A DNA stretch of 64,000 nucleotides from an uncultured Erysipelotrichaceae bacterium (GTDB taxonomy: Bacteria > Bacillota_I > Bacilli_A > Erysipelotrichales > Erysipelotrichaceae). The stretch spans positions 1 through 64,000 of the forward strand of contig CALVGN010000031.1 in the NCBI GenBank assembly GCA_944327105.1, written 5' to 3'. Below, piece after piece: positions 1 to 64,000 of this stretch. Numbering within the stretch: the first letter of the stretch is position 1; every line of letters starts with the position of its first letter. Made by a program: the position numbers and the translations under genes. The notes beneath the pieces are model-generated. The model was not told where the DNA came from. It saw nothing but the letters and a program-made list of their open reading frames with translations, and did not search any database.

Positions 1-237
1 TTTATCAATATGGAATGCACTTTGAAAGAAGCACAGGATTTAAGCGGCGCAGGGATTACAGCCATGATTGTCGGACAAGTGCAGCATATTTCTGTTGAAA
101 AGGAATATGCACAGGGCTATGAGCAGAGATACGGAAAAAAGGGTTTTATGATGTTGATACCAGCACCGCAAGACCTTGTTACTGGTGAACCAAATCAATC
201 TGCGATTGCTACTATAAATATCGAAAAATATGATTGA
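1..237 (+). CDS. Flavin reductase-like protein, C-terminal part (5' end outside window)
   Basis: The frame is open from the first base, so the gene starts to the left of the window. The visible 78 residues begin FINMECTL and continue with a beta-rich segment containing AGITAMIVGQV and GFMMLIPAPQDL. This resembles the C-terminal part of the flavin reductase-like (FMN-binding split barrel) family, which reduces or binds flavin in the cytoplasm. It is followed after 27 bases by an unknown 118-codon gene with a strong ribosome site, so the two probably form an operon. The family call rests on overall resemblance of a fragment, so confidence is moderate. Confidence 0.5.
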   Translation, partial: FINMECTLKEAQDLSGAGITAMIVGQVQHISVEKEYAQGYEQRYGKKGFMMLIPAPQDLVTGEPNQSAIATINIEKYD

Positions 238-264
238 TAAATTAGGATTTGAGGAGGTAAAGTA

Positions 265-621
265 ATGGGATTGTTTGATAAGTTAAAAGGGAAAAAGGAG
301 AGCGTCGATTGGAGTGATGCCTATAATGCTACACCAAAGTTTTATGGAAAACCTGATGGTAGTACGTTTGGTGCAATAGCTTTAACCGAGGGCACTAAAA
401 CTGTACTTCCTAAAAATCCGCAGTTAGAGTATAAAGTTGATGGAAAGTCGGTAGCAGAGTGGAAGTTGGTGCTTGTTAGTACATCAAAAGATGCAATTAT
501 AGGTGATTCCGATTACTTTGTTGCTTTGAAAAAAGTTGAACAGTATTCCTTGGATACAAATAAAAACGCAATACTGATTAAAGAACTTTCTTTAGCAGAA
601 TTGGAAAGTTTAATAGGATAA
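265..621 (+). CDS. Conserved hypothetical protein, 118 aa
   Basis: A strong ribosome site (GAGGAGGTAAAG) precedes this ATG, so the start is secure. The protein begins MGLFDKLKGKK, has no membrane segment or signal peptide, and looks soluble and mixed alpha/beta with an acidic C-terminal helix (ELSLAELESL). I do not recognise a domain. It sits directly behind the flavin reductase-like fragment and may be its partner. By eye its base composition is more AT-rich than most of the window, and neither gene carries the 13-bp palindrome found elsewhere, so the pair may be acquired DNA. Function unknown. Confidence 0.75.
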   Translation: MGLFDKLKGKKESVDWSDAYNATPKFYGKPDGSTFGAIALTEGTKTVLPKNPQLEYKVDGKSVAEWKLVLVSTSKDAIIGDSDYFVALKKVEQYSLDTNKNAILIKELSLAELESLIG

Positions 622-705
622 AGTCTACAAATCCTAATTTGTTGAACTGATAAAGAGCACACTTCTATACAGAGGCAAGCCCTGTATCGTGCGCTCTGCG
701 AGGCG

Positions 706-737
706 AACAGCCCGGACATTTGAATGTCCGGGCTGTT
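706..737 (+). terminator. GC-rich hairpin terminator after the left-edge genes
   Basis: Perfect 15-bp arms at 706-720 and 723-737 (AACAGCCCGGACATT and its complement) flank a 2-base centre and are followed by a short T run. It lies about 85 bases after the 118-codon gene. An imperfect upstream dyad (about 655-698) adds more structure. The GC-rich 650-800 stretch contrasts with the AT-rich genes before it. Probably a terminator; it could also be the end of an inserted element. Confidence 0.6.
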
Positions 738-805
738 TTGCGTCACTTCGTTCCGAACAATGGGCTGCACCCCTTGCGCCGCGAAAGCAGCTGTAACCAT
801 AATGA

Positions 806-834
806 AAAGGCGTGACTTTCGCGGTCACGCCTTT
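806..834 (-). terminator. Terminator of pnp
   Basis: Arms AAAGGCGTGAC (806-816) and GTCACGCCTTT (824-834) flank a 7-base loop. Read on the minus strand the hairpin is followed by a T run, and it lies about 60 bases beyond the pnp stop codon. Confidence 0.8.
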
Positions 835-892
835 CCTGTTTTACTGTCTTACGAACACCGCTCGAAGGACACGGTGTGTGGTTCAACCCATA

Positions 893-3103
893 TTAGTCTT
901 TACGGAACGAACGACGTTCTCCGTTATTGCCATGGTTTCGACCATGGCCTCGGTCTCGATCCTTTCCTTTGAATGGTTTGGGTTCGACATACCCTTCCGG
1001 TTTTTGCATCAAATCCCGGATTGAGCAGCTGACTTTTCCACTCTCATCGATCGCATCGACCACGACGCGTACGACATCCCCGACTTTGTAAAGATCGTTT
1101 GGATTTTCAACCCGTTCCCATCTGAGTTTGGACACATGGCACAACCCTTCGCAATTGCCGAACAGATTGACAAAAATGCCATAGTTTTCGATCCGGGTGA
1201 TCGCTCCTTCAAAGATCTCACCGACCTTGGCTTCACGTACGATATCCTGGATCATCTGTTTGGCTTTGGCGATAGCCTTAGCATCGGTATGATAGATCAC
1301 GACCTTGCCGTCATCCTCGATATCGATCTTGACCTTGTCACATTCATCGATGATGGCGTTGATCACTTTACCACCGGTACCGATCACTTCACGGATCTTA
1401 TCCGGATCGATCATAAATGTTTCCATCTTCGGTGCATATTCACTGACATGATCACGCGGTGTGGCAATGGTCGCTTCCATATTATCCAGGATCTCGAAGC
1501 GTCCTTTTTTGGCTTGCGCCAGGGCTTCCTTGAAGATCTCACGGGAAATGCCTTCGACTTTGATATCCATCTGCAATGCCGTGATCCCTTGACGGGTCCC
1601 AGCGACCTTGAAGTCCATATCGCCATAATGGTCTTCCATGCCTTGGATATCCGTTAAAATGCTGTACGTGTCCCCAACGGTGATCAGACCCATGGCCACA
1701 CCGGCGACGGGTGCTTTGATGGGCACACCGGCAGCCATCAATGACATGGTTCCGGCACAGATGGATGCCTGGCTGGAGGAGCCATTGGATTCCAATACTT
1801 CCGCCACAGTACGGATGCAATACGGGAATTCTTCTTCACTGGGCAGCACTTGCAGCAATGCACGTTCACCCAATGCACCATGGCCGATCTCACGACGGCC
1901 TGGTGAACCCATGCGACCGGTTTCACCGACAGAAAATGGCGGGAAATTATATTGATGCATGAAGCGTTTTTCTTCCACTTCAGTCACATCATCGATGATT
2001 TGGTTTTCACCTAACGGACCCAATGTGGTCACCGATAAGACCTGGGTTTCACCACGGGTAAATAAGGCAGAACCATGCACTCGTGGCAAAAGATCGACCT
2101 GACTGTCCAGCGGACGCAATTCATCCAGTTTTCGGCCGTCGGGACGAATCTTTTCGACACTGATCAGCCGACGTACTTCCGCAGCGACGATGCTGGTGCA
2201 GTATTCACGGGTTTGTTTTTCGGCTTTTGTTTTTTCGCCATCGCTTTGATAACAATCCAATGCCGAAACCTGTTGAGCCATCTGATCGGTCAACTCATCG
2301 ATGCGACCATAACGTTCCAGTTTTTCATGAATGGACACAGCGGCCACCAGATCGGCTTTGGCATGTTCATCCACATAAGCGGTAATGGTGGGATCGACTG
2401 AATAGACTTCATATTCCATTTTAGGTTTGCCGCATTGGGCAATGATTTCTTCTTCCCACAGACATAACTCTTTGATGCATTCATGTGCAAACATCAATGC
2501 ATCGAGCATATCGTCTTCACTGACTTCCTTGGCACCGGCTTCCACCATGTTGATGGCATATTTGGTTCCGGCAACCGTTAAATGGATATCACTTCTGGCA
2601 CTGGTTTCAACATCCGGATTGACGATGAATCGACCATCGACGCGACCGATGATCACACCGGCGATCGGTCCATGGAATGGGATATCGGAAATGGATAATG
2701 CCAGAGAAGAGCCCAACATAGCCGTCATTTCACTGGTAACATCCGGATCCACGGATAAAACGGTGTTGACCACCTGCACTTCATTGCGGAATCCATCCGG
2801 GAATAAAGGACGGATCGGACGATCGATCATGCGAGCACTTAAGGTCGCATGTTCGCTGGGTCTGCCTTCGCGGCGTAAGAAACCTCCGGGGATCTTGCCG
2901 ACGGAATACATTTTTTCTTCATAGGAAACCGTTAGTGGGAAAAAGTCGGTATCCTTTCGGGTGTGATTGGCCGTGGCAGTGGATAAGACCACCGTATCAT
3001 CGTAGCGGACCAATACGGCACCACCGGCCTGTTTGGCCAGTTCGCCGGTCTCGACGGTGATGGTGCGACCATGGAATTCTTTAGTAAATACTTGTTTTGC
3101 CAT
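893..3103 (-). CDS. pnp: Polyribonucleotide nucleotidyltransferase (PNPase)
   Basis: A 736-residue protein of the usual PNPase length. Two RNase PH-like domains are recognisable ([14 protein letters not shown] near residue 70 and [15 protein letters not shown] in the second half), followed by a KH domain ([15 protein letters not shown]) and an S1 domain ([20 protein letters not shown]). The enzyme degrades RNA 3' to 5' by phosphorolysis in the cytoplasm. The C-terminus is a basic Arg/Gly/His/Asn-rich tail, typical of RNA-binding extensions; a 14-bp copy of the window's palindrome falls in it (932-945). It has its own terminator at 806-834 and follows the pfl locus on the same strand. Highly confident. 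Confidence 0.97.
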
Positions 3104-3178
3104 AACGCGTTGTCACTCTCTTCTTTCTTTTCTTCTTCTCTCTATTTTTAATTACACAACGAAACAATCATAACACAA

Positions 3179-3209
3179 AAACAACAATGGCAATGGGCCA
3201 TTGTTGTTT
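3179..3209 (-). terminator. Terminator of the pfl locus
   Basis: Thirteen-base arms (3179-3191 and 3197-3209) with a 5-base loop. On the minus strand it is followed by a T-rich stretch, 20 bases beyond the pflA stop. It separates pflA from pnp. Confidence 0.8.
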
Positions 3210-3228
3210 CGAATGGATCAATCATTGC

Positions 3229-4005
3229 TCAACCCTGTCCTTGGCGAATCGTGGACAAAGCATGCACAAACAACGATTTGACGGAATCGATATGTTCGTG
3301 TGTCGCTTGGGGGACACCTTCCAATCGATATGGGATACCCAATTGGTGATACTTGGTCAAAGCCATGGTATGGTATGGCAGAAACTCGATTTTTTCAATG
3401 TGGTGCAATGGGGCGATGATCTTGGCCAAGGCAGCGATGGCAGCATCATCATCGGTGATGGTGGGAACCACCACGTACCGGATCCACATGGTCTTACCTT
3501 TTCGTTCAATGGTTTCGATCATATCCAATGTCGGTTTTAACGGTTGTCCGGTCAAGCGAAGATAACCGGATTCAAACGGATATTTGATATCCACTAAAAA
3601 TAGTGGAGTAAGATCGATGATCTGATCCATGATGCGTTGATTTATTTCACGGTACGTCGTTCCACAGGTATCGATGGTCAGATGGATCCCTTCTTGCTGG
3701 CAGCGTTTGGCCATTTGCAATACGAATCGATCTTGAAGCAATGGTTCGCCACCGCTTAATGTGATCCCACCATCCCGATAATAAAAAGCGTTTCGTCGAT
3801 AGCATTGGATGATCTCATCCACATCCATAGCTCTACCACCCTGCATGGCCCATGTATCTGGATTATGACAATAAGCACAACGCATGCTGCATCCTTGAAG
3901 GAACACGACCATGCGGACTCCTGGACCATCCACAGATCCAAACGATTCGATGGAATGAACGATCCCTTTACATGGAGCCATGGAAGGTACGGGAAATGAC
4001 TTCAT
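3229..4005 (-). CDS. pflA: Pyruvate formate-lyase activating enzyme (radical SAM)
   Basis: The N-terminal region has [18 protein letters not shown] followed by the radical SAM cluster motif [11 protein letters not shown] (Cys 39, 43 and 46 counted from the first ATG), then SGGEPLLQ. This is the PFL activase family: it uses a [4Fe-4S] cluster and S-adenosylmethionine to place a glycyl radical on PFL. About 250 residues is the usual length. The first ATG (4005) overlaps the upstream glycyl-radical gene by 38 bases; the ATG at 3981 ([10 protein letters not shown]) fits homologues better. The overlap implies translational coupling to its target. Confident in function, less in start. Confidence 0.95.
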
Positions 4006-4213
4006 CCTGTTGGGCTTTGGTCAATTTATTGAAATTGACCGCGTATCCGGATACTCGGATCGTCAATTGGGGATATTTTTCCGGATGTGCTTGGGCATCG
4101 AGCAGCATATCGCGGTCAAAGACATTGACATTCAGATGATGGCCGCCACTTTGGGTATAACCATCCAATAAATGGACCAAGTTATTGATTTGAGTCGCAT
4201 TGGCATGTGTCAT
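3968..4213 (-). CDS. Stand-alone glycyl-radical domain of pyruvate formate-lyase (GrcA-like)
   Basis: An 81-residue protein starting MTHANATQ, with ribosome site AAAGGAAGA 7-8 bases before the ATG. It contains [16 protein letters not shown], then [14 protein letters not shown], and ends ISRTFHGSM. This is the C-terminal end of PFL; Gly56 in RVSGY is the radical glycine. In ordinary PFL this segment is fused to the core. Here the core gene stops before it, so this small protein must supply the radical, as the autonomous cofactor GrcA/YfiD does for damaged PFL. The gene lies between a small paralogue and pflA, overlapping both. That it is the only radical donor is inference from this locus alone. 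Confidence 0.9.
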
Positions 4214-4421
4214 GATTGCTTCTTCCTTTCTGTATTTTGGTATCACCATCGATATCGATGGTGGGCGTATAGCAGGCAGTGCCGGGTCGGCATTCATTCA
4301 TTGTGGAATCCACATTGAATGATGCATCATACTCGTCGTGGATCGTGACATTGATATGACCACTTCCCTTTTGGACCAATGTATCCAATGTTTCGATCAG
4401 ACGATCAATGGTTTGATCCAT
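4182..4421 (-). CDS. Small glycyl-loop-less paralogue of the PFL C-terminal domain, 79 aa
   Basis: Begins [13 protein letters not shown] at an ATG preceded by AAAGGA, 17 bases inside the end of the PFL core gene, and ends 32 bases inside the glycyl-radical gene. Its first 35 residues line up with the start of that protein: the TI..L...LD...Q.G..H.NV pattern is shared. After that it diverges: there is no RVSGY loop, and the tail carries four cysteines (NEC, TAC, DTCQC). Seen: three overlapping genes with separate ribosome sites. Inferred: a tandem duplicate that became a structural partner or a decaying copy. Whether it is translated cannot be told from sequence alone. Confidence 0.6.
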
Positions 4422-6456
4422 AGTTAACGTCCTTTTCACTATGAAGTAATATGCTGTTTTGATCATCCTTTCCCAATGCATCCGGGACGATGGAAAACGT
4501 ATTGCTGATGCCATCCTGCGCATCGTCGAAGTCCAGTTTGGCGACCGATGCCAATGATGCGATGGCGCCACTATGGTCTCTTCCATGCATGGGATTGGCA
4601 CCGGGTGCAAACGCCACCCCGGCCTTTCGGCCATCCGGCGTTGCACCGGTGGCTTTCCCATAAACGACATTGCTGGTAATGGTCAATATCGACGTGGTGG
4701 GAATGGAGTGACGATAAGTATGGTTTTGACCAATATAATGCATGAATGCATGGACCACATCATGGGCGATCTGATCCACACGATCATCATCATTGCCATA
4801 TTTTGGATAGTCCCCTTCGATCGTATAATCCACGACCAACCCATTCTCATCGCGCACTGGATGCACTTTAGCATATTTGATGGCACTCAATGAATCCGCC
4901 ACTACCGACAAGCCGGCAATACCGGTGGCAAAATAGCGTTTGACATCCCGATCATGCAATGCCATTTCCAATCGTTCATAGCAATATTTGTCATGACTGT
5001 AATGGATGATATTGAGCGCATTGACGTAAACGGATGCCAACCATTTCATCATGTCATTGAATTTATCCATCACATCGTCATAATCCAATGTATCCCCTTC
5101 AACCGGACGGTATTTGGGGCCGACTTGTTTGCCGGAGACTTCATCTTTTCCGCCATTGATGGCATAAAGCAGACATTTGGCTAAGTTGGCACGGGCACCG
5201 AAAAATTGCATTTCCTTGCCCACGACCATGCTGGAGACGCAACATGCGATGGCATAATCATCCCCATGCAAAGGACGCATCAGATCATCATTTTCATATT
5301 GGATGGAACTGGTTTCGATGCTGACTTTGGCACAATAGCGTTTGAAAGCATCGGGCAGATGGATCGACCACAATACGGTCAGATTCGGCTCGGGTGCCGT
5401 CCCAAGATTATGAAGGGTATGCAAATAGCGAAAACTCATTTTAGTGACCATGGTTCGACCATCCACACCCATGCCGCCGATCGATTCGGTCACCCAAGTC
5501 GGATCACCACTGAACAAAGCATTGTATTCGGGAGTGCGGGCAAATTTGACCATGCGCAGCTTCATGATGAAATGATCGATGAATTCCTGGATCTGCGCTT
5601 CACTGTAGCGTTTTTCCTTTAAGTCACGACAGGCATAGATATCCAAAAACGTACTGGTACGTCCAAGGGACATGGCCGCACCATTTTGTTCCTTGACGGC
5701 TGCCAGATAACCAAAGTAAAGCCATTGGACGGCTTCTTTGGTATCATTGGCCGGTTTGGAAATGTCAAAACCATAGATGGTTCCCAACTCTTTTAATTCT
5801 TCCAATGCTTTGATCTGTTCGCTCAATTCTTCCCGTAAGCGCATGGTTTCTTCATCCATGACGCTCCCGGTGGAATCTTTCTGCTGCTTTTTATCTTCGA
5901 TCAACCGATCCACACCATATAGTGCGACACGTCGATAATCCCCGATGATCCTTCCTCGCCCATAAGCATCGGGCAAACCAGTAATGATATGGGATGAACG
6001 ACAGGCCCGCATTTCCGGGGTATACATGTCAAAAACACCCTGATTGTGGGTTTTACGATGGACCGTGAAGAATTCACAGATGGTCGGATCGACCGTATAA
6101 CCGTTATCCGCACAGGCTTTTTGAGCCATGCGGATGCCCCCATAGGGCTGCAAGCTGCGCTTGAACGGCTTGTCCGTCTGTACGCCGACAATGGTTTCCA
6201 ACTGGCGATCCAGATATCCGGCACCATGGCTGGTGATGGTTGAAACCACCGTGGTATCCATATCCAGCACACCGCCCGCCTTGGCTTCCTGGCGAGTCAA
6301 TTCCATCACCTGATCCCACAGTTTTTTTGTGGCATCACTGGCTTCTTCTAAGAATGATTCATCCCCGTCATAGGGGGTATAGTTGCGTTGAATAAAGTCA
6401 CGCACATCGATACGGGAGCACCAGGGTCCCTTTATAAAATCACGATAGTGATCCAT
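4405..6456 (-). CDS. pflB: Pyruvate formate-lyase core, lacking the glycyl-radical C-terminus
   Basis: The 683-residue product matches PFL from the N-terminus ([22 protein letters not shown]) through the catalytic Cys-Cys pair ([12 protein letters not shown], Cys405-406) to [12 protein letters not shown]. It then stops after a short unrelated tail (ending YGSNH). Normal PFL is about 740-760 residues and continues through the glycine loop; here that part is encoded separately at 3968-4213. PFL splits pyruvate with CoA into acetyl-CoA and formate under anaerobic conditions. The start has ribosome site GGAGGGA. Separate ribosome sites for each piece argue against a simple sequencing frameshift. 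Confidence 0.93.
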
Positions 6457-6641
6457 GTTGTCCCTCCATTTCTACAAACTGTTGCTATTACAACATAATG
6501 GTTAAACCATTGCAATTGAAATGATCACGAATTTTAGTGGTGTTTTCATTTACAATCCGATTTGGTTTTAAACATGTTGTCAATTGACGATGAGCCATGA
6601 AAAATTCAAGTTTTACTTAACCAAAACGTCCCCTGCAGCCC

Positions 6642-6670
6642 TTGAAGCAAAAAAAGAGGGTGATTATATT
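6642..6670 (+). promoter_or_regulatory. Sigma-A type promoter for the 6718 gene
   Basis: A -35 TTGAAG at 6642-6647 and -10 TATATT at 6665-6670 are separated by 17 bases. They point at the plus-strand gene starting at 6718, giving a leader of about 40 bases that includes the ribosome site AGGAAGAG. A copy of the 13-bp palindrome (6498-6510) lies on the pflB side of this divergent region. Confidence 0.6.
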
Positions 6671-6717
6671 CGTACTATGTAATAAAGTTATATATGTAGA
6701 AAGGAAGAGTAAATGAT

Positions 6718-7128
6718 ATGACGCTGCATTTTAAAGGCTCACACTCTATGTTCACAACACTACTCATCTGTTTATTTTTGTATCTTATGCTTGGAATTTT
6801 ATTTTTATCTCACTATATAATTATTCAATATATATTGAAAATCATATTAGCGATGCTGGTACTTTATTACGTATGGGATGGTGAAAAACAGGGTCAATCG
6901 ATCAATTGGATCAATGCCATGATCATGCTGGTGGTAACCACCATCATTCCGTTCGATCCATCACTGACCATTCTCATTGTGATGTTATGCGGTTGGATGC
7001 CCATTCACCAAAAGAACCACACATCCTTCACCAGCGTTGGGTATGACCATCAAACCACCTGCCAAGCACTGTTATCCACCAAGCTGGAAAGCGCAAAATT
7101 GCAACGCCTGCATATCGGAAATCGTTAG
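6718..7128 (+). CDS. Small integral membrane protein, 136 aa
   Basis: Good ribosome site (AAAGGAAGAG) before the ATG. The N-terminal two thirds are hydrophobic with about three membrane segments (LLICLFLYLMLGILFL, IILAMLVLYYVW, AMIMLVVTTII with a following LTILIVMLCGW). The tail from about residue 97 is polar (HQKNHTSFTSVGYDHQ). I recognise no family. It is divergent from pflB, with its own promoter and a terminator shared with the convergent DUF62 gene, so it is a single-gene unit. Function unknown. Confidence 0.65.
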   Translation: MTLHFKGSHSMFTTLLICLFLYLMLGILFLSHYIIIQYILKIILAMLVLYYVWDGEKQGQSINWINAMIMLVVTTIIPFDPSLTILIVMLCGWMPIHQKNHTSFTSVGYDHQTTCQALLSTKLESAKLQRLHIGNR

Positions 7129-7141
7129 ATATGAAAAAAAA

Positions 7142-7165
7142 CAGGGACACGTGAGCATGTCCCTG
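7142..7165. terminator. Bidirectional terminator
   Basis: Arms CAGGGACA (7142-7149) and TGTCCCTG (7158-7165) with an A run on the left and a T run on the right. It lies between the convergent 6718 gene and the end of the ECF/DUF62 cluster and can serve both. Confidence 0.85.
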
Positions 7166-7199
7166 GCTTTTTTCGATCATTAAAATCGATCGTACTTCT

Positions 7200-8060
7200 T
7201 TAATCCACTTTTCGAATGGCCACTTTCCAATTGCTGCCCACTCCGATATTGTACGCTCTGGAGAAGCTGCCCTGGTTGATGGCAATACCGACGCGATCGA
7301 CCGAATTGATATAAATGATCGGTGAACCGATCGCCACTTCCGCAAAGCTGTGACCATAGGTGATCTGGTTCTGGTAGACCATGGTCGAATCATTGGAAAT
7401 GGTGACTTCATATTTTTGTCCAAACGATGGCTTGAGCATATTGAATTCATCCCGGGTGATCGAGGTCCATAATGACCCAAACCGAACATCCAATATATCC
7501 ACCACGCCCTGCACGGAATGGGTATTTTTATTGAAGTGCGTTTCCACAAGCGGCAATTTGACGATGCGTTCCACACTCAATTCATTGCCCACTTCTTCAA
7601 AACTGATCACCCCCGCAGCCAATCTGGCACCGGTATACGCATACACGTCTCGACCATGGAACGTATAGGAATGTTCCGTGTTTTTGCGACGGTTCACGCT
7701 TTCTTCGATCTCGCGGATCGCCGAAAAACCGATGGAATTGGCTAGATGTGTCAACGTACCGTTATCCGGGGTGACGATGTATTGCCCATCATTGGTCAAT
7801 GCTACAACGCTTTTGCGCTTGGTCCCTACTCCCGGATCCACTACGGAAACAAACACTGTTCCCTTGGGCCAGTAGCTGACCGTTTGAAACAGACGATACG
7901 AACCTTCGAAAATGTTATAGGGGGTGATGTCATGGGTGAGATGATGGATCTTCAACGCATCATCCACGCTTAACGCGACCCCTTCCATGGCGCTGACTGC
8001 GCCATCGACCAATCCGAAATCGGATTGGAAAACTAAAATGGATTTATTGCTACTACTCAT
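7200..8060 (-). CDS. SAM hydroxide adenosyltransferase family protein (DUF62), copy 2
   Basis: A 286-residue member of the DUF62 (SAM hydrolase/chlorinase/fluorinase) family. It shows the N-terminal LVFQSDFGLVDGAV, then FVSVVDPGVGTKRKSVV, TPDNGTLTHL and YTFHGRDVYAYTGARLAAG. Characterised family members without a halide site attack S-adenosylmethionine with water to give adenosine and methionine. The start at 8060 (MSSSNKSI) has ribosome site TGGAGGA and overlaps the preceding paralogue by 8 bases, so the two are translationally coupled. It is the last gene of the ECF transporter cluster. The role beside a transporter is unknown. Confidence 0.85.
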   Translation of the reverse strand: MSSSNKSILVFQSDFGLVDGAVSAMEGVALSVDDALKIHHLTHDITPYNIFEGSYRLFQTVSYWPKGTVFVSVVDPGVGTKRKSVVALTNDGQYIVTPDNGTLTHLANSIGFSAIREIEESVNRRKNTEHSYTFHGRDVYAYTGARLAAGVISFEEVGNELSVERIVKLPLVETHFNKNTHSVQGVVDILDVRFGSLWTSITRDEFNMLKPSFGQKYEVTISNDSTMVYQNQITYGHSFAEVAIGSPIIYINSVDRVGIAINQGSFSRAYNIGVGSNWKVAIRKVD

Positions 8061-8916
8061 GATTCCTCCAAAAACGTACATGCCATTCATTGCCACAACC
8101 CAATCCCTTTGACGTGGTCAGATCACCTTTGGAAATGGCCATGGAAATGCGATTGAGTTCATTGTTATAGATCAAAATATCCCCAGTGGCGGCATCACCG
8201 AATGTTTTGACAAAAACCACCGCATCACTGAAAATCAATTCCTGTTCATACCGCACTTCCACATTGACCATTTGTCCGTATTTGAAGCCGGCGTTTAAAA
8301 ACATAGCCAATGGGATATTGGTCCACAAATTGCCAAAATTGGGATCATTGATCTCAAAAATACCGTCGATGTAATCCGCTTTGACAGAAGCGTTCAAAAT
8401 CGGCAATGTGACGATTTCATTGAGATCATAGGTTGGTCCGACCCCTTCAAAATCGATGATGCCGCTGGCTAAGCGCGCGGCGCAATAGCCAAACAGATCC
8501 CGACCATGGAAAACGGAAATCTCATCCGTACCGGCACCATGAAGGCGGTTGGTCGTTTCATCGATCTCACGGACTTCCTTAATGCCAACGGTTGCATGGA
8601 TATGGGTCAATGTCCCATTATCGGGGGTAACGATGGTATAACCATCATTGGTTTGGGCCACACACGCTTTTCTGGACGTCCCGACTCCTGGATCCACTAC
8701 AGAAACAAAAATGGTTCCTTTGGGATAAAAATGCATATATTGCATCAATCGATACGATGCGCTCCAAATATCATATTGAGGTAATTCATGGGTGGCATCC
8801 AAGATCTCGATGGTTCGATCCACGGATTTTACGACTCCATACATGGCTGCGACCGCACCTTCCTTGTACGTAAAATCCGTTTGGAAGACTAACATTGGTT
8901 TATTGGTGTCAATCAT
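8053..8916 (-). CDS. SAM hydroxide adenosyltransferase family protein (DUF62), copy 1
   Basis: A 287-residue paralogue of the next gene, with LVFQTDFTYKEGAVAAM, FVSVVDPGVGTSRKA, TPDNGTLTHI and ISVFHGRDLFGYCAARLASG. The aspartates of the N-terminal DF and DPGVG segments are the family's S-adenosylmethionine-binding positions. Ribosome site AAAGGAGAAAA precedes the ATG. It follows ecfT by 27 bases. Two tandem DUF62 genes point to duplication: the copies may have diverged or may form a hetero-oligomer (the family is trimeric). One palindrome copy (8633-8645) falls inside. Substrate specificity is not readable from sequence. Confidence 0.87.
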   Translation of the reverse strand: MIDTNKPMLVFQTDFTYKEGAVAAMYGVVKSVDRTIEILDATHELPQYDIWSASYRLMQYMHFYPKGTIFVSVVDPGVGTSRKACVAQTNDGYTIVTPDNGTLTHIHATVGIKEVREIDETTNRLHGAGTDEISVFHGRDLFGYCAARLASGIIDFEGVGPTYDLNEIVTLPILNASVKADYIDGIFEINDPNFGNLWTNIPLAMFLNAGFKYGQMVNVEVRYEQELIFSDAVVFVKTFGDAATGDILIYNNELNRISMAISKGDLTTSKGLGCGNEWHVRFWRNHE

Positions 8917-8943
8917 TGGTTTTTCTCCTTTAACACTATGGCC

Positions 8944-9783
8944 TTACCATCCGATAAACGGATTGTAGAAATAACTTTTCGTCACAAAAAGACGTATCGA
9001 AAGCGATATCACAAAAATCACGATGCACACCGCCAATGCCAGATAATCATTGCGCTGTAATGCACGGAATGAATACCATGTGCGTTTCTTGGTCTTACCA
9101 TACCCTCTCAAACTCATCGCATTGGCGATCGCATCCACTCGATCCATCGTCGAAAAGATCAGTGGTGCCAACAACGCCATGACATTTTTGATCCGTCTTC
9201 CGAGCTTTTCTTTACGGCTCATATCGATGCCGCGCGCCTGCTGTGCCAAAGAGATATTGGTATAATCTCTGGACACATCCGGAAAATATCGCATGGTCAA
9301 TGCGACCGTAGTACAGATTTTTGCCGATACCCCGATATGATTCAAGGATGAAGCAAATTCACTGGGGTTGGTGGTAAAGAAAAAGACGAACCCGACCGGA
9401 AACATGCACAGATATTTCATCGTTTTGCAGGATAGATAATACAATTCCTCCCAGGTCAAAACAAACGGTCCGCCAAAGGAAAAGATCTCATGCCGTGTGC
9501 CCAGCACTTCCACCCCGTATTGGGGTGCAAAGACAAAGGAAAGCACAAAGTCGAATAACAGAAAAACCAAAATATAGCCGAAGATCAGTTTGACTTGATC
9601 AAACGGGATTTTCGAGATGCGAAAGCATACGATGGCAAAAGCCAGCATGAACAGCAATACCCGGATATCATAGGTAAGGATCACCGTAAAGATCATGATC
9701 AAAAAACACAATAATTTGGTCAAACCGGAGAGCTGGTGGATCAGCGTATCGAGCTGATTATAGGAAAACAGTTTGATTTTCAT
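8944..9783 (-). CDS. ecfT: Energy-coupling factor transporter transmembrane protein EcfT
   Basis: A 279-residue membrane protein of the EcfT (CbiQ) family: about five hydrophobic segments and, in the cytoplasmic coupling region, ALTMRYFPDVSRDYTNISLAQQARGID, which carries the conserved ARG motif that contacts the ATPases. It scaffolds two ATPase domains and a substrate-binding S component. Its start overlaps the ecfA stop by 4 bases (ATGA). The neighbouring UPF0397 protein is the likely S component. Confidence 0.92.
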   Translation of the reverse strand: MKIKLFSYNQLDTLIHQLSGLTKLLCFLIMIFTVILTYDIRVLLFMLAFAIVCFRISKIPFDQVKLIFGYILVFLLFDFVLSFVFAPQYGVEVLGTRHEIFSFGGPFVLTWEELYYLSCKTMKYLCMFPVGFVFFFTTNPSEFASSLNHIGVSAKICTTVALTMRYFPDVSRDYTNISLAQQARGIDMSRKEKLGRRIKNVMALLAPLIFSTMDRVDAIANAMSLRGYGKTKKRTWYSFRALQRNDYLALAVCIVIFVISLSIRLFVTKSYFYNPFIGW

Positions 9784-11510
9784 AACGGGCTCTCCTTGTG
9801 TTCGTGACGGATGAACGTATCAATAAAGGCGACTGGATCATTGATGTCGCATTTTTGGGCCAGATCATAAAGACTCGTGCGTTTTAAATATGCTTTTTCG
9901 ATCAATCGGGGATCACTGAGAACCACCGAACCGGCCGTATCGGCAATGATCTTACCATCGGTGATCACCACACAACGGTCGGTATATTCCAGCATCAAAT
10001 GCATATCATGGGTGATCAGTATGATGGTGATCCCTCGATCGTTCAATGTGGTCAAAAATTCCATGATCTCGCTGTAATGGCGATAATCCTGACCGGCTGT
10101 GGGTTCATCCAGGATCAATACGGATGGTTCAAGTACCAAAATGGAAGCAATGGTCACGCGTTTTTTCTGACCATAGCTTAATGCACAGATCGGCCAGTTG
10201 CGGTATTCGTATAATCCACAGATCTTCAAGGTATCATAGACTTTCGTTTCGATGGTATCTTTGTCATATCCACGGGAGAGCAATCCCAATGCCACTTCAT
10301 CATAGATCATGGTTTTACAGATCATTTGATTTGGATTTTGAAGCACATAGCCAATGGCATTGGCACGTTCTTTGATGGTCCAATCATTGATACATAGATC
10401 TTTATAAAAGATGGTTCCACCATCGATTTTCTCAAACCCGACGATACATTTGCTTAATGTACTTTTACCAGCACCATTTTTACCAACAATGGCCATCATC
10501 TCCCCTTGATGGATGGTAAGATCCACATGATCCAGGATCGGATGGATCCCATCATAGGAAAAGCAGAGATCGTTGATGGTCAAAACCGCTTCTTTTTCGA
10601 TGGGTTGAACCACGCTACGATTGGCTTGATACCATGATTTGACCAAATGCTGCTGTCCATTCAAATCATAGTGGGTATCATCAGAAAGATGTTTCGTTTG
10701 ACTTAAATCCACATCCGCATAGCGCATCGCCGCCACATACAATGGTTCCCGGATCCCGTTTTGTTCCAATAAATCACTGCATAACAGTTCATCCGGTGTC
10801 ATATCCGCCAAAATCGTGCCATGGTTGATCAATAGGATCCGATCCACATGGCGATGCAGCACATCCTCCAGACGGTGTTCGATGATGATCACCGTCTTAT
10901 TACGCTGTTTGGCAATGGTATCGATCAATTCGATGGCACTTTTTCCGGTCGATGGATCCAGATTGGCCAATGGTTCATCAAATAACAAAACCGGTGCATC
11001 CGCCACCATGGCCCCAGCCAGACAGGCCCTTTGTTTCTGTCCGCCGGAAAGTTCAAAGGGTGAGCGTTGCAAAAAAGAAGCCATATCAACGATCCCGGCC
11101 ACTTCCCGCACCTTGTGGTGCATCGTTTCCAGCGGCACATTATCATTTTCCAATTCAAAGGCAATATCTTCCCCAACGCTTAATCCGACGAATTGACTGT
11201 CGGCATCTTGCAATACGGTACCGACATATTGGCTGCATTTGAAAATATTGAGACTGGTCAGATCATGACCATACAGTTTGACGGATCCACCGATCTTTCC
11301 CGGATAGGCGAACGGGATCAATCCGTTAAGGCAATTGCCAAGCGTGGACTTCCCGCTGCCACTTGGACCGATGATCAATATTTTCTCCCCTTCGTAAATG
11401 GTCAGATTCACATCATGCAATGTCGGCCGCTTTTGGGAATCATATTGAAACGAAAAGTCGTTGAATTCGATGACCGCTCGTTTATTTATAGTTGTGTTCG
11501 TCATTTCCAT
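9780..11510 (-). CDS. ECF transporter ATPase with two fused ATP-binding domains
   Basis: The 576-residue protein contains two complete ABC ATPase units: Walker A GPSGSGKST (about 48-56) with signature LSGGQKQR, and Walker A GKNGAGKST (about 347) with LSYGQKKR and LILDEPTAGQD. Most ECF systems use separate EcfA and EcfA'; here they are fused, as in YkoD-type proteins. It powers the EcfT/S-component transporter at the membrane. It overlaps ecfT downstream and is separated from the S gene by a terminator. The ribosome site is weak; the ATG at 11504 is an alternative start. Confidence 0.93.
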   Translation of the reverse strand: MEMTNTTINKRAVIEFNDFSFQYDSQKRPTLHDVNLTIYEGEKILIIGPSGSGKSTLGNCLNGLIPFAYPGKIGGSVKLYGHDLTSLNIFKCSQYVGTVLQDADSQFVGLSVGEDIAFELENDNVPLETMHHKVREVAGIVDMASFLQRSPFELSGGQKQRACLAGAMVADAPVLLFDEPLANLDPSTGKSAIELIDTIAKQRNKTVIIIEHRLEDVLHRHVDRILLINHGTILADMTPDELLCSDLLEQNGIREPLYVAAMRYADVDLSQTKHLSDDTHYDLNGQQHLVKSWYQANRSVVQPIEKEAVLTINDLCFSYDGIHPILDHVDLTIHQGEMMAIVGKNGAGKSTLSKCIVGFEKIDGGTIFYKDLCINDWTIKERANAIGYVLQNPNQMICKTMIYDEVALGLLSRGYDKDTIETKVYDTLKICGLYEYRNWPICALSYGQKKRVTIASILVLEPSVLILDEPTAGQDYRHYSEIMEFLTTLNDRGITIILITHDMHLMLEYTDRCVVITDGKIIADTAGSVVLSDPRLIEKAYLKRTSLYDLAQKCDINDPVAFIDTFIRHEHKESPL

Positions 11511-11573
11511 ATGTATTTATTATCACTGTCAACAATTGGATTGTTCAAGTGTCGACTTCCATAAAAAAGAAAA

Positions 11574-11600
11574 GTAGCCGACATATTTCATGTCGGCTAC
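11574..11600 (-). terminator. Hairpin terminator between the S-component gene and the ECF ATPase gene
   Basis: Eleven-base arms GTAGCCGACAT (11574-11584) and its complement (11590-11600) with a 5-base loop. There is a T-rich tract on both sides; on the minus strand it reads CTTTTCTTTTTT. It sits 25 bases after the S-component stop and would reduce read-through into the ATPase gene. Confidence 0.85.
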
Positions 11601-11624
11601 GATTTTTTCGGTAATCTTGCCGAA

Positions 11625-12182
11625 TTACTCGATATCCAGCGAACCCTTTTTCACACGGGTCTTGCTGTAAGCAAAGCAAAGCAGAACACTCAATACGCAA
11701 GTGGTGATCGCGTTGGAACCAAATGCCATCAAGCCCTGAGCAAAGACATAGTCCCACGGTTGGGCATACTGGATCATATCACCAGCCGGTGCGACCAATA
11801 ACCAGGCGATCGCATTGCCCAATACGCTGAGCACACACAAGATCACCGCATCTTTGACGGAAAACTTTCCGCTTTCGATATCCATGAAGTAATAGCATAA
11901 ACCGGAAACGATACCGACCACGGCACTACCGGCGACCCATGCCCAGGATGGAGTACCCCACATCAGGGAATCGGAAATGGTATGACCGATCAAGCCGATC
12001 AAACCACCGGCAATTGGACCGAAAACTACACCAAAGAATGCTTCCACACCATAGGTGATGTTGATGGTGGTGTTTGGAATCGGTGATGGAACCTTGACAA
12101 ACATGGTCAAGACGATGAATAAAGCTGCACCCAGGCCAGTACCGACCAGAGTTTTTGTAGTGAATAATGGTTTCTTACTCAT
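11625..12182 (-). CDS. ECF transporter S component, UPF0397 family
   Basis: A 185-residue membrane protein with about six hydrophobic segments. The segments VKVPSPIPNTTINITYGVEA and FGPIAGGLIGLIGHTISDSL are typical of the UPF0397 family, substrate-binding components of energy-coupling factor transporters. It heads the cluster: S component, terminator, double ATPase, EcfT, two DUF62 enzymes. The substrate is not known to me. The constant neighbourhood with S-adenosylmethionine hydrolases suggests a compound related to S-adenosylmethionine, adenosine or methionine, but that is inference. Two palindrome copies lie directly upstream. Confidence 0.85.
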   Translation of the reverse strand: MSKKPLFTTKTLVGTGLGAALFIVLTMFVKVPSPIPNTTINITYGVEAFFGVVFGPIAGGLIGLIGHTISDSLMWGTPSWAWVAGSAVVGIVSGLCYYFMDIESGKFSVKDAVILCVLSVLGNAIAWLLVAPAGDMIQYAQPWDYVFAQGLMAFGSNAITTCVLSVLLCFAYSKTRVKKGSLDIE

Positions 12183-12209
12183 TTCACTTACCCCCTAACA
12201 AAGGATAGT

Positions 12210-12267
12210 ATGGTTGAACCATGCGTAAATTTCAAGTGAAAAAACGGTTGAATTATGGTTGAACCAT
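12210..12267. repeat. Two identical palindrome copies upstream of the S-component gene
   Basis: ATGGTTGAACCAT occurs at 12210-12222 and again at 12255-12267, 45 bases apart start to start, in the same orientation. Related flanking bases follow each copy (ATG.GTAAA and ATGTGAAAA). They fill the 100-base gap between the S-component start and the esterase stop and so occupy promoter or leader space. Confidence 0.9.
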
Positions 12268-12284
12268 GTGAAAACGGTTTCAAT

Positions 12285-13166
12285 TTAATAATCGAACAGC
12301 GTTTCCCCTTTGCCACACTGATGATCCATATATTCACACACCTTGTAATTCAATGTGTCTGAAAAGATCAGATCGCCACCATGGACCCCATCTTCGATTT
12401 CCAAAAACACTGCCGGCACATTGGCTTTATAGCAGACTTCCTGCAATTTTGCACTTTGTGCAACATCAACGACCGAATCGGCATCACCATGGATGATCAT
12501 CAACGGGAACTGGTATTTTCCATTTTCGATCTCATGGTAGATATTGGACATTTCAAAGATCGGATCTTCCGGATCAAAGACTTTCATATTAAACAATTTG
12601 CCTTCCATGGATTCACTGATGTCATCCCCAGGTTTATACCCTTCATCCAGCAATAATTGTTTCAAATCACACGGACCATAGTAATCGATGACGCCTTTGA
12701 TGATCGACGGATCGATGCCACTAAAGCGATCACACAGGCGCCAGGCCGCCAATATGGCGGTATGGGCGCCGGAGGAATCGCCGGCAATAAAGACATTGGT
12801 CGTATCAATAGGATACGGTGTTTCATTGGTCAGAAAATAATAAATGGAATCCATCACATCATTGACCTGCGTCGGATAGTGGACTAAAGAAGAGTCGCGA
12901 TAACTCAATACAACAACGACCATCCCCTTGCGGGCAAACGCCGCCAATTGCGGCGTTTCCAGCCCAAGATCCTGCCATGTCCATCCACTTCCCTGAATGA
13001 AAAACAAAACGGGGAATCGATCCGGATAGGGTTTATCTTTCTGGGGATAATAGTTGAACGGGTAGATGACCCTGGCGCGTGTGGTATTGCCATCCCCATA
13101 GGTATGCACCGTGAAGGTATCGGTTTCCACGCAATGATACATGGGATCACTCAGTTTCAGTTTCAT
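12285..13166 (-). CDS. Alpha/beta hydrolase, esterase/lipase-like
   Basis: A 293-residue alpha/beta hydrolase. The nucleophile elbow is GDSSGAHT, with catalytic Ser in GxSxG-type context; the oxyanion region is FFIQGSGW (in place of HGGG). Late acid and base positions fit HGDADSVVD and DGVHGGD. This pattern fits carboxylesterases of the hormone-sensitive lipase/BD-FAE type, which cleave small or carbohydrate-linked esters. The start at 13166 (MKLKLSDP) is chosen over an upstream in-frame ATG because AAAGGACG lies at the right distance. No signal peptide, so cytoplasmic. Confidence 0.85.
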   Translation of the reverse strand: MKLKLSDPMYHCVETDTFTVHTYGDGNTTRARVIYPFNYYPQKDKPYPDRFPVLFFIQGSGWTWQDLGLETPQLAAFARKGMVVVVLSYRDSSLVHYPTQVNDVMDSIYYFLTNETPYPIDTTNVFIAGDSSGAHTAILAAWRLCDRFSGIDPSIIKGVIDYYGPCDLKQLLLDEGYKPGDDISESMEGKLFNMKVFDPEDPIFEMSNIYHEIENGKYQFPLMIIHGDADSVVDVAQSAKLQEVCYKANVPAVFLEIEDGVHGGDLIFSDTLNYKVCEYMDHQCGKGETLFDY

Positions 13167-13204
13167 AGAGTTCGTCCTTTCGTGATTTGGTTGGATCACT
13201 GATA

Positions 13205-15352
13205 TTATACGGTATCTTTGAGCCGTTTCACCAGCGTGGTCTTGCGAACTTTGCCTTTTCGCCCAGCCCCCTTGAGAAAATGATCATAATCTCCGATCAA
13301 GATCAATTGTTTTCTGGCACGGGTGACGGCAGTATAAAGCAAATTGGTGGTAAACATGGCAGACGCACATTTTGGCAAGACCAAAACCACTATGTCGAAT
13401 TCATTGCCCTGCATTTTATGGATGGTGACGGCATAGGCCAGTTTGATGTGATCATAGCTTGATCGGTCGTAGGATACGAATTGATCATCGAATCGGGCAT
13501 CGATCTGTAAGCCTGCTTCTTTTTTACCTTTGGCAACGGGATGGATATCGATGATGGTACCGATATCCCCGTTGAAGACATATTGGTCGACATCATTTCT
13601 GGTTTGCAATATGGTATCTCCAATATGGAAGGTGGTATAACCATAGCTGACACGGAGTCCATTGAAGGGACCATAATAGGGTTGTAACAGGGTATTCAAT
13701 GCTTTGACACCTCCACTGCGCTCATGCATGGCACTGGCGACCATCATATTGGCATGTTGATGGATCAACGGTTCGACCACAGAAGCAACATGGTAGCTGA
13801 TCTGTGTATCGGCACATTGGATAAACCGTACATTATGATCAAAAATGGTTGGATCAATGGAATGATTCAATATCCCATATGCCAGATCAACGATCCGATT
13901 ATCATTACTTTGGCGGTAATTATGTTCCAGTTTGACGGTGGTCAAACCATCCCAATCCATCAAATCCGCCAATAGATTCCCCGCTTCCACACTGGGCAAT
14001 TGATCTGCATCGCCGATCATGATGATCTTTTTGATATTTTCTCCCGCTTTGCATAATTGCGAAAATAACAATGTATCCACCATGGAAACTTCATCGATGA
14101 TCACGATATCCGCTTGTAATGGTGAATCGGGATTGCGGTTGAATCCATGGTCTAAACCACCATAACCCAATAGCGCATGTAATGTGGAGGCATGGATCCC
14201 CAATACTTCCGATAACCGCTTTGCGGCCCGCCCTGTCGGGGCGGCGGCCACGATCGTGGCCATCGGATAGTATTGGCGAAACAGACTCACCATGGCTTTG
14301 GTGATGCTGGTCTTTCCACTGCCCGGTCCACCGGTGATGATCAACAGATCATTGACAAATGCCGATAATATGGCATTTTTCTGACTGTGATCATAGGCGA
14401 TATTCTGGTTTGAACAATAGTGATCCAATGCCTGTTCCACTTCATCCAACGCCACATCTTCCAAATGGATATGGGGAAATGATTTAAGATACGATGCGAT
14501 CGTGCATTCGGCTAAATATTGATCCAACGGATAGATCCGATTTTCTTCCAAAACCAGTAATTCCTTGGTGATACCAAGATCGATCAGATGATTCAATGTT
14601 GGTTCATCCATCCCCATTTTGGCCAAACCAAAGCTTGCCAGTTGTGCATAATCCATATACACACTGCCGCTTGTTGCAACAGTGTGACGTAAATGATGGA
14701 CCACTTGAGCCAATTGGACCACCTCATCATCGTGGTCAAATTCAAGATATTCCGCGATTTTCACTGCACTTTTGAATTCGATATCTTCCAAATCGTAATA
14801 GGGTGTAAACGGATCCTCCTGCAAAATCCTTTTGGTTTGATCTTTATACGTTTGATAAATCAAATGACTTTGATCGATATCCAATCCGCATTCGCTCAAA
14901 AACGTTACATTGCGATGGAATCCATCATCTTTGACCATCAGTGTGGTTAACACCGATGCAACTTGGTTTTCACTCAATCCCACGTTTTCCAGTATGGTTG
15001 GATCATTCAATATCTGTTCGATGCAATCTTCACCTAAGGTGTCCACGATTTTCTGTGCACTGACCATGCCGATGCCATGGAATGCACTGGACGCAAAATA
15101 TGCGATGATGGCATCCCGGCTGCTTGGAGTATACGGTAGCATCCGCGTGAATTTGAATTGCATGCCGTAGCGTTGGTCCATCCCATAGTCACCGCTGAAG
15201 GTATACACTCCTTCCACTTCGGGTTTGAAACCATAGCCGACAAACGTATTCATGGTGCTTTCGTTGTCTAAGACAACTGAAAGCACCATGAAATGGTTGG
15301 ATGCATTGAAATAGCGGATCTTTGCCACCGTCGCGGTTAATTCAAGTGGCAT
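13205..15352 (-). CDS. recD2: RecD-like ATP-dependent DNA helicase
   Basis: A 715-residue SF1B helicase. The N-terminal third carries the helix-hairpin-helix-like region of RecD2 proteins. The helicase part shows Walker A GGPGSGKTSITKAM (about residue 340), IVIIDEVSMVDTLLF (motif II), GDADQLPSVEAG, VTIHKMQGNEF and YTAVTRARKQLILIGD. RecD2 unwinds DNA 5' to 3' in repair and replication stress and works without RecBC in Bacillota. It overlaps the mnmA stop by 16 bases, so the two are co-translated. Confidence 0.93.
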   Translation of the reverse strand: MPLELTATVAKIRYFNASNHFMVLSVVLDNESTMNTFVGYGFKPEVEGVYTFSGDYGMDQRYGMQFKFTRMLPYTPSSRDAIIAYFASSAFHGIGMVSAQKIVDTLGEDCIEQILNDPTILENVGLSENQVASVLTTLMVKDDGFHRNVTFLSECGLDIDQSHLIYQTYKDQTKRILQEDPFTPYYDLEDIEFKSAVKIAEYLEFDHDDEVVQLAQVVHHLRHTVATSGSVYMDYAQLASFGLAKMGMDEPTLNHLIDLGITKELLVLEENRIYPLDQYLAECTIASYLKSFPHIHLEDVALDEVEQALDHYCSNQNIAYDHSQKNAILSAFVNDLLIITGGPGSGKTSITKAMVSLFRQYYPMATIVAAAPTGRAAKRLSEVLGIHASTLHALLGYGGLDHGFNRNPDSPLQADIVIIDEVSMVDTLLFSQLCKAGENIKKIIMIGDADQLPSVEAGNLLADLMDWDGLTTVKLEHNYRQSNDNRIVDLAYGILNHSIDPTIFDHNVRFIQCADTQISYHVASVVEPLIHQHANMMVASAMHERSGGVKALNTLLQPYYGPFNGLRVSYGYTTFHIGDTILQTRNDVDQYVFNGDIGTIIDIHPVAKGKKEAGLQIDARFDDQFVSYDRSSYDHIKLAYAVTIHKMQGNEFDIVVLVLPKCASAMFTTNLLYTAVTRARKQLILIGDYDHFLKGAGRKGKVRKTTLVKRLKDTV

Positions 15353-16488
15353 AAATGGCGTGCGATCCTTTCATCCAAAGAAATATCATCGTGATAAATC
15401 GCATCGATGGTCCCACCACCCAATACCAGATCATGATCATAAAAGACGGCCTGTTGTCCGGGTGTGACGGCTTTGATGCCTTGGGGATAACTCACCGTGA
15501 CATGTTGATCATCGACTTTAGTAATGGTCACATCATTGTCATTTTGACGATATCGGAATTTCGCCTGGCAATGGATGGTGTGACCATTGGGGATATCGAT
15601 GAACCAATTGGTATTTGATACATCACACTTGGTTGAAACCAACCACTTATCATCTTTACCATTGGCGACATATAAAATATTTTTTTCCACATCTTTGCCG
15701 ACCACAAACCATGGACCATATGCCCCACCGATATCCAATCCCTTTCGCTGCCCCAATGTATAAAAGAAAACACCTTGATGCTGCTTGAGTACTTTGCCGC
15801 TGGTCACATCCACGATATCCCCTGGTTTAGCCGGTAAATAATTCTGCATGAATTGACGGAAATGCCGTTCCCCGATAAAACAGATCCCTGTGGAATCTTT
15901 CTTTGTCGCGATCGAAAGATCCAGTTTCGTTGCGATCTCGCGGATTTGAGGCTTTAAAAGATCGGCCAATGGAAATAATGCATGGGACAAGGCAAAACGG
16001 GAAATCTGCGCTAGAAAATACGTTTGGTCTTTGTTTCGATCCTTGGCTTTGTACATCCGTGAACCATCGTGGTCATGGATGACTTTGGCATAGTGACCGG
16101 TGGCCACATAATCGAATCCTTGCTCCAGACCATACTTTAAAAAATGATCGAATTTGATATATTTGTTGCACAAAATATCGGGATTGGGCGTTCTTCCTTT
16201 GGCACTTTCATGGATAAAACTGGTAAAAACTTCATCCCAGTATTCTTTGATATAATCCACCCGCTGAAGTGGTAGATCCAACTTTGCGGCAACGGCTTTG
16301 GCATCATTGAAATCTGCTTCCTGCGGACAGATTTCATCGAATGCCGAATCGTTGCCTTTGACATCATTATTGACCAATGCATCCCAATTGCGCATGAAAG
16401 CACAGGTAACATCATATCCCTGTGCTTTTAAAAGATAGGCAGCAACGGCACTGTCCACCCCACCGGATAATCCGACCAGTATCTTCAT
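15337..16488 (-). CDS. mnmA: tRNA 2-thiouridylase MnmA
   Basis: A 383-residue PP-loop enzyme: MKILVGLSGGVDSAVAAYLL at the N-terminus (ATP-binding SGGVDS), CNKYIKFDHFL with the first catalytic Cys, ATGHYAKV, and STGICFIGERHFRQF with the second catalytic Cys. It thiolates U34 of Glu, Gln and Lys tRNAs using sulphur passed from a cysteine desulphurase. The start at 16488 matches the family; upstream in-frame codons overlap spx. One palindrome variant (15575-15587) lies inside the gene. Confidence 0.96.
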   Translation of the reverse strand: MKILVGLSGGVDSAVAAYLLKAQGYDVTCAFMRNWDALVNNDVKGNDSAFDEICPQEADFNDAKAVAAKLDLPLQRVDYIKEYWDEVFTSFIHESAKGRTPNPDILCNKYIKFDHFLKYGLEQGFDYVATGHYAKVIHDHDGSRMYKAKDRNKDQTYFLAQISRFALSHALFPLADLLKPQIREIATKLDLSIATKKDSTGICFIGERHFRQFMQNYLPAKPGDIVDVTSGKVLKQHQGVFFYTLGQRKGLDIGGAYGPWFVVGKDVEKNILYVANGKDDKWLVSTKCDVSNTNWFIDIPNGHTIHCQAKFRYRQNDNDVTITKVDDQHVTVSYPQGIKAVTPGQQAVFYDHDLVLGGGTIDAIYHDDISLDERIARHLCHLN

Positions 16489-16922
16489 GCGTTGCCGCCT
16501 TCTTTGGCATGGCAGGTGGCATAACGATCGCAATCGTTTGGATTGCAGACGCTTCTAGCCATCGTGCGCAATTGCTTGGGAACGAATGCATCGATTTCTT
16601 CTTCATCATAACCGATCTGCATATTGTCTTCATTGATGATGATCGGTCGTTTGAGTACCGATGGATGCTGTTGGATGAAATCGACCAATTCATTGGTATT
16701 CATGTGGTCCAGATCGATTTTACCCTGCTGGAAGAGTTTGCTGCGTTTGGAAATGATGTCATCAAACCCGTTTTCACTGCGACTGAGCAGGTATTTGATT
16801 TCTTTGGGATCCAGGATGATCTGAAAGATATTTTTTTCGATGTAATTGATTTGTTTCTGGTTCAACCAGGCTTTGACTTTACGGCAGGAAGCGCAACCGG
16901 GTGAAGTATAGACAACGATCAT
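16485..16922 (-). CDS. spx: Spx/MgsR-type redox regulator (ArsC family)
   Basis: A 145-residue ArsC-family protein with the N-terminal CASC (CxxC) redox switch and RPIIINEDNMQIGYDEEEI in the C-terminal half, as in Spx, which binds the RNA polymerase alpha C-terminal domain under disulphide stress. The C-terminus carries extra cysteines (CNPNDCDRYATC), unusual for Spx, which could add a metal or redox site. It overlaps mnmA by 4 bases, so the two are coupled. MgsR or another Spx paralogue is possible. Confidence 0.88.
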   Translation of the reverse strand: MIVVYTSPGCASCRKVKAWLNQKQINYIEKNIFQIILDPKEIKYLLSRSENGFDDIISKRSKLFQQGKIDLDHMNTNELVDFIQQHPSVLKRPIIINEDNMQIGYDEEEIDAFVPKQLRTMARSVCNPNDCDRYATCHAKEGGNA

Positions 16923-16967
16923 GGTTTGTCCTTTCTAAAGGTATGGTTCAATTATAACGCGATATGG

Positions 16968-16994
16968 TTTGGATTGACATATGGTCAATCCAAA
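16968..16994 (-). terminator. Hairpin at the end of the YitT-family gene
   Basis: Perfect 11-base arms TTTGGATTGAC (16968-16978) and GTCAATCCAAA (16984-16994) with a 5-base loop, overlapping the stop codon of the YitT-family gene. No clear T run follows on the minus strand, so it may be a weak terminator or an RNA-end stabiliser. Confidence 0.45.
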
Positions 16995-17857
16995 GGACGT
17001 TGGATGAATCGACCGACGATGCGTTCGGTGGAATTGACGGTGATAAAGGCATGGGGTTCCACAGCTTTGATGTGTTTGATCAGGGGGGTGTATTCATCCA
17101 TGGTAATGGTGGTAAAGACCAGGTATTCGGTTTGTTTAGCAAAACCACCCTCACCTTTGAATACGGTCAAAGAATGGGTGGTATACGCATAGATCTCCTT
17201 GGCCACATCATCGGGATGTTGGGTAATGATGAATAATGTGACATGTTTATACCGTTCATGCATGAAATTCACGACTTGGGTATAAACAAACTGATAAACG
17301 ATCGAATACAGTGCCCGATCCCATCCGAAGATCAATCCGGCCACGATCAATACCAGACAATTGAATCCGAAGATATACGACCAGGTAGATACCCCTTTTT
17401 TGATGGAAAAATACATGGCGATAAAATCGGTACCACCCGTGGAGGCATTGATATTCAACACCAATGATGTGGCAAAACCAGATAGGATACCACCAAAGAT
17501 GGTGATCAAAATGATTTCATCCGTGAGTTGGATCTTGGGTAGTACTGCTGTAAATATGGATGTCAGGGTGAACCAGACCACCGTATAACTGGTGAAATGT
17601 TTGCCAAGGGGCTTGGCAAACAAAACCGCGATGATGATATTCAGTGCAAAATAGACCGGCGAAAAGGTTAACGGGACATTGACCATATTGGCCAATTGGT
17701 ACAGCAATCGGGAGATACCGGCTGTTCCGCCGGGGAATAAGTTGCCATATTCGACAAAGATATTCATGGAAACGGAATATAACAGTGATGAAACGATCAG
17801 GATCACTGCGCGATATATGGTTTTATGACGATCATCGACATTTTTGAGCATACCCAT
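16985..17857 (-). CDS. YitT family membrane protein (DUF161/DUF2179)
   Basis: A 290-residue protein. About five to six membrane segments form the N-terminal YitT domain (FVEYGNLFPGGTAGISRLLYQ, SGFATSLVLNINASTGGTDFIAMY), followed by a soluble C-terminal domain of about 80 residues (VFKGEGGFAKQTEYLVFTTI, TVNSTERIVGRFIQRPLD) matching DUF2179. Function is not established for the family; transport or second-messenger sensing has been suggested. The start at 17857 has AGGTGG at the correct distance. The leader contains a 14-base palindrome variant with one end mismatch (17858). Confidence 0.88.
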   Translation of the reverse strand: MGMLKNVDDRHKTIYRAVILIVSSLLYSVSMNIFVEYGNLFPGGTAGISRLLYQLANMVNVPLTFSPVYFALNIIIAVLFAKPLGKHFTSYTVVWFTLTSIFTAVLPKIQLTDEIILITIFGGILSGFATSLVLNINASTGGTDFIAMYFSIKKGVSTWSYIFGFNCLVLIVAGLIFGWDRALYSIVYQFVYTQVVNFMHERYKHVTLFIITQHPDDVAKEIYAYTTHSLTVFKGEGGFAKQTEYLVFTTITMDEYTPLIKHIKAVEPHAFITVNSTERIVGRFIQRPLD

Positions 17858-18125
17858 GGTTGAAACCACCTTTAATATTTAATTCAAACAGTTCTTATAT
17901 TAGCATCTGGATTCTTATATTTCATAAGATAAACGCGTAAATCTATTCTATAAAGAATGATTTAGAAAAATACATATTACCCTTATAGATGTTTTCATGT
18001 CGCTTCCACTTTACGTAAACTATAGAAAAAATGATATACGTATATTTAGCTATTAATGGCTGATTCGAATTCTAAAGGCGAAACAGCAAATCATCCTCGA
18101 TATAACTCCTACCTTAAATGACTGA

Positions 18126-18239
18126 CTTTTTTATAGGAATTTTAATAATGAAGCGTATTCATGGTCAAAGACATTATTTAATGATCAGGTCAATCAAGTA
18201 AATGTCTGGGTAATTGAAGGTGTCGAAACAGTTTATTAA
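18126..18239 (+). pseudogene. Remnant of a protein C-terminus in the gap 17858-18245
   Basis: The 388-base gap between the YitT gene and the lipoprotein gene is AT-rich and has no intact gene. At 18126-18239 an open stretch on the plus strand encodes 37 protein-like residues and a stop (FNNEAYSWSKTLFNDQ, then VNVWVIEGVETVY). It has no start or ribosome site, so it looks like the 3' end of a deleted gene. A further short open stretch starts with ATG at 18056. The parent family is not recognised. This supports insertion and deletion events here. Confidence 0.4.
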
Positions 18240-18245
18240 ATTTAG

Positions 18246-19388
18246 TTACTGACTAACGTAGAAATCCACAACTTCTGGATTTGCATCAGTACCAGTAACC
18301 GTAGCTTCCGCAACAGTATCAAACTCTTGACCATAAAAATCAGTAATTGTTACACCAACTTTGAAATACCAGGTATTACCAATTTGCTCTTCGTTTATTA
18401 AATCTAAAATCCAGTGTGGCTTAAATTCGACGTATAGATTTTCTCCATAATCTTCAAAAGCTTCTCTCGCTACACTTTTTGACAATGTTTTTGTTGATAT
18501 GTCATCTTTAACTTCTTCCTTATCTTCCCTATATTTATTTACTTTGAGTGTTACATTTGCATCCTTAGAATAAGTACTACCTTCCGAAAAGTAGGTAGAA
18601 TCAATCCGCACAGAAAATACAGTGTTATCTTCTGTTAAAACATTAGTTGAATACGTTTCAGATTCAATGTTTTTAAACCCTAAGGCTCTAAGTTCGTTTA
18701 TGACATCATCTACATCTCTATGAAGATAATGGTTTTCAGGATATGGCATTACAATATCCTCTTCTACATGGTACTCAATTGTCACTGGGGAATCTGCAAG
18801 GAATAAATCTTGCTTAGTAAACGAATCTGTATCATTTATAATGATTCTCGTAACAATATTTAAATCATTTAACTTTTCAGGAGACAAATCCTTTATTGGG
18901 GTAAGTGAAATAGTGGAAAACCCAGCCTCTTCAAAAATAGTCTTAACTTCACTATATGTTAAAGAGCCTAAATCAGATGCATCAAGTGGAGGCTGTATTT
19001 CATAGGTTGTATCAACATCAATCTGATCATTATGACAATGTATGTAATATTTGACAGACGTATCCCTTTGAATCGAAAGACTTTCTATTCCATCAACACT
19101 ACTATCTTCCTCACTTTCAAAGCGTATAGTGTGCATTCCGCTTTCTAAAGTAACTTCATAAATCTCGGTACTTCCGTGATCTAAAATTCCAATCTCCTGA
19201 TCGTCAATTAAAATCTTTACATCATATCGGCTAAGAAACCAGTTATCCCTACACGAGACCTCAATGCTAGTTAGGAATTTGGGTAATTCACTAATTGCTT
19301 GCTCTTCATGGTCTCCACTAGAACATGAACTACCAAAAAGAAATATTGTTAAAATTGTCATTAAGATATTAATGCTTAATCGTTTCAT
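18246..19388 (-). CDS. Lipoprotein with PASTA-like domains, unknown function
   Basis: A 380-residue protein with signal MKRLSINILMTILTIFLFGSSC and a lipobox Cys, hence membrane-anchored outside the cell. After an acidic linker comes a beta-rich region (VKILIDDQEIGILDHGSTEIYEV). Then two PASTA-like segments can be seen: YSEVKTIFEEAGFSTI and DVDDVINELRALGFKNIE, the latter followed by a beta hairpin. The C-terminus (WYFKVGVTITDFYGQEFD) is a further beta domain. Start: GAGGGAAG 8 bases before ATG 19388. By eye the gene is more AT-rich than its neighbours and has no palindrome copies, so it is probably acquired. It lies beside tRNA-Thr. Confidence 0.75.
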   Translation of the reverse strand: MKRLSINILMTILTIFLFGSSCSSGDHEEQAISELPKFLTSIEVSCRDNWFLSRYDVKILIDDQEIGILDHGSTEIYEVTLESGMHTIRFESEEDSSVDGIESLSIQRDTSVKYYIHCHNDQIDVDTTYEIQPPLDASDLGSLTYSEVKTIFEEAGFSTISLTPIKDLSPEKLNDLNIVTRIIINDTDSFTKQDLFLADSPVTIEYHVEEDIVMPYPENHYLHRDVDDVINELRALGFKNIESETYSTNVLTEDNTVFSVRIDSTYFSEGSTYSKDANVTLKVNKYREDKEEVKDDISTKTLSKSVAREAFEDYGENLYVEFKPHWILDLINEEQIGNTWYFKVGVTITDFYGQEFDTVAEATVTGTDANPEVVDFYVSQ

Positions 19389-19546
19389 ATGTTTAACTTC
19401 CCTCAATTATCGTAATGTCATTATAGACTATAAACACTTGCACTAATATTTATCTTTCATTGTAATATTTGTATCTTAGCTTTTCCGTCGCATTGGACCT
19501 GAATGATCTAGGTCAATCGCCCTTTTGCAACTTTCTAAAAAAACTC

Positions 19547-19575
19547 TTGTGTTTTGAATGCCCATTTGCTTTAAT
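19547..19575 (+). promoter_or_regulatory. Promoter of tRNA-Thr
   Basis: TTGTGT (19547-19552) and TTTAAT (19570-19575) with 17-base spacing. The expected start point falls a few bases before the first tRNA base at 19584. Confidence 0.5.
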
Positions 19576-19583
19576 AGTCATGC

Positions 19584-19657
19584 GCCTTCATAGTTCAATG
19601 GTAAAACAAGTCCATGGTAAGGACTAGTTCTCAGTTCAACTCTGGGTGAAGGCACCA
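19584..19657 (+). tRNA. tRNA-Thr (anticodon GGT)
   Basis: A 74-base cloverleaf ending in encoded CCA. The acceptor stem GCCTTCA pairs with TGAAGGC and the discriminator is A. The anticodon stem AGTCC/GGACT is perfect and encloses the loop ATGGTAA, giving anticodon GGT (reads ACC, threonine). The T arm is CTCAG/CTGGG with loop TTCAACT. The D loop has the GG pair; the D stem has one C-A mismatch. G1-C72, C2-G71 and A73 agree with threonine identity. It is a lone tRNA with its own promoter and terminator. Confidence 0.88.
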
Positions 19658-19669
19658 TGAAAACAGACA

Positions 19670-19698
19670 CGCACTGTTATAACCAACAGTGCGTTTTT
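19670..19698 (+). terminator. Terminator of tRNA-Thr
   Basis: CGCACTGTT (19670-19678) and AACAGTGCG (19685-19693) with a 6-base loop, followed by TTTTT, 12 bases after the tRNA. Confidence 0.85.
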
Positions 19699-19712
19699 CT
19701 TTGTATTTACGA

Positions 19713-20816
19713 CTAAATCCGTAAACGACGATAGACATGCAATAAAACACCAAAAGATACACTCCACCACAACAATGCCTGAATAAGCTGGAATGTCATG
19801 GTCAAACCATAACTATATTGAAAATAGGTATAACGATTGCTGAGAATAAACAATCCATACACTAAAGATCCGATACCGGAATACGATACATCGGAAAGCA
19901 ATGAAAAGATCAGCATCATCACGATACTGGATAATACCGAAGCGATCACACCGTTGAATTTTAAGGCGAATATCATAAATAGGTTCAAGGCGATCAATAC
20001 TAAGAAAAAATAGGATAGAATTAGATAATTGAAATAGGATCCGATGGTCAAACCATTGAACGGTGTTTGAATGGTCGCGGACCATAATGCAAAGCTGCCA
20101 TTGGTCCCTAAACCATGATAGAGCATGGTATAGACCATCAATAAAACACCGATGGTATAACCATACATAAATATGATATAGACCATTGCATCGATCCAAT
20201 ACGAACCATGCAGCCGTTTACCATTGACATACGTTTTTTCCAAAGGCAACGATGTGGATAAATGCAGATGATCCACACTGCGGCAAATGATCAGTAATAC
20301 CACAAATGCCTGGGTCAACATGATCGGCAAGATATCGGATACCAATGCATACATCCCGCCACTTTGCGGGATGGTATAACCATTTGATAAGTGGATCAGA
20401 TTGAGATCGTCATCAAACAAACGCGTACACAGCCGAAATACCTGGATATCTTGAACATCCGATATCAAATTCAGCAATATATCTTTTCGACTCATTCCTT
20501 CCAATGCAACGAATTTCTTCCCTTTTTGGATAGTTTTGACCAGTTGCGCCACACTGACATTCAATGGTTCGACCATTGTATCCGAAAGGATCGTATCAAA
20601 AGAAACGCTATCCAATGGTCCCTGATACTTTTGATACCAGCGATATTGAATATCGATGGCATTCAATCCATACACCGTATCGGATGCATACACGTTATTG
20701 ATCGATAACACGGATAAAAATGGTACGACCAGTGACAATAGTATCAATATGACATTGATCCGATCAAAGATAAGCCATCTAAAACCATGGCGAATATAAA
20801 ATTTAATCAACGTCAT
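19713..20816 (-). CDS. ABC transporter permease-like membrane protein
   Basis: A 367-residue membrane protein: one segment near the N-terminus (VILILLSLVVPFLSVLSI), a long extracytoplasmic stretch (about residues 40-150), then about five segments in the C-terminal half. The layout fits an ABC-2 type exporter permease. Its start overlaps the ABC ATPase gene by 14 bases, so it is the last gene of the TVP38-sigma-ABC operon. Four exact palindrome copies fall inside the gene, an exceptional density. The transported compound is unknown; bacitracin-type peptide export is one possibility. Confidence 0.78.
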   Translation of the reverse strand: MTLIKFYIRHGFRWLIFDRINVILILLSLVVPFLSVLSINNVYASDTVYGLNAIDIQYRWYQKYQGPLDSVSFDTILSDTMVEPLNVSVAQLVKTIQKGKKFVALEGMSRKDILLNLISDVQDIQVFRLCTRLFDDDLNLIHLSNGYTIPQSGGMYALVSDILPIMLTQAFVVLLIICRSVDHLHLSTSLPLEKTYVNGKRLHGSYWIDAMVYIIFMYGYTIGVLLMVYTMLYHGLGTNGSFALWSATIQTPFNGLTIGSYFNYLILSYFFLVLIALNLFMIFALKFNGVIASVLSSIVMMLIFSLLSDVSYSGIGSLVYGLFILSNRYTYFQYSYGLTMTFQLIQALLWWSVSFGVLLHVYRRLRI

Positions 20817-21651
20817 ATACCCTCATGTAGACATCATTCAAATCGGGTCGAACCATCCTCCAGGATGGTTGGACCAAAGCGTTACTGATAAAACGAACCA
20901 TCGGTATGGGTTTGAGTCGAATGTTGACGATGGTGGCATCAAGGGGTAGATCCATGGTATCACCATCTTTGACATACACTGTACCATCCAATGATTTGAT
21001 CAATGATTCCACCGTTCCTTCACAACATAATTTCCCTTTTTTAAGCAGCCAAACGGTATCGGCGATATCTTCGATATCCGATACGATATGGCTGCTTAAG
21101 ATCACGATGCAGTGGTTGGCCAATCGTGATAATAACGTTTTAAAGCGAATACGCTGACGGGGATCAAGACCAACAGTGGGTTCATCCAACAATAAAACTT
21201 TAGGGGAATTGATCAACGCTTGGGCGATGCCTACACGCTGACGCATGCCACCACTTAATGTTTTTAATTTTGAATCGGCATAAGGGAGCAGATCCAAATC
21301 ATTTAAAGTGGTTTGGATCATGGGGTCAATGGTCGAACCATCCACATTCTTCAACGCTGCCACATAACGCAGATAATCCTGAAGTTTCATATGGCCATAA
21401 ACACCAAAATGCTGGGGAAGATATCCCAGCAATGATTGGTAATATCGGGTATAAATGGTTGAACCATTGTAAAGGATCATGCCTTGATCCGGTTGGATCA
21501 AGGTGGATAGTAGATTCAACACGGTGGATTTACCGGCACCGTTTTCACCCAATACACCACAGATGCCATGGGTCAATGTCGCGCTGAATCCATCCAATGC
21601 AATGGTTTGACCATAGCATTTTTTGATCCCATCAAGCACTAAAGTATCCAT
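20803..21651 (-). CDS. ABC transporter ATP-binding protein
   Basis: A 282-residue ABC ATPase with Walker A GENGAGKST, Q-loop YLPQHFGVYG, signature LSGGMRQRVGIAQAL and Walker B VLLLDEPTVGLD. It belongs to the ABC-2/exporter ATPase group and pairs with the membrane proteins on either side. The start overlaps the preceding six-TM gene by 20 bases. Three palindrome copies fall inside, and one encodes NGSTI near Walker A. Confidence 0.94.
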   Translation of the reverse strand: MDTLVLDGIKKCYGQTIALDGFSATLTHGICGVLGENGAGKSTVLNLLSTLIQPDQGMILYNGSTIYTRYYQSLLGYLPQHFGVYGHMKLQDYLRYVAALKNVDGSTIDPMIQTTLNDLDLLPYADSKLKTLSGGMRQRVGIAQALINSPKVLLLDEPTVGLDPRQRIRFKTLLSRLANHCIVILSSHIVSDIEDIADTVWLLKKGKLCCEGTVESLIKSLDGTVYVKDGDTMDLPLDATIVNIRLKPIPMVRFISNALVQPSWRMVRPDLNDVYMRVYDVD

Positions 21652-22369
21652 GATGTATTCCCCTTCTTATTTTAAATAATGTAAGTCCCATGCATACTAT
21701 GGCTAGACCAATCCAACCCAGGCACCATAAGATCTGGATCATCCCATGCATGGTTTGGATCATCGTTAATAAAGAAATCAATGAAAATTGGACGATGGCA
21801 TTGACCATAAAACTGATCAATACCGATAATGGTCCGTTTTTGATTTTTAAACCGATCAGCAAATTGGAAGCAGAAAGCGTCAGCATAGAAAAGATCAACG
21901 TGATGGCGCTGAGTGCATCGATCAAAATAAAGTGACGCATGGTATTGACCATAAGGATATAAATCAACAAAACCACGCTATTGAGCAAAGTCAAATAAAG
22001 AAAGCGGATCGATAAAAGCAAACCGTAATCAAAGGGATACGTCTTGTGCAACACAATCAAATCGACCCGTTTGGCATCAGTGCATTCGATGGCGGCAAAT
22101 AAAGGAAATACTGTACAGGCCATACCCAGGTAGATCATCATTTCGATTTTGCCTGCACTGGTGGCTATCATGGATTCAATGATCAATACCAGCACATACA
22201 TCCCATACGTTAGATGGTTGAGATATCGGGCTTGGTTAAGGATCACTGATACCAGATCCAGTTTGATGGAGGTGGTGATCTGAAACTGATCGATCGCACT
22301 GGTCAAACCATCCAATGTTGTCTGTTTCTGAAGTGGATCGATGGGGATATTCAATGCTTCAAATTTCAT
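21632..22369 (-). CDS. Six-TM membrane protein between sigma factor and ABC ATPase
   Basis: A 245-residue protein. The first 45 residues are soluble (DPLQKQTTLDGLTSAIDQF) and about six hydrophobic segments follow. It starts 4 bases inside the end of the sigma factor gene. The position and the soluble N-terminus are those of a membrane anti-sigma factor, and the rest resembles an ABC-2 permease half. It may combine both roles; no motif settles it. It likely forms the transporter with the ATPase at 20803 and the permease at 19713. Confidence 0.65.
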   Translation of the reverse strand: MKFEALNIPIDPLQKQTTLDGLTSAIDQFQITTSIKLDLVSVILNQARYLNHLTYGMYVLVLIIESMIATSAGKIEMMIYLGMACTVFPLFAAIECTDAKRVDLIVLHKTYPFDYGLLLSIRFLYLTLLNSVVLLIYILMVNTMRHFILIDALSAITLIFSMLTLSASNLLIGLKIKNGPLSVLISFMVNAIVQFSLISLLTMIQTMHGMIQILWCLGWIGLAIVCMGLTLFKIRRGIHHGYFSA

Positions 22370-22884
22370 CGTTTCTCCTTTCCATACTGGTGTTTCAGTT
22401 TATCCAGTCCTAATTTGATCCTGGATTTGACCGTGCTTTGATTGGTCGAAATCATGGTTGCGATCTCTTTGGTGGTATAACCATAGATCTTGTTCAAAAC
22501 GATCACTTCCCGTTGATCGGATGGTAGATCCATCAATACCTTCATCAATACCGATGAAGCATCACTATCCTGAACTGAAACCAGATATTCGATGGTTTCA
22601 CCAACATCTTCCGGTTTCGATTTTGAAAAGTAATCATTGGCCACATTCACCGCGATCTTGAACAGATACTGTTTCAAAGGATAACGATGGTCATAACCAT
22701 TAAAATAACGGATGAATCGAAAAAACGTCTCCTGCGTCAGATCATAACTATCGGTGGTATTGCGGATCTTATATACAAGAAAGCGATAAATATCATCATA
22801 ATACCGCGCAATGATCTGGTTGAAGCCATCTTTATCATTATTTTCGATCGCTTTTAATGCGTTGATGTCTTTCAGATCATTCAC
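22366..22884 (-). CDS. ECF-type RNA polymerase sigma factor
   Basis: A 172-residue sigma-70 family protein: region 2 (YYDDIYRFLVYKIRNTTDSYDLTQETFFRF, with the core-binding DLTQETF) and region 4 (LPSDQREVIVLNKIYGYTTKEIATMI, helix-turn-helix). Regions 1 and 3 are absent, as in extracytoplasmic-function sigma factors. It overlaps the TVP38 gene and the six-TM gene by 4 bases each. It probably controls its own operon in answer to envelope stress, with the next gene as candidate anti-sigma factor. Confidence 0.92.
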   Translation of the reverse strand: MNDLKDINALKAIENNDKDGFNQIIARYYDDIYRFLVYKIRNTTDSYDLTQETFFRFIRYFNGYDHRYPLKQYLFKIAVNVANDYFSKSKPEDVGETIEYLVSVQDSDASSVLMKVLMDLPSDQREVIVLNKIYGYTTKEIATMISTNQSTVKSRIKLGLDKLKHQYGKEKR

Positions 22885-23567
22885 GCTCGTACTTCCTTTG
22901 TACCAATATAGCGATTATATAAATAAAGCCCTGCCCCACTCAATAATGCCGTGATGCCATAAACAATAAGTGACGTCATATAATCATTGGAAAACAACGC
23001 ATCCCCGACCATGGTCGATGTGATGATCGACGGGATACGGGCAATGGTGGTGATCATCAAAAAAGCCGTAAAACGGATCTTCGTCAATGGCATGATATAC
23101 GTCAGAATATCTTTCGGGGTACCCGGGATCAAAAAAATGATGAACAAAATGATGGATAAATGCCTCGAATCAAAAAGAAATCGAAATTGATGCGTGACTT
23201 CATCATTGAAAAAAAGTGATAAAAGATCGATATGAAAATGCCGGATCGCCAAAAAGATCAATGCGGAGGCCACACCGGAAGCGATCATGCACACAAACAT
23301 CCCGTTGATCGAACCAAAACAATAACCGGCTAAAACTTCAACGATCTCACCAGGCAAAAATGCCAGCATGATCTGTGCCATATTGATCAATGAAAAGATC
23401 AGATAGGAAAAGAATCCATATTGGTTCAACCATTGGCGAAATGTGGATGGATCGGACAATAAGGCAACAAATGGTTGATACAACAGCGCACATAATATGG
23501 CGATGATCAACAACACGATGGCAATCTTAAGTATTCCGATACGATTGATAGAACACCATTGTTTCAT
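22881..23567 (-). CDS. TVP38/TMEM64 (DedA superfamily) membrane protein
   Basis: A 228-residue membrane protein with the family core: FLPGEIVEVLAGYCFG, SGVASALIFLAIRHF and FLIPGTPKDILTYIMPLT. Members of this group are lipid scramblase-like proteins. It is the first gene of the operon with the sigma factor and ABC transporter, which points to envelope maintenance. The ribosome site (AAAGAAG) is modest. Confidence 0.88.
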   Translation of the reverse strand: MKQWCSINRIGILKIAIVLLIIAILCALLYQPFVALLSDPSTFRQWLNQYGFFSYLIFSLINMAQIMLAFLPGEIVEVLAGYCFGSINGMFVCMIASGVASALIFLAIRHFHIDLLSLFFNDEVTHQFRFLFDSRHLSIILFIIFLIPGTPKDILTYIMPLTKIRFTAFLMITTIARIPSIITSTMVGDALFSNDYMTSLIVYGITALLSGAGLYLYNRYIGTKEVRA

Positions 23568-23622
23568 TATTTTACTTCTTTCATGGATACATACTGGTCC
23601 ATGGAAGTAAAAGATTAAAAAA

Positions 23623-23644
23623 AATCATGGTTTGCACCATGATT
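23623..23644 (-). terminator. Terminator of the ferredoxin gene, built from the palindrome
   Basis: Arms AATCATGGT (23623-23631) and ACCATGATT (23636-23644) with a 4-base loop, with A and T runs outside. The core is the 14-base form of the dispersed palindrome (ATGGT-TTGC-ACCAT, 23627-23640). It lies 22 bases past the ferredoxin stop. Confidence 0.85.
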
Positions 23645-23665
23645 TTTTTGATATCGCGTTAGCTA

Positions 23666-23836
23666 TTATTCGATCGCGCCGACCGGGCAAGTACCGACGC
23701 AAGCCTGGCAATCGACACAGACTTCCGGATCGCATTCAGCTTTGCCGTCATCCTTTAACTGGATGGCACCTGTCGGGCAGACACCGGTGCAGGCACCGCA
23801 GCCGATGCAAACGTCCTTGTTGACTTTAACAGCCAT
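23666..23836 (-). CDS. 2[4Fe-4S] ferredoxin
   Basis: A 56-residue protein with two cluster motifs: CIGCGACTGVCP and CVDCQACVGTCP. Two CxxCxxCxxxCP sets bind two [4Fe-4S] clusters, the clostridial-type low-potential electron carrier of the cytoplasm. Ribosome site GGAGGAATAAATC precedes the ATG at 23836. It is a single-gene unit with its own terminator. It can serve the radical SAM activase (pflA) and other redox enzymes. Confidence 0.96.
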   Translation of the reverse strand: MAVKVNKDVCIGCGACTGVCPTGAIQLKDDGKAECDPEVCVDCQACVGTCPVGAIE

Positions 23837-23962
23837 GATTTATTCCTCCTGTTTACTGTTTTATTTTACCCAGTGGTTCGACCAAATTCAATGTGGTTTG
23901 ACCATGTTTTATGCAAAAGTTGAAAGTTTTCACAAGTTAGAATATCCGTACATTAATAATAA

Positions 23963-23997
23963 AAGACAGCGGATCGTCGAATACGATCCGCTGTCTT
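23963..23997 (-). terminator. Terminator of the FMN-binding lipoprotein gene
   Basis: Fifteen-base perfect arms (AAGACAGCGGATCGT, 23963-23977, and its complement 23983-23997) around a 5-base loop; a T-rich tract follows on the minus strand. Confidence 0.82.
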
Positions 23998-24008
23998 GGG
24001 TTTTACAA

Positions 24009-25190
24009 TTACAGTTCGTTGTAATATTCGATGGCGTAATTGACGGCATCTTTAAGTGCAGTAGAGGTCACCGTGGCACCAGAAACGGCTTCGACGCTGT
24101 CGAGATCATCCTGACCAGAGACCAACGCGGTCAAATAGTCTGAACCATCTTCACACAATACGGCACCGACACCTTCACTTTCGGTATGGTCGCGAACACT
24201 GATTTCTGTGATTTTTCCCGTGGCATCATCAAATGTCACATGGGTTTCTACTTCCCCGCCATAACCTTGGGTGACCACTTCAACAGTGGTCATACCATCG
24301 GAAGTGGTATGGTTGGTCACACCATTGTATAACTCACCATTGATAGCGACATAGACCATGCGTTGGAAGTCACCGACAAAGGCAATGGTTGCACCGGCAA
24401 TCGTATCTCTATCTTCGATCGGTTCACTTTGCTGGTTGACGGTCTGGAACATGACATAGACATCATCCAATGTCATGTTGTTGGCCAGAATATAATCCAC
24501 GATGGCATCGATCTGTTCACCATAGCTTCTGCCACCATTGAATCCGGCAAAGGAAACACGGTTGGTCCCAGCCACGAACGAACCATCTTCATATAGACCG
24601 AAAATGGCCAATAGATCGGATACCGGGGTATCCATGGTCAAGGTGATATCGGCTTCATTGGCCAGATATTGATAGATCATCAATGCATCTTCTTCACTTA
24701 ACTCTTCACCGGTATAGTTGGTGATGGTCAAATCAGCAAAAACGGTGGTGTCATCCAATACCGGGCAAGTGGCAGTGATCATATACTGACCGAATTTGGT
24801 TTCATACCCATTGATCTGCAATTTGACCAATTCAAAGCCATTGTCCGTTTGCGCGACTTCGGCATCGGAAACGTTCATTTCATAGCCATACAAATCTTTT
24901 TTGGAATATTCCTCATCCGTTCCCATATTGCGGATGATATCGAAATTCAAGGATGTGATGATCCCATCGGTGGTTTCCCCTTCAAAAATGAATGTATCAT
25001 TTTTGGGTAATCCGGCAGAGGTGGTCCCTTTCATTTCATATTGGGCGCTGAAAGGTACCACATTGGCACTGGATTGTGTTGAGGATGGTGTTTCAGAGCT
25101 TGCTGGTGTTTCGGAAGTTGTCGGTGTGTTGGAAGAACAACCGGCAACCACAAACGCCAGTGCAAGCGCAGAAAGACGTTTCATGTTCAT
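24009..25190 (-). CDS. Lipoprotein with C-terminal FMN-binding domain
   Basis: About 393 residues. The signal peptide MKRLSALALAFVVAGC has a lipobox Cys, followed by a Ser/Thr/Pro linker (TPASSETPSSTQSS). The C-terminal 100 residues hold an FMN-binding domain with VEAVSGATVTSTALKDAV, the SGAT motif in which Thr takes covalent FMN by the flavin transferase ApbE. The middle has further repeats of a beta-rich fold. Such surface flavolipoproteins take part in extracellular electron transfer or RNF-like chains. Start: MNMKRL (25190) or MKRL (25184). A palindrome copy lies in the leader (25211-25223). Confidence 0.87.
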   Translation of the reverse strand: MNMKRLSALALAFVVAGCSSNTPTTSETPASSETPSSTQSSANVVPFSAQYEMKGTTSAGLPKNDTFIFEGETTDGIITSLNFDIIRNMGTDEEYSKKDLYGYEMNVSDAEVAQTDNGFELVKLQINGYETKFGQYMITATCPVLDDTTVFADLTITNYTGEELSEEDALMIYQYLANEADITLTMDTPVSDLLAIFGLYEDGSFVAGTNRVSFAGFNGGRSYGEQIDAIVDYILANNMTLDDVYVMFQTVNQQSEPIEDRDTIAGATIAFVGDFQRMVYVAINGELYNGVTNHTTSDGMTTVEVVTQGYGGEVETHVTFDDATGKITEISVRDHTESEGVGAVLCEDGSDYLTALVSGQDDLDSVEAVSGATVTSTALKDAVNYAIEYYNEL

Positions 25191-25326
25191 TGTTTTTTTC
25201 CCTTTCTTTGATGGTTCGACCATCGTTTGTCACAAAATTAACACATTGGTTTCACACTGACAACTAAAGTAATGAAAGAGAAAAGAATAGTACTGAAAAA
25301 CACAAAGATTTGGTTCGGATGATACA

Positions 25327-25827
25327 ATGAAAACCATGAATAAATCGATGATCCATACATGGTTGATGCATGGTTTGACCATCCTCTTGTTATTGATCGG
25401 ATTGATCCCTTGGTTTGACCATATGCCACTCAATTTATGTGGTTACAAATCCCTCTATCCTCTGATCGCTTATGGTTCAACCATTCCCATAACGATCAAT
25501 GCCACTTTATTTTTGAAGAAACGATATAGAAAACGCATCATTTGGATATTACCCTCCATCAATTTACTTCTATTCATCCTTCCACAGGAATTTCTGATCA
25601 GCGATGCCATCCATGGCTTTGGATTGTTTTTAGTCAGTGGATGGATAATCTTGCTTTCCATCTATCCGGATATGCGCCAAATCAAAATACTGGCCATTAC
25701 GGCAAGTGCCGCTTTGGCCAGTATGGGTTTGACGCTCAATATCAACTACTTCAGTGAATTCCTTTTTTTGATCTATCTGGAATATGTCATGGTCGTACCA
25801 TTATTCAAAACCACGTTCCACCGATAA
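25327..25827 (+). CDS. Integral membrane protein, 166 aa, unknown
   Basis: A hydrophobic protein with about five segments (LTILLLLIGLIPW, IIWILPSINLLLFILP, GLFLVSGWIILLSIYP, ALASMGLTLNI and a last one at the C-terminus). No family recognised; the size and spacing recall YwaF/TIGR02206-like membrane proteins. It is divergent from the lipoprotein gene and convergent with rel, overlapping the rel 3' end by 27 bases. Three exact palindrome copies (25370, 25472, 25789) and one near copy shape residues such as WFDH and GST. No clear ribosome site is visible before the ATG. Moderate confidence. Confidence 0.6.
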   Translation: MKTMNKSMIHTWLMHGLTILLLLIGLIPWFDHMPLNLCGYKSLYPLIAYGSTIPITINATLFLKKRYRKRIIWILPSINLLLFILPQEFLISDAIHGFGLFLVSGWIILLSIYPDMRQIKILAITASAALASMGLTLNINYFSEFLFLIYLEYVMVVPLFKTTFHR

Positions 25828-28023
25828 TACCGAATCGATCTTCTTTAAATTGCTCATCACAGTTTTGACATGATCGATATCCCTGACCCGAATGATCACC
25901 TTGGTGGTAGTGATCAACAATTGCTGATTCACCGAGGAATTGATATAGATCAGATCCGCCTTATTGGCCGCTAAAGCCGTCACGATATCGGTCAACAGGA
26001 AATTGCGTTCCTTGCTTTGGATGATCAACAACGATTCAAAGCTGGAATCCCCTTTTTCTGCATCCCAATGCACATCGATCAAGCGTTTGCTGTTCGCGAC
26101 ATTGGGACAATCGTTGCGATGGACTTTGACCCCATTGCCTTTGGTGATGAATCCGACGATCTCATCCCCATAAACCGGATGGCAGCATCCGGCCAAGGAA
26201 AGCATGATCGAATCCACCCCTTCCACCACCACACCATGCGAGCTCACCCGTGCACGTTTGACGGACGTGTTTTTGTTGGAGAGGATCTTCATCAACATTT
26301 CGTTGTTAGCTTCCGACAACGGACGCTTCTGGTTGGTCAGTTTTTCGATGACATTGATCAGGGATATGGATTTGACGGCAATGCCATACATCAATTCATC
26401 ATAGTTATTGACTTGAAATTGAGAAACGATAGATTCGATGCGTTTTTTGTCCATGAACTCATTGACGTCAAACTCACGCCGTTTGAGTTCATTGCGTAAC
26501 ATGGTTTCACCACTTTCAACCTGGGCTTTGCGCGCTTCTTGTTCTTTTTTCTGCAAAAAGCTTTTGATCTTGCTTTTCGCCTGATTGGTTTTGACGAATT
26601 TCAACCAGTCTTCACTGGGTCCACCGATGGTTTTACTGGTCTTGATATTGACCACATCACCCGTTTTCAAAACGGTATTCAGTGGCACCATGATGTCATT
26701 GACCGTCGCACCGATGCACGAATGTCCAACATCGGTATGCACGCGATAGGCAAAATCGATACAGGTGGATCCTTGCGGTAAATCGATGACCCGACCCATC
26801 GGCGTCATGACGTAAACATTGGAACTGAAAAAATCGGTGGATAAGGTATCCATGAAATCGGTGGCTTGACCATCGGATTTCATTTCATTGCTCAACGTCG
26901 ACACATCTTTCAACCACGGCAGTTGCGCCTCGATATCTTTTTGTTCCAATTTGGGATCATATTTGGTCCCTTCCTTGTAACGCCAATGCGCCGCCACACC
27001 ACGATCGGCCACTTGATCCATTTCTTCAGTACGGATCTGGATCTCAAAAATCTTGCCACCTTTGCCCACCACCGTGGTATGCAATGATTGGTACATATTT
27101 GGTTTTGGAACAGCGATATAGTCTTTCAGCCGACCGGGGATCGGACGGTATTTGGAATGGATATAACCCAAGATCTCATAGCAATTGGTCTCGGTTTGCG
27201 TGACGATGCGGATCGCCAAAAGATCGAGGATCTCATCGAAGCGTTTATGCTTGGTGACCATTTTTTTGTAAATGGAATACAGATGCTTGGAGCGACCGAA
27301 AATGCGGAATTTGAATCCGTGTTTGCGTAACATCTTGCTGATCTCATTGATCATTTCGGCGACCTGGGCATCGCGCTCGCTTTTCTTGTTTTCGACCAAA
27401 TGCGCAATGTGATGGTATTCCTCATTGTCCAGATACATGAAGGAAAGATCTTCCAGTTCGTTTTTGATCTCGCTCATACCTAACCGATGGGCGATCGGGG
27501 CATAAACGTCCAACGTTTCGCGGGAGATTTTTTTCTGTTTTTCGTTAGACTGATATTTCAGCGTGCGCATGTTATGCAGACGATCACAGAGTTTGATGAT
27601 GATCACTCGAAGATCTTTCGCCATCGCGATCATGATCTTGCGATGGTTTTCCGCCAGATATTCTTTTTCGTTTTTGAATTTCAACGAACTGATCTTAGTG
27701 ACCGCTTCGACCATATCGGCGACTTGCTCACCAAATTCGTTGGCCAACTGTTCCTTGGTGATACCACAGTCTTCGACCACATCATGCAAAAGACCCGCGA
27801 CGATGGTTTGCGGGGAGAGTTTGAGATTGGTCAGATAATAGGCCACACAATACACATGGACCACATACGGTTCACCACTTTTGCGAAACTGGCCGTCATG
27901 ACACTTCGTGGCAAAATCAATGCCTTTTTGGATCAGAGCCAATGAATCGGGATTGGAAATGTATTGCTTGGCATTATCGATGATGACGGATGGATCCGTG
28001 ATCGATACCGGTCCGCTTTGCAT
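25801..28023 (-). CDS. rel: Bifunctional (p)ppGpp synthetase/hydrolase, RelA/SpoT family
   Basis: A 740-residue protein with the full Rel layout: HD hydrolase domain (residues ~40-190, with LLHDVVEDCG and LCDRLHNMRTL), synthetase domain (YSIYKKMVTKHK, DYIAVPKPNMYQSLHTTV), TGS domain (VYVMTPMGRVIDLPQGST) and C-terminal ACT domain. It makes and degrades the alarmone (p)ppGpp during amino-acid starvation. The start at 28023 (MQSGPVSI) has GGGGAGGTGG. It is followed on the opposite strand by the small membrane gene, which overlaps its end. Confidence 0.96.
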   Translation of the reverse strand: MQSGPVSITDPSVIIDNAKQYISNPDSLALIQKGIDFATKCHDGQFRKSGEPYVVHVYCVAYYLTNLKLSPQTIVAGLLHDVVEDCGITKEQLANEFGEQVADMVEAVTKISSLKFKNEKEYLAENHRKIMIAMAKDLRVIIIKLCDRLHNMRTLKYQSNEKQKKISRETLDVYAPIAHRLGMSEIKNELEDLSFMYLDNEEYHHIAHLVENKKSERDAQVAEMINEISKMLRKHGFKFRIFGRSKHLYSIYKKMVTKHKRFDEILDLLAIRIVTQTETNCYEILGYIHSKYRPIPGRLKDYIAVPKPNMYQSLHTTVVGKGGKIFEIQIRTEEMDQVADRGVAAHWRYKEGTKYDPKLEQKDIEAQLPWLKDVSTLSNEMKSDGQATDFMDTLSTDFFSSNVYVMTPMGRVIDLPQGSTCIDFAYRVHTDVGHSCIGATVNDIMVPLNTVLKTGDVVNIKTSKTIGGPSEDWLKFVKTNQAKSKIKSFLQKKEQEARKAQVESGETMLRNELKRREFDVNEFMDKKRIESIVSQFQVNNYDELMYGIAVKSISLINVIEKLTNQKRPLSEANNEMLMKILSNKNTSVKRARVSSHGVVVEGVDSIMLSLAGCCHPVYGDEIVGFITKGNGVKVHRNDCPNVANSKRLIDVHWDAEKGDSSFESLLIIQSKERNFLLTDIVTALAANKADLIYINSSVNQQLLITTTKVIIRVRDIDHVKTVMSNLKKIDSVLSVERGFE

Positions 28024-28146
28024 ACTTCCCACCTCCCCTTTTGTTTTAAAAAGCGTATTCAAATTTTCACATATTTTACACCATAATGCAGTTAGAGTTG
28101 AAAACTAATCTTGAAAATTGTTTCAATGGTTTGATCAAGGATATAA

Positions 28147-28168
28147 AAAGAGACCTTTCGGTCTCTTT
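28147..28168 (-). terminator. Terminator of apt
   Basis: AAAGAGACC (28147-28155) and GGTCTCTTT (28160-28168) with a TTTC loop and a T run on the minus strand, about 35 bases after the apt stop. Confidence 0.85.
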
Positions 28169-28201
28169 GGATCCACCATTTCATCCATGGTTGAAACCAG
28201 T

Positions 28202-28714
28202 TTAATACTGCATGACGGTAAAGACATCCATGTCGCTGAGCAGTTGACGCCCTTTCAGATCGACCAATTCGATCAAGAAAGCAGCACCGACGACTTCACC
28301 ACCCATCATTTCCACCAGTTTACGCGTGGCATCCACCGTACCACCGGTGGCCAATAAATCATCGATGATCAATACACGTTGTCCCGGTTTCACCGAATCT
28401 TTATGCATGTGCAATGTATTATGGCCATATTCCAGATCGTACGTCACACTGACGGTTTCGCGTGGCAATTTGCCCGGTTTTCTTACCGGGACGAAACCGA
28501 CATTGAGTTCATACGCGACCGGACAGCCAAAAATAAAGCCACGGGATTCCGGACCAGCAACCAGATCGATGTTTTTGCTGCGCGCAAATTCAATGATCGC
28601 ATCACACGCTTGATGGAAGGCCTGCGGCTCTTGCATCAAGGGCGTGATATCCCGAAACAATACCCCCTTGGTGGGAAAATCCGGAACATCAGCAATCGTT
28701 TTTTTCAAATCCAT
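28202..28714 (-). CDS. apt: Adenine phosphoribosyltransferase
   Basis: A 170-residue enzyme of the exact usual length. It has [15 protein letters not shown] at the N-terminus, [10 protein letters not shown], and the phosphoribosyl pyrophosphate motif [22 protein letters not shown]. It salvages adenine to AMP in the cytoplasm. The start at 28714 is set by AGAGGT 8 bases upstream. It lies just upstream of rel on the same strand, a common Bacillota order (recJ-apt-rel). Confidence 0.96.
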
Positions 28715-28747
28715 AAGTTCATACCTCTTCTTGTCAACACGGCTCAA

Positions 28748-30310
28748 TTATACGATAAGCACATCCTCAATTCGAGCCTGAATCGTCGTTTTATTGCGAT
28801 AGATGTGGTTGGATAGCGTAAAGATCCAGGGATAGTGCATCAGTTTTTCAACATCCGTGATCTTAAAACTCAATGCTTCAAAGGGATAACCGGTGATGAA
28901 TTTGGGATAGGTGTTTTTAAGTAACATCACCGAGCTGACGGCAGGTTTGGTCAATGCGAACAATGGTTGAGGGTGACGTTTATCATAAGGCATCAGTAAT
29001 TCCAATGCATTCATCAATCGTGTATCGATCTGGATGGGCGCAATGGATAATAATGGTGTCACCAGCGCATTGGGCTTTATGGTTTGAGCCACCTGGGTCA
29101 GATCATGCATCAATCCCGTGATGTTTTCTTTTTTGAATGAAAAGCCCAATGCGGCAGCGTGGCCTCCAAATGTTTCCATGTGGTGTTTCAATGGGGACAA
29201 TGCGTCAAAAAGATTGATGCCTTCAACGCTGCGGGCACTGGCTTTGGCCACATCATCCCGCAATGAGATCACGATCACCGGTTTATTGTGTTTGGATACC
29301 AAAGATGAAGCCACTAAGCCGATCAACCCTGGGGATAAGGTAGTTGAAACCACCACTTCAATGGTTGAGTTTAAGATCACTTCCCCTTCACTTGCTGCTT
29401 GAATAACGGAAGTTTTGCGTTGTTGATTGACGTGGTTGATCTTGGCTGCGGTGGTATGGACCATGGCACTATCTTCTAAAAGAAAATACGGGATCCATTG
29501 ATTGGCATTGGTGGTTTCCATTCGACCCAATGCATTCAATTTGGGTACCAATGTAAACGCGATATCGGTGGATGTGTATGGACCATACCCATCCATCAAT
29601 GCCATCATATTGATCCACGGATGGGTATTGAATTGGTTTAGACCATGTAAAACGATGCGTCTGTTTTCATTGGTCAACTCCATCATATCCCCGATGGTCG
29701 CCACCATCGCCAGCATATCCATACGCTGGTCTTTGACGAAATGACGGCTGATCTCATAGACCACACCGGCTCCACATAACCCATGGAATTGCGCTTCCAT
29801 CAAATCTGGATGGACCGTCAATACATCCAATGGTTCACCCATGGTGTGATGATCGCTGATCATCACATCCATACCAAGCGATAACGCATAGTCGATGGCA
29901 TCATACGCCACGATCCCATTATCCACACTGATCAACAACCGATAACCTTTTTCATACGCCTGTTTGATGCGTGGTTTATTCAAACCATACCCTTCATTGA
30001 ATCGATTGGGAATGTAATAGCCATAAGGGATCCCCATGGCTTTTAATAGTAAGACCATGATGGTCGTACCACAGATACCATCGGCATCATAATCCCCAAA
30101 AACGATGGTCTTGATCCCTTTGGTTTGGGCGTGTTTTAATTTGGCCACGGCATGTTGGATGCATTCACTTTCAGAAAGTGGATAGCATTCGCGTTGATCC
30201 AATGAATGAAGATAGTCATGGTCATAACCATACACAGTGGCGATCCAATGGACCCATTGGTTGGTTTCAAGCAACCCATTGGGTGCCGAAACTAAACGAT
30301 ACTCACTCAT
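28748..30310 (-). CDS. recJ: Single-stranded-DNA-specific exonuclease RecJ
   Basis: A 520-residue DHH-family nuclease: IVFGDYDADGICGTTIMV (motif I), SVDNGI, MISDHHTMGEPL (the DHH motif) and GGHAAALGFSF (DHHA1 domain). It degrades single strands 5' to 3' in recombination and mismatch repair. The start at 30310 overlaps the murD stop by 8 bases. It is shorter than many RecJ proteins, with a reduced C-terminal region. Two 14-base or mismatched palindrome copies occur inside. Confidence 0.92.
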   Translation of the reverse strand: MSEYRLVSAPNGLLETNQWVHWIATVYGYDHDYLHSLDQRECYPLSESECIQHAVAKLKHAQTKGIKTIVFGDYDADGICGTTIMVLLLKAMGIPYGYYIPNRFNEGYGLNKPRIKQAYEKGYRLLISVDNGIVAYDAIDYALSLGMDVMISDHHTMGEPLDVLTVHPDLMEAQFHGLCGAGVVYEISRHFVKDQRMDMLAMVATIGDMMELTNENRRIVLHGLNQFNTHPWINMMALMDGYGPYTSTDIAFTLVPKLNALGRMETTNANQWIPYFLLEDSAMVHTTAAKINHVNQQRKTSVIQAASEGEVILNSTIEVVVSTTLSPGLIGLVASSLVSKHNKPVIVISLRDDVAKASARSVEGINLFDALSPLKHHMETFGGHAAALGFSFKKENITGLMHDLTQVAQTIKPNALVTPLLSIAPIQIDTRLMNALELLMPYDKRHPQPLFALTKPAVSSVMLLKNTYPKFITGYPFEALSFKITDVEKLMHYPWIFTLSNHIYRNKTTIQARIEDVLIV

Positions 30311-31607
30311 GTGCGGCCAAAGCGGCAAAAACGTCACCGCGCTGTTCGAAATTCTTGAAAGCATCGTAGCTGCTGGCAGCCGGAGAAAGCAATACGACAT
30401 CCCCCACGATGCCAAAGCGTTTGATATGGGCCATCACACTCAAAAGATCATCCATGAGCAAAACTTCCGCTTTGCAATTGCCCAATTGTTGCGCAATGCG
30501 TTTTCCGGAACCATACATCAAATAGATACGTTTAAGATCCGCTTCTTCCAGCACACGGATCAATGGGGTATAGTCCACGCCCCGATCCATTCCTCCGACC
30601 AATAAGATATTGGTATTGGGCAACGCATCAAGTGCGGCAATGGTGGTTTGGGGCACGGTGGAAATGGAATCATCATAATAAGAGATCCCATTATAAGATC
30701 CGATGTATTGCAACCGATGCGGCAAGGGTTGAAAGGATTTCAACGCATAGAGAAAATCACTGTCCTTGATATTGAAGGCATGGTGGCAGATGGTATAGAC
30801 AATGGCGGTATTGTAGAGATTATGGATACCCTTCAATGGGGTTTGGTTGACATATAAATTACCAAAAGGCGTATGGATGAAACCATCTTCTCTGACATAG
30901 ATATCTGCTTTTGGATCATCCATGGAACTGATGATGCAATGATCCGGATGGTCAAACCATTTCAAACACTGTTGGTTGACAATGGCCAGATCATTTTCTT
31001 TCTGATACTTGACTACATTGGCTTTGCATTTGGCATATTCATCAAAATCATGGTAATGATCCAGATGTTCTTCATAAATATTCAAACATACCCCGATAAT
31101 GGCGGAATCATGGATGAATTGGAGCTGATGAGCACTGATCTCAAACACGATGAACGTTTTAGGGGTGATTTGATCGATCACATCAAAACATGGGGTACCG
31201 ATATTGCCGACCAATACCGTATCGAATCCATTGGATGATAGCTCGTGTGCCAATAAAGATGCCGTGGTGCTTTTCCCTTTGGTACCGGTGATGGCTATGG
31301 TTTGACGACCATATACCTGTAAAAACAGATCGGATTGACTGGTCAGATGATCGGTTGGAATGGTTTCATCCAATACCGGGATGCCCGGCGACTTGAAAAT
31401 GATGTCACAGGTCTTTAATTCCAATAAAGGGATCTGGATGGTGTTTTCCAGTTCGACAGGCTTTTCATCGGCCACATAAAGGATCTTGTCCGCAAACAAA
31501 GAGCGCAATAATCGATACGTACTCATGCCTTCCTTGCCCATGCCCCAGATGCAAACTTTGGCTTTTTCGCATTGGGTTTTGAGCAGATTGATCAGTCGTT
31601 GGTCCAT
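30303..31607 (-). CDS. murD: UDP-N-acetylmuramoyl-L-alanyl-glutamate ligase MurD-type
   Basis: A 434-residue Mur ligase: AITGTKGKSTTASLLAHEL (P-loop), FEISAHQLQ, NIYEEHLDHY and PHRLQYIGSYNGISYYDDS in the central domain, then a C-terminal domain with LVGGMDRGVDY. It joins glutamate to UDP-MurNAc-L-Ala in the cytoplasm. Its start lies 16 bases inside the end of a MurL-like epimerase gene, which suggests it may be the MurD2 kind that accepts L-glutamate. No residue visible here settles D or L preference. Its FEISAHQLQ replaces the more usual EISSFQL. Confidence 0.92.
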   Translation of the reverse strand: MDQRLINLLKTQCEKAKVCIWGMGKEGMSTYRLLRSLFADKILYVADEKPVELENTIQIPLLELKTCDIIFKSPGIPVLDETIPTDHLTSQSDLFLQVYGRQTIAITGTKGKSTTASLLAHELSSNGFDTVLVGNIGTPCFDVIDQITPKTFIVFEISAHQLQFIHDSAIIGVCLNIYEEHLDHYHDFDEYAKCKANVVKYQKENDLAIVNQQCLKWFDHPDHCIISSMDDPKADIYVREDGFIHTPFGNLYVNQTPLKGIHNLYNTAIVYTICHHAFNIKDSDFLYALKSFQPLPHRLQYIGSYNGISYYDDSISTVPQTTIAALDALPNTNILLVGGMDRGVDYTPLIRVLEEADLKRIYLMYGSGKRIAQQLGNCKAEVLLMDDLLSVMAHIKRFGIVGDVVLLSPAASSYDAFKNFEQRGDVFAALAAHE

Positions 31608-32968
31608 AAATGTGCCTCCTTCATGGCAGTGGATAGTTCATGATAAAAACAAGCGGGAACATGGTGGAGTTCACCATGCTGATGCAATAGAGCATCAGCC
31701 TGTTCAATGGGTAAGACCATGGATTTAAATTGGTTCAACACATACGGTAAATGGTTTAGATCACGCCGCGTTAGTGCTAACGTGATGGCGGCCACCACTT
31801 CCGCTCTGGTCCCCACACATTCAAAGGGTTTGTTTTCATCCAATCCCGATAATTGACGATACAAGGGCCATAGGGTTGGATCATTGAGCATATCGTGGTC
31901 AAAGATCGAGGTGATGGTCACATCATCATTAAATGCAGCCAGCATGATGGCAACAAAGCAACACTTGGCACAGTGCCCGCACCATACTCCTTGTTTGCTG
32001 CCCACATTACAGCTTCGAAAATCATACAGATAATCGTTGAAATGGGTAAACAACGCGGTGATCTGTAATTCATTGAGTGGTCGTAAAAAGGAAAAGTAAT
32101 GGATCTTATCGGAAAGATAGGTATGGTTGAACCATTGGAAATCGGATTCGAATTCGATGCTTTTGGAATATTGGTGGTTGATCTTCTCATCCTTGATGGT
32201 GCTTTCATTGGCACTGGATTCATTGCTTAAGGCAATATAGGGGATATGGTGGATATAACCAACCAATACACTGGAAAATGCGACTAACGCACTGAATGGC
32301 GTATGACCATTCAGATATCCGTTTTGATTCAATTGCAGCATGGTTGGATCCAATGTTCGATGGACATGAAGGGTATGGTCATCCTTCAGTTTCAACACAT
32401 CTTTGGCATGCAATGCACTTTTGACATCGTTGATGATATACGCATAGATATCGTGATGTTGTTTTAAAATATGGGCTGACACATAACTATCCTTGCCCCC
32501 GCCAAGCGGGACCATCACGCCATGATAATCGTGGGTATCGGGATAATGGGGCATCAGGGAATTTTGAGGGATGATGGTGACAAAATCATCATAGGATGTG
32601 CGGATCCCATTGATATAAAAGAATTCGCCCAATCCATAATATGCCAGTTTTTTGAACCATTGCACGGCTTGCGCGTCTAATCCACCACATTTGACGTGCC
32701 ACAATGGTGCACATGTGATCTTCCAATAGGAAATGGCTTCCACCATGCCTAAAGCAAATACCATCCGATTCAACAAGGGATCATGGATATCGATGGTTCG
32801 ACCATGTAAGGGAATGGTCCATTGGGGATGAAAACATGCCAGATGATCAATGGTAAAACCATAGGTGATGATCAACTGGTCATCATATTCATCCATGGTA
32901 TAACCATCGTATGAAAAAAAACGATATTCCTTTCGATAGAATTCAAAATCCTTCTGTCTTTCCATCAT
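31592..32968 (-). CDS. murL: MurL-like UDP-MurNAc-L-Ala-L-Glu epimerase (PP-loop family)
   Basis: A 458-residue protein with an ATP PP-loop (VPLGGGKDSYVSAHIL, about residue 152), then IALSNESSANES and a CNVGSK...WCGHCAKC segment. These match what I recall of MurL from Xanthomonas, which uses ATP to invert the terminal L-glutamate of UDP-MurNAc-L-Ala-L-Glu to D-glutamate. Coupling by overlap to murD supports this. Ribosome site AAGGAGG overlaps the coaD end. Assigned from motif memory; another PP-loop amidotransferase-like role is less likely. Three exact palindrome copies fall near its N-terminus (32793, 32850, 32895) and one at 32123. Confidence 0.78.
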   Translation of the reverse strand: MMERQKDFEFYRKEYRFFSYDGYTMDEYDDQLIITYGFTIDHLACFHPQWTIPLHGRTIDIHDPLLNRMVFALGMVEAISYWKITCAPLWHVKCGGLDAQAVQWFKKLAYYGLGEFFYINGIRTSYDDFVTIIPQNSLMPHYPDTHDYHGVMVPLGGGKDSYVSAHILKQHHDIYAYIINDVKSALHAKDVLKLKDDHTLHVHRTLDPTMLQLNQNGYLNGHTPFSALVAFSSVLVGYIHHIPYIALSNESSANESTIKDEKINHQYSKSIEFESDFQWFNHTYLSDKIHYFSFLRPLNELQITALFTHFNDYLYDFRSCNVGSKQGVWCGHCAKCCFVAIMLAAFNDDVTITSIFDHDMLNDPTLWPLYRQLSGLDENKPFECVGTRAEVVAAITLALTRRDLNHLPYVLNQFKSMVLPIEQADALLHQHGELHHVPACFYHELSTAMKEAHLWTND

Positions 32969-33459
32969 CCTGCCTCCTTATAGCGTTTCATCCGTTCCAT
33001 GAATCGATCCATGATCGCTTCAGGGATCAGATTGGATACATCCCCGCCATAATAAGCGATCTGCTTGGCGATGGATGAAGAAAGGAATGAATATTGGGGT
33101 CTGGAGATCAGAAAAAACGTTTCGATGGTCTCATCCAGGCTTTGATTGGCGATCGCCTGTTGCATTTCATATTCGTAATCGGATACTGCCCGTATCCCTC
33201 GAATCAATACACTGGCACCATGGGCTTTAGCAAATTCCACGGTCAGTCCGTTACCGATCATCACGGATACATTGGTCAAACCATGGATACTGTCTAAAAT
33301 CATGGCTTTGCGTTGATCAACATCAAAAAAATAATGTTTTTCGGGATTTTCCATGATGGCCACGATCAAATGATCGAACTGACGGGCCGCACGGGCGATG
33401 ATATCCACATGCCCTTTGGTGATGGGATCAAAACTTCCGGCATAAAGTGCAACTGTCAT
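32965..33459 (-). CDS. coaD: Phosphopantetheine adenylyltransferase
   Basis: A 164-residue nucleotidyltransferase: MTVALYAGSFDPITKGHVDII with the HxGH-type TKGH motif, LIRGIRAVSDYEYEMQQA, and YSFLSSSIAKQIA. It makes dephospho-CoA from 4'-phosphopantetheine and ATP, the penultimate step of CoA synthesis. It overlaps murL by 4 bases and follows rsmD by 4 bases; rsmD-coaD is a standard pair. Confidence 0.97.
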   Translation of the reverse strand: MTVALYAGSFDPITKGHVDIIARAARQFDHLIVAIMENPEKHYFFDVDQRKAMILDSIHGLTNVSVMIGNGLTVEFAKAHGASVLIRGIRAVSDYEYEMQQAIANQSLDETIETFFLISRPQYSFLSSSIAKQIAYYGGDVSNLIPEAIMDRFMERMKRYKEAG

Positions 33460-33463
33460 AGAC

Positions 33464-34015
33464 TTATTCCCCTTTGAAGCGATAGAAATATAAACAGGTT
33501 CGACGGTATTCTTTTTTCTTGGTCAATACCAAATCATTTTTGGTTTGAGGTAGATCATGGCTGATATCGGTTTCCACCACCATTAATCCGTTTGGAGTCA
33601 AGCGATGATAAAGGGCGACCATTTGAATAACGTCATCATAAAGCAAATGATTATCATATGGTGGATCCAGATAGATCAGATCAAACATACGATCACATTG
33701 TGCAAGATACGTAAGGATATCACCATGGATCAATGTGGTACATGCATTGACTTTGAGCATATCGATATTGCGTTGGATGATATCGATGGCTTGTTTGGTT
33801 TGATCCACCAATACCGCATGGTCAAAACCACGGGATAAACATTCTAACGCGATCGCACCACACCCGGCGCAACAATCCAACATGGTTCCACCATCAAAGT
33901 ATGGTCCGATCATATTGAACAAACTTTCCTTGATCTTATCTCCAGTAGGTCGAGTGGTTTGACCATCCAATGTCTTCAATATCCGAGAACGGTATTTACC
34001 GGCAATAATACGCAT
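33464..34015 (-). CDS. rsmD: 16S rRNA (guanine-966-N2) methyltransferase
   Basis: A 183-residue Rossmann methyltransferase: MRIIAGKYRSRIL, RPTGDKIKESLFNMIG, the S-adenosylmethionine-binding LDCCAGCGAIALECLSRG, and catalytic LIYLDPPYDN. It methylates G966 in the 30S subunit. It is paired with coaD. Exact (33882) and near palindromes fall inside. Confidence 0.96.
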   Translation of the reverse strand: MRIIAGKYRSRILKTLDGQTTRPTGDKIKESLFNMIGPYFDGGTMLDCCAGCGAIALECLSRGFDHAVLVDQTKQAIDIIQRNIDMLKVNACTTLIHGDILTYLAQCDRMFDLIYLDPPYDNHLLYDDVIQMVALYHRLTPNGLMVVETDISHDLPQTKNDLVLTKKKEYRRTCLYFYRFKGE

Positions 34016-34016
34016 A

Positions 34017-35228
34017 CTAATGGATCTCCCCCATATTATAGCGACAGATCACCGCCTGAGCCACCCCGATGGCTAGCATCGTTGCTGCGGCAGATGACCC
34101 ACCTTGCGAAAGCATCAATAACGGCACACCGGTCAACGGGATCAAACCGGTCTCCCCACCGACATTAAAAAGAAAATGCACCACCAGATACGTGGCCACA
34201 CCGATCAGAATGATGCGACCTTTTTCACTTTTCATCTTGAATGCATAATGAAACAGCTGATACAAGATCACCCCATAAGGGATCAAGACGATCAAAAAGC
34301 CAAGAAATCCAAGTTCTTCCACGATAATGGAGAGGATATAGTCGGTATTGGCCGCCGGGAAATTCATGAATTTACGCACGGAATTGCCAAATCCCACACC
34401 CGTAAACCCACCGGAAGCAAATGCCACCAGACCATTGATCAGTTGGTAACCGGTATTGTATTGATCGACAAAGGGATCACGGGCGGAGAAGATCCGTGCT
34501 TTCTGGTAATCTTTGAGCAATGGGATCATATCCACGATGGATTCGCCAAAGGGAGAGATCAAAATCACTAAAACAACGATCACACCAAAGATAAAGAGCC
34601 TTTTCTGAAGCCGGTGCACATGGGATATCCGTGGCGATTGCGGAACCAGCAGGCAGACAAACAAGATCATGGCCATGACCATGCCCGAACCAAAATCTCC
34701 TTGTACCACGACAACGATCGCGACGAACATGATGGAAAAACCAAGAGCAACGTTGTAGCAATGTTTATATTGTTTAAACGAGGCACTGCTTTGATCCCCC
34801 AGATAAGCGGCAATGACCAAGATCAACGATACTTTGGCAAACTCGGATGGCTGAAGTGACCCTAAAGGTCCCAATTGGATCCACGCATGAGCGCCGCTGA
34901 CGGCCGGGAATGCCAGTGGCATGACCAATGCGATCCCGGTCCCGACCACCAAGACATTTAAAAATCCATTGCTGGTCAATAGTTTCAAGCGAAACCGAGT
35001 CGTCGCCACATGCATGGCGATCACTCCCGCACCAACAAACAAGATCTGCTTGGCAATGGTTGAAATCAATGCCGAATAGTCACCCGCTTCGATCCCCATG
35101 GTGGCAGAGGTGATCATCACACACCCATAACCAGCTAAAATCAAAATCGAAAGAAAAATCGGCTTTGATTTAAAGGAACTCACTCGCCGACGCATCGCTG
35201 TTTCTTGCTTCAAGGATGTTACTGTCAT
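34017..35228 (-). CDS. ftsW: SEDS-family peptidoglycan polymerase FtsW/RodA
   Basis: A 403-residue protein with about ten membrane segments and the SEDS motifs AHAWIQLGPLGSLQPSEFAK (family WI/QPSE region), GGFTGVGFGNSVRKF and NVGGETGLIPLTGVPLLMLSQGGSS. It polymerises lipid II glycan strands with a class B PBP partner at the septum. FtsW is favoured over RodA by context, but both share these motifs. The start could also be the ATG at 35195; neither has a strong ribosome site. Divergent from def across a palindrome-rich gap. Confidence 0.9.
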   Translation of the reverse strand: MTVTSLKQETAMRRRVSSFKSKPIFLSILILAGYGCVMITSATMGIEAGDYSALISTIAKQILFVGAGVIAMHVATTRFRLKLLTSNGFLNVLVVGTGIALVMPLAFPAVSGAHAWIQLGPLGSLQPSEFAKVSLILVIAAYLGDQSSASFKQYKHCYNVALGFSIMFVAIVVVVQGDFGSGMVMAMILFVCLLVPQSPRISHVHRLQKRLFIFGVIVVLVILISPFGESIVDMIPLLKDYQKARIFSARDPFVDQYNTGYQLINGLVAFASGGFTGVGFGNSVRKFMNFPAANTDYILSIIVEELGFLGFLIVLIPYGVILYQLFHYAFKMKSEKGRIILIGVATYLVVHFLFNVGGETGLIPLTGVPLLMLSQGGSSAAATMLAIGVAQAVICRYNMGEIH

Positions 35229-35290
35229 AACAAAAATATTTTAGCATGGTTTGACCATCTGACTTTGCAGGGTTTATGTGAAGCTATGGG

Positions 35291-35334
35291 ATGGGTAAAC
35301 CATCCGTAAGCGCTTACGGATGGTTTACCCATCA
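35291..35334. repeat. 44-bp perfect palindrome in the ftsW-def divergent gap
   Basis: Arms 35291-35312 (GATGGGTAAACCATCCGTAAGC) and 35313-35334 are exact reverse complements with no spacer. The gap 35229-35520 (292 bases) also holds exact 13-bp palindromes at 35246-35258 and 35464-35476 and a related dyad near 35341-35354. No terminator T runs flank it and both genes point outward, so it is not an ordinary terminator. It could be a protein operator or a recombination footprint. Confidence 0.9.
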
Positions 35335-35520
35335 AATTCCTTGGTTTTAACCATCAAATCTAATGACAAAACCATTCAACATACGCTAAACTAAAGCAAG
35401 TGGATGACTGATGACAAAGAAGTCCGTTGCATTATGACCACTTTGAATACTCACACGATATTGATGGTTGGACCATTCAATATTTTCCACGCTTATTTAT
35501 TTAGTGATATAAGGTGAACC

Positions 35521-36096
35521 ATGTTGATCAATAACGATACCATCATCAAAGACGATAATCCCCTGTTGCGCACCAAAAGCAACGACATTCCCCTTCCAGC
35601 CTGCAAACAAGATATGGAACTGGCCACCACCATGATGACGTATGTCAAAGAATCCATCGATCCAAAACTGGCGGAAGAAAAAAATCTAAGACCCGCAGTC
35701 GGTATTTCCGCCATCCAGGTCGGGATCCCAAAAAAAATCACCGCCATTCGCATCGTGATGGAAGAAGATGAAAATGGTGATCCCACCGATGTCGTGGAAT
35801 TACTATGGGCCAATGCCAAAATCATCAAACGATCGGTTCAAAAGGCCTATCTGGATATGGGAGAAGGATGTCTATCCGTAACGGATGAACATCCAGGCCA
35901 TATCCAGCGGGCCATGCGCATTACCGTCCATGCCTATGATCTGACCACTGATCAATGGATCGATTACAAAGCCAGTGGTTATCTAGCCATCTGCATCCAG
36001 CATGAACTGGACCATTTCAACGGTGTGTTGTTTTACGATCATATCAATCCAAACGATCCCATGGCAGTCGATGAAAATGCCATCTGCATAAGCTAA
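35521..36096 (+). CDS. def: Peptide deformylase
   Basis: A 191-residue metalloenzyme with the three family motifs: VGISAIQVGIP (GxGxAAxQ type), EGCLSV, and QHELDHFNGVLF (HExxH, metal-binding). It removes formyl groups from nascent proteins at the ribosome exit. The length and insertions fit the Gram-positive type 2 class. AAGGTG precedes the ATG. It is followed 8 bases later by the RNase J gene, an unusual but clear operon pair. Confidence 0.95.
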   Translation: MLINNDTIIKDDNPLLRTKSNDIPLPACKQDMELATTMMTYVKESIDPKLAEEKNLRPAVGISAIQVGIPKKITAIRIVMEEDENGDPTDVVELLWANAKIIKRSVQKAYLDMGEGCLSVTDEHPGHIQRAMRITVHAYDLTTDQWIDYKASGYLAICIQHELDHFNGVLFYDHINPNDPMAVDENAICIS

Positions 36097-36104
36097 GGAG
36101 AACC

Positions 36105-37952
36105 ATGAAAACATCTGCTACATCTGAACCAACCATTAAAAAACGCGGCAGACCGCGTAAAACCCCAGCGGTTGCGCAAACAAACGAAACCGTCCATGAA
36201 CGTTTCGTTCATTCTTTACCATCCGACACCAAGATCTTTGCCTTAGGCGGCATGAATGAAGTCGGCAAGAACATGTATTGCTTCGAACACGAAAATGAAA
36301 TCATCGTGGTCGACAGTGGCGTCTTGTTTCCGGAAGATGAATTATTGGGCGTCGATTATGTCGTTCCCGATTATTCCTATCTGGTGCAAAATCGTGAAAA
36401 ATTCAAAGCGTTGATCATCACCCATGCCCATGAAGACCATATCGGTGGCATCCCCTTTTTGATGCAATATGTCGATGTGCCGATCATTTATGGATCACCG
36501 TTTTCCATTGAAATGATCAAACGGAAACTGGATGATCGCAAGATCACGTCCAATGTCACCTATGTGCCCATTGACGGCAACAGTTCATTAAAGACCAAAT
36601 ATTTTACCGTTGGTTTTTTCAGTATGATCCACTCCATTCCAGGCAGTTATGGGGCCATCATCACCACACCCAATGGTCGCATCATCACCACCGGTGACTT
36701 TAAATTCGATTTGACACCGATCGGTCAAAATGCAGATTATCAAAAACTTGCTTTTTCCGGTGCCAGCCAGGTAGATCTATTGATGAGTGATTCCACCAAT
36801 TCATTCGTTGAAGGCTTTTCCGTTTCAGAAAAGAAAGTAGCCAATAACGTAATGGAACTGATGAAAAAGACACCGGGTCGATTGATCGTATCCACCTTTG
36901 CTTCCAACGTGATCCGCTTATCCCAGATTTTGGATGCTGCCATCAAGCATGGTCGCAAAGTGGCAGTATTTGGCCGATCGATGGAAAATGTGGTCGATAT
37001 CGGCCGTAAAATGGGTACGATCCATCTTAAAGACGATGATTTCTTATCCGGTGAAGATCTGCCGTGGGTCCCCAATGACAAGATCTGCATCGTCTGTACC
37101 GGCAGTCAGGGAGAATCGCTGGCAGCATTGAACCGTATTGCCAACGGGACCCATAAATACATCAAGATCATCCCTGGCGACACCGTGGTTTTCTCCAGTA
37201 ACCCGATCCCGGGCAACACCCAAAACGTCAATGCATTGATCAATGCATTGACCCGTGTGGGAGCCACCGTGATCTACAATTCCCCGCAACTGAGTCTGCA
37301 TACTACCGGTCACGCATCGGAAGCCGAACAGAAGTTATTGCTGCAATTGGTCAAACCACACTACTTCATGCCCATGCATGGCGAATACAAGATGCTTAAG
37401 AAACACATGGCTTCCGCTGTGGAAGTCGGGATCCCGGAAGATCATTGCTTCATCTGCAATAATGGGGATGTGTTGATCCTTAGAGATCATCACGTCTTCA
37501 TGAATGGTGAAAAAGTCCATACCGATGATATTTACATCGATGGCAACGATATTTCCGGTTTGAACACATCGGTGATCAAAGATCGTCAACTGCTCGCTGA
37601 TAACGGTTTGGTGGCAGTGGTGGTCGGTATCGACTCCAGAACCAACACCATCATCAGCCGCCCCAATATCGTTTCCAGAGGATTCGTCTTCATCAAGGAA
37701 AGCCAGACGCTGCTCAAAGAAGCAGAACATGTGGTATTGAGTGCATTAAAAGCCAAGATGAGCCAGCGGATCACCTTCAACGATATCAAAAATACGATCC
37801 GTACATCGTTGGAGCCCTTCCTGTTTAAGAAAACCAACCGCAATCCGATCGTGATCCCGGTCATTCTCAATCATGTGGATGCCATTGCTGAAATGCAAAA
37901 AAAACAGGAAGCACGCCGCAAAGCCCACGAAGCGCAGGCTGCTGAGCAATGA
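36105..37952 (+). CDS. rnj: Ribonuclease J with an AT-hook-like N-terminal extension
   Basis: A 615-residue metallo-beta-lactamase/beta-CASP RNase: FALGGMNEVGKNMY, ALIITHAHEDHIGGIPFL (metal HxHxDH), TGDFKFD, VCTGSQGESLAALNRI and HTTGHASEAEQ. RNase J has both endonuclease and 5' exonuclease activity in RNA decay and rRNA maturation. About 40 residues precede the core; they contain KKRGRPRKTP, an AT-hook-like basic motif not usual in RNase J. The C-terminus ends in an Ala/Glu/Lys-rich helix. Ribosome site AAGGAGAACC. Few or no palindrome copies inside. Confidence 0.95.
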   Translation: MKTSATSEPTIKKRGRPRKTPAVAQTNETVHERFVHSLPSDTKIFALGGMNEVGKNMYCFEHENEIIVVDSGVLFPEDELLGVDYVVPDYSYLVQNREKFKALIITHAHEDHIGGIPFLMQYVDVPIIYGSPFSIEMIKRKLDDRKITSNVTYVPIDGNSSLKTKYFTVGFFSMIHSIPGSYGAIITTPNGRIITTGDFKFDLTPIGQNADYQKLAFSGASQVDLLMSDSTNSFVEGFSVSEKKVANNVMELMKKTPGRLIVSTFASNVIRLSQILDAAIKHGRKVAVFGRSMENVVDIGRKMGTIHLKDDDFLSGEDLPWVPNDKICIVCTGSQGESLAALNRIANGTHKYIKIIPGDTVVFSSNPIPGNTQNVNALINALTRVGATVIYNSPQLSLHTTGHASEAEQKLLLQLVKPHYFMPMHGEYKMLKKHMASAVEVGIPEDHCFICNNGDVLILRDHHVFMNGEKVHTDDIYIDGNDISGLNTSVIKDRQLLADNGLVAVVVGIDSRTNTIISRPNIVSRGFVFIKESQTLLKEAEHVVLSALKAKMSQRITFNDIKNTIRTSLEPFLFKKTNRNPIVIPVILNHVDAIAEMQKKQEARRKAHEAQAAEQ

Positions 37953-37970
37953 TTTTTGATTAAAAGCATA

Positions 37971-38002
37971 AAAATAAGGATACCGTCGCGTATCCTTATT
38001 TT
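37971..38002. terminator. Bidirectional terminator between rnj and the CotH gene
   Basis: Thirteen-base arms AAAATAAGGATAC (37971-37983) and its complement (37990-38002) with a 6-base loop and a T run; both convergent genes can use it. Confidence 0.88.
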
Positions 38003-38029
38003 TTGCATTCATCGCTTTGATTTGATGAT

Positions 38030-39478
38030 TCATTGTTGATCGGTTTGCATCAAACCTTCCATTACTGCTTGATTGGAATCATACGCATTTCGCAAATCGT
38101 CAAAATCACCCAGATCTTGCAAATGGATCGTACTGCAATCGATATGGTTGGACCATAATTCATCCCGTAAAGCCAGTGTCCCGCCCAATTTTCCTTGAAG
38201 CTGAAGACGTACGCTTTTTCCACGTGCGGCCATGAATGCGTCCAATGTTTCCACTGCACGATGAAAATCTTCATAACTGCAGAATGCGGTGGGATCATTT
38301 TTGACATACGGATCGATCAATGCGATGGTTTCAACCATTTTTTGCTGATAATAGCCCGATTCAATATATTCGATCAAGAATCGATCCACGGTATCGCGAT
38401 ACATTTCAAATGCTTCATCTTCCTGCATCAAACGATGATATAGCGGCCGTTGCGTCATGATATCCCCTTCATTGGGTGTAAAAAACGGATAATTGATCAA
38501 AATAGAACTGTCTTTGATCGGATCGCTCATCCCTAAACTGTAGGTTCCAAAGGCCAGATTGTAATCCCAAGGGAGCATGGTCAAAATACCCGCCTTCTCA
38601 TAGAGCAGATAGTTATGTCCGGTATACCCCAAATAGGAATCCCAGTTGAGCACAAAACTTTGAATGACAAAATAAGGGATGGTTTCAATCATGTTCACGA
38701 CACTGGTGGCATCACCATGATTGAGCATATACAGACTGTCGATCAAGCGATGTTGATCAAGGGATGTCATATCCGTTTTAGCATGATCAAATATCTGATC
38801 ATAACTGGAAATATCATCATCGATATATTGCAATGCGATATCCCGATTATCGCCATTAAGATGGCGATAATCGGGTTTATACAGCACACCATGGTCTTGA
38901 CCATAGCTGCGGGAGGCATATGCTTCTTCCATTTCCTCAATGGCCAGATATAAGCCAAATGGTTGTCCGTTGATGGATACCATCACATAAGAACATAATG
39001 GCGTATTGACGCCAAGATGATCCATCATGTCAAAGACCATATACGTTTTCAGATAGGAATTATCCTGGAAGGACGCATCCAGGGAAAGTTTGTCTAAACC
39101 ATGGTAGGTATACCCATCGATATAATGGTCAAATTCGATTTTGAATGAATAACGGATCAGATCATAATCATGGATCAGATGCAATGAATTGTTTCCTTTG
39201 GCACGAAAACCGACATGGTAAAACCATTCCCCATCGATGCAGACATCCACATCCTGATAGGTTTCATTGATGGCTGTATCAAAAAAATGTTGGATATCTT
39301 GGATGTGGATATCGATGGTATGGACATAGGAATCATCAAATAATTTGGATGGATACAGCGGAGAAACGGTCACTGTATCCATTGGTTTGACCAGGGTCAG
39401 CATGATCGATCCCACTGCCATTGCGATGGTGATGATCCACATGATCTTACCCAATGCTTTATGATGGATCATGATCAA
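38030..39478 (-). CDS. CotH kinase family protein, membrane-anchored
   Basis: A 482-residue protein: one N-terminal membrane segment (IMWIITIAMAVGSIMLTLV), then an extracytoplasmic CotH domain. It has VGFRAKGNNSLHL, KLSLDASFQDNSYLK, FGLYLAIEEMEEAY, NWDSYLGYTGHNYLLYE and LTMLPWDYNLAFG, the segments that mark CotH protein kinases (ATP- and metal-binding Asp/Asn positions). CotH phosphorylates coat proteins in Bacillus spores; here there is no other spore-coat gene nearby. It is the last gene of the SigI operon and overlaps the DUF4956 gene by 4 bases. Substrate candidates are the secreted operon proteins. Confidence 0.87.
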   Translation of the reverse strand: MIMIHHKALGKIMWIITIAMAVGSIMLTLVKPMDTVTVSPLYPSKLFDDSYVHTIDIHIQDIQHFFDTAINETYQDVDVCIDGEWFYHVGFRAKGNNSLHLIHDYDLIRYSFKIEFDHYIDGYTYHGLDKLSLDASFQDNSYLKTYMVFDMMDHLGVNTPLCSYVMVSINGQPFGLYLAIEEMEEAYASRSYGQDHGVLYKPDYRHLNGDNRDIALQYIDDDISSYDQIFDHAKTDMTSLDQHRLIDSLYMLNHGDATSVVNMIETIPYFVIQSFVLNWDSYLGYTGHNYLLYEKAGILTMLPWDYNLAFGTYSLGMSDPIKDSSILINYPFFTPNEGDIMTQRPLYHRLMQEDEAFEMYRDTVDRFLIEYIESGYYQQKMVETIALIDPYVKNDPTAFCSYEDFHRAVETLDAFMAARGKSVRLQLQGKLGGTLALRDELWSNHIDCSTIHLQDLGDFDDLRNAYDSNQAVMEGLMQTDQQ

Positions 39479-40143
39479 CTCAAATAATCCCCATTATAGG
39501 AAACCAACGTGACCATGATGATCCCATCCATGGCATGCACGTGATTCAAGAATGTACTGTCTTCATCTTTCAGACGAACTTCATAATTGAGCTCCAGGTG
39601 ATCATCCATGACGGATTTGCTTTTTAATGACACTTTGGTACAGCTGGTTTTGACCATCGTTTGAATGGTTTTTTCCAGATCTTGTTTACAATGGATCACC
39701 AGGATATATGGTCGAATATTGACTTTGATGCGTGAAAAGACCACGAGCATCGATCCAATCGCCAATGATCCGATCAGTGCCAATGACAATAACCCAGCAG
39801 CTAAGATGATGCCGATGGATATCGACCAAAACAGAAAAGCGATATCCATGGGTTCTTTGATGGCGGAACGAAACCGAACGATGGATAATGCACCCACCAT
39901 GCCCAATGATAAAACCACATTGGATACTACTGTCATGATCAAAATGGTGGTGATCATGGTCAACGCCACTAATGTGAGTGCAAAACTTGGTGAATACATC
40001 ACCCCGCTATAACTTTGGCGATAGACCATGGCGATGAATAATCCAATGACTAATGCCAAAACAATGGCAATGATCATATCACTGTACGAAATCACGTTCA
40101 GTCGGTTGAGAAAATCAGATTCAAAGATATCGGAAAAACTCAT
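39475..40143 (-). CDS. DUF4956 membrane protein
   Basis: A 222-residue protein. About four membrane segments form the N-terminal half (IIAIVLALVIGLFIAMVY, FALTLVALTMITTILIMTVV, GMVGALSIVRFRSAIKEPMDIAFLFWSI), and a soluble tail of about 80 residues follows. This is DUF4956, a family often found beside VTC-domain and CotH genes. Function unproven; a channel or scaffold for the polyphosphate polymerase is a reasonable guess. It starts 11 bases after the VTC gene. Confidence 0.87.
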   Translation of the reverse strand: MSFSDIFESDFLNRLNVISYSDMIIAIVLALVIGLFIAMVYRQSYSGVMYSPSFALTLVALTMITTILIMTVVSNVVLSLGMVGALSIVRFRSAIKEPMDIAFLFWSISIGIILAAGLLSLALIGSLAIGSMLVVFSRIKVNIRPYILVIHCKQDLEKTIQTMVKTSCTKVSLKSKSVMDDHLELNYEVRLKDEDSTFLNHVHAMDGIIMVTLVSYNGDYLS

Positions 40144-40154
40144 GGGAAGACTCC

Positions 40155-40844
40155 TTATTCAAAATAGCGAGATAATGTGTATTTACTGGTTGCACCATGG
40201 CGACGATCGTTAAGATTGACCATCTGGCGGACGATGTCCGCCAGATAACGGTCATACTTGACTTCCAATACTGTGGTTTCAACCAATACCGGTATGGTAC
40301 AACCAATGGATAAAAAAGATTGGATACTGGGTGTGGTGGAAATATGTCGATCAAACGTGATGCGTACATTGTCATATGGATAAATAAATGGTTCCCGTTG
40401 GTACACAACGACCGTTACCGGATGCAGTCCTTGGCCTTTGATCTTGGCATAGAATTCCAACAACAGTGGATCGTTGGTTTCGACCATCCAATCATAATGA
40501 GAATCCAGGATATCCTTGGTCTGACCAAACGATAATCGGGTGGATATCTTTCCGCATAGGCCATTACGTTTGAATTTCTTTTCCAGTCGGATGAAACTTA
40601 AATCATCATCGTAATAACGGATCCTGAATTTTTCACGCACATTGACCCCAGCAATCTTGTCTTGGTATGCCTGATCATCAAAGGTATCGAAATACAATGA
40701 ATTGACCTGGTAAGTACCATTTTTAGCATGATTGTCATGCGTGAATACTTTCCGGCAGTTACTGGATAGCACCAGATCCTCCAACGGAGAGATCTGGTGC
40801 TTGAGTTCATGACGCATGGGTTGTTTGGTTTGTGGATTAATCAT
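40155..40844 (-). CDS. VTC-domain polyphosphate polymerase-like protein
   Basis: About 229 residues. It shows the basic tunnel motifs of VTC/CYTH polyphosphate polymerases: RHELKHQIS, VNSLYFDTFDDQAY, VREKFRIRYYDDD, FIRLEKKFKRNG, and the closing VLEVKYDRYL. The family makes inorganic polyphosphate from ATP. The start at 40844 (ATGATTAA) overlaps the stop of the repeat lipoprotein; the ATG at 40817 (MRHELKH) is an alternative. A longer upstream reading frame is only the reverse of the lipoprotein's repeats. No membrane segment, so it probably works with the DUF4956 protein. Confidence 0.88.
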   Translation of the reverse strand: MINPQTKQPMRHELKHQISPLEDLVLSSNCRKVFTHDNHAKNGTYQVNSLYFDTFDDQAYQDKIAGVNVREKFRIRYYDDDLSFIRLEKKFKRNGLCGKISTRLSFGQTKDILDSHYDWMVETNDPLLLEFYAKIKGQGLHPVTVVVYQREPFIYPYDNVRITFDRHISTTPSIQSFLSIGCTIPVLVETTVLEVKYDRYLADIVRQMVNLNDRRHGATSKYTLSRYFE

Positions 40845-42195
40845 CGTAATCGCTGCCGCCTGCATAGTCGGAGCCACCATCATCATAATTGGAACCACCA
40901 TCATCATAGTTGCTCCAACCATCATCGTAATTGGATTGACCATCATCCCAATTGGTATAATCGGTGACCCCATCATTGTTTGGTCCATAATCCGTATCGT
41001 CGTAATTGGTCACGCCATCGTTGTTTGGACCATAGTCCGTATCGTCATAATTAGTGACCCCATCATTGTTTGGTCCATAATCCGTATCGTCGTAATTGGT
41101 CACACCATCATTATTTGGTCCATAATCCGTATCATCGTAGTTGGTGACACCATCATTGTTTGGACCATAATCGGTATCATCATAGTTGGTCACACCATCA
41201 TTGTTTGGACCATAATCGGTATCATCATAATTGGTGACACCATCATTGTTTGGTCCATAATCCGTATCATCATAGTTGGTGACACCATCGTTGTTTGGAC
41301 CATAGTCCGTATCATCATAATTGGTCACACCATCGTTGTTAGGACCATAGTCGGTATCATCATAGTTGGTGACACCATCACTGTGCGGACCATAATCACT
41401 GTTGTCATAATCGGTGATCCCGTCATTGTCGAAACCATAATCCGATACATGATAATCACTCATCTGATCCACCACTTCGACGGATACGTTGCCATTATTG
41501 GCATGATGTTCAGCTTTGATCACCGTACCATCTAAGGCATAAACATCGTATTCGTATTCTATGCCATCGGCGACGAATTCCAATTCATAGACCGCTGCTC
41601 CATCATCGAAATCATATTCCCGTTCGCTAAAAACCGCATTCGCTGCATCGACATTGGCTTGAGCCAGTGCGATCTCTTTGGCTTTATCCAAAGAAATCAC
41701 GCCGCGATCATGTTCAGTGTAGCGATCATCGTAGTCATCATTGCTGATATCGACCACATCATTGTCCAATTCAAGTGAATCCACTTTAGCTTGAGAGGTG
41801 GTGGTCAACGTTGAAACGAAATCATCATCGGGAATGATGGAACCCGGTTCGATCTGGATGATGATATTGCGGGCATTTCCATCAATGGTGGTGGTCAGAT
41901 AACCATTGGAATGGATCCGATCGATCAGATCGGATACAACGGTTTCGACTGGTTTTCCGACAAAATCACCATAGGATGCGGTAATGGTTTGACCATCGTC
42001 GTTGATACCACGGATATTGGTGGTCAAACCATCGCTGTTGTAATCCACAGCGATTTTTGGATTGACGGATAACGTCAATGTTCCGGAATCACTGATTGCA
42101 CCGGTGGTTCCATTATCGTTGGAAGCACATCCGCTCATGGTCAGACCAAGCAACATGGCCATGGTCAGGGACATCATCTTGTTTTTCAATTTCAT
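40837..42195 (-). CDS. Repeat-bearing lipoprotein with RsgI-like ectodomain and PepSY domain
   Basis: A 452-residue protein. It has signal peptide and lipobox (MAMLLGLTMSGCASN). The region at about residues 40-140 matches the RsgI ectodomain (LTLSVNPKIAVDYNSDG, GINDDGQTI, DLIDRIHSNGYL). A PepSY domain follows (ISLDKAKEIALAQANVDAANA, YELEFVADGIEYEYDVYALDG). Then come nine exact 15-residue repeats (TNYDDTDYGPNNDGV) and an acidic Asp/Tyr/Gly tail ending SDYDD. Ribosome site GGAGGA at ATG 42195. It has its own SigI-type promoter (42260-42288). The repeats look Ca-binding or phosphate-associated; this is inference. Confidence 0.88.
   Translation of the reverse strand: MKLKNKMMSLTMAMLLGLTMSGCASNDNGTTGAISDSGTLTLSVNPKIAVDYNSDGLTTNIRGINDDGQTITASYGDFVGKPVETVVSDLIDRIHSNGYLTTTIDGNARNIIIQIEPGSIIPDDDFVSTLTTTSQAKVDSLELDNDVVDISNDDYDDRYTEHDRGVISLDKAKEIALAQANVDAANAVFSEREYDFDDGAAVYELEFVADGIEYEYDVYALDGTVIKAEHHANNGNVSVEVVDQMSDYHVSDYGFDNDGITDYDNSDYGPHSDGVTNYDDTDYGPNNDGVTNYDDTDYGPNNDGVTNYDDTDYGPNNDGVTNYDDTDYGPNNDGVTNYDDTDYGPNNDGVTNYDDTDYGPNNDGVTNYDDTDYGPNNDGVTNYDDTDYGPNNDGVTNYDDTDYGPNNDGVTDYTNWDDGQSNYDDGWSNYDDGGSNYDDGGSDYAGGSDYDD
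40966..41370 (-). repeat. Nine tandem 45-bp coding repeats
   Basis: Nine units of exactly 45 bases; the phrase GTATC recurs at 40994 and every 45 bases to 41354. Each encodes TNYDDTDYGPNNDGV. DNA copies differ at a few silent third positions only, so the amino acid sequence is under constraint while units were recently copied. Units at the ends degenerate (GPHSDGV, TDYTNWDD). Confidence 0.95.
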
Positions 42196-42259
42196 ACAAT
42201 CCTCCTTTTGCTCAATGTGTGAAACTTCATCAAGACTTTTCATCTTTACACCCATAGCT

Positions 42260-42288
42260 TACGGATCGCATTTGGGCAAAATCGGGGT
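42260..42288 (-). promoter_or_regulatory. SigI-type promoter of the repeat lipoprotein operon
   Basis: Reading the minus strand: ATCGACCCCGATTTT with ACCCC at 42284-42288, then 20 bases, then CGTA at 42260-42263. The same block with the same 20-base spacing lies upstream of sigI. C-rich -35 and CGWA -10 elements are known for SigI promoters in Bacillus and Clostridium. It gives a leader of about 58 bases before ATG 42195. Confidence 0.75.
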
Positions 42289-42322
42289 CGATTTGAATTT
42301 TTTTAATTTTTTTGATCATTGT

Positions 42323-43132
42323 TCAATCATCGTAATCACTGGTTGAACCATAATTACTGTCACCATCATCACTGGATCCACCATCCTCATAATCGGATGC
42401 ACCATAATCCGATTGTTGAGGTATTGCGGTAGCTACCGGTGTAGGTACAGGTGTTGGAACTGGTGTAGGAACCGGTGTAGGCGCTGTAGTTGCAGTGGGT
42501 GCTGGGGTTGGGGTTGGTGTAGGTGTGAAAGTGGGTGTCGGTTTCGGTTCGACCCACGCATCATCTACTACTTGTATCGTAACATCGACTTGATCATGTA
42601 AATGATCCTGCAGACTGGTGCGATAATGGATGCCCATATCGGTAAATGTGACATCATCCGGTGCATCGATACGGATGACGATGGTATCACCATCGCTTAA
42701 AAATCCCATATCCATGGCACGATCTATCAATTCAAGGGAAACATCATACTGGTTACGACCATAAGCATCATAGTCTTCAACCAATCGCTTTCCATCTTCA
42801 TTCAATCCCACCACATCTATGACATTGCCATACGTATTGATATCCAGTCGAACTTGCGGATTGATGGTTAGATATACCGATGAAATGATACGAATGGTAT
42901 TGATATAGATAGTGACACCAAAGAAAAGCAATAGGACCATGGTTAGACCAAGTACACCGATGAATATCGGTTTGAACCTAAATAATGGTTTTACGGAATG
43001 ATCCATCATCAAAATCGGATCGAAGATCACTTCACCTTTGGTATAACCACGGTTCGCTGCATAAACAAACATCCCGTTTTCATCCAACAAGACCACATAG
43101 GAGTCTTTTACGGACATGACGATATATTTCAT
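42323..43132 (-). CDS. rsgI: RsgI-type anti-sigma factor
   Basis: A 269-residue single-pass membrane protein. The cytoplasmic N-terminal domain (MKYIVMSVKDSYVVLLDENG) is the RsgI_N anti-sigma-I domain; the membrane segment is about residues 53-77 (IFIGVLGLTMVLLLFFGVT). The ectodomain has YLTINPQVRLDINTYGNVID and LNEDGKRL. Then come a Thr/Pro linker (PTPTFTPTPTPTPAP) and an acidic Tyr/Asp/Gly/Ser tail ending TSDYDD. RsgI holds SigI at the membrane until an outside signal. It overlaps sigI by 4 bases. The linker and tail would reach into the wall. Confidence 0.92.
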   Translation of the reverse strand: MKYIVMSVKDSYVVLLDENGMFVYAANRGYTKGEVIFDPILMMDHSVKPLFRFKPIFIGVLGLTMVLLLFFGVTIYINTIRIISSVYLTINPQVRLDINTYGNVIDVVGLNEDGKRLVEDYDAYGRNQYDVSLELIDRAMDMGFLSDGDTIVIRIDAPDDVTFTDMGIHYRTSLQDHLHDQVDVTIQVVDDAWVEPKPTPTFTPTPTPTPAPTATTAPTPVPTPVPTPVPTPVATAIPQQSDYGASDYEDGGSSDDGDSNYGSTSDYDD

Positions 43133-43839
43133 GCCATCACCCCTTTCAACATATGGACCAAGTGACCACGGATGATTTCATAACCATTGGTATAGATCAA
43201 TAACATGGCCATGACATATTTACGATGGCGTTCGATCGTCTTACGATCCACACCACTGCCATTGACCAATGCATTCATCGGCAATTTCATGGTTTCAACC
43301 ATTTCATCCAATAAATGCGGATTACGGATGGCATAGGCAATGACCTTTTTACATTTTTCCAATGAACGTTGCTGACGCGGACAGTTTTCCGTAATATCCG
43401 TCAATGTGAGGCCAAACCGGTGCATCTGATTTTCCAGTTCCTCGATTTCTGCTTGCGTGGCCAAACGCGATGGCGCGATGGGTTGCGCTTCTGCGATCAC
43501 ATCATGAAGTGTATGCTCACTTGCTTCGAAAGGAGCATCCATGGAAACGTGCGCGTGGCGTTTCAATGCTACAGCATGAGTTTTCAACCGACTTTCGATC
43601 ACCAAGGAAGCATACTTTAAAAAATTACCGCGCAAAGCGGAATATGACCGGATGGCTTCATGAAATGCCAGCATGGCAATGGAAAACTGATCATCGGATG
43701 CCTGTTGGACGGGACCATGCAAAAACTTCGCGGTTTCACTGCGAATAAATGGCATATATGTGCGAATCAATTGATCGGCTTGATCGATGTCGGTTTTTGC
43801 CAACTCAATCTGGTTCAGTAAGTCCCGCGTTTGGCTCAT
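43129..43839 (-). CDS. sigI: RNA polymerase sigma factor SigI
   Basis: A 236-residue sigma-70-type protein of the SigI group: YMPFIRSETAKFLHG, DDQFSIAMLAFHEAIRSYSALRGNFLKYASLVIESRLK (region 2) and CPRQQRSLEKCKKVIAYAI followed by NGSGVDRKTIERHRKYVMAMLLIYTNG (region 4-like DNA-binding end). It is coupled to rsgI by overlap. A SigI-type promoter 26 bases upstream of the start indicates autoregulation. Ribosome site AAGGAGACC. In Bacillus SigI answers heat; in cellulolytic clostridia it answers polysaccharides through RsgI. Confidence 0.93.
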   Translation of the reverse strand: MSQTRDLLNQIELAKTDIDQADQLIRTYMPFIRSETAKFLHGPVQQASDDQFSIAMLAFHEAIRSYSALRGNFLKYASLVIESRLKTHAVALKRHAHVSMDAPFEASEHTLHDVIAEAQPIAPSRLATQAEIEELENQMHRFGLTLTDITENCPRQQRSLEKCKKVIAYAIRNPHLLDEMVETMKLPMNALVNGSGVDRKTIERHRKYVMAMLLIYTNGYEIIRGHLVHMLKGVMA

Positions 43840-43864
43840 CCGTGGTCTCCTTCCGTTGATAGTC

Positions 43865-43893
43865 TACGGGGCAAATGTGCGTAAAATCGGGGT
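43865..43893 (-). promoter_or_regulatory. SigI-type promoter of sigI-rsgI
   Basis: Minus strand: ATCGACCCCGATTTT with ACCCC at 43889-43893, 20 bases, then CGTA at 43865-43868. It shares this block and spacing with the promoter at 42260-42288. The start point would fall about 20 bases before ATG 43839. Confidence 0.75.
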
Positions 43894-43994
43894 CGATCAT
43901 GCACTTTTAAAAACTTCTTAGGCATTAGTTTAATGAGTGAACATAAACTTTTTGAAAAATCGATGTTAAATCCACGTTAACCCAACAAAAAAAA

Positions 43995-44017
43995 GAAGAC
44001 GATCAACCATCGTCTTC
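43995..44017 (-). terminator. Terminator of the 44060 gene
   Basis: GAAGACGAT (43995-44003) and ATCGTCTTC (44009-44017) with a CAACC loop; on the minus strand it is followed by eight T residues. Confidence 0.88.
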
Positions 44018-44022
44018 TCGTG

Positions 44023-44070
44023 TGGTCAGACCAGCTGGTCTGACCATTGGATCATCTGGTTAGACCAGAT
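44023..44070. repeat. Composite palindromes with compensating changes
   Basis: A perfect 24-base palindrome at 44023-44046 (TGGTCAGACCAG and its exact complement) and a second dyad ATCTGGT-TAG-ACCAGAT at 44054-44070. In both, the usual ATGGT/ACCAT arms have become CTGGT/ACCAG on both sides, so symmetry was kept while sequence changed. The second overlaps the stop codon of the 44060 gene. Confidence 0.85.
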
Positions 44071-44437
44071 AAAATCGATCCGTTTGATTGAGCCGCTGCA
44101 ACGTGCGATCGGCTGCTTTCCAGAATTGTTCCAACGAAACGCCTTCATTCGTTAAGAAAAAGGTTTTCACCAACAATTCCACTTCCGAATATACCGCTTG
44201 GACATAGTTGTCAAACCCAGCATCCCATAAAATGGATGTACCACGACGTCGATGGATCAAATCCAATGAACTTTTGCTGAATTGTCGATAAGCCACACTG
44301 AATCGTTCGGCCCACTCCGTCAGATTTTCATCATCGGTCCATCCCAATTCCAATAACAGTCGTCGTATATTTTCTTGAATCTCACTCCACGCTTTTGCGG
44401 ATTGGTTACTTTGCATCAAAGTTCTGATCTCGCTCAT
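44060..44437 (-). CDS. Hypothetical soluble protein, 125 aa
   Basis: A helical, soluble protein (ENIRRLLLELGWTDDENLTEWAERFSVAYRQFSK, VEELLVK-like helices) with no signal or membrane segment. I recognise no family. It stands alone between the SigI operon and the PTS genes, with a clear terminator behind it. The last residues are shaped by the palindrome that overlaps its stop. The ribosome site is weak; ATG 44416 (MQSNQS) is an alternative start. Confidence 0.65.
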   Translation of the reverse strand: MSEIRTLMQSNQSAKAWSEIQENIRRLLLELGWTDDENLTEWAERFSVAYRQFSKSSLDLIHRRRGTSILWDAGFDNYVQAVYSEVELLVKTFFLTNEGVSLEQFWKAADRTLQRLNQTDRFYLV

Positions 44438-44530
44438 ACCAACATTTTACATCTCTACGAGTCAAATACGGGATACCAAGTGTGCATTTTCGTCGAAAAA
44501 CCTAATTATGTGAAACTTTACACGCTTCTT

Positions 44531-44836
44531 TTAGTCACCTAAAACATCCTTGACGTGTTCGATCACCGCTTTGCCATCCATCAATCCATACGCTTTCATA
44601 TCGATCGCTTCCACTTTGACACCCTCGCCCAATTTCGCTTTGATGTTGTTCATTTCATATTTGATCTGTGGTCCCAATAAAACGATATCGGCATCTTTGC
44701 CAAACTCTTCCACCTGGGAATAGGAATGCGCGTCCACCAGACAATCATACCCAATGGATGCAGCATAATCTTTCATCTTATTGACCAAAAGCGAAGTGGA
44801 AAAACCACCACCACAAAATAAACGGATCTTGCGCAT
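44531..44836 (-). CDS. PTS lactose/cellobiose-type IIB protein, copy 2
   Basis: A 101-residue IIB protein: MRKIRLFCGGGFSTSLLVNKM with the phosphorylated Cys, ending VIEHVKDVLGD. It passes phosphate from IIA to the incoming sugar. Start at 44836 with AAAGGTGG; a GTG two codons earlier is not preferred. It is a paralogue of the IIB at 46975; the active loop is CGGGFSTS rather than CAAGMSTS. Last gene of the beta-glucoside operon. Confidence 0.93.
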   Translation of the reverse strand: MRKIRLFCGGGFSTSLLVNKMKDYAASIGYDCLVDAHSYSQVEEFGKDADIVLLGPQIKYEMNNIKAKLGEGVKVEAIDMKAYGLMDGKAVIEHVKDVLGD

Positions 44837-44921
44837 ATCCACCTTTTCTCCTTTTCAACCATAATGAAAGGAAGGCAGAATCCCTTCCGCCTTCCCAAAT
44901 GTAATCCATCAACAGATCGTG

Positions 44922-46627
<1,706 letters not shown>

Positions 46628-46638
<11 letters not shown>

Positions 46639-46972
46639 TTTTTTCTGCCTCGAGCGATCCTTTGCTGATCAGTTTTTCATACAGATCGATAAACTGCGTG
46701 GCAATGATCTTGAACGCTTCGGCGCTCATCAGCTGATCTTCGGCGTGGGTGAGCAGCAATGTCGGATTAACGGCGTCACCGGCTGCTTCCTGCTGGACCA
46801 ATCCGGCATGCGCCTTGTGGCCTTCAACGAAGCACTCTTCGCCTTCTTTGATCAGGCTGCGGGCCTTGTCAAATTCACCGGCTCTGGCACAGCTGATCGC
46901 TTCGATGTACATGCTGCGGGCCGTACCGACGGCAGAGATGATCTGGAACGCAATCAATTCCATTCCTTCCAT
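46628..46972 (-). CDS. PTS lactose/cellobiose-type IIA protein
   Basis: A 114-residue helical IIA: AVGTARSMYIEAISCARAGEFDKA, GHKAHAGLVQQEAAG and LLLTHAEDQLMSAE, where His is the phosphorylated residue. It takes phosphate from HPr and passes it to IIB. Ribosome site GGAGACTAATC. Follows the IIB at 46975 by 2 bases. Confidence 0.95.
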
Positions 46973-46974
46973 GA

Positions 46975-47280
46975 TTAGTCTCCTAACTTGGCTTTGACAT
47001 CTTCGATGACTTTTTTGCCATCCATCATGCCATAAGCACGCATATCGATCGGTTCAACGATCTTGTCTTCACCGACCTGCTTTTTGACATCATTGAGCTG
47101 GAAACGAACCTGTGGGCCCAGCAAAATAATGTCAGCTTCCGGTCCATATGTGGCCGCTTCACTGATCGGATAAGCGACCACATCGCAGTCATAGCCGATT
47201 TCCTTGGCATAATTCTGCATTTTGGTCACCAGCAGTGAAGTGGACATGCCGGCAGCACAGAACAAACGGATTTTTCTCAT
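46975..47280 (-). CDS. PTS lactose/cellobiose-type IIB protein, copy 1
   Basis: A 101-residue IIB: MRKIRLFCAAGMSTSLLVTKMQ with the phosphorylated Cys, DIILLGPQVRFQL, ending VIEDVKAKLGD. First gene of the IIB-IIA-79aa-GH1-IIB operon, behind a promoter with a catabolite-repression site. The membrane IIC is probably the fused protein at 49007. Confidence 0.95.
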   Translation of the reverse strand: MRKIRLFCAAGMSTSLLVTKMQNYAKEIGYDCDVVAYPISEAATYGPEADIILLGPQVRFQLNDVKKQVGEDKIVEPIDMRAYGMMDGKKVIEDVKAKLGD

Positions 47281-47322
47281 GTTAAATTTACCTCTTCTTT
47301 CTTTGGACTTGAGATGAGTCCA

Positions 47323-47356
47323 TTATAAATGAAAACGTTATCTTTGCGTTATAACG
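47323..47356 (-). promoter_or_regulatory. Promoter and cre site of the beta-glucoside operon
   Basis: On the minus strand -10 TATAAT is at 47323-47328. ATGAAAACGTTATCT at 47329-47343 fits the CcpA consensus WTGNAANCGNWNNCW at every position and covers the promoter spacer. The palindrome CGTTATAACG (47347-47356) lies at the -35 position, which has no good hexamer, so activation by a regulator is expected. Points to carbon catabolite repression. Confidence 0.75.
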
Positions 47357-47378
47357 AATCCAAACTTGAAAAAAATTA

Positions 47379-48206
47379 TCAGATTTTATGGCTGGCATAA
47401 ACGATATTGCCGTTTTTACCATCCTTTCGCGTCATGGTTTTTTCATCGATGGCTTTGGCCAGCCAATGCTGTTCACCCATGTATTCAAACGGGATATGAT
47501 CATCACTGCCATTCAAGATTTCCTGGGCCACCTGTAAATTTTCATCCAAGATGGATTTATCGGATTCACAGGTGCCGTGTTGACGCAACACGCGATCATA
47601 ACGGTCTTCATAGCTTTTCAGATGCTTCAACGCATCCGCATAGACGGCAACGCTTGAGCTTTCCGGTTTGAATAGAAATGTGAATACACCGCACGCATCA
47701 CCAAACAGCATGATGCGATCTTCTTCGATCAGCAATGTCATCATGCCCTGGGTATGACCGGGTGCGTATATGGCTTGCACATGGCACTGCCCAAGATCAA
47801 AGACCATTCCATCTTCTAACTCATGGAAGCGACCATGGAATCCCATCTGAAACAACGAATCCGGATAGTCATCGATATCGGGTACGCTTCGTTTGAGCAT
47901 GGCACGGCGTAATGCGATATCGGTTTTGGCAGATAATAGGTTCTTATCATGGTGATTCATGTAGACTTCATCCCATTGGTCGATCCCATTGGCATGATCG
48001 GCATGACCATGTGTGATCACTACATCATACGGTTTGTCCCAAAAGGATTCGATATAGCCTTTTAGATCGCCGACACCATAAGCGGTATCGACCAGTATTC
48101 CTTTGGTTTGACCATGGATGAAATACATGCAGGCATCACCTAAACCACGGATACGATCCAAGTGATCAGTGATCTTTTCTTTTGAAAAATCGACTTTGGT
48201 TTTCAT
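47379..48206 (-). CDS. Metallo-beta-lactamase-fold hydrolase
   Basis: A 275-residue MBL-fold enzyme: VVITHGHADHANGIDQW (metal HxHxDH), YAPGHTQGMMTLL and LFGDACG. It resembles glyoxalase II-like or lactonase-type hydrolases; substrate unknown. Coupled in order with chbG and the PTS, so a sugar-lactone or sugar-derived ester is possible. An exact palindrome (48205-48217) touches the start codon and lies in the ribosome-site region, an unusual position. Confidence 0.88.
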   Translation of the reverse strand: MKTKVDFSKEKITDHLDRIRGLGDACMYFIHGQTKGILVDTAYGVGDLKGYIESFWDKPYDVVITHGHADHANGIDQWDEVYMNHHDKNLLSAKTDIALRRAMLKRSVPDIDDYPDSLFQMGFHGRFHELEDGMVFDLGQCHVQAIYAPGHTQGMMTLLIEEDRIMLFGDACGVFTFLFKPESSSVAVYADALKHLKSYEDRYDRVLRQHGTCESDKSILDENLQVAQEILNGSDDHIPFEYMGEQHWLAKAIDEKTMTRKDGKNGNIVYASHKI

Positions 48207-48224
48207 GGTTAAACCATCCTTTGA

Positions 48225-48929
48225 TCAATAATGCACCAGTTCAATACCATTTTGATGGATATAATCCAATACTTTGGCACTACATAACGTAGACAATTCC
48301 TTGACTCTGCCTAACGAATAGCTACTGCAATCGAACAATTCCCGATCACACCATGCCGGATGGACCATGATCTCAATATCATCATCCTTGTTTTCTTCCA
48401 GCAAATGGATCAACCATTCCGCAGAACAGTGTTCATCATCCCCAAAAAAGCCCATGACAAATTTGTAATCGCCATATCGGCGCATGGTCAAACCATATTC
48501 TTTCGCCAAACCACTGGATATTTCATAAGCTTTGGGGTTGGCATCATGTACGGAATGATGACTGTCCAGATGCGTGGGTTTATGTCCAAAGACCTCGATG
48601 TATTTTTCGATCTGAGCTTTCCATTCGACATAGATTTCGTTGTAATCGATATCATCATGCGTCCAGATGGTCTTTCTTCCCGGATAGAACATGCCATTTT
48701 CATCACTGATGGTTTGACCATGGGTCAATGACATGCCCAGTGTCAGATTCAAATGCACCCCAACACCCAATCCCGGATGTTCCAAAACCATTTGTTTCGC
48801 TTCTTCGATATAGGGAGAACTCATCAACATGGTGGTCGAACGGATCACGCCATGTTCGAAACCATCGATGATACCCTGGTTGACACCATGGGTATATCCC
48901 AAATCATCGGCATTGAATACGACTTTCAT
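48225..48929 (-). CDS. chbG: ChbG/YdjC family carbohydrate deacetylase
   Basis: A 234-residue YdjC/ChbG protein: VVFNADDLGYTHGVNQGII, STTMLMSSPYIEEA, VGVHLNLTLG and PTHLDSHHSVH, with metal-binding Asp and His residues. In E. coli ChbG deacetylates chitobiose and related N-acetyl oligosaccharides before hydrolysis. Beside a cellobiose/chitobiose-type PTS this fits the uptake of beta-linked N-acetylglucosamine sugars. Ribosome site AAAGGTAG. Confidence 0.92.
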   Translation of the reverse strand: MKVVFNADDLGYTHGVNQGIIDGFEHGVIRSTTMLMSSPYIEEAKQMVLEHPGLGVGVHLNLTLGMSLTHGQTISDENGMFYPGRKTIWTHDDIDYNEIYVEWKAQIEKYIEVFGHKPTHLDSHHSVHDANPKAYEISSGLAKEYGLTMRRYGDYKFVMGFFGDDEHCSAEWLIHLLEENKDDDIEIMVHPAWCDRELFDCSSYSLGRVKELSTLCSAKVLDYIHQNGIELVHY

Positions 48930-48955
48930 AACACGCTACCTTTCTTTTGAACAAA

Positions 48956-48980
48956 GGCAACCCGGATCAACCGGGTTGCC
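48956..48980 (-). terminator. Hairpin between the PTS IIBC gene and chbG
   Basis: Ten-base arms GGCAACCCGG (48956-48965) and CCGGGTTGCC (48971-48980) around a 5-base loop. The T run on the minus strand is short, so it may attenuate rather than stop transcription into chbG. Confidence 0.65.
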
Positions 48981-49006
48981 TGATTTTCCGTTAAGCGGGT
49001 TGAGTC

Positions 49007-50662
49007 TTAAGCGTTTGCCCCCTGTTCCTGAGCGACCAAGGTCTTATCATACGTTTTGATAAACGGATAGACGATGGGGATATCCACAAGGAACAGAATG
49101 ATCCACAACACGATCGTCATGACGTCACCGGTCGCCAGGAAAGCCTGTAACGGACCTGGAACGGTAAATGGCAATGTGATGTAGAAGCGACCCACGATAT
49201 TCATGCTGGCGCAGATGTAATAAGCGGAGCAGTTGATCATGGAGCACAGGATCAATGGGATGTAAGTATAAACGTTCAACACGGTCGGTAAACCGAAAAT
49301 GGAGGGTTCATTGATGTTGAACAAGGATGGAACGATGGCAACTTTGGCAACGGAGCGGGCCTGGTTGCTCTTGCACCACAAGAAGATGACCAACAGGATG
49401 ACGTTGTATGTGATCCAGTTACCGAATACCGAGTTCATGGCACCGGCATAGATAAACGGTAAAGCTTCACCGGCCACATAGGCTTCAGCATTGGCCGCCA
49501 AGGCAGCTGTGGTGATCGGACTGGTGACCACAGAAAGCATGTTGGCACCATGGATACCAAAGAACCAGAAGGTGGTCATCAAAAGGTTGATCAACAAGAC
49601 GCTCGGTAAGGAACCGGTCGCACTCATCAATGGCTGGAAGATGGTATAAACCAGTTTAGATAGACCAGCACCGGTCAAGCTGGTGCACAATACATCCAAT
49701 AAAATGAACAGCACAACGTTGACCACACCCGGGATCAATACGTTAAACGGAGCGGCAACATTGGGTGGCACGGAAGCCGGTAATTTGATCACGATGTTGT
49801 GTTTGATGAAGAAGTGGTTGACTTCCACGACAAGCAAACCGATCACCATGGCCGTAAACATGTAACCTGCACCCAGATTACCCATGATGATCGAACCATT
49901 GGCTAGATCAACAGATCCGGATACACACAGATAAACCAGCAACGCAGTGATCATGTTGTTGATTCCATTCATCTTGTAGGTTGAGGCCAATTGATAAGCA
50001 ACACCACAGACGACATAGATGGAAATGATACCGATGGTCAGCTGATACGGCAGCATCAGGATACTGTTGTATTGAGCAGCGAAACTTTGCCATGCCAATA
50101 AGAAGGCATAGAAGAAGTTGCTCGGTTCAGTGATCGTGGCCGGGATCGGCGGCACGGCGATCAAACAGGCAAAACCACCGATGATGGTGATTGGGATCAT
50201 GACGGTCAAGCCATCACGCACCGCAGCCAAATGACGTTGGTTGGAAATCTTCATTCCCACCGGAACGATGTACTTTTCCATGACTGCGGAAATCTTATCC
50301 ATGACGGATACTTTCTGAGACATTTGTCTTTCCCCTTTCTTGGATTGTGAAACTCCATAGAGTTCCAATACCGTATCCACAATGATCTGTGGATCAAGTG
50401 CAGCAAAATCGTGGCCTTCGATCTGCTTGAGCTTGATCCCTTCGTATTGGGAGACGATGGTTTCGATATGCTGGAATTCATATCGAATCTGTGGTGCAAC
50501 CAGCACGACATCGTATTTACCGATCACATTTGGAATTTCGGTATAACTGCGGGCATCGATGGTCCAACCATCCTTTTCGCACAATTGGGCGACTCGATGC
50601 GCCAGCAGCGATGTCGACGCACCGGCGGCACAGACCAGAAGGACGTTTATGTCTTGAATCAT
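49007..50662 (-). CDS. PTS cellobiose-family IIB-IIC fusion protein
   Basis: A 551-residue fusion. The first about 100 residues form a IIB domain (LLVCAAGASTSLLAHRV, with the phospho-Cys), followed by a short linker and a IIC permease with about ten membrane segments. Permease motifs include VRDGLTVMIPITIIGGF, FWFFGIHGANMLS and PSLFNINEPSIFGLP (the conserved sugar-site NEP). In lactose/cellobiose systems IIB and IIC are usually separate; an internal ribosome site (AAGGGGAAAG) before ATG 50323 (MSQKVSV) may still yield free IIC. Start 50662 with AAGGAGGAACGC. Confidence 0.93.
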   Translation of the reverse strand: MIQDINVLLVCAAGASTSLLAHRVAQLCEKDGWTIDARSYTEIPNVIGKYDVVLVAPQIRYEFQHIETIVSQYEGIKLKQIEGHDFAALDPQIIVDTVLELYGVSQSKKGERQMSQKVSVMDKISAVMEKYIVPVGMKISNQRHLAAVRDGLTVMIPITIIGGFACLIAVPPIPATITEPSNFFYAFLLAWQSFAAQYNSILMLPYQLTIGIISIYVVCGVAYQLASTYKMNGINNMITALLVYLCVSGSVDLANGSIIMGNLGAGYMFTAMVIGLLVVEVNHFFIKHNIVIKLPASVPPNVAAPFNVLIPGVVNVVLFILLDVLCTSLTGAGLSKLVYTIFQPLMSATGSLPSVLLINLLMTTFWFFGIHGANMLSVVTSPITTAALAANAEAYVAGEALPFIYAGAMNSVFGNWITYNVILLVIFLWCKSNQARSVAKVAIVPSLFNINEPSIFGLPTVLNVYTYIPLILCSMINCSAYYICASMNIVGRFYITLPFTVPGPLQAFLATGDVMTIVLWIILFLVDIPIVYPFIKTYDKTLVAQEQGANA

Positions 50663-50720
50663 GCGTTCCTCCTTAGCTAGTCTTATTTTGACAACTTTCA
50701 CATGATTAAGTAACAAACAA

Positions 50721-50740
50721 CTTCCATATTGATATGGAAG
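50721..50740. promoter_or_regulatory. Operator-like dyad in the PTS/regulator divergent gap
   Basis: CTTCCATAT-TG-ATATGGAAG, perfect 9-base arms, centred between the divergent PTS IIBC gene and its PRD regulator. A likely binding site for that regulator. Confidence 0.55.
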
Positions 50741-50782
50741 TGATGATTATGGGACTTTTATGGGATACGGAAATTCGATATA

Positions 50783-52714
50783 ATGACGTCGATGAAAGAA
50801 AATATCCAGCGTCACATGTTGAATATCCTTCTGGACACCAAAACGCCGGTCAACAGCAAGACCATGGCGCAAACATTGGGCATCTCCGAAAAAACCACAT
50901 TAAAGTATCTCAATTTTTTGAAACAGGATGTGGCGGATTATGGTGCGACCATCGACATCAAACAAGGTCAAGGTTCGATATTGATCATCCAGGATGCTTC
51001 TCTTTTTGCACGCTATCTGAATTCCAGCAAAGACAATGACTACCTCAATGATCCCAAACAGCGCAACATCTATATTTTAAGCCGATTGTTGCTGGAAAGC
51101 GATTATCTCAATGTATACGATCTTTCCGATGAACTGGCGATCTCCCCTTCGCTTTTGAGAAGTTGCTTGAAAACCGTATCCGGGATATTGGCGCAATACG
51201 ATATCGATCTGATCCATTCGCATTTGTATGGATATAAAGTCAAAGGCGATGAAAATGACGTGCGCCGATGTTTGATGAAAGAATGTCGCACTCAGGTGGA
51301 TATCCATCAATTATTGAACCAGGAACATCTCAATGTGGATGTCAAAGTGATCGAATCGATCGTATCAAAGACGCTGAAGGATTATGATATCGCCATCACC
51401 AATGATGGCATGCGTTCTTTGACATTGCATATCATGTTATGCATCTATCGATGTGAAACAGATAATGTCATCAAGGATGCCGAGACCATCGAACCTTATT
51501 TAAGAAGCAGTACAGAATATTTTGTCATCAATGCCATCAACCGCAAGATCAAGGCCACTTTTGGCATCGACTTGCCGGTCAATGAATTGATGTATCTGAC
51601 GATGCATTTGGCCGGAAAACAGCGCAAGATGCGCCATGAACGCATCATGGTGAAAGTGAGCAATGATGCGTTGGTGTTTTACAATAAGTTATTGCGCAAT
51701 ATCTACAAATACAGTCATATCGATCTATTTGATGATGATGAATTGCGCACCAGTCTGCTCAATCATATCGTGCCGTTTTTGACGCGTTATGAAAACAACA
51801 ACCAGATTGAAAAAAGTGAGTTGATGGATATACGAAACCAATACCCGATGGCGTATGATCTAGCCAGCAGTGGTTTGTACCATCTCACCATTGACAAAGG
51901 ACAGGCGGCCGTATCGGAAGCAGAGACGGGTTATTTTGCCTTGCATATCGCGTTGGCATTGGAAAAACGAAAACTCAATGCCGCACCGATCAATGTGGCC
52001 GTGATCGGCATCGAAGAGGAAATCAACAACTTGTATTCATTGATGACGTACAAGCTCAATGAAAACTTTGAAGGTGCGATCAATACCATCTCATTCTTTC
52101 CGGTAGAAACCGTGACGCAAGAACAGGTGCAAAACTGTCGATTGATCTTAAATACGACTTCGATGATCTTACCATTTAACCATGTGGCAAAGATCTCCCC
52201 CTATCTGAGCATGGCGGATATCGATGCGATCCGTCAGTGCATCCGTTTATTTCAGACCAACGACCATTTCGATGATGTGTTCATCCCGGTATTGTTCGAT
52301 CATCTTGAAGGCCATGATCCCCAATCGTTATTGGAGGATTTTGTGGCAAAACTAAGTGATCATGTGGCATTACCACATGATTTTGTGGATGAATTGATGA
52401 AGCGGGAAGTATTCATGAGTACGTCGTATGATACGCAAATCGCGGTCCCGCATCCTCTGGAAAATCCCAACCATCTCAATTTTATTGCCGTGGGACGAAC
52501 GGATGAGCCGATCAAGTGGGGTGAAAACCACGTCCGATTGATTTTTTTGACCTGTATATACGGCAATCATGAGTTCAGTGTCAATTTCTTCAAGAAAATC
52601 GCGATCCTTTCTCAAAACCGCAAGATCGTATCCAAGGTATTGGATCATTACAATGATTTTGACGGATTCATCAAAGCGATGCATTCCATTGAAACCTGGG
52701 CGGATAATGGTTGA
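50783..52714 (+). CDS. PRD-domain transcriptional regulator of the PTS (LicR/MtlR type)
   Basis: A 643-residue multidomain regulator. Helix-turn-helix domains at the N-terminus (TMAQTLGISEKTTLKYLNFL, LSDELAISPSLLRSCLK), two PRD domains (MRSLTLHIMLCIYR, NELMYLTMHLAGKQRKM), a IIB-like segment, and a C-terminal fructose-type IIA domain (STSYDTQIAVPHPLENPN with its His). Phosphorylation of PRD and IIA histidines by the PTS switches DNA binding. It is divergent from the IIBC gene. Start 50783 or 50792; the ribosome site is poor. Confidence 0.92.
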   Translation: MTSMKENIQRHMLNILLDTKTPVNSKTMAQTLGISEKTTLKYLNFLKQDVADYGATIDIKQGQGSILIIQDASLFARYLNSSKDNDYLNDPKQRNIYILSRLLLESDYLNVYDLSDELAISPSLLRSCLKTVSGILAQYDIDLIHSHLYGYKVKGDENDVRRCLMKECRTQVDIHQLLNQEHLNVDVKVIESIVSKTLKDYDIAITNDGMRSLTLHIMLCIYRCETDNVIKDAETIEPYLRSSTEYFVINAINRKIKATFGIDLPVNELMYLTMHLAGKQRKMRHERIMVKVSNDALVFYNKLLRNIYKYSHIDLFDDDELRTSLLNHIVPFLTRYENNNQIEKSELMDIRNQYPMAYDLASSGLYHLTIDKGQAAVSEAETGYFALHIALALEKRKLNAAPINVAVIGIEEEINNLYSLMTYKLNENFEGAINTISFFPVETVTQEQVQNCRLILNTTSMILPFNHVAKISPYLSMADIDAIRQCIRLFQTNDHFDDVFIPVLFDHLEGHDPQSLLEDFVAKLSDHVALPHDFVDELMKREVFMSTSYDTQIAVPHPLENPNHLNFIAVGRTDEPIKWGENHVRLIFLTCIYGNHEFSVNFFKKIAILSQNRKIVSKVLDHYNDFDGFIKAMHSIETWADNG

Positions 52715-52727
52715 ACCAAGAAACATC

Positions 52728-52762
52728 AAAACGGTGTGCGAAAGTTTTCGCACACCGTTTTT
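52728..52762. terminator. Bidirectional terminator
   Basis: Sixteen-base arms (AAAACGGTGTGCGAAA, 52728-52743, and its complement 52746-52761) with a minimal loop and T run, between the convergent regulator and AEC genes. Confidence 0.88.
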
Positions 52763-52778
52763 TATGATGGTCGAACCA

Positions 52779-53699
52779 TTATAGGACACTGCTGGCCAGC
52801 ATGGTCATGACCACCAATGAGATCAGACACAAAATAGTTGTCATGCACACCTGTTCCACGGCACTGTGATAATCCTGATTATACTGTTGGGCAAAGATGG
52901 CGACGTTGGAACCGACTGGACAGGCAGCGGCAATGAAGATCGCCAATTTGATGGTGGTGGAACCAAATGGTAAGACCATGAATACCGCTAATGTGACCAG
53001 TGGAATGATGATCAAGCGAACCAGTGAAACTTTATAAATACTCAACTTGGCAAACATGGCTTTCAAATCACTTTGCGCCAAATAGACACCCGATACCATC
53101 ATCGCCAACGGGGTATTGACCCCGGCACATAATTCAAACACATCATCCACGATGGATGGCACCGGGATCTGGGTGATAAAAACCACCAAACCGATCAAAA
53201 CAGCGATGACAATGGGGTTGGTGATGATCTTCTTAGGGCTCATGACTGAGCGATCACCGGTCATGATGAATACACCATACGTCCATTGCAATACATTGAT
53301 CAATACGATCATCATGGAAATATACAATACGGCACTTTCACCCAATGTGGCAGAAATCAACGGGATACCGATGAATCCGGCATTAGAGAAAGCTGCGGAA
53401 AAATTGGCTACACCATCGCGACGAGCGAAAAACAAATACGAAACAACAACGGATAGCACCATGGCAACCAATGCGATCAATGTCGAGTGGATCAACGCAT
53501 CGACATTTTGGGCATTGAATTCGATCATGAAATTGCGGATGATCACAATGGGTATGACCAAATACAGCAATATCTTTCCGATATCCTTGCTGCCTTGATC
53601 CGAAATGAATTTGATTTTATAAAAGATGAATCCGACCAGCATCAATACGAACATGACGATGATCTGGTTGAACAATAATGTAATGAAATTTCCATCCAT
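52779..53699 (-). CDS. AEC (auxin efflux carrier) family transporter
   Basis: A 306-residue protein with about ten membrane segments in two halves: FNQIIVMFVLMLVGFIFYKIKFIS, FSAAFSNAGFIGIPLISATLGE and AACPVGSNVAIFAQQYNQD, the paired broken-helix motifs of AEC carriers, which move malate, malonate or other organic acids. It stands alone. The palindrome at 52767-52779 abuts its stop codon and another (52967) lies inside. Confidence 0.92.
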   Translation of the reverse strand: MDGNFITLLFNQIIVMFVLMLVGFIFYKIKFISDQGSKDIGKILLYLVIPIVIIRNFMIEFNAQNVDALIHSTLIALVAMVLSVVVSYLFFARRDGVANFSAAFSNAGFIGIPLISATLGESAVLYISMMIVLINVLQWTYGVFIMTGDRSVMSPKKIITNPIVIAVLIGLVVFITQIPVPSIVDDVFELCAGVNTPLAMMVSGVYLAQSDLKAMFAKLSIYKVSLVRLIIIPLVTLAVFMVLPFGSTTIKLAIFIAAACPVGSNVAIFAQQYNQDYHSAVEQVCMTTILCLISLVVMTMLASSVL

Positions 53700-53781
53700 A
53701 TTACTAATCCCCTTATCACGACCCAGGATAAAAGATGGTCAAACCATCATGTACCACTGGTTTTCCCTATCAAAACGGAAA

Positions 53782-53805
53782 ACGGTCTGTATTTCAACAG
53801 ACCGT
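53782..53805 (-). terminator. Terminator after the small gene pair
   Basis: ACGGTCTGT (53782-53790) and ACAGACCGT (53797-53805) with a 6-base loop; the minus strand continues TTTTCCGTTTT. Confidence 0.82.
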
Positions 53806-53812
53806 ATCCCGA

Positions 53813-54010
53813 TTAGAAACGTACTTTGCAATACGAACCGTAATTGCCTTCATCCAGATGTTCGGCATGATAATTGTTATTATCCAGTGTCTGCAATACA
53901 AAGCCACTGTGCCCGTGGTTTTCCCGACTCAATGTCACCACATAACAGATCCCACGGTCATCTTTGACCATATTGCCACAGCGCAATGCACGATATTCTT
54001 CGATCGTCAT
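53813..54010 (-). CDS. Small soluble protein, 65 aa
   Basis: Begins MTIEEYRALRCGNMVKDDRG at ATG 54010, overlapping the preceding membrane gene by 4 bases. Compact and beta-rich with three Cys (LRCGN, GICYV, GSYCKVRF). Resembles a small SH3-like barrel; family not recognised. Its 4-base coupling to the membrane gene and clean terminator support it being real. Confidence 0.6.
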   Translation of the reverse strand: MTIEEYRALRCGNMVKDDRGICYVVTLSRENHGHSGFVLQTLDNNNYHAEHLDEGNYGSYCKVRF

Positions 54011-54204
54011 AAAACAAATAACCCCACAATCCAGGCTGCTGAAACGCACAAGGCAGCAAACAACAGAACCAACACGGTATTCTGCAGCTTCACATTGTGA
54101 TCAGCCGAAAGTTTTTTCAGATATTTCATACTGAAGTACCAGCATGGTAAAACCAAGATCAACAGCCACACCAGTGCCAGCAACCATTTCATCATGCGAT
54201 CCAT
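54007..54204 (-). CDS. Small membrane protein, 65 aa, two segments
   Basis: MMKWLLALVWLLILVLPCWYFSMKYL, a short basic loop (KKLSADHNVKLQ), then VLVLLFAALCVSAAWIVGLFVL. A two-segment hairpin membrane protein. Coupled to the 65-residue soluble gene by overlap. Family not recognised. It begins about 20 bases after the pyk stop, so it may be carried on the pfkA-pyk transcript. Confidence 0.65.
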   Translation of the reverse strand: MDRMMKWLLALVWLLILVLPCWYFSMKYLKKLSADHNVKLQNTVLVLLFAALCVSAAWIVGLFVL

Positions 54205-54226
54205 GGTTCAATTATACGCATCCGCT

Positions 54227-55648
54227 TTATTTGATTTCAACGATGCGCATCATATTCGTACTGCCTTCGCCTTGTGGATATCCGGCAACCAATAACACCA
54301 GATCACCGGCTTGCAATCCATTTTTCTTGGCATATTCGCTCGCCAGTTCCACATCATTGACCATATCGTTGCGTACCGTGGACAAACAGGCAGTCACACC
54401 GCAATTGATGGCCAGTGAGCGTAAAGTATGTTCATCGAACGTGATGGCGATGATGGGCACACACGGACGATATTTACTTAACCGTCTTGCCGATGTGCCA
54501 CTTTGGGTAAAGCAGACGATGGCTTTGATGTGCTTGAGTTTCAATGCGACATCCGCCGCCGATAAACCAATGGCATCACTGTATGTATCCTTGAAGGAAT
54601 TGCGTGCGGCATCCAATCGGGCTTGATAATCGATGATGCCTTCAGTGGCTTGGGCAATGGTGGCCATGGTCGTTACCGCCTCGATCGGGTATTCACCGGC
54701 TGCCGATTCTGCGGAAAGCATCACGGCATCGGAGCCATCCAATACGGCATTGCACACATCACTGGCTTCAGCGCGGGTCGGACGTGGATTAGCGGTCATG
54801 GAATCGAGCATATGAGTGGCTGTGATGACCGGTTTGCCGAATGCATTGCACACTTTGATCATGCGCTTTTGATAGATCGGGACGAATTGGGTCTGTACTT
54901 CCACCCCCAGATCCCCACGCGCGACCATCACGCCATCGGCAACTTTGAGGATATCTTCCAGATTGTCGAATCCTTCTTCGTTTTCGATTTTTGCAAAGAT
55001 CTGAATATTCGGTTTGCCATTTTCGATCAAAATGTTGCGCATAGCGATGATATCATCGGCGCGGCGCACAAAACTGGCGGCGATATAATCGACATCCATC
55101 GCACAGCCAAATTCCAGATCGGCTTTGTCTTTCGCCGAAATAAATGGCATGGACAGTTTGACGCCCGGGGCATTGCAGCCTTTACGGGTCTTGATCTTAC
55201 CGTGAGTTTCGACACGGCATTGGATGGTAGTGCCATCATTTTCCAACACGGTCAGTTTCATTTTTCCGTCATCGATCAATAACGTATTGCCACTTTTCAA
55301 ATCATCGAACAATTCAACACAATCGATGTGGAAACGCTCATGGTTGCCCAAAACGTTTTCTTTGCAGATGGTGACGATGTCTCCCTTGGCAAAATCGACA
55401 CCGCCGTTTTCGAATTCCCCGCAACGGATCTCTGGACCCTTGGTGTCCAGCATCAAGGCGATGGGCAGACCCAGCTTCGCGGCGACGTTACGCACGCGTT
55501 CCATGCGGGCTCTGTGGCCCTCATGGGTATCGTGGCTGAAATTAAAACGGACGACGTTCATGCCGGCCAGCATGAGTTTTTCCAGCATGGCTTCGCTTTC
55601 ACTGGCCGGACCGATCGTACAAACGATCTTGGTCTTTCTTTCTAACAT
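54227..55648 (-). CDS. pyk: Pyruvate kinase
   Basis: A 473-residue enzyme: TKIVCTIGPASESEAMLEKL, MLDTKGPEIR, MVARGDLGVEV, ITATHMLDSM and SGTSARRLSKYRP. Converts phosphoenolpyruvate to pyruvate and makes ATP. It lacks the extra C-terminal PEP-utiliser-like domain found in Bacillus Pyk. Downstream of pfkA on the same strand, the usual glycolytic pair. Confidence 0.97.
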   Translation of the reverse strand: MLERKTKIVCTIGPASESEAMLEKLMLAGMNVVRFNFSHDTHEGHRARMERVRNVAAKLGLPIALMLDTKGPEIRCGEFENGGVDFAKGDIVTICKENVLGNHERFHIDCVELFDDLKSGNTLLIDDGKMKLTVLENDGTTIQCRVETHGKIKTRKGCNAPGVKLSMPFISAKDKADLEFGCAMDVDYIAASFVRRADDIIAMRNILIENGKPNIQIFAKIENEEGFDNLEDILKVADGVMVARGDLGVEVQTQFVPIYQKRMIKVCNAFGKPVITATHMLDSMTANPRPTRAEASDVCNAVLDGSDAVMLSAESAAGEYPIEAVTTMATIAQATEGIIDYQARLDAARNSFKDTYSDAIGLSAADVALKLKHIKAIVCFTQSGTSARRLSKYRPCVPIIAITFDEHTLRSLAINCGVTACLSTVRNDMVNDVELASEYAKKNGLQAGDLVLLVAGYPQGEGSTNMMRIVEIK

Positions 55649-55748
55649 ATTACTCTCCCTACTCTACTTTCAATTCAGTTGATCAAATGCGCATAACGAT
55701 GGTCAAACCATATGCATTGGTGATTGCAATGTGAGCAATGGATATGGT

Positions 55749-56711
55749 TTAGATCAATCGTTCAAACAAACGATACAGATATTTACGGCTTTTTGCCGTT
55801 GCTTTCAATGCATCATCGATGGGCATCGACGTGATCGTGTTATCGATGATGCCGACACAATGGCCGCCGATCCCGTTCATCAACAAGTCGATGGCTTTTT
55901 CACCCATCAATGAGGCCAACATACGGTCTTTGGGTGATGGTGAACCGCCGCGCTGGATATGACCAAGTATCGTCGCACGGGCGGAAAAGCCGGTATTGTT
56001 GCTGATCTTGCTGGCCAATGCATCGACATCCGTCAATTTTTCACTGACGACCACGATGGAATGATTTTTATGCATGGAAAGATCCAGGTAACGCAGTCTT
56101 TCCAGCAATTCCAGTTCATCATAGCCGGTTTCCGGGGTGATGCACACTTCCGCACCGGTGGCGATGGCGGTGTAAATGGCCAGATCACCGCAATGGTTGC
56201 CCATGACTTCGACCACGGAACAACGGTGATGGCTACTGGAAGTATCCCTTAATTTATCGACGGCTTCCACACAGGTATTCAATGCAGTATCAAAGCCAAT
56301 GGTAAAGTCGGTGCCCGGGATATCGTTATCGATGGTGCCAGGCAAGCCGATGCAGTTGATGCCCTTTTTGGTCAAGGACAATGCACCGCGATAGCTTCCA
56401 TCCCCTCCGATCACGACCAATGCATCGATGCCATGGCTGCGCAATTGGGCCACGGCAGCATCCTGGACGTTTTCTTGTTTGAATTCCGGTAAACGGGCAG
56501 AACCGAGGATGGTCCCACCACGGTTGAGGATGTCTGAAACACTGGCCTTGGTGAAGTTATCAAATTTCCCTTCGATCAAGCCACGGTATCCATCACGGAT
56601 ACCACACACGTCGATCCCGGCAGCGATGGCGATCCGTGTGACCGCACGGATCGCGGCGTTCATCCCCGGCGAATCGCCGCCACTGGTTAAAACTCCGATT
56701 TTCCTTACCAT
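55749..56711 (-). CDS. pfkA: ATP-dependent 6-phosphofructokinase
   Basis: A 320-residue PfkA: IGVLTSGGDSPGMNAAIRAVTR, VIGGDGSYRGALSL, GLPGTIDNDIPGTDFTIGFDTAL (catalytic Asp in TIDND), VVEVMGNHCGDLA and LGHIQRGGSPSPKDR. It commits glucose to glycolysis. The upstream gap holds three exact palindromes; the pfkA-pyk gap holds another (55699). Confidence 0.97.
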   Translation of the reverse strand: MVRKIGVLTSGGDSPGMNAAIRAVTRIAIAAGIDVCGIRDGYRGLIEGKFDNFTKASVSDILNRGGTILGSARLPEFKQENVQDAAVAQLRSHGIDALVVIGGDGSYRGALSLTKKGINCIGLPGTIDNDIPGTDFTIGFDTALNTCVEAVDKLRDTSSSHHRCSVVEVMGNHCGDLAIYTAIATGAEVCITPETGYDELELLERLRYLDLSMHKNHSIVVVSEKLTDVDALASKISNNTGFSARATILGHIQRGGSPSPKDRMLASLMGEKAIDLLMNGIGGHCVGIIDNTITSMPIDDALKATAKSRKYLYRLFERLI

Positions 56712-56743
56712 GGAAAATTCCTCCTGTTTGAAAGTATTTTAGC

Positions 56744-56826
56744 ATGGTTTGACCATGGTCAAACCATGATTGAATAATGTAAGGGCGTTCATTGTCAAAA
56801 ACCATGGAAAGTCATGGTCAAACCAT
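56744..56826. repeat. Palindrome cluster upstream of pfkA, with a 24-bp perfect dyad
   Basis: Two exact copies share two bases (56744-56756 and 56755-56767) and together form a perfect 24-base palindrome; a third copy lies at 56814-56826. They fill the 130-base gap between dnaI and pfkA, where the pfkA promoter must lie. Confidence 0.92.
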
Positions 56827-56833
56827 GTAAAAA

Positions 56834-56856
56834 ACACCACAGTTTTACTGTGGTGT
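56834..56856 (-). terminator. Terminator of the polA-dnaI operon
   Basis: ACACCACAG (56834-56842) and CTGTGGTGT (56848-56856) with a TTTTA loop; on the minus strand TTTTT follows. It overlaps the dnaI stop codon. Confidence 0.85.
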
Positions 56857-57792
56857 AGAAGGATGCAGACGAAAATCGATCCCATCAATGACCAATGGTT
56901 CACACAATACTTTGATCCGTTCGATCAATCGCTGGGATTTCAACGTTTCACTGGCTTTACCACTGGATGTATTGGCAAAAAAAGTTTCCAGTCCTTCCAT
57001 ATCCATATTGGACGTGATAAAAGTCAATTTATGATTTTCCATGCGGTGGTTCAATATCGGAAACAATAACTCATCCCTGATCCAGGCAGAGTTTGTGGTC
57101 GCTCCCACATCATCCAATAACAGAAAATCACATTGGCACATCAAACGGATATCGTCTGCCGTTTTGACATCATTGACATCCAGATTGAATTTGCTGGCAG
57201 AGACCCATGCCGGGAAATTGATCGCACATACGGATTTGCCTTTTTTAGCATACAGGTTGGCCACCACCATCGCAGCATACGTCTTGCCGGTCCCGGTCGG
57301 GCCATAGATATAAAATCCTTTCTCGCGTGAAGAACGCGTCCAATCGATCAAAATGGAAACGACCCTGCGGCCGCGTTCACCGTGTTTGAGCAAATATGCC
57401 CAGTCTTCCCCGACAAGATGGCGCAGGTTGGCATAATCGTTGAGCCGATAGTTTTTCAAGAATGCATACGTTTGATCGTCCTGGGTTTTATACGTGCAGG
57501 CAATAAAGCCATTTTCCAAAAAAGCACCGTTATACGATAAAGATGGCATAAAACCGCGGATCGCTTGTGTGCAATGGTTCAAACCACTGCAGGATGCACA
57601 GGGTGTGCATTGGTTCAACCAGGTTTCAAACTTGAATGCATTGGCGTTCAAAATACGATCCGCACTGTCTTGATCGAGATCATGTTGGGCACACCAGTGG
57701 ATATATCGTGGATCAGTGCGGATGGTTTCAACCAGTGCATCCCGTTGGTTTTTGTAATCATGGTCTTTGATCTTGATATCCATTTTCTCCAT
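56845..57792 (-). CDS. dnaI: Primosomal protein DnaI (helicase loader)
   Basis: A 315-residue AAA+ protein: N-terminal Cys-rich zinc domain (CTPCASCSGLNHC), Walker A YIYGPTGTGKTYAAMV, Walker B DFLLLDDVGATTNSAWIRDEL and LTFITSNMDMEGL (sensor 1). It loads the replicative helicase at origins and restart sites. Start 57792 has AAGGAGG and overlaps the dnaB stop (TAATG). Confidence 0.95.
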   Translation of the reverse strand: MEKMDIKIKDHDYKNQRDALVETIRTDPRYIHWCAQHDLDQDSADRILNANAFKFETWLNQCTPCASCSGLNHCTQAIRGFMPSLSYNGAFLENGFIACTYKTQDDQTYAFLKNYRLNDYANLRHLVGEDWAYLLKHGERGRRVVSILIDWTRSSREKGFYIYGPTGTGKTYAAMVVANLYAKKGKSVCAINFPAWVSASKFNLDVNDVKTADDIRLMCQCDFLLLDDVGATTNSAWIRDELLFPILNHRMENHKLTFITSNMDMEGLETFFANTSSGKASETLKSQRLIERIKVLCEPLVIDGIDFRLHPSTPQ

Positions 57793-58997
57793 TAACCGAC
57801 CTCCTTGAGTGCCGTTTCGACTTCATCTTCACTCAATACCGTGATATTTGCACCTTCTTGTTTGGCATTTTCATAATTCGGTTTGCTTTCCACATAGCGA
57901 TAGCCGCCACTGGCTTTGTTGATCGCACCATAATGTTTCAGCACTTCCACTGCGGATTCAGGGGTGCTCACTTTGTTATACACCAGATAGGATGCATACG
58001 CATCCAGACCGGATTTGCTGATGCGTTTATTGGTTTCGATCAATCGTGCAATGATGACATTGTTCAACGCATTGGAAAAATGATATTTGTTGACCAAATC
58101 AAGGATCGCACGGGTTTCATAATCGGATAATGCGACTCCCTGCTTGAGTGATTGCAAAAACTGTGCCGGGGGCATATCCTCCCGTTTGATGCCTGTTTTG
58201 ACTTTGGGAGCATGGGAAGCACAATAGTGCATCAATTGATTCAACGAAAATTCCGTGCCATCTTTTTGGATCGCACGGTACATGGCCAATTGCATATCCA
58301 TTTCATTCATGTTGAATGCATTGGCCAGTTGGGCAATGGCACGCAGATTGGCATCGGTGCGCAATGGCCGTGGGAATTGGAAATCGTCCAGACCGGCAAG
58401 AAAGCGTTGGATATCAAATCCATCGATCTGCGTTTGCGTTTCAGCAATGGATCCATGCACATCGCGATATCTGGATTCGCTGGATCCGCTCCATTGGTGG
58501 ATGATGGGGGTTGGATCATACGGTGTCGTGACTTCTGTATAACCGGCGGCATCATATAAATGGGATGGAAAGCGTTTATTGATCAAAGAAAAATGGTCCA
58601 TCGCGACGGTGTTGGCCAATGAACGGCCAAATAATGGATTGGATAGAAATGCTGAAACACAGAGTGGTTGGACCAGGGAATACAGATAATCGTAATGCAG
58701 ATCGATCGGTTTATAACGGGTTTTTAAGAGTTGATGCTGTTCCAGTAATTGAAGGGTATGGGAAAGATTGCCGATATCCAGATCACAAAGGGTACATAAA
58801 TGCAGATGATCGATCGGATTGAACATGGTCGAACCAAGGGATACTAATGTTAAATATACACTGACACCTTGAGCATGGATCAATGGCTGATAGCATTGCA
58901 CCAATGCATGGATATCATTGATATCGATGGTAAAACCACATTCGATACGGAATGTATCATCCCCGTCTAATCGGGGTCGGTTAACGGTTTGATCCAT
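57792..58997 (-). CDS. dnaB: Replication initiation and membrane attachment protein DnaB (DnaD-like)
   Basis: A 401-residue protein: N-terminal winged-helix-like region (LVQCYQPLIHAQGVSVYLTL, typical of the DnaB/DnaD group) and C-terminal DnaD_2 domains. Works with DnaD and DnaI to load the helicase in Bacillota. Coupled to coaE (31-base overlap) and dnaI. Start 58997 with AAGGTGAT. Confidence 0.9.
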   Translation of the reverse strand: MDQTVNRPRLDGDDTFRIECGFTIDINDIHALVQCYQPLIHAQGVSVYLTLVSLGSTMFNPIDHLHLCTLCDLDIGNLSHTLQLLEQHQLLKTRYKPIDLHYDYLYSLVQPLCVSAFLSNPLFGRSLANTVAMDHFSLINKRFPSHLYDAAGYTEVTTPYDPTPIIHQWSGSSESRYRDVHGSIAETQTQIDGFDIQRFLAGLDDFQFPRPLRTDANLRAIAQLANAFNMNEMDMQLAMYRAIQKDGTEFSLNQLMHYCASHAPKVKTGIKREDMPPAQFLQSLKQGVALSDYETRAILDLVNKYHFSNALNNVIIARLIETNKRISKSGLDAYASYLVYNKVSTPESAVEVLKHYGAINKASGGYRYVESKPNYENAKQEGANITVLSEDEVETALKEVG

Positions 58998-59551
58998 GCC
59001 ATCACCTTCCTTTCCAATTCTTCCATGGTGCCATTGTTTTCAATGATGGTATCACCATGGCTGATCTTATACGCATCATCATATTGATAAGCCATGCGTT
59101 GTTGATAGTGTTTTGGATCCATGTTGCGACTTTTACCGATGCGTTGCAATACCCTATTTTTCGTGGTGGTCACCACCAGGATATGATCGAACAGATCTTC
59201 CATTTTCGCTTCGAATAACAGTGGGACTTCGGCAATGAACGGATCATGGATCTTGCCCATATGGGCAAGATCTTTGCGCATTTGGCCATAGAGGATATCG
59301 GTGACTTGATTTTTTAATACGGGTTGATTGAAGAAAAGTGTGGAAAAACGGGAAATATCCAATTGTCCCTTTTCATCATACACATTGTGATCTTTAAGCA
59401 AATGATGCAATCGATCATGGACAGGACTGGTTGGACCATAGTAGCTTTTGGCTAGACCATCGGCATCAACCACGTCAAACCCATGATTTCTCAATATCAT
59501 TGCAACTGTACTTTTCCCTGCTCCTAACGTACCGGTAATGGCGATGCGCAT
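58967..59551 (-). CDS. coaE: Dephospho-CoA kinase
   Basis: A 194-residue P-loop kinase: MRIAITGTLGAGKSTVAMIL (Walker A), DVVDADGLAKSYY (substrate site), and FIAEVPLLFEAKMEDLFDHILVV. It completes CoA synthesis. Lies between mutM and dnaB in the standard Bacillota order. Confidence 0.96.
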   Translation of the reverse strand: MRIAITGTLGAGKSTVAMILRNHGFDVVDADGLAKSYYGPTSPVHDRLHHLLKDHNVYDEKGQLDISRFSTLFFNQPVLKNQVTDILYGQMRKDLAHMGKIHDPFIAEVPLLFEAKMEDLFDHILVVTTTKNRVLQRIGKSRNMDPKHYQQRMAYQYDDAYKISHGDTIIENNGTMEELERKVMAWIKPLTDPD

Positions 59552-59570
59552 CGATGGTCTTCCTCCTTTT

Positions 59571-60392
59571 TTAATGAATCATTCTTTGACAATGCGGGCA
59601 ATAAAACGCACTGCGCCCGTTGATCATCATCCGCTGTATGGTCGAACCACACGCACTACACGGTTTCCCTTCTTTTCCATAAGTATGCGTGAAAAGATCA
59701 AATTGTCCGTTGTATTCACTCTGCGGTAGTGGATTGTAATGGTTGATCCCACCCGCTTCGATGGCATACGCCACGACTTGGTGGAATGCATGGTAAAGAT
59801 AGTCAAAATCCTGATCCGTTAGTTTTGCACAGATGCTTGCCGGATGGATCTTGGCTTGAAACAGGATCTCATCCGCCCAGATATTGCCTAGCCCACAGAT
59901 CAGATGCTGATCCATCAACGTGGGTTTGATCTTTCGACGGATCGGTTTGAACGTTTCAATGAAGAAGCGGGTATTGATGGAAGGATCCAAAACATCCGGT
60001 CCCAATCCATTTAGAAAAGATAACGGTTCGTTTTTAGAATAGGCGGCCAGATAGCCGAATTTGCGTTGATCGACGTAGCGGATCTGTTCCCCATTTTCTA
60101 AATCGAGCAACACACGGGTAAACGATGGTCGAACCATATTCACCTTCTGGATATAGAACTGACCGCTCATGCGTAAATGGAACATCAATGTACCATGATC
60201 ACTACGGATCAAACCATACTTGCCATAACGGTCCACTCCGTTGATGGTCGAACCAATGACATTTTGCTTGAACGTTTCGATCTCTCCTTCGATACTTCTT
60301 GGTTCCAATACTGTCACATTGACGATGGTATGACCATTCAACCGTTTGGCCAATGGTCTTCTTAACGCTTCGATTTCAGCAAATTCCGGCAT
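59571..60392 (-). CDS. mutM: Formamidopyrimidine-DNA glycosylase
   Basis: A 273-residue Fpg/Nei glycosylase: N-terminal MPEFAEIEALRRPLAKRL with the catalytic Pro after Met and Glu, LMFHLRMSGQF, LICGLGNIWADEILFQAKIHP (H2TH region), and a C-terminal zinc finger PCSACGSTIQR...YCPHCQR. It removes oxidised purines and nicks DNA. The N-terminus is slightly altered (FAEIEALRR for LPEVETVRR). Overlaps the polA stop (TAATG). Two exact palindromes (60125, 60325). Confidence 0.96.
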   Translation of the reverse strand: MPEFAEIEALRRPLAKRLNGHTIVNVTVLEPRSIEGEIETFKQNVIGSTINGVDRYGKYGLIRSDHGTLMFHLRMSGQFYIQKVNMVRPSFTRVLLDLENGEQIRYVDQRKFGYLAAYSKNEPLSFLNGLGPDVLDPSINTRFFIETFKPIRRKIKPTLMDQHLICGLGNIWADEILFQAKIHPASICAKLTDQDFDYLYHAFHQVVAYAIEAGGINHYNPLPQSEYNGQFDLFTHTYGKEGKPCSACGSTIQRMMINGRSAFYCPHCQRMIH

Positions 60393-63025
60393 TATTTCGC
60401 CTCATACCAGTCATTTCCGACTTTCACTTCCGCTTTTAACGGCACTTTCATGATCAATGCATTTTCCATGGTTTCTTCCACGAGTTTACACATCAATTCC
60501 ACTTCATCCTTCGGAACATCAAAAATCAATTCATCATGGACCTGAAGGATCATTTTACTTTTGACATTGGCTTTGCGCATGGCCCTTTCCACTTCCAGCA
60601 TGGCGATCTTGATCAAATCGGCAGCGGAACCTTGAATGGGTGCATTCATGGCAGCGCGTTTTCCGAATTCTCGCATCGTATAACTTTTATCATGGATTTC
60701 CGGGATCTCCCGACGACGGTTGGTGATCGTGGTCACATAACCGTTTTCTTGACAGAATTTGACGATCTGATCCATATAGTCCTTGATCCCCGGATACGTG
60801 GTCAGATAGGTTTGAATAAACGAACGGGCTTCCATGGGAGTAATGTTGAGTTGATTGGCCAGACCAAAGTCACTGATGCCATAAACGATACCGAAGTTGA
60901 CGGCTTTGGCTTTACGACGATGTTCACTGTCCACTTGATCCTTGGTCAAACCAAAGACATCCATGGCGGTTTTGGTATGGATATCCATCCCTTCCTTGAA
61001 TGCATCGATCAAGCGGGTCTCATTGGCCCGATCTGCCAGAACCCTTAATTCGATTTGCGAATAATCGCAACTTAGTAGCACACATCCTTCACTGGGTAAA
61101 AAGGCTTTACGGATCAACCGTCCTTCTTCATCGCGCACGGAAATATTCTGCAAATTGGGATCTGAAGAACTCAATCGACCGGTTTGGGTCGCGGCTTGGT
61201 TGAATGTGGTATGGATGCGACCATCGGCTCCGATGTATTTATCCAAACCTGTGGCATAGGTGGAATATAGTTTTCCGATTTTTCGATAACGCAGCAGATA
61301 ATCAATGATCGGATGCACGCCGACCAATCCTTCCAATACTTCGGCACTGGTCGACCGTTTTTTTCCAGTGGGCAAACCAAGCTCATCAAACAATACCGTC
61401 GCCAATTGCTTGGGTGAATTGAGATTGAACGGATGATCCACCGTTTCATAGATTTTTTCAGTCAGATCATTGATCTGCATGTTCAAATCATCGGCGATCT
61501 TTGCCAAGATATCGGCTTTGCAGACGATCCCTTGCTGTTCCATGGAACATAACACCAGTAACAGTGGCATTTCCACTTCACGGTATAACGGCAGACATTC
61601 GATGGTTTCGACCATCGGATAACAGGTGTGATATAAAGTAAGGATATCTTGGGTTTCATTGACAGTGTATTCCATGGCAGCAAGGCGGTCATGGAGTTTG
61701 GGTTTATCGAATTTACCATAGATGGATTCTCTGGTTTTACCATTGATCAGATCAAAGCGTTCACTGGTTTTGACAAAACTGGTACAGGTCGAATCCGCTA
61801 AGGAAGCTAAAATCATCACGTCTTCACCGATCCCGTCGATGGTCAAACCATGGGTGGCCAGTGTCAGGATGACATGTTTGGCATCATAAAACAGTTTATG
61901 ATTGTCTGCTTTCAACCATTGGATGAATGATCCATCCTGGATGGCATCACTGTAATCGATGTATTCGGTGGTTGAACCATCGGATAATGCAAAGCCATAG
62001 ATCTCATTTTGAGCGTATAATCCACAATCTGCATCCAACGACAATGCAATATTATCTTTTAACAAGGATGCACTGATCCGTTCGACTTTTGTCCACTCAA
62101 CCGTGGTTTTGACCATGGATGCGTTAGAGGATGAATCAGCAAACTGGCTTTGCACTTTCTCTGCCAGCTTGCGCATTTCATATTTTGTAAAAAACTCGAT
62201 CAACTTTTGATCATTGATGGCGATGATACAATCACTTAAAGCAAACGGAAATTCGACATCCCGTTTGACGGTCGTGATTTGTTTTTGCAACAGGACACTG
62301 TCTTTGTTTTCGATGAATTTTTCACGTTGGGATTTGCCCAATTCATCCAAATGCGCATAGATGCCTTCCAAATCGCCATATTGGGCCAACAATTTTTGCG
62401 CGCTTTTCGGTCCGATCCCCTTGATGCCGGGCAGATTATCACTGGCATCACCATTGATGGCTTTATAGTCACACACCTGATCGGCTCGAAAGCCATGATA
62501 CTCAAGCATGGTATCGGGGGTATTGTCCTGGATGTCTTTCAACCCTTTTTTGATCAGATGTACGGTGACCGTTGGTGAAACCAACTGCAACAAGTCCTTA
62601 TCGGAAGTGAATACATCCACATGCATCCCTTGACTGAATGCATCATCGGCCAAAGAAGCCACGATATCGTCGGCTTCGATGTTATCGGCTTCATAATGGC
62701 GGATACCAAACGCATCCAACAGTTCTCTGGATATAGGAAACTGTTCGACCAACTCCGGCGGTGTCGGTTTTCTGCCCCCTTTGTAATCGGGAAACAGATC
62801 ATGGCGGAACGTATGCTTTCCAGCATCATAAGCCACGGCCATGTAATCGGGGTTGTAAGTGGTGATGATCCCGATCAACATATTGGCCAGATTCATGATG
62901 GCATTGGTGGGAACACCAAAGGATGTCTGCAAAACAGGCATGTCGGGAATATAAGTGGCATAAAAAGCACGATAGAGGATGGAATTGCCATCGAGGATGA
63001 TCAATGTTGGATTATTGGCTGGCAT
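60392..63025 (-). CDS. polA: DNA polymerase I
   Basis: A 877-residue enzyme with three parts: 5' nuclease (LIILDGNSILYRAFYA, FTSDKDLLQLV, NLPGIKGIGPKSAQKLL), a central exonuclease-like domain whose acidic motif is weak (LSLDADCGLYAQNE) and therefore probably inactive, and the polymerase (DPNLQNISVRDEEGRLIR, LLSCDYSQIELRVLA, VNFGIVYGISDFGLANQL, LQVHDELIFDVP). Fills repair gaps and removes primers. Start 63025: GGAGG lies 8 bases upstream. Overlaps the metal-binding lipoprotein by 14 bases. Confidence 0.96.
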   Translation of the reverse strand: MPANNPTLIILDGNSILYRAFYATYIPDMPVLQTSFGVPTNAIMNLANMLIGIITTYNPDYMAVAYDAGKHTFRHDLFPDYKGGRKPTPPELVEQFPISRELLDAFGIRHYEADNIEADDIVASLADDAFSQGMHVDVFTSDKDLLQLVSPTVTVHLIKKGLKDIQDNTPDTMLEYHGFRADQVCDYKAINGDASDNLPGIKGIGPKSAQKLLAQYGDLEGIYAHLDELGKSQREKFIENKDSVLLQKQITTVKRDVEFPFALSDCIIAINDQKLIEFFTKYEMRKLAEKVQSQFADSSSNASMVKTTVEWTKVERISASLLKDNIALSLDADCGLYAQNEIYGFALSDGSTTEYIDYSDAIQDGSFIQWLKADNHKLFYDAKHVILTLATHGLTIDGIGEDVMILASLADSTCTSFVKTSERFDLINGKTRESIYGKFDKPKLHDRLAAMEYTVNETQDILTLYHTCYPMVETIECLPLYREVEMPLLLVLCSMEQQGIVCKADILAKIADDLNMQINDLTEKIYETVDHPFNLNSPKQLATVLFDELGLPTGKKRSTSAEVLEGLVGVHPIIDYLLRYRKIGKLYSTYATGLDKYIGADGRIHTTFNQAATQTGRLSSSDPNLQNISVRDEEGRLIRKAFLPSEGCVLLSCDYSQIELRVLADRANETRLIDAFKEGMDIHTKTAMDVFGLTKDQVDSEHRRKAKAVNFGIVYGISDFGLANQLNITPMEARSFIQTYLTTYPGIKDYMDQIVKFCQENGYVTTITNRRREIPEIHDKSYTMREFGKRAAMNAPIQGSAADLIKIAMLEVERAMRKANVKSKMILQVHDELIFDVPKDEVELMCKLVEETMENALIMKVPLKAEVKVGNDWYEAK

Positions 63026-64000
63026 CACCATTACCTCCCCGTGGTTCGGCCATGCTTTGCAATACGGATAGATTGTCATACATCATGGTCAGATAATCGA
63101 TGGCACTTTCATTCTGTCCACTGGTTTGAGCTGAACAATTGGTCAGATCCACCCGGGTCAGATCCAACTCTTCACTTAATGTGTTGAATAATTCGATCAT
63201 TTCATCACTCATATTGGGTTCATAAACGATGTAGTGGACTTGATCTTCGATGATCCGATTTTTGATCACATCCAATTGCGTGTCCGTTGGCATCACGCCA
63301 AATTTGCTCAATACCACCGGATAGATCTCAAAGCCATAGGCTTTCTGCCAGTTGCCGAATGCATTGGTCAGCGTGACCATGCGGATCTGCTGATTTTGAT
63401 ACCGTAACGTGGACGATAATGCCTGATATTGGGCATCCAGACGGACCAGTTCGGTTTTCAGGTTTTCAAAATTGGATTTGAATGTGGTTTCGTATTCGGG
63501 ATAAAGGGAACATAACTGGGTGGTGATATCATCCGCCATGGATAGCATGCTGATGGGGTTCAACCACAGATTCAAATCATTTTCCGTCATATCGATATGA
63601 TCAAAGGAAGGATCATCATAGAACGGTCCTTCACTATATCCCAATAACTGGCCATCATCGAATATGGGGGTATAGCGGATGTTTTTGTATATGGCATTCA
63701 AGCCGGATAGATCGTAGTTGACGATCGACATATCCCTTAATGTGGAGCGGATCAGGGTATAGTAGGGTTCGATATTGCCGACATGGAAAAAGACACCGGA
63801 ATCTTCCAGGATGGTTTGCCAGTTATCTTTTAATCGGGCGTATTGGATGGTCGAACCATCTTCTTGAATGGATTGCGCATTGACGGTATCGCCGGCAATG
63901 GTTTGGATCAGATAACCGATCGGATAGACCGTATAAGCGATCTGGGATTTCTGAACGGTACAGCCACTTGGAATCATTAGTGTAAATATGGTCAAAACCA
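63012..64000 (-). CDS. Metal ABC transporter substrate-binding lipoprotein (ZnuA/TroA-like), 5' end outside window
   Basis: The reading frame runs off the right edge; the visible part starts inside a signal peptide (TIFTLMIPSGC, with lipobox Cys). The mature part has TVYPIGYLIQTIAGD, HVGNIEPYY, DLNLWLNPISMLSMADDI, and VTLTNAFGNWQKAYGFEIYPVV, the pattern of cluster A-I zinc/manganese-binding proteins. Several usual metal His residues are changed (LTNAFGNW for THxAFxY-like, NLWLNP for HxWLDP), so metal binding may be weak. Upstream of polA, an unusual pairing, and coupled by overlap. Confidence 0.8.
   Translation of the reverse strand, partial: VLTIFTLMIPSGCTVQKSQIAYTVYPIGYLIQTIAGDTVNAQSIQEDGSTIQYARLKDNWQTILEDSGVFFHVGNIEPYYTLIRSTLRDMSIVNYDLSGLNAIYKNIRYTPIFDDGQLLGYSEGPFYDDPSFDHIDMTENDLNLWLNPISMLSMADDITTQLCSLYPEYETTFKSNFENLKTELVRLDAQYQALSSTLRYQNQQIRMVTLTNAFGNWQKAYGFEIYPVVLSKFGVMPTDTQLDVIKNRIIEDQVHYIVYEPNMSDEMIELFNTLSEELDLTRVDLTNCSAQTSGQNESAIDYLTMMYDNLSVLQSMAEPRGGNGDASQ

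Follow-up and report, generated by a model that had tools for sequence, protein, structure and literature searches.

The window analyzed here, i.e., the whole stretch of 64,000 nucleotides, contains 50 copies of the 13-bp palindrome ATGGTNNNACCAT (Table 1), against 0.25 expected from dinucleotide shuffles. The original prediction had recognized this iteration, which is real, with a count of 45 that is too low and a range of 5450-63859 that leaves out the copy at 3060. Based on our own gene calls, 37 of the 50 copies are intragenic, 11 are intergenic and 2 straddle an edge. Predicted gaps make up 8.1% of the window, so the intergenic excess stands, with a share of 22–26% of copies in place of the earlier 29%; the YNR centre counted in 33 copies was also recovered, the denominator being 50 and not 45. 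One array of core sites resembles the double site preceding the gntR gene described below, and lies ~180 bp upstream of two minus-strand genes, 43839-43129 (Sigma70_r2 match, under the cut-off) and 43132-42323 (RsgI_M). The seven sites in an RsgI_M/PepSY gene form a tandem repeat and were therefore counted as one origin. When the window was searched against Rfam at gathering scores, the sole match was one tRNA.

Table 1 Motif copies, core-site clusters and a motif-free interval in the window.
Feature	Coordinates	Strand
ATGGTNNNACCAT copy	3060..3072	
ATGGTNNNACCAT copy	5450..5462	
ATGGTNNNACCAT copy	6498..6510	
ATGGTNNNACCAT copy	8633..8645	
ATGGTNNNACCAT copy	10411..10423	
ATGGTNNNACCAT copy	12210..12222	
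ATGGTNNNACCAT copy	12255..12267	
ATGGTNNNACCAT copy	15575..15587	
ATGGTNNNACCAT copy	19798..19810	
ATGGTNNNACCAT copy	20044..20056	
ATGGTNNNACCAT copy	20152..20164	
ATGGTNNNACCAT copy	20371..20383	
ATGGTNNNACCAT copy	20564..20576	
ATGGTNNNACCAT copy	20954..20966	
ATGGTNNNACCAT copy	21329..21341	
ATGGTNNNACCAT copy	21455..21467	
ATGGTNNNACCAT copy	21602..21614	
ATGGTNNNACCAT copy	25211..25223	
ATGGTNNNACCAT copy	25370..25382	
ATGGTNNNACCAT copy	25472..25484	
ATGGTNNNACCAT copy	25789..25801	
ATGGTNNNACCAT copy	30948..30960	
ATGGTNNNACCAT copy	32123..32135	
ATGGTNNNACCAT copy	32793..32805	
ATGGTNNNACCAT copy	32850..32862	
ATGGTNNNACCAT copy	32895..32907	
ATGGTNNNACCAT copy	33882..33894	
ATGGTNNNACCAT copy	35246..35258	
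ATGGTNNNACCAT copy	35464..35476	
ATGGTNNNACCAT copy	38144..38156	
ATGGTNNNACCAT copy	39215..39227	
Seven core sites, 45 bp apart, similar flanks, within RsgI_M/PepSY gene	41096..41378	
ATGGTNNNACCAT copy	41984..41996	
ATGGTNNNACCAT copy	42681..42693	
Core-site array (three sites; sites 1 and 2 lie 13 bp apart and have TGGTCNGACCA centres)	44022..44068	
Core-site-free interval of ~4 kb spanning PTS and 6-phospho-beta-glucosidase genes, GC 0.46	44070..48102	
ATGGTNNNACCAT copy	48205..48217	
ATGGTNNNACCAT copy	48484..48496	
ATGGTNNNACCAT copy	48709..48721	
ATGGTNNNACCAT copy	50559..50571	
ATGGTNNNACCAT copy	50940..50952	
ATGGTNNNACCAT copy	52767..52779	
ATGGTNNNACCAT copy	52967..52979	
ATGGTNNNACCAT copy	53735..53747	
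ATGGTNNNACCAT copy	55699..55711	
ATGGTNNNACCAT copy, two-base overlap with copy 56755..56767	56744..56756	
ATGGTNNNACCAT copy	56755..56767	
ATGGTNNNACCAT copy	56814..56826	
ATGGTNNNACCAT copy	59046..59058	
ATGGTNNNACCAT copy	60125..60137	
ATGGTNNNACCAT copy	60325..60337	
ATGGTNNNACCAT copy	61839..61851	
ATGGTNNNACCAT copy	63847..63859	

Enrichment centres on the core TGGT-N3-ACCA (416 sites vs 21.3 expected in 304,658 bases), with a preferred outer A..T; outer A is present in 74% of intergenic halves of the iterated copies. A spacer of four is secondarily enriched in the same sample (178 vs 21.3, i.e., 8-fold), and these N4 sites are mostly within genes. In gaps, the N3 core was found 131 times against 3.1 expected (42-fold), while sites with a spacer of 2 or 5 bases match chance expectation there and one-mismatch sites number 54 vs 40.6, so that a single mismatch abolishes most of the enrichment. 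This supports the original proposal that a dimer recognizes the double-stranded DNA. A hairpin or RNA element is unlikely, as was also argued before, because the centre-side bases are complementary in 103 of 415 sites, less often than expected (140.4). Across all sites of the first sample, the pair of centre-side bases departs from independence (C with T, 159 vs 114.4; C with C, 11 vs 34.1), and in gap copies it is compatible with independence. Pairing of the seven flanking columns gave small, irregular excesses, at most 200 vs 172.0 for N3 (column 1) and 58 vs 43.6 for N4 (column 2). A dispersed repeat was rejected, since base preferences in the flanks are weak and peak three bases out from the core, where 43% of halves have C. 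A terminator role was rejected as well, as convergent gaps hold 3 sites in 2,932 bases, below tandem or divergent gaps.

The short palindrome is over-represented genome-wide, as are HIP-type motifs. The draft genome (1.61 Mb, 59 contigs, 97% complete; Erysipelotrichaceae-like) has 836 ATGGTNNNACCAT and a single match to the reversed-pattern control, whereas none of 630 other genomes searched had more than 23. Markov simulations of 563,725 bases gave 4.6 (order 2), 7.3 (order 4) and 12.0 (order 5) copies vs 290 seen; because orders 4 and 5 fall so far below the observed count, the refutation that the original prediction had foreseen, counts near such a background, fails. Likewise, at least one core site was found in 34 of 35 stretches (34 genome stretches and the window), so the iteration is not due to one gene family. 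Core sites occur at ~1.4 per kb in the sampled stretches, in genes and gaps, which extrapolates to about two thousand core positions in the chromosome. The distances between sites are approximately exponential, with an excess at 100–200 bp (126 vs 96.7 expected) and a long tail, and density varies among stretches beyond Poisson (chi-square 62.3, 19 df). Relatives were inspected for alternate iterated palindromes in 27 stretches (7 public loci and 20 genome stretches), where the strongest was 7.4-fold enriched with 6 copies; no 6-copy candidate emerged from seven of these stretches, most of them short and one read as N. The iteration is lineage-specific, confined to one genome among those compared.

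The copies originated by substitution, i.e., point mutation, and have altered the proteins: Gly-x-Thr tripeptides are raised by ~70% in 443 genes (1053 vs 614). A protein-level cause, i.e., a taste for Gly-x-Thr, was rejected because core sites are denser in gaps than in genes and because shuffling synonymous codons retains only 107.8 of 610 sites.

The statement that the motif has no described counterpart does not hold, as its core TGGTNNNACCA has been published as the operator core of two GntR/FadR-type regulators, PdhR and LldR. The FadR-subfamily consensus is TKGT-N3-ACMA, in which Arg 28 and Gly 59 of the HTH accompany G at the K position (position 27 of this numbering is FadR Glu-34, and Arg 28/Gly 59 are FadR residues 35 and 66), and the genome motif has TKGT and ACMA boxes 3 nt apart. 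The genome encodes one FadR-subfamily protein of 250 residues, at G000:C27:11405-12154, adjoining infB-rbfA and outside the window, with both GntR (46.4 bits; cut-off 27) and FCD (27.2 bits; cut-off 24.3) profile matches; five GntR-HTH proteins were found in total, and FCD in this one alone. Its gene (GC 0.444) lies within motif-bearing DNA and contains zero N3 sites and one N4 site. 

A double TGGTNNNACCA occupies the promoter of this gntR gene (core sites at -34 and -21). The genes of the five closest family homologues (29–35% identity) each have a core site too, at -24 to -30, so the site is present before all six regulators. In the five homologue loci (17,395 bases), 9/9 core sites are ≤200 bases upstream of a gene start, compared to 17 core sites across 452,839 bases sampled from other relatives. 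The nine weaker homologue loci, mostly with HTH-only similarity, had no site upstream of the gene (0/9) and two core sites overall, both 3' of the match. The genomes of the five closest homologues have the protein and the promoter site without the iteration, which indicates that the protein alone is not sufficient. By our own placement, Arg (of SER/PAR/PQR) and the wing Gly are present in all six proteins. The recognition-helix Arg, which makes the main base contact in FadR, is Lys in the protein studied here and in four homologues (VSK/ISK, own alignment). Outer A is found in just 1 of 22 halves preceding the six genes, and inner A instead of Y in 2 of 9 homologue sites, both in locus L136. 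FadR-type sites have spacers of 3 or 2, and a spacer of 4 is that of the HutC subfamily.

Given these patterns, we consider it somewhat probable (roughly 55%) that the FadR-type GntR repressor became a chromosome-wide, nucleoid-like binder of its iterated operator. The iterated unit would be the operator of the winged helix–FCD protein, whose dimer would read one TGGT-containing half per arm of ATGGT-YNR-ACCAT. ATGGTYNRACCAT is the predicted site, ATGGTTNAACCAT the form predicted to be bound tightly, with one-mismatch forms predicted not to be, and GTGGTCNGACCAC a companion form considered beside ATGGTTNAACCAT and the N4 form. In relatives the protein looks like a local, autoregulated repressor; here it would have turned into a chromosome-wide binder, its sites made by point mutation and presumably retained by selection or drive wherever genes tolerate them. 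This protein is likely the binder, and we infer that it occupies the iterated sites and is sufficiently abundant. Its most likely job would be nucleoid organisation, an architectural role that we infer and that favours the nucleoid protein among the dimers first proposed, with ordinary repression retained at a few operator arrays. The promoter sites of the only FadR-type GntR protein found and of its five closest homologues support this assignment, as do the PdhR/LldR operator core, the Arg and wing Gly that go with G in the consensus, the gap enrichment of N3 over spacers 2 and 5 and the position of the gene in motif-bearing DNA; the outer-base mismatch with those promoters, the inner A at two homologue sites, the Arg-to-Lys change, the N4 enrichment, the non-independent centre-side bases, the lack of N3 sites in the gntR gene itself and the iteration-free homologue genomes count against it. 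We put forward only tentatively the fuller scenario, in which a metabolite-sensing GntR/FadR repressor became a sequence-specific nucleoid protein in one lineage, with its operator at those approximately two thousand positions and the corresponding rise in Gly-x-Thr.

Those differing outer bases would also fit a different dimeric DNA-binding protein (nucleoid, segregation, SMC-loading or nucleoid-occlusion) reading the motif, with the likeness to a GntR operator coincidental or historic, and the 5+3+5 architecture resembles the 13-bp matS of MatP. This is unlikely, however, as eight core bases and the spacing fit the site before the sole FadR-type protein found and before its five closest homologues.

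A HIP1-like case is quite unlikely; here the motif would be modified by an orphan DNA methyltransferase, and the sites would be generated and retained through methyl-directed mismatch repair or by selection for methylation. The density is comparable to that of alternate HIP sites (836 in 1.61 Mb vs ~500–2500 per Mb in cyanobacteria); 45 of the 66 one-mismatch copies in the window deviate at the first or last base, as is described for HIP1; and TGAT, the near miss that a C-to-T change makes of ACCA, is over-represented, mostly in genes (185 vs 49.6) but also, in a larger sample, in gaps (18 vs 7.7), a pattern that m5C deamination would give and may have produced. However, N3 and N4 spacers are both present, and a search with five Pfam families (PF01555, PF00145, PF02384, PF02086 and PF07669) found three DNA-methyltransferase loci, i.e., DISARM and Type III on C25, Type I on C3 and Type II-like on C52, all in stretches without core sites, and they thus look younger than the motif. 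A further match, on C48, has a sequence that we read as that of a probable tRNA methylase.

Instead of having an architectural role, the iterated copies could act as decoys, titrating away GntR repressor and fixing its threshold. This shares the binder evidence with the chromosome-wide binder and agrees with the differing flanks of iterated and promoter sites, but it is improbable, as it asks for hundreds of separate substitutions, including amino-acid changes, where a promoter change could presumably suffice. A DNA uptake sequence of the Haemophilus and Neisseria type, spread by recombination and biased uptake, is very improbable. The motif resembles such sequences in copy number, in its tolerance within genes, in reshaping tripeptides and in being missing from several islands, but the one-mismatch halo in gaps is scant, uptake sequences are not known to be palindromic, and the uptake channel ComEC (PF03772) had no match in the 97% complete draft in a search that was positive in 10 of 14 control genomes. 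The methylase and the uptake machinery, both named in the original prediction, therefore lose ground, the methyltransferase loci found lying in motif-free stretches and ComEC not being found.

Highly iterated motifs such as HIP1 are without an agreed explanation. The genome studied here adds an independent, lineage-specific example: the methyltransferases found seem to have arrived late, and there is a small, testable, named protein to which the motif can be attributed. The data suggest a possible conversion of an ordinary repressor into a DNA-binding protein that acts chromosome-wide, with sites at >800 places in genes and gaps. If true, an ordinary transcription factor can turn into a chromosome-scale DNA-binding protein, and the gap enrichment, mostly lost with one mismatch, would be a natural measure of how strongly sites are retained. 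The motif may also distinguish resident from recently acquired DNA in this genome.

Among known systems, USS/DUS also occur in hundreds of copies in genes and gaps and reshape peptides, but the motif here is palindromic, has little near-miss halo in gaps and occurs where ComEC was not found. The matS site, bound by a MatP dimer, likewise is a 13-bp palindrome with 5-bp arms around a 3-bp centre; its sequence and protein family differ from those here. There are 23 matS copies in an 800-kb domain (PMC3330122), vs 836 copies genome-wide here, and confinement to one chromosomal domain was not seen among the 35 stretches. HIP1 and its alternates in cyanobacteria are also short palindromes at ~one per 1–2 kb, the alternates limited to single species, and a published model links such motifs to DNA methylation (PMC4390886); in contrast, the motif here is gapped, is in a Bacillota host, matches a repressor operator and is absent from the stretches with the methyltransferases found. 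The PdhR/LldR boxes share the core TGGTNNNACCA, the spacer of 3 and a place in the promoter of the regulator itself. No operator of this kind was found iterated across a genome in the literature searched. PdhR has 35 gSELEX targets in E. coli, whereas here the core recurs throughout genes and gaps.

The 13-bp palindrome ATGGTNNNACCAT occurs 50 times in the window, compared with 0.25 expected from dinucleotide shuffles, and 836 times in the whole draft genome (G000; 1,614,838 bases in 59 contigs, 97.36% complete), against 1 for its reversed control. In a sample of 563,725 bases (the window and 34 G000 stretches), 290 copies were observed against Markov means of 4.6, 7.3 and 12.0 (orders 2, 4 and 5), and the core TGGTNNNACCA 772 times against 32.7, 37.1 and 55.5, respectively. 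The iteration claimed in the original prediction thus exceeds fourth- and fifth-order backgrounds. By extrapolation, the genome would hold ~2,200 core sites. The words CAATGC, TCAATG and CAATAC are also about twofold enriched in the G000 sample (order-2 Markov).

A spacer scan of 304,658 bases detected TGGT and ACCA three bases apart (N3) 416 times and four apart (N4) 178 times, each against 21.3 expected, and 7 to 38 times at each remaining spacer from 0 to 19. The N3 core has a density of 1.46 and 1.37 per kb in two samples (gaps 2.05 and 1.99, genes 1.33 and 1.28), which agree. In the predicted gaps of a 543,725-base sample (excluding the motif-poor stretch L092), we counted 131 N3 cores and 22 N4 forms against 3.1 expected for each, 3 N2 and 2 N5; one-mismatch N3 forms totaled 54 against 40.6, including 18 with TGAT against 7.7. 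Given that enrichment in this little-constrained DNA is nearly confined to perfect sites with both halves, the pattern fits all-or-none recognition by a dimer. Near misses are common in genes (TGAT, 185 vs 49.6; TGGC, 73 vs 25.7), and so is the N4 form, a pattern that would follow if imperfect sites persist under coding constraint. Intergenic halves have an outer A (74%) and an inner T (62%) or C (26%), giving the consensus ATGGTYNRACCAT. Their centre pairs are near independence (TT 50, CT 46 and CC 7 of 131, vs 50.4, 42.2 and 8.9), and those of all first-sample sites are not (CT 159 vs 114.4; CC 11 vs 34.1), possibly due to codons.

Within genes, the core mostly reads xxT-GGT-NNN-ACC-Axx (264 of 328 sites). 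The 443 predicted genes contain 610 N3 cores, against 107.8 after synonymous-codon shuffling (sd 8.7, maximum 133, 100 shuffles) and 15.4 after codon-order shuffling. Their Gly-x-Thr tripeptides number 1053 against 614.3 expected (alternative Gly/Thr spacings, 568-667); relatives have 475 against 408.9, not above their alternative spacings, and L092 has 27 against 17.9, numbers too small to judge. At motif codons, 53 of 181 Gly and Thr residues were shared with a relative, where 69.0 would be expected from the gene-by-gene identities, and an alignment gap fell within 7 of 79 sites in a first comparison. Site density is 0.44 per kb in genes with a relative at 50% identity or more (20 genes with 8 sites), and 1.35-1.54 in the other identity classes. 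Taken together, these data show that sites were made, mainly by substitution, where proteins tolerate change.

Pattern searches covered 272 family genomes (195 in an earlier family set) and a class sample of 395, in total 630 distinct genomes besides G000. The highest ATGGTNNNACCAT count among them was 23 (G423, class sample), or 16 within the family (G022), and none of the genomes listed belongs to the genus of G000. No gapped palindrome was enriched to a like degree in 27 stretches of relatives. The window's RNase J shares 62-65% identity with those of Holdemania, a Solobacterium-labelled assembly, Ileibacterium and other Erysipelotrichaceae (best 7 of 80 loci), and the organism probably belongs to this family or close to it.

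The core string appears in papers on PdhR and in one on a Caproicibacterium. In PMC7660256 the PdhR box reads (A)ATTGGTnnnACCAAT(T), of which GGTnnnACC is the required core, and PMC9600882 gives the LldR motif as TGGTNNNACCA. According to a further paper, most FadR-subfamily sites are TKGT and ACMA boxes with 3 nt between, HTH residues Arg28 and Gly59 are associated with G at the K position, and HutC sites have a spacer of 4 (PMC4494728).

Five proteins in G000 match the GntR HTH: two short, YtrA-like ones adjoining ABC-transporter genes (frame reading), a pair carrying UTRA domains, and a single protein with an FCD domain, encoded on contig C27 (hereafter, C27 GntR). PDB relatives of the latter match its HTH (best E 5.3e-07; FadR, E 0.004), and GTGGTCTGACCAACTGGTCAGACCAC upstream of its gene is predicted to be a nearly perfect double operator. 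A family search gave matches at E up to 0.001 in 124 of 195 genomes, G000 included. Five other genomes (G183, G171, G164, G119 and G020) encode close homologues (E 5e-23 or better, most of the length, 29-35% identity); weaker ones mostly match the HTH only, and some are longer (e.g., G038, 28%, E 3.4e-10). Relative to the start codon, a core site lies between -24 and -30 in all five close homologues, and another between -131 and -159 in four. These loci total 17,395 bases; their nine core sites are all located no more than 200 bases ahead of the start, seven with a YNR centre; none of nine weaker-homologue loci (L138-L146) has one upstream of the match. The homologue gene is divergent from a FAD-oxidoreductase-like gene in four of the five, and not in G000 (frame reading). 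The five genomes contain 2-8 full palindromes each. As placed by alignment, the Arg and wing Gly are present in all six proteins, and the position of FadR's recognition-helix Arg is taken by Lys in five of them.

Site arrays and restriction or methylase loci, with the candidate regulator gene.
Feature	Location	Content
C27 GntR gene	C27:11405-12154	FCD-type; downstream of infB-rbfA (frame reading)
Core array	window 44022-44068	Group of three core sites, two of them spaced 13 bp as in the gntR promoter, upstream of RsgI_M gene pair; possibly a true regulatory target
Core-dense cluster	window 19713-23567	Sigma-factor-like, ABC-transporter and VTT-domain proteins, two without Pfam match
Regular array	window 41096-41378	Seven core sites at 45-bp intervals inside RsgI_M/PepSY gene; apparently tandem repeat
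Type I restriction locus	L083:504-4657	Short second HsdS-like frame, recombinase-like frames; putative phase-variable specificity locus (reading of frames)
L092	C25:1-20000	DISARM beside Type III restriction system; 1 core site, almost motif-free
Type I locus in desert	C3, first 6.4 kb	GC 0.34
Type II-like methylase	Within C52, 20-27.5 kb	Stretch site-free; GC 0.32-0.36

At the sequence level, the promoters of the C27 GntR group's own genes carry TGGTNNNACCA, which the iterated core matches in both string and spacing. We infer that the iterated sites are occupied by C27 GntR, and give its role as their chromosome-wide binder a probability of about 0.55. The N4 excess calls for an explanation, and so does the outer base: an outer A is found in 1 of 22 promoter halves vs 74% of intergenic iterated halves; either the flank preference changed in this lineage, or the iterated copies are tuned, or there is a second protein at work. 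A dimeric binder other than C27 GntR is rather unlikely. If gaps are near mutation-selection balance, textbook population genetics translates the 42-fold enrichment into a scaled advantage of about 3.7 (ln 42) for each perfect site; repair-linked drive would yield identical enrichment numbers.

A methylase-linked palindrome is unlikely. The DNA-methyltransferase loci recovered with five Pfam families, on C25, C3 and C52, look more recent than the motif. Stretches of at least 4 kb without N3 or N4 sites number 11 in 563,725 bases, several AT-rich (GC 0.34-0.38) and others of ordinary GC (0.45-0.47), which may hold conserved genes or recent arrivals; the largest, on C25, contains DISARM genes (DrmA, DrmD and DrmMII) plus a Type III system with its methylase frame in two pieces in this draft. 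GATC is 1.9-fold over-represented (order-1 Markov; window and G000 stretches, 284,658 bases) and, as pair counts imply, dense also in the relative L003; despite this excess, a profile search of G000 found no D12-type methylase. That the copies act as decoy sites is improbable. DNA uptake is very improbable, with no ComEC found in the 97.36% complete draft.

For cyanobacteria, every genome with highly over-represented sequences is stated to have a putative methyltransferase for them (PMC4390886). G000, as a draft searched with five families, may not follow this methyltransferase-per-motif rule of the cyanobacterial highly iterated palindromes.
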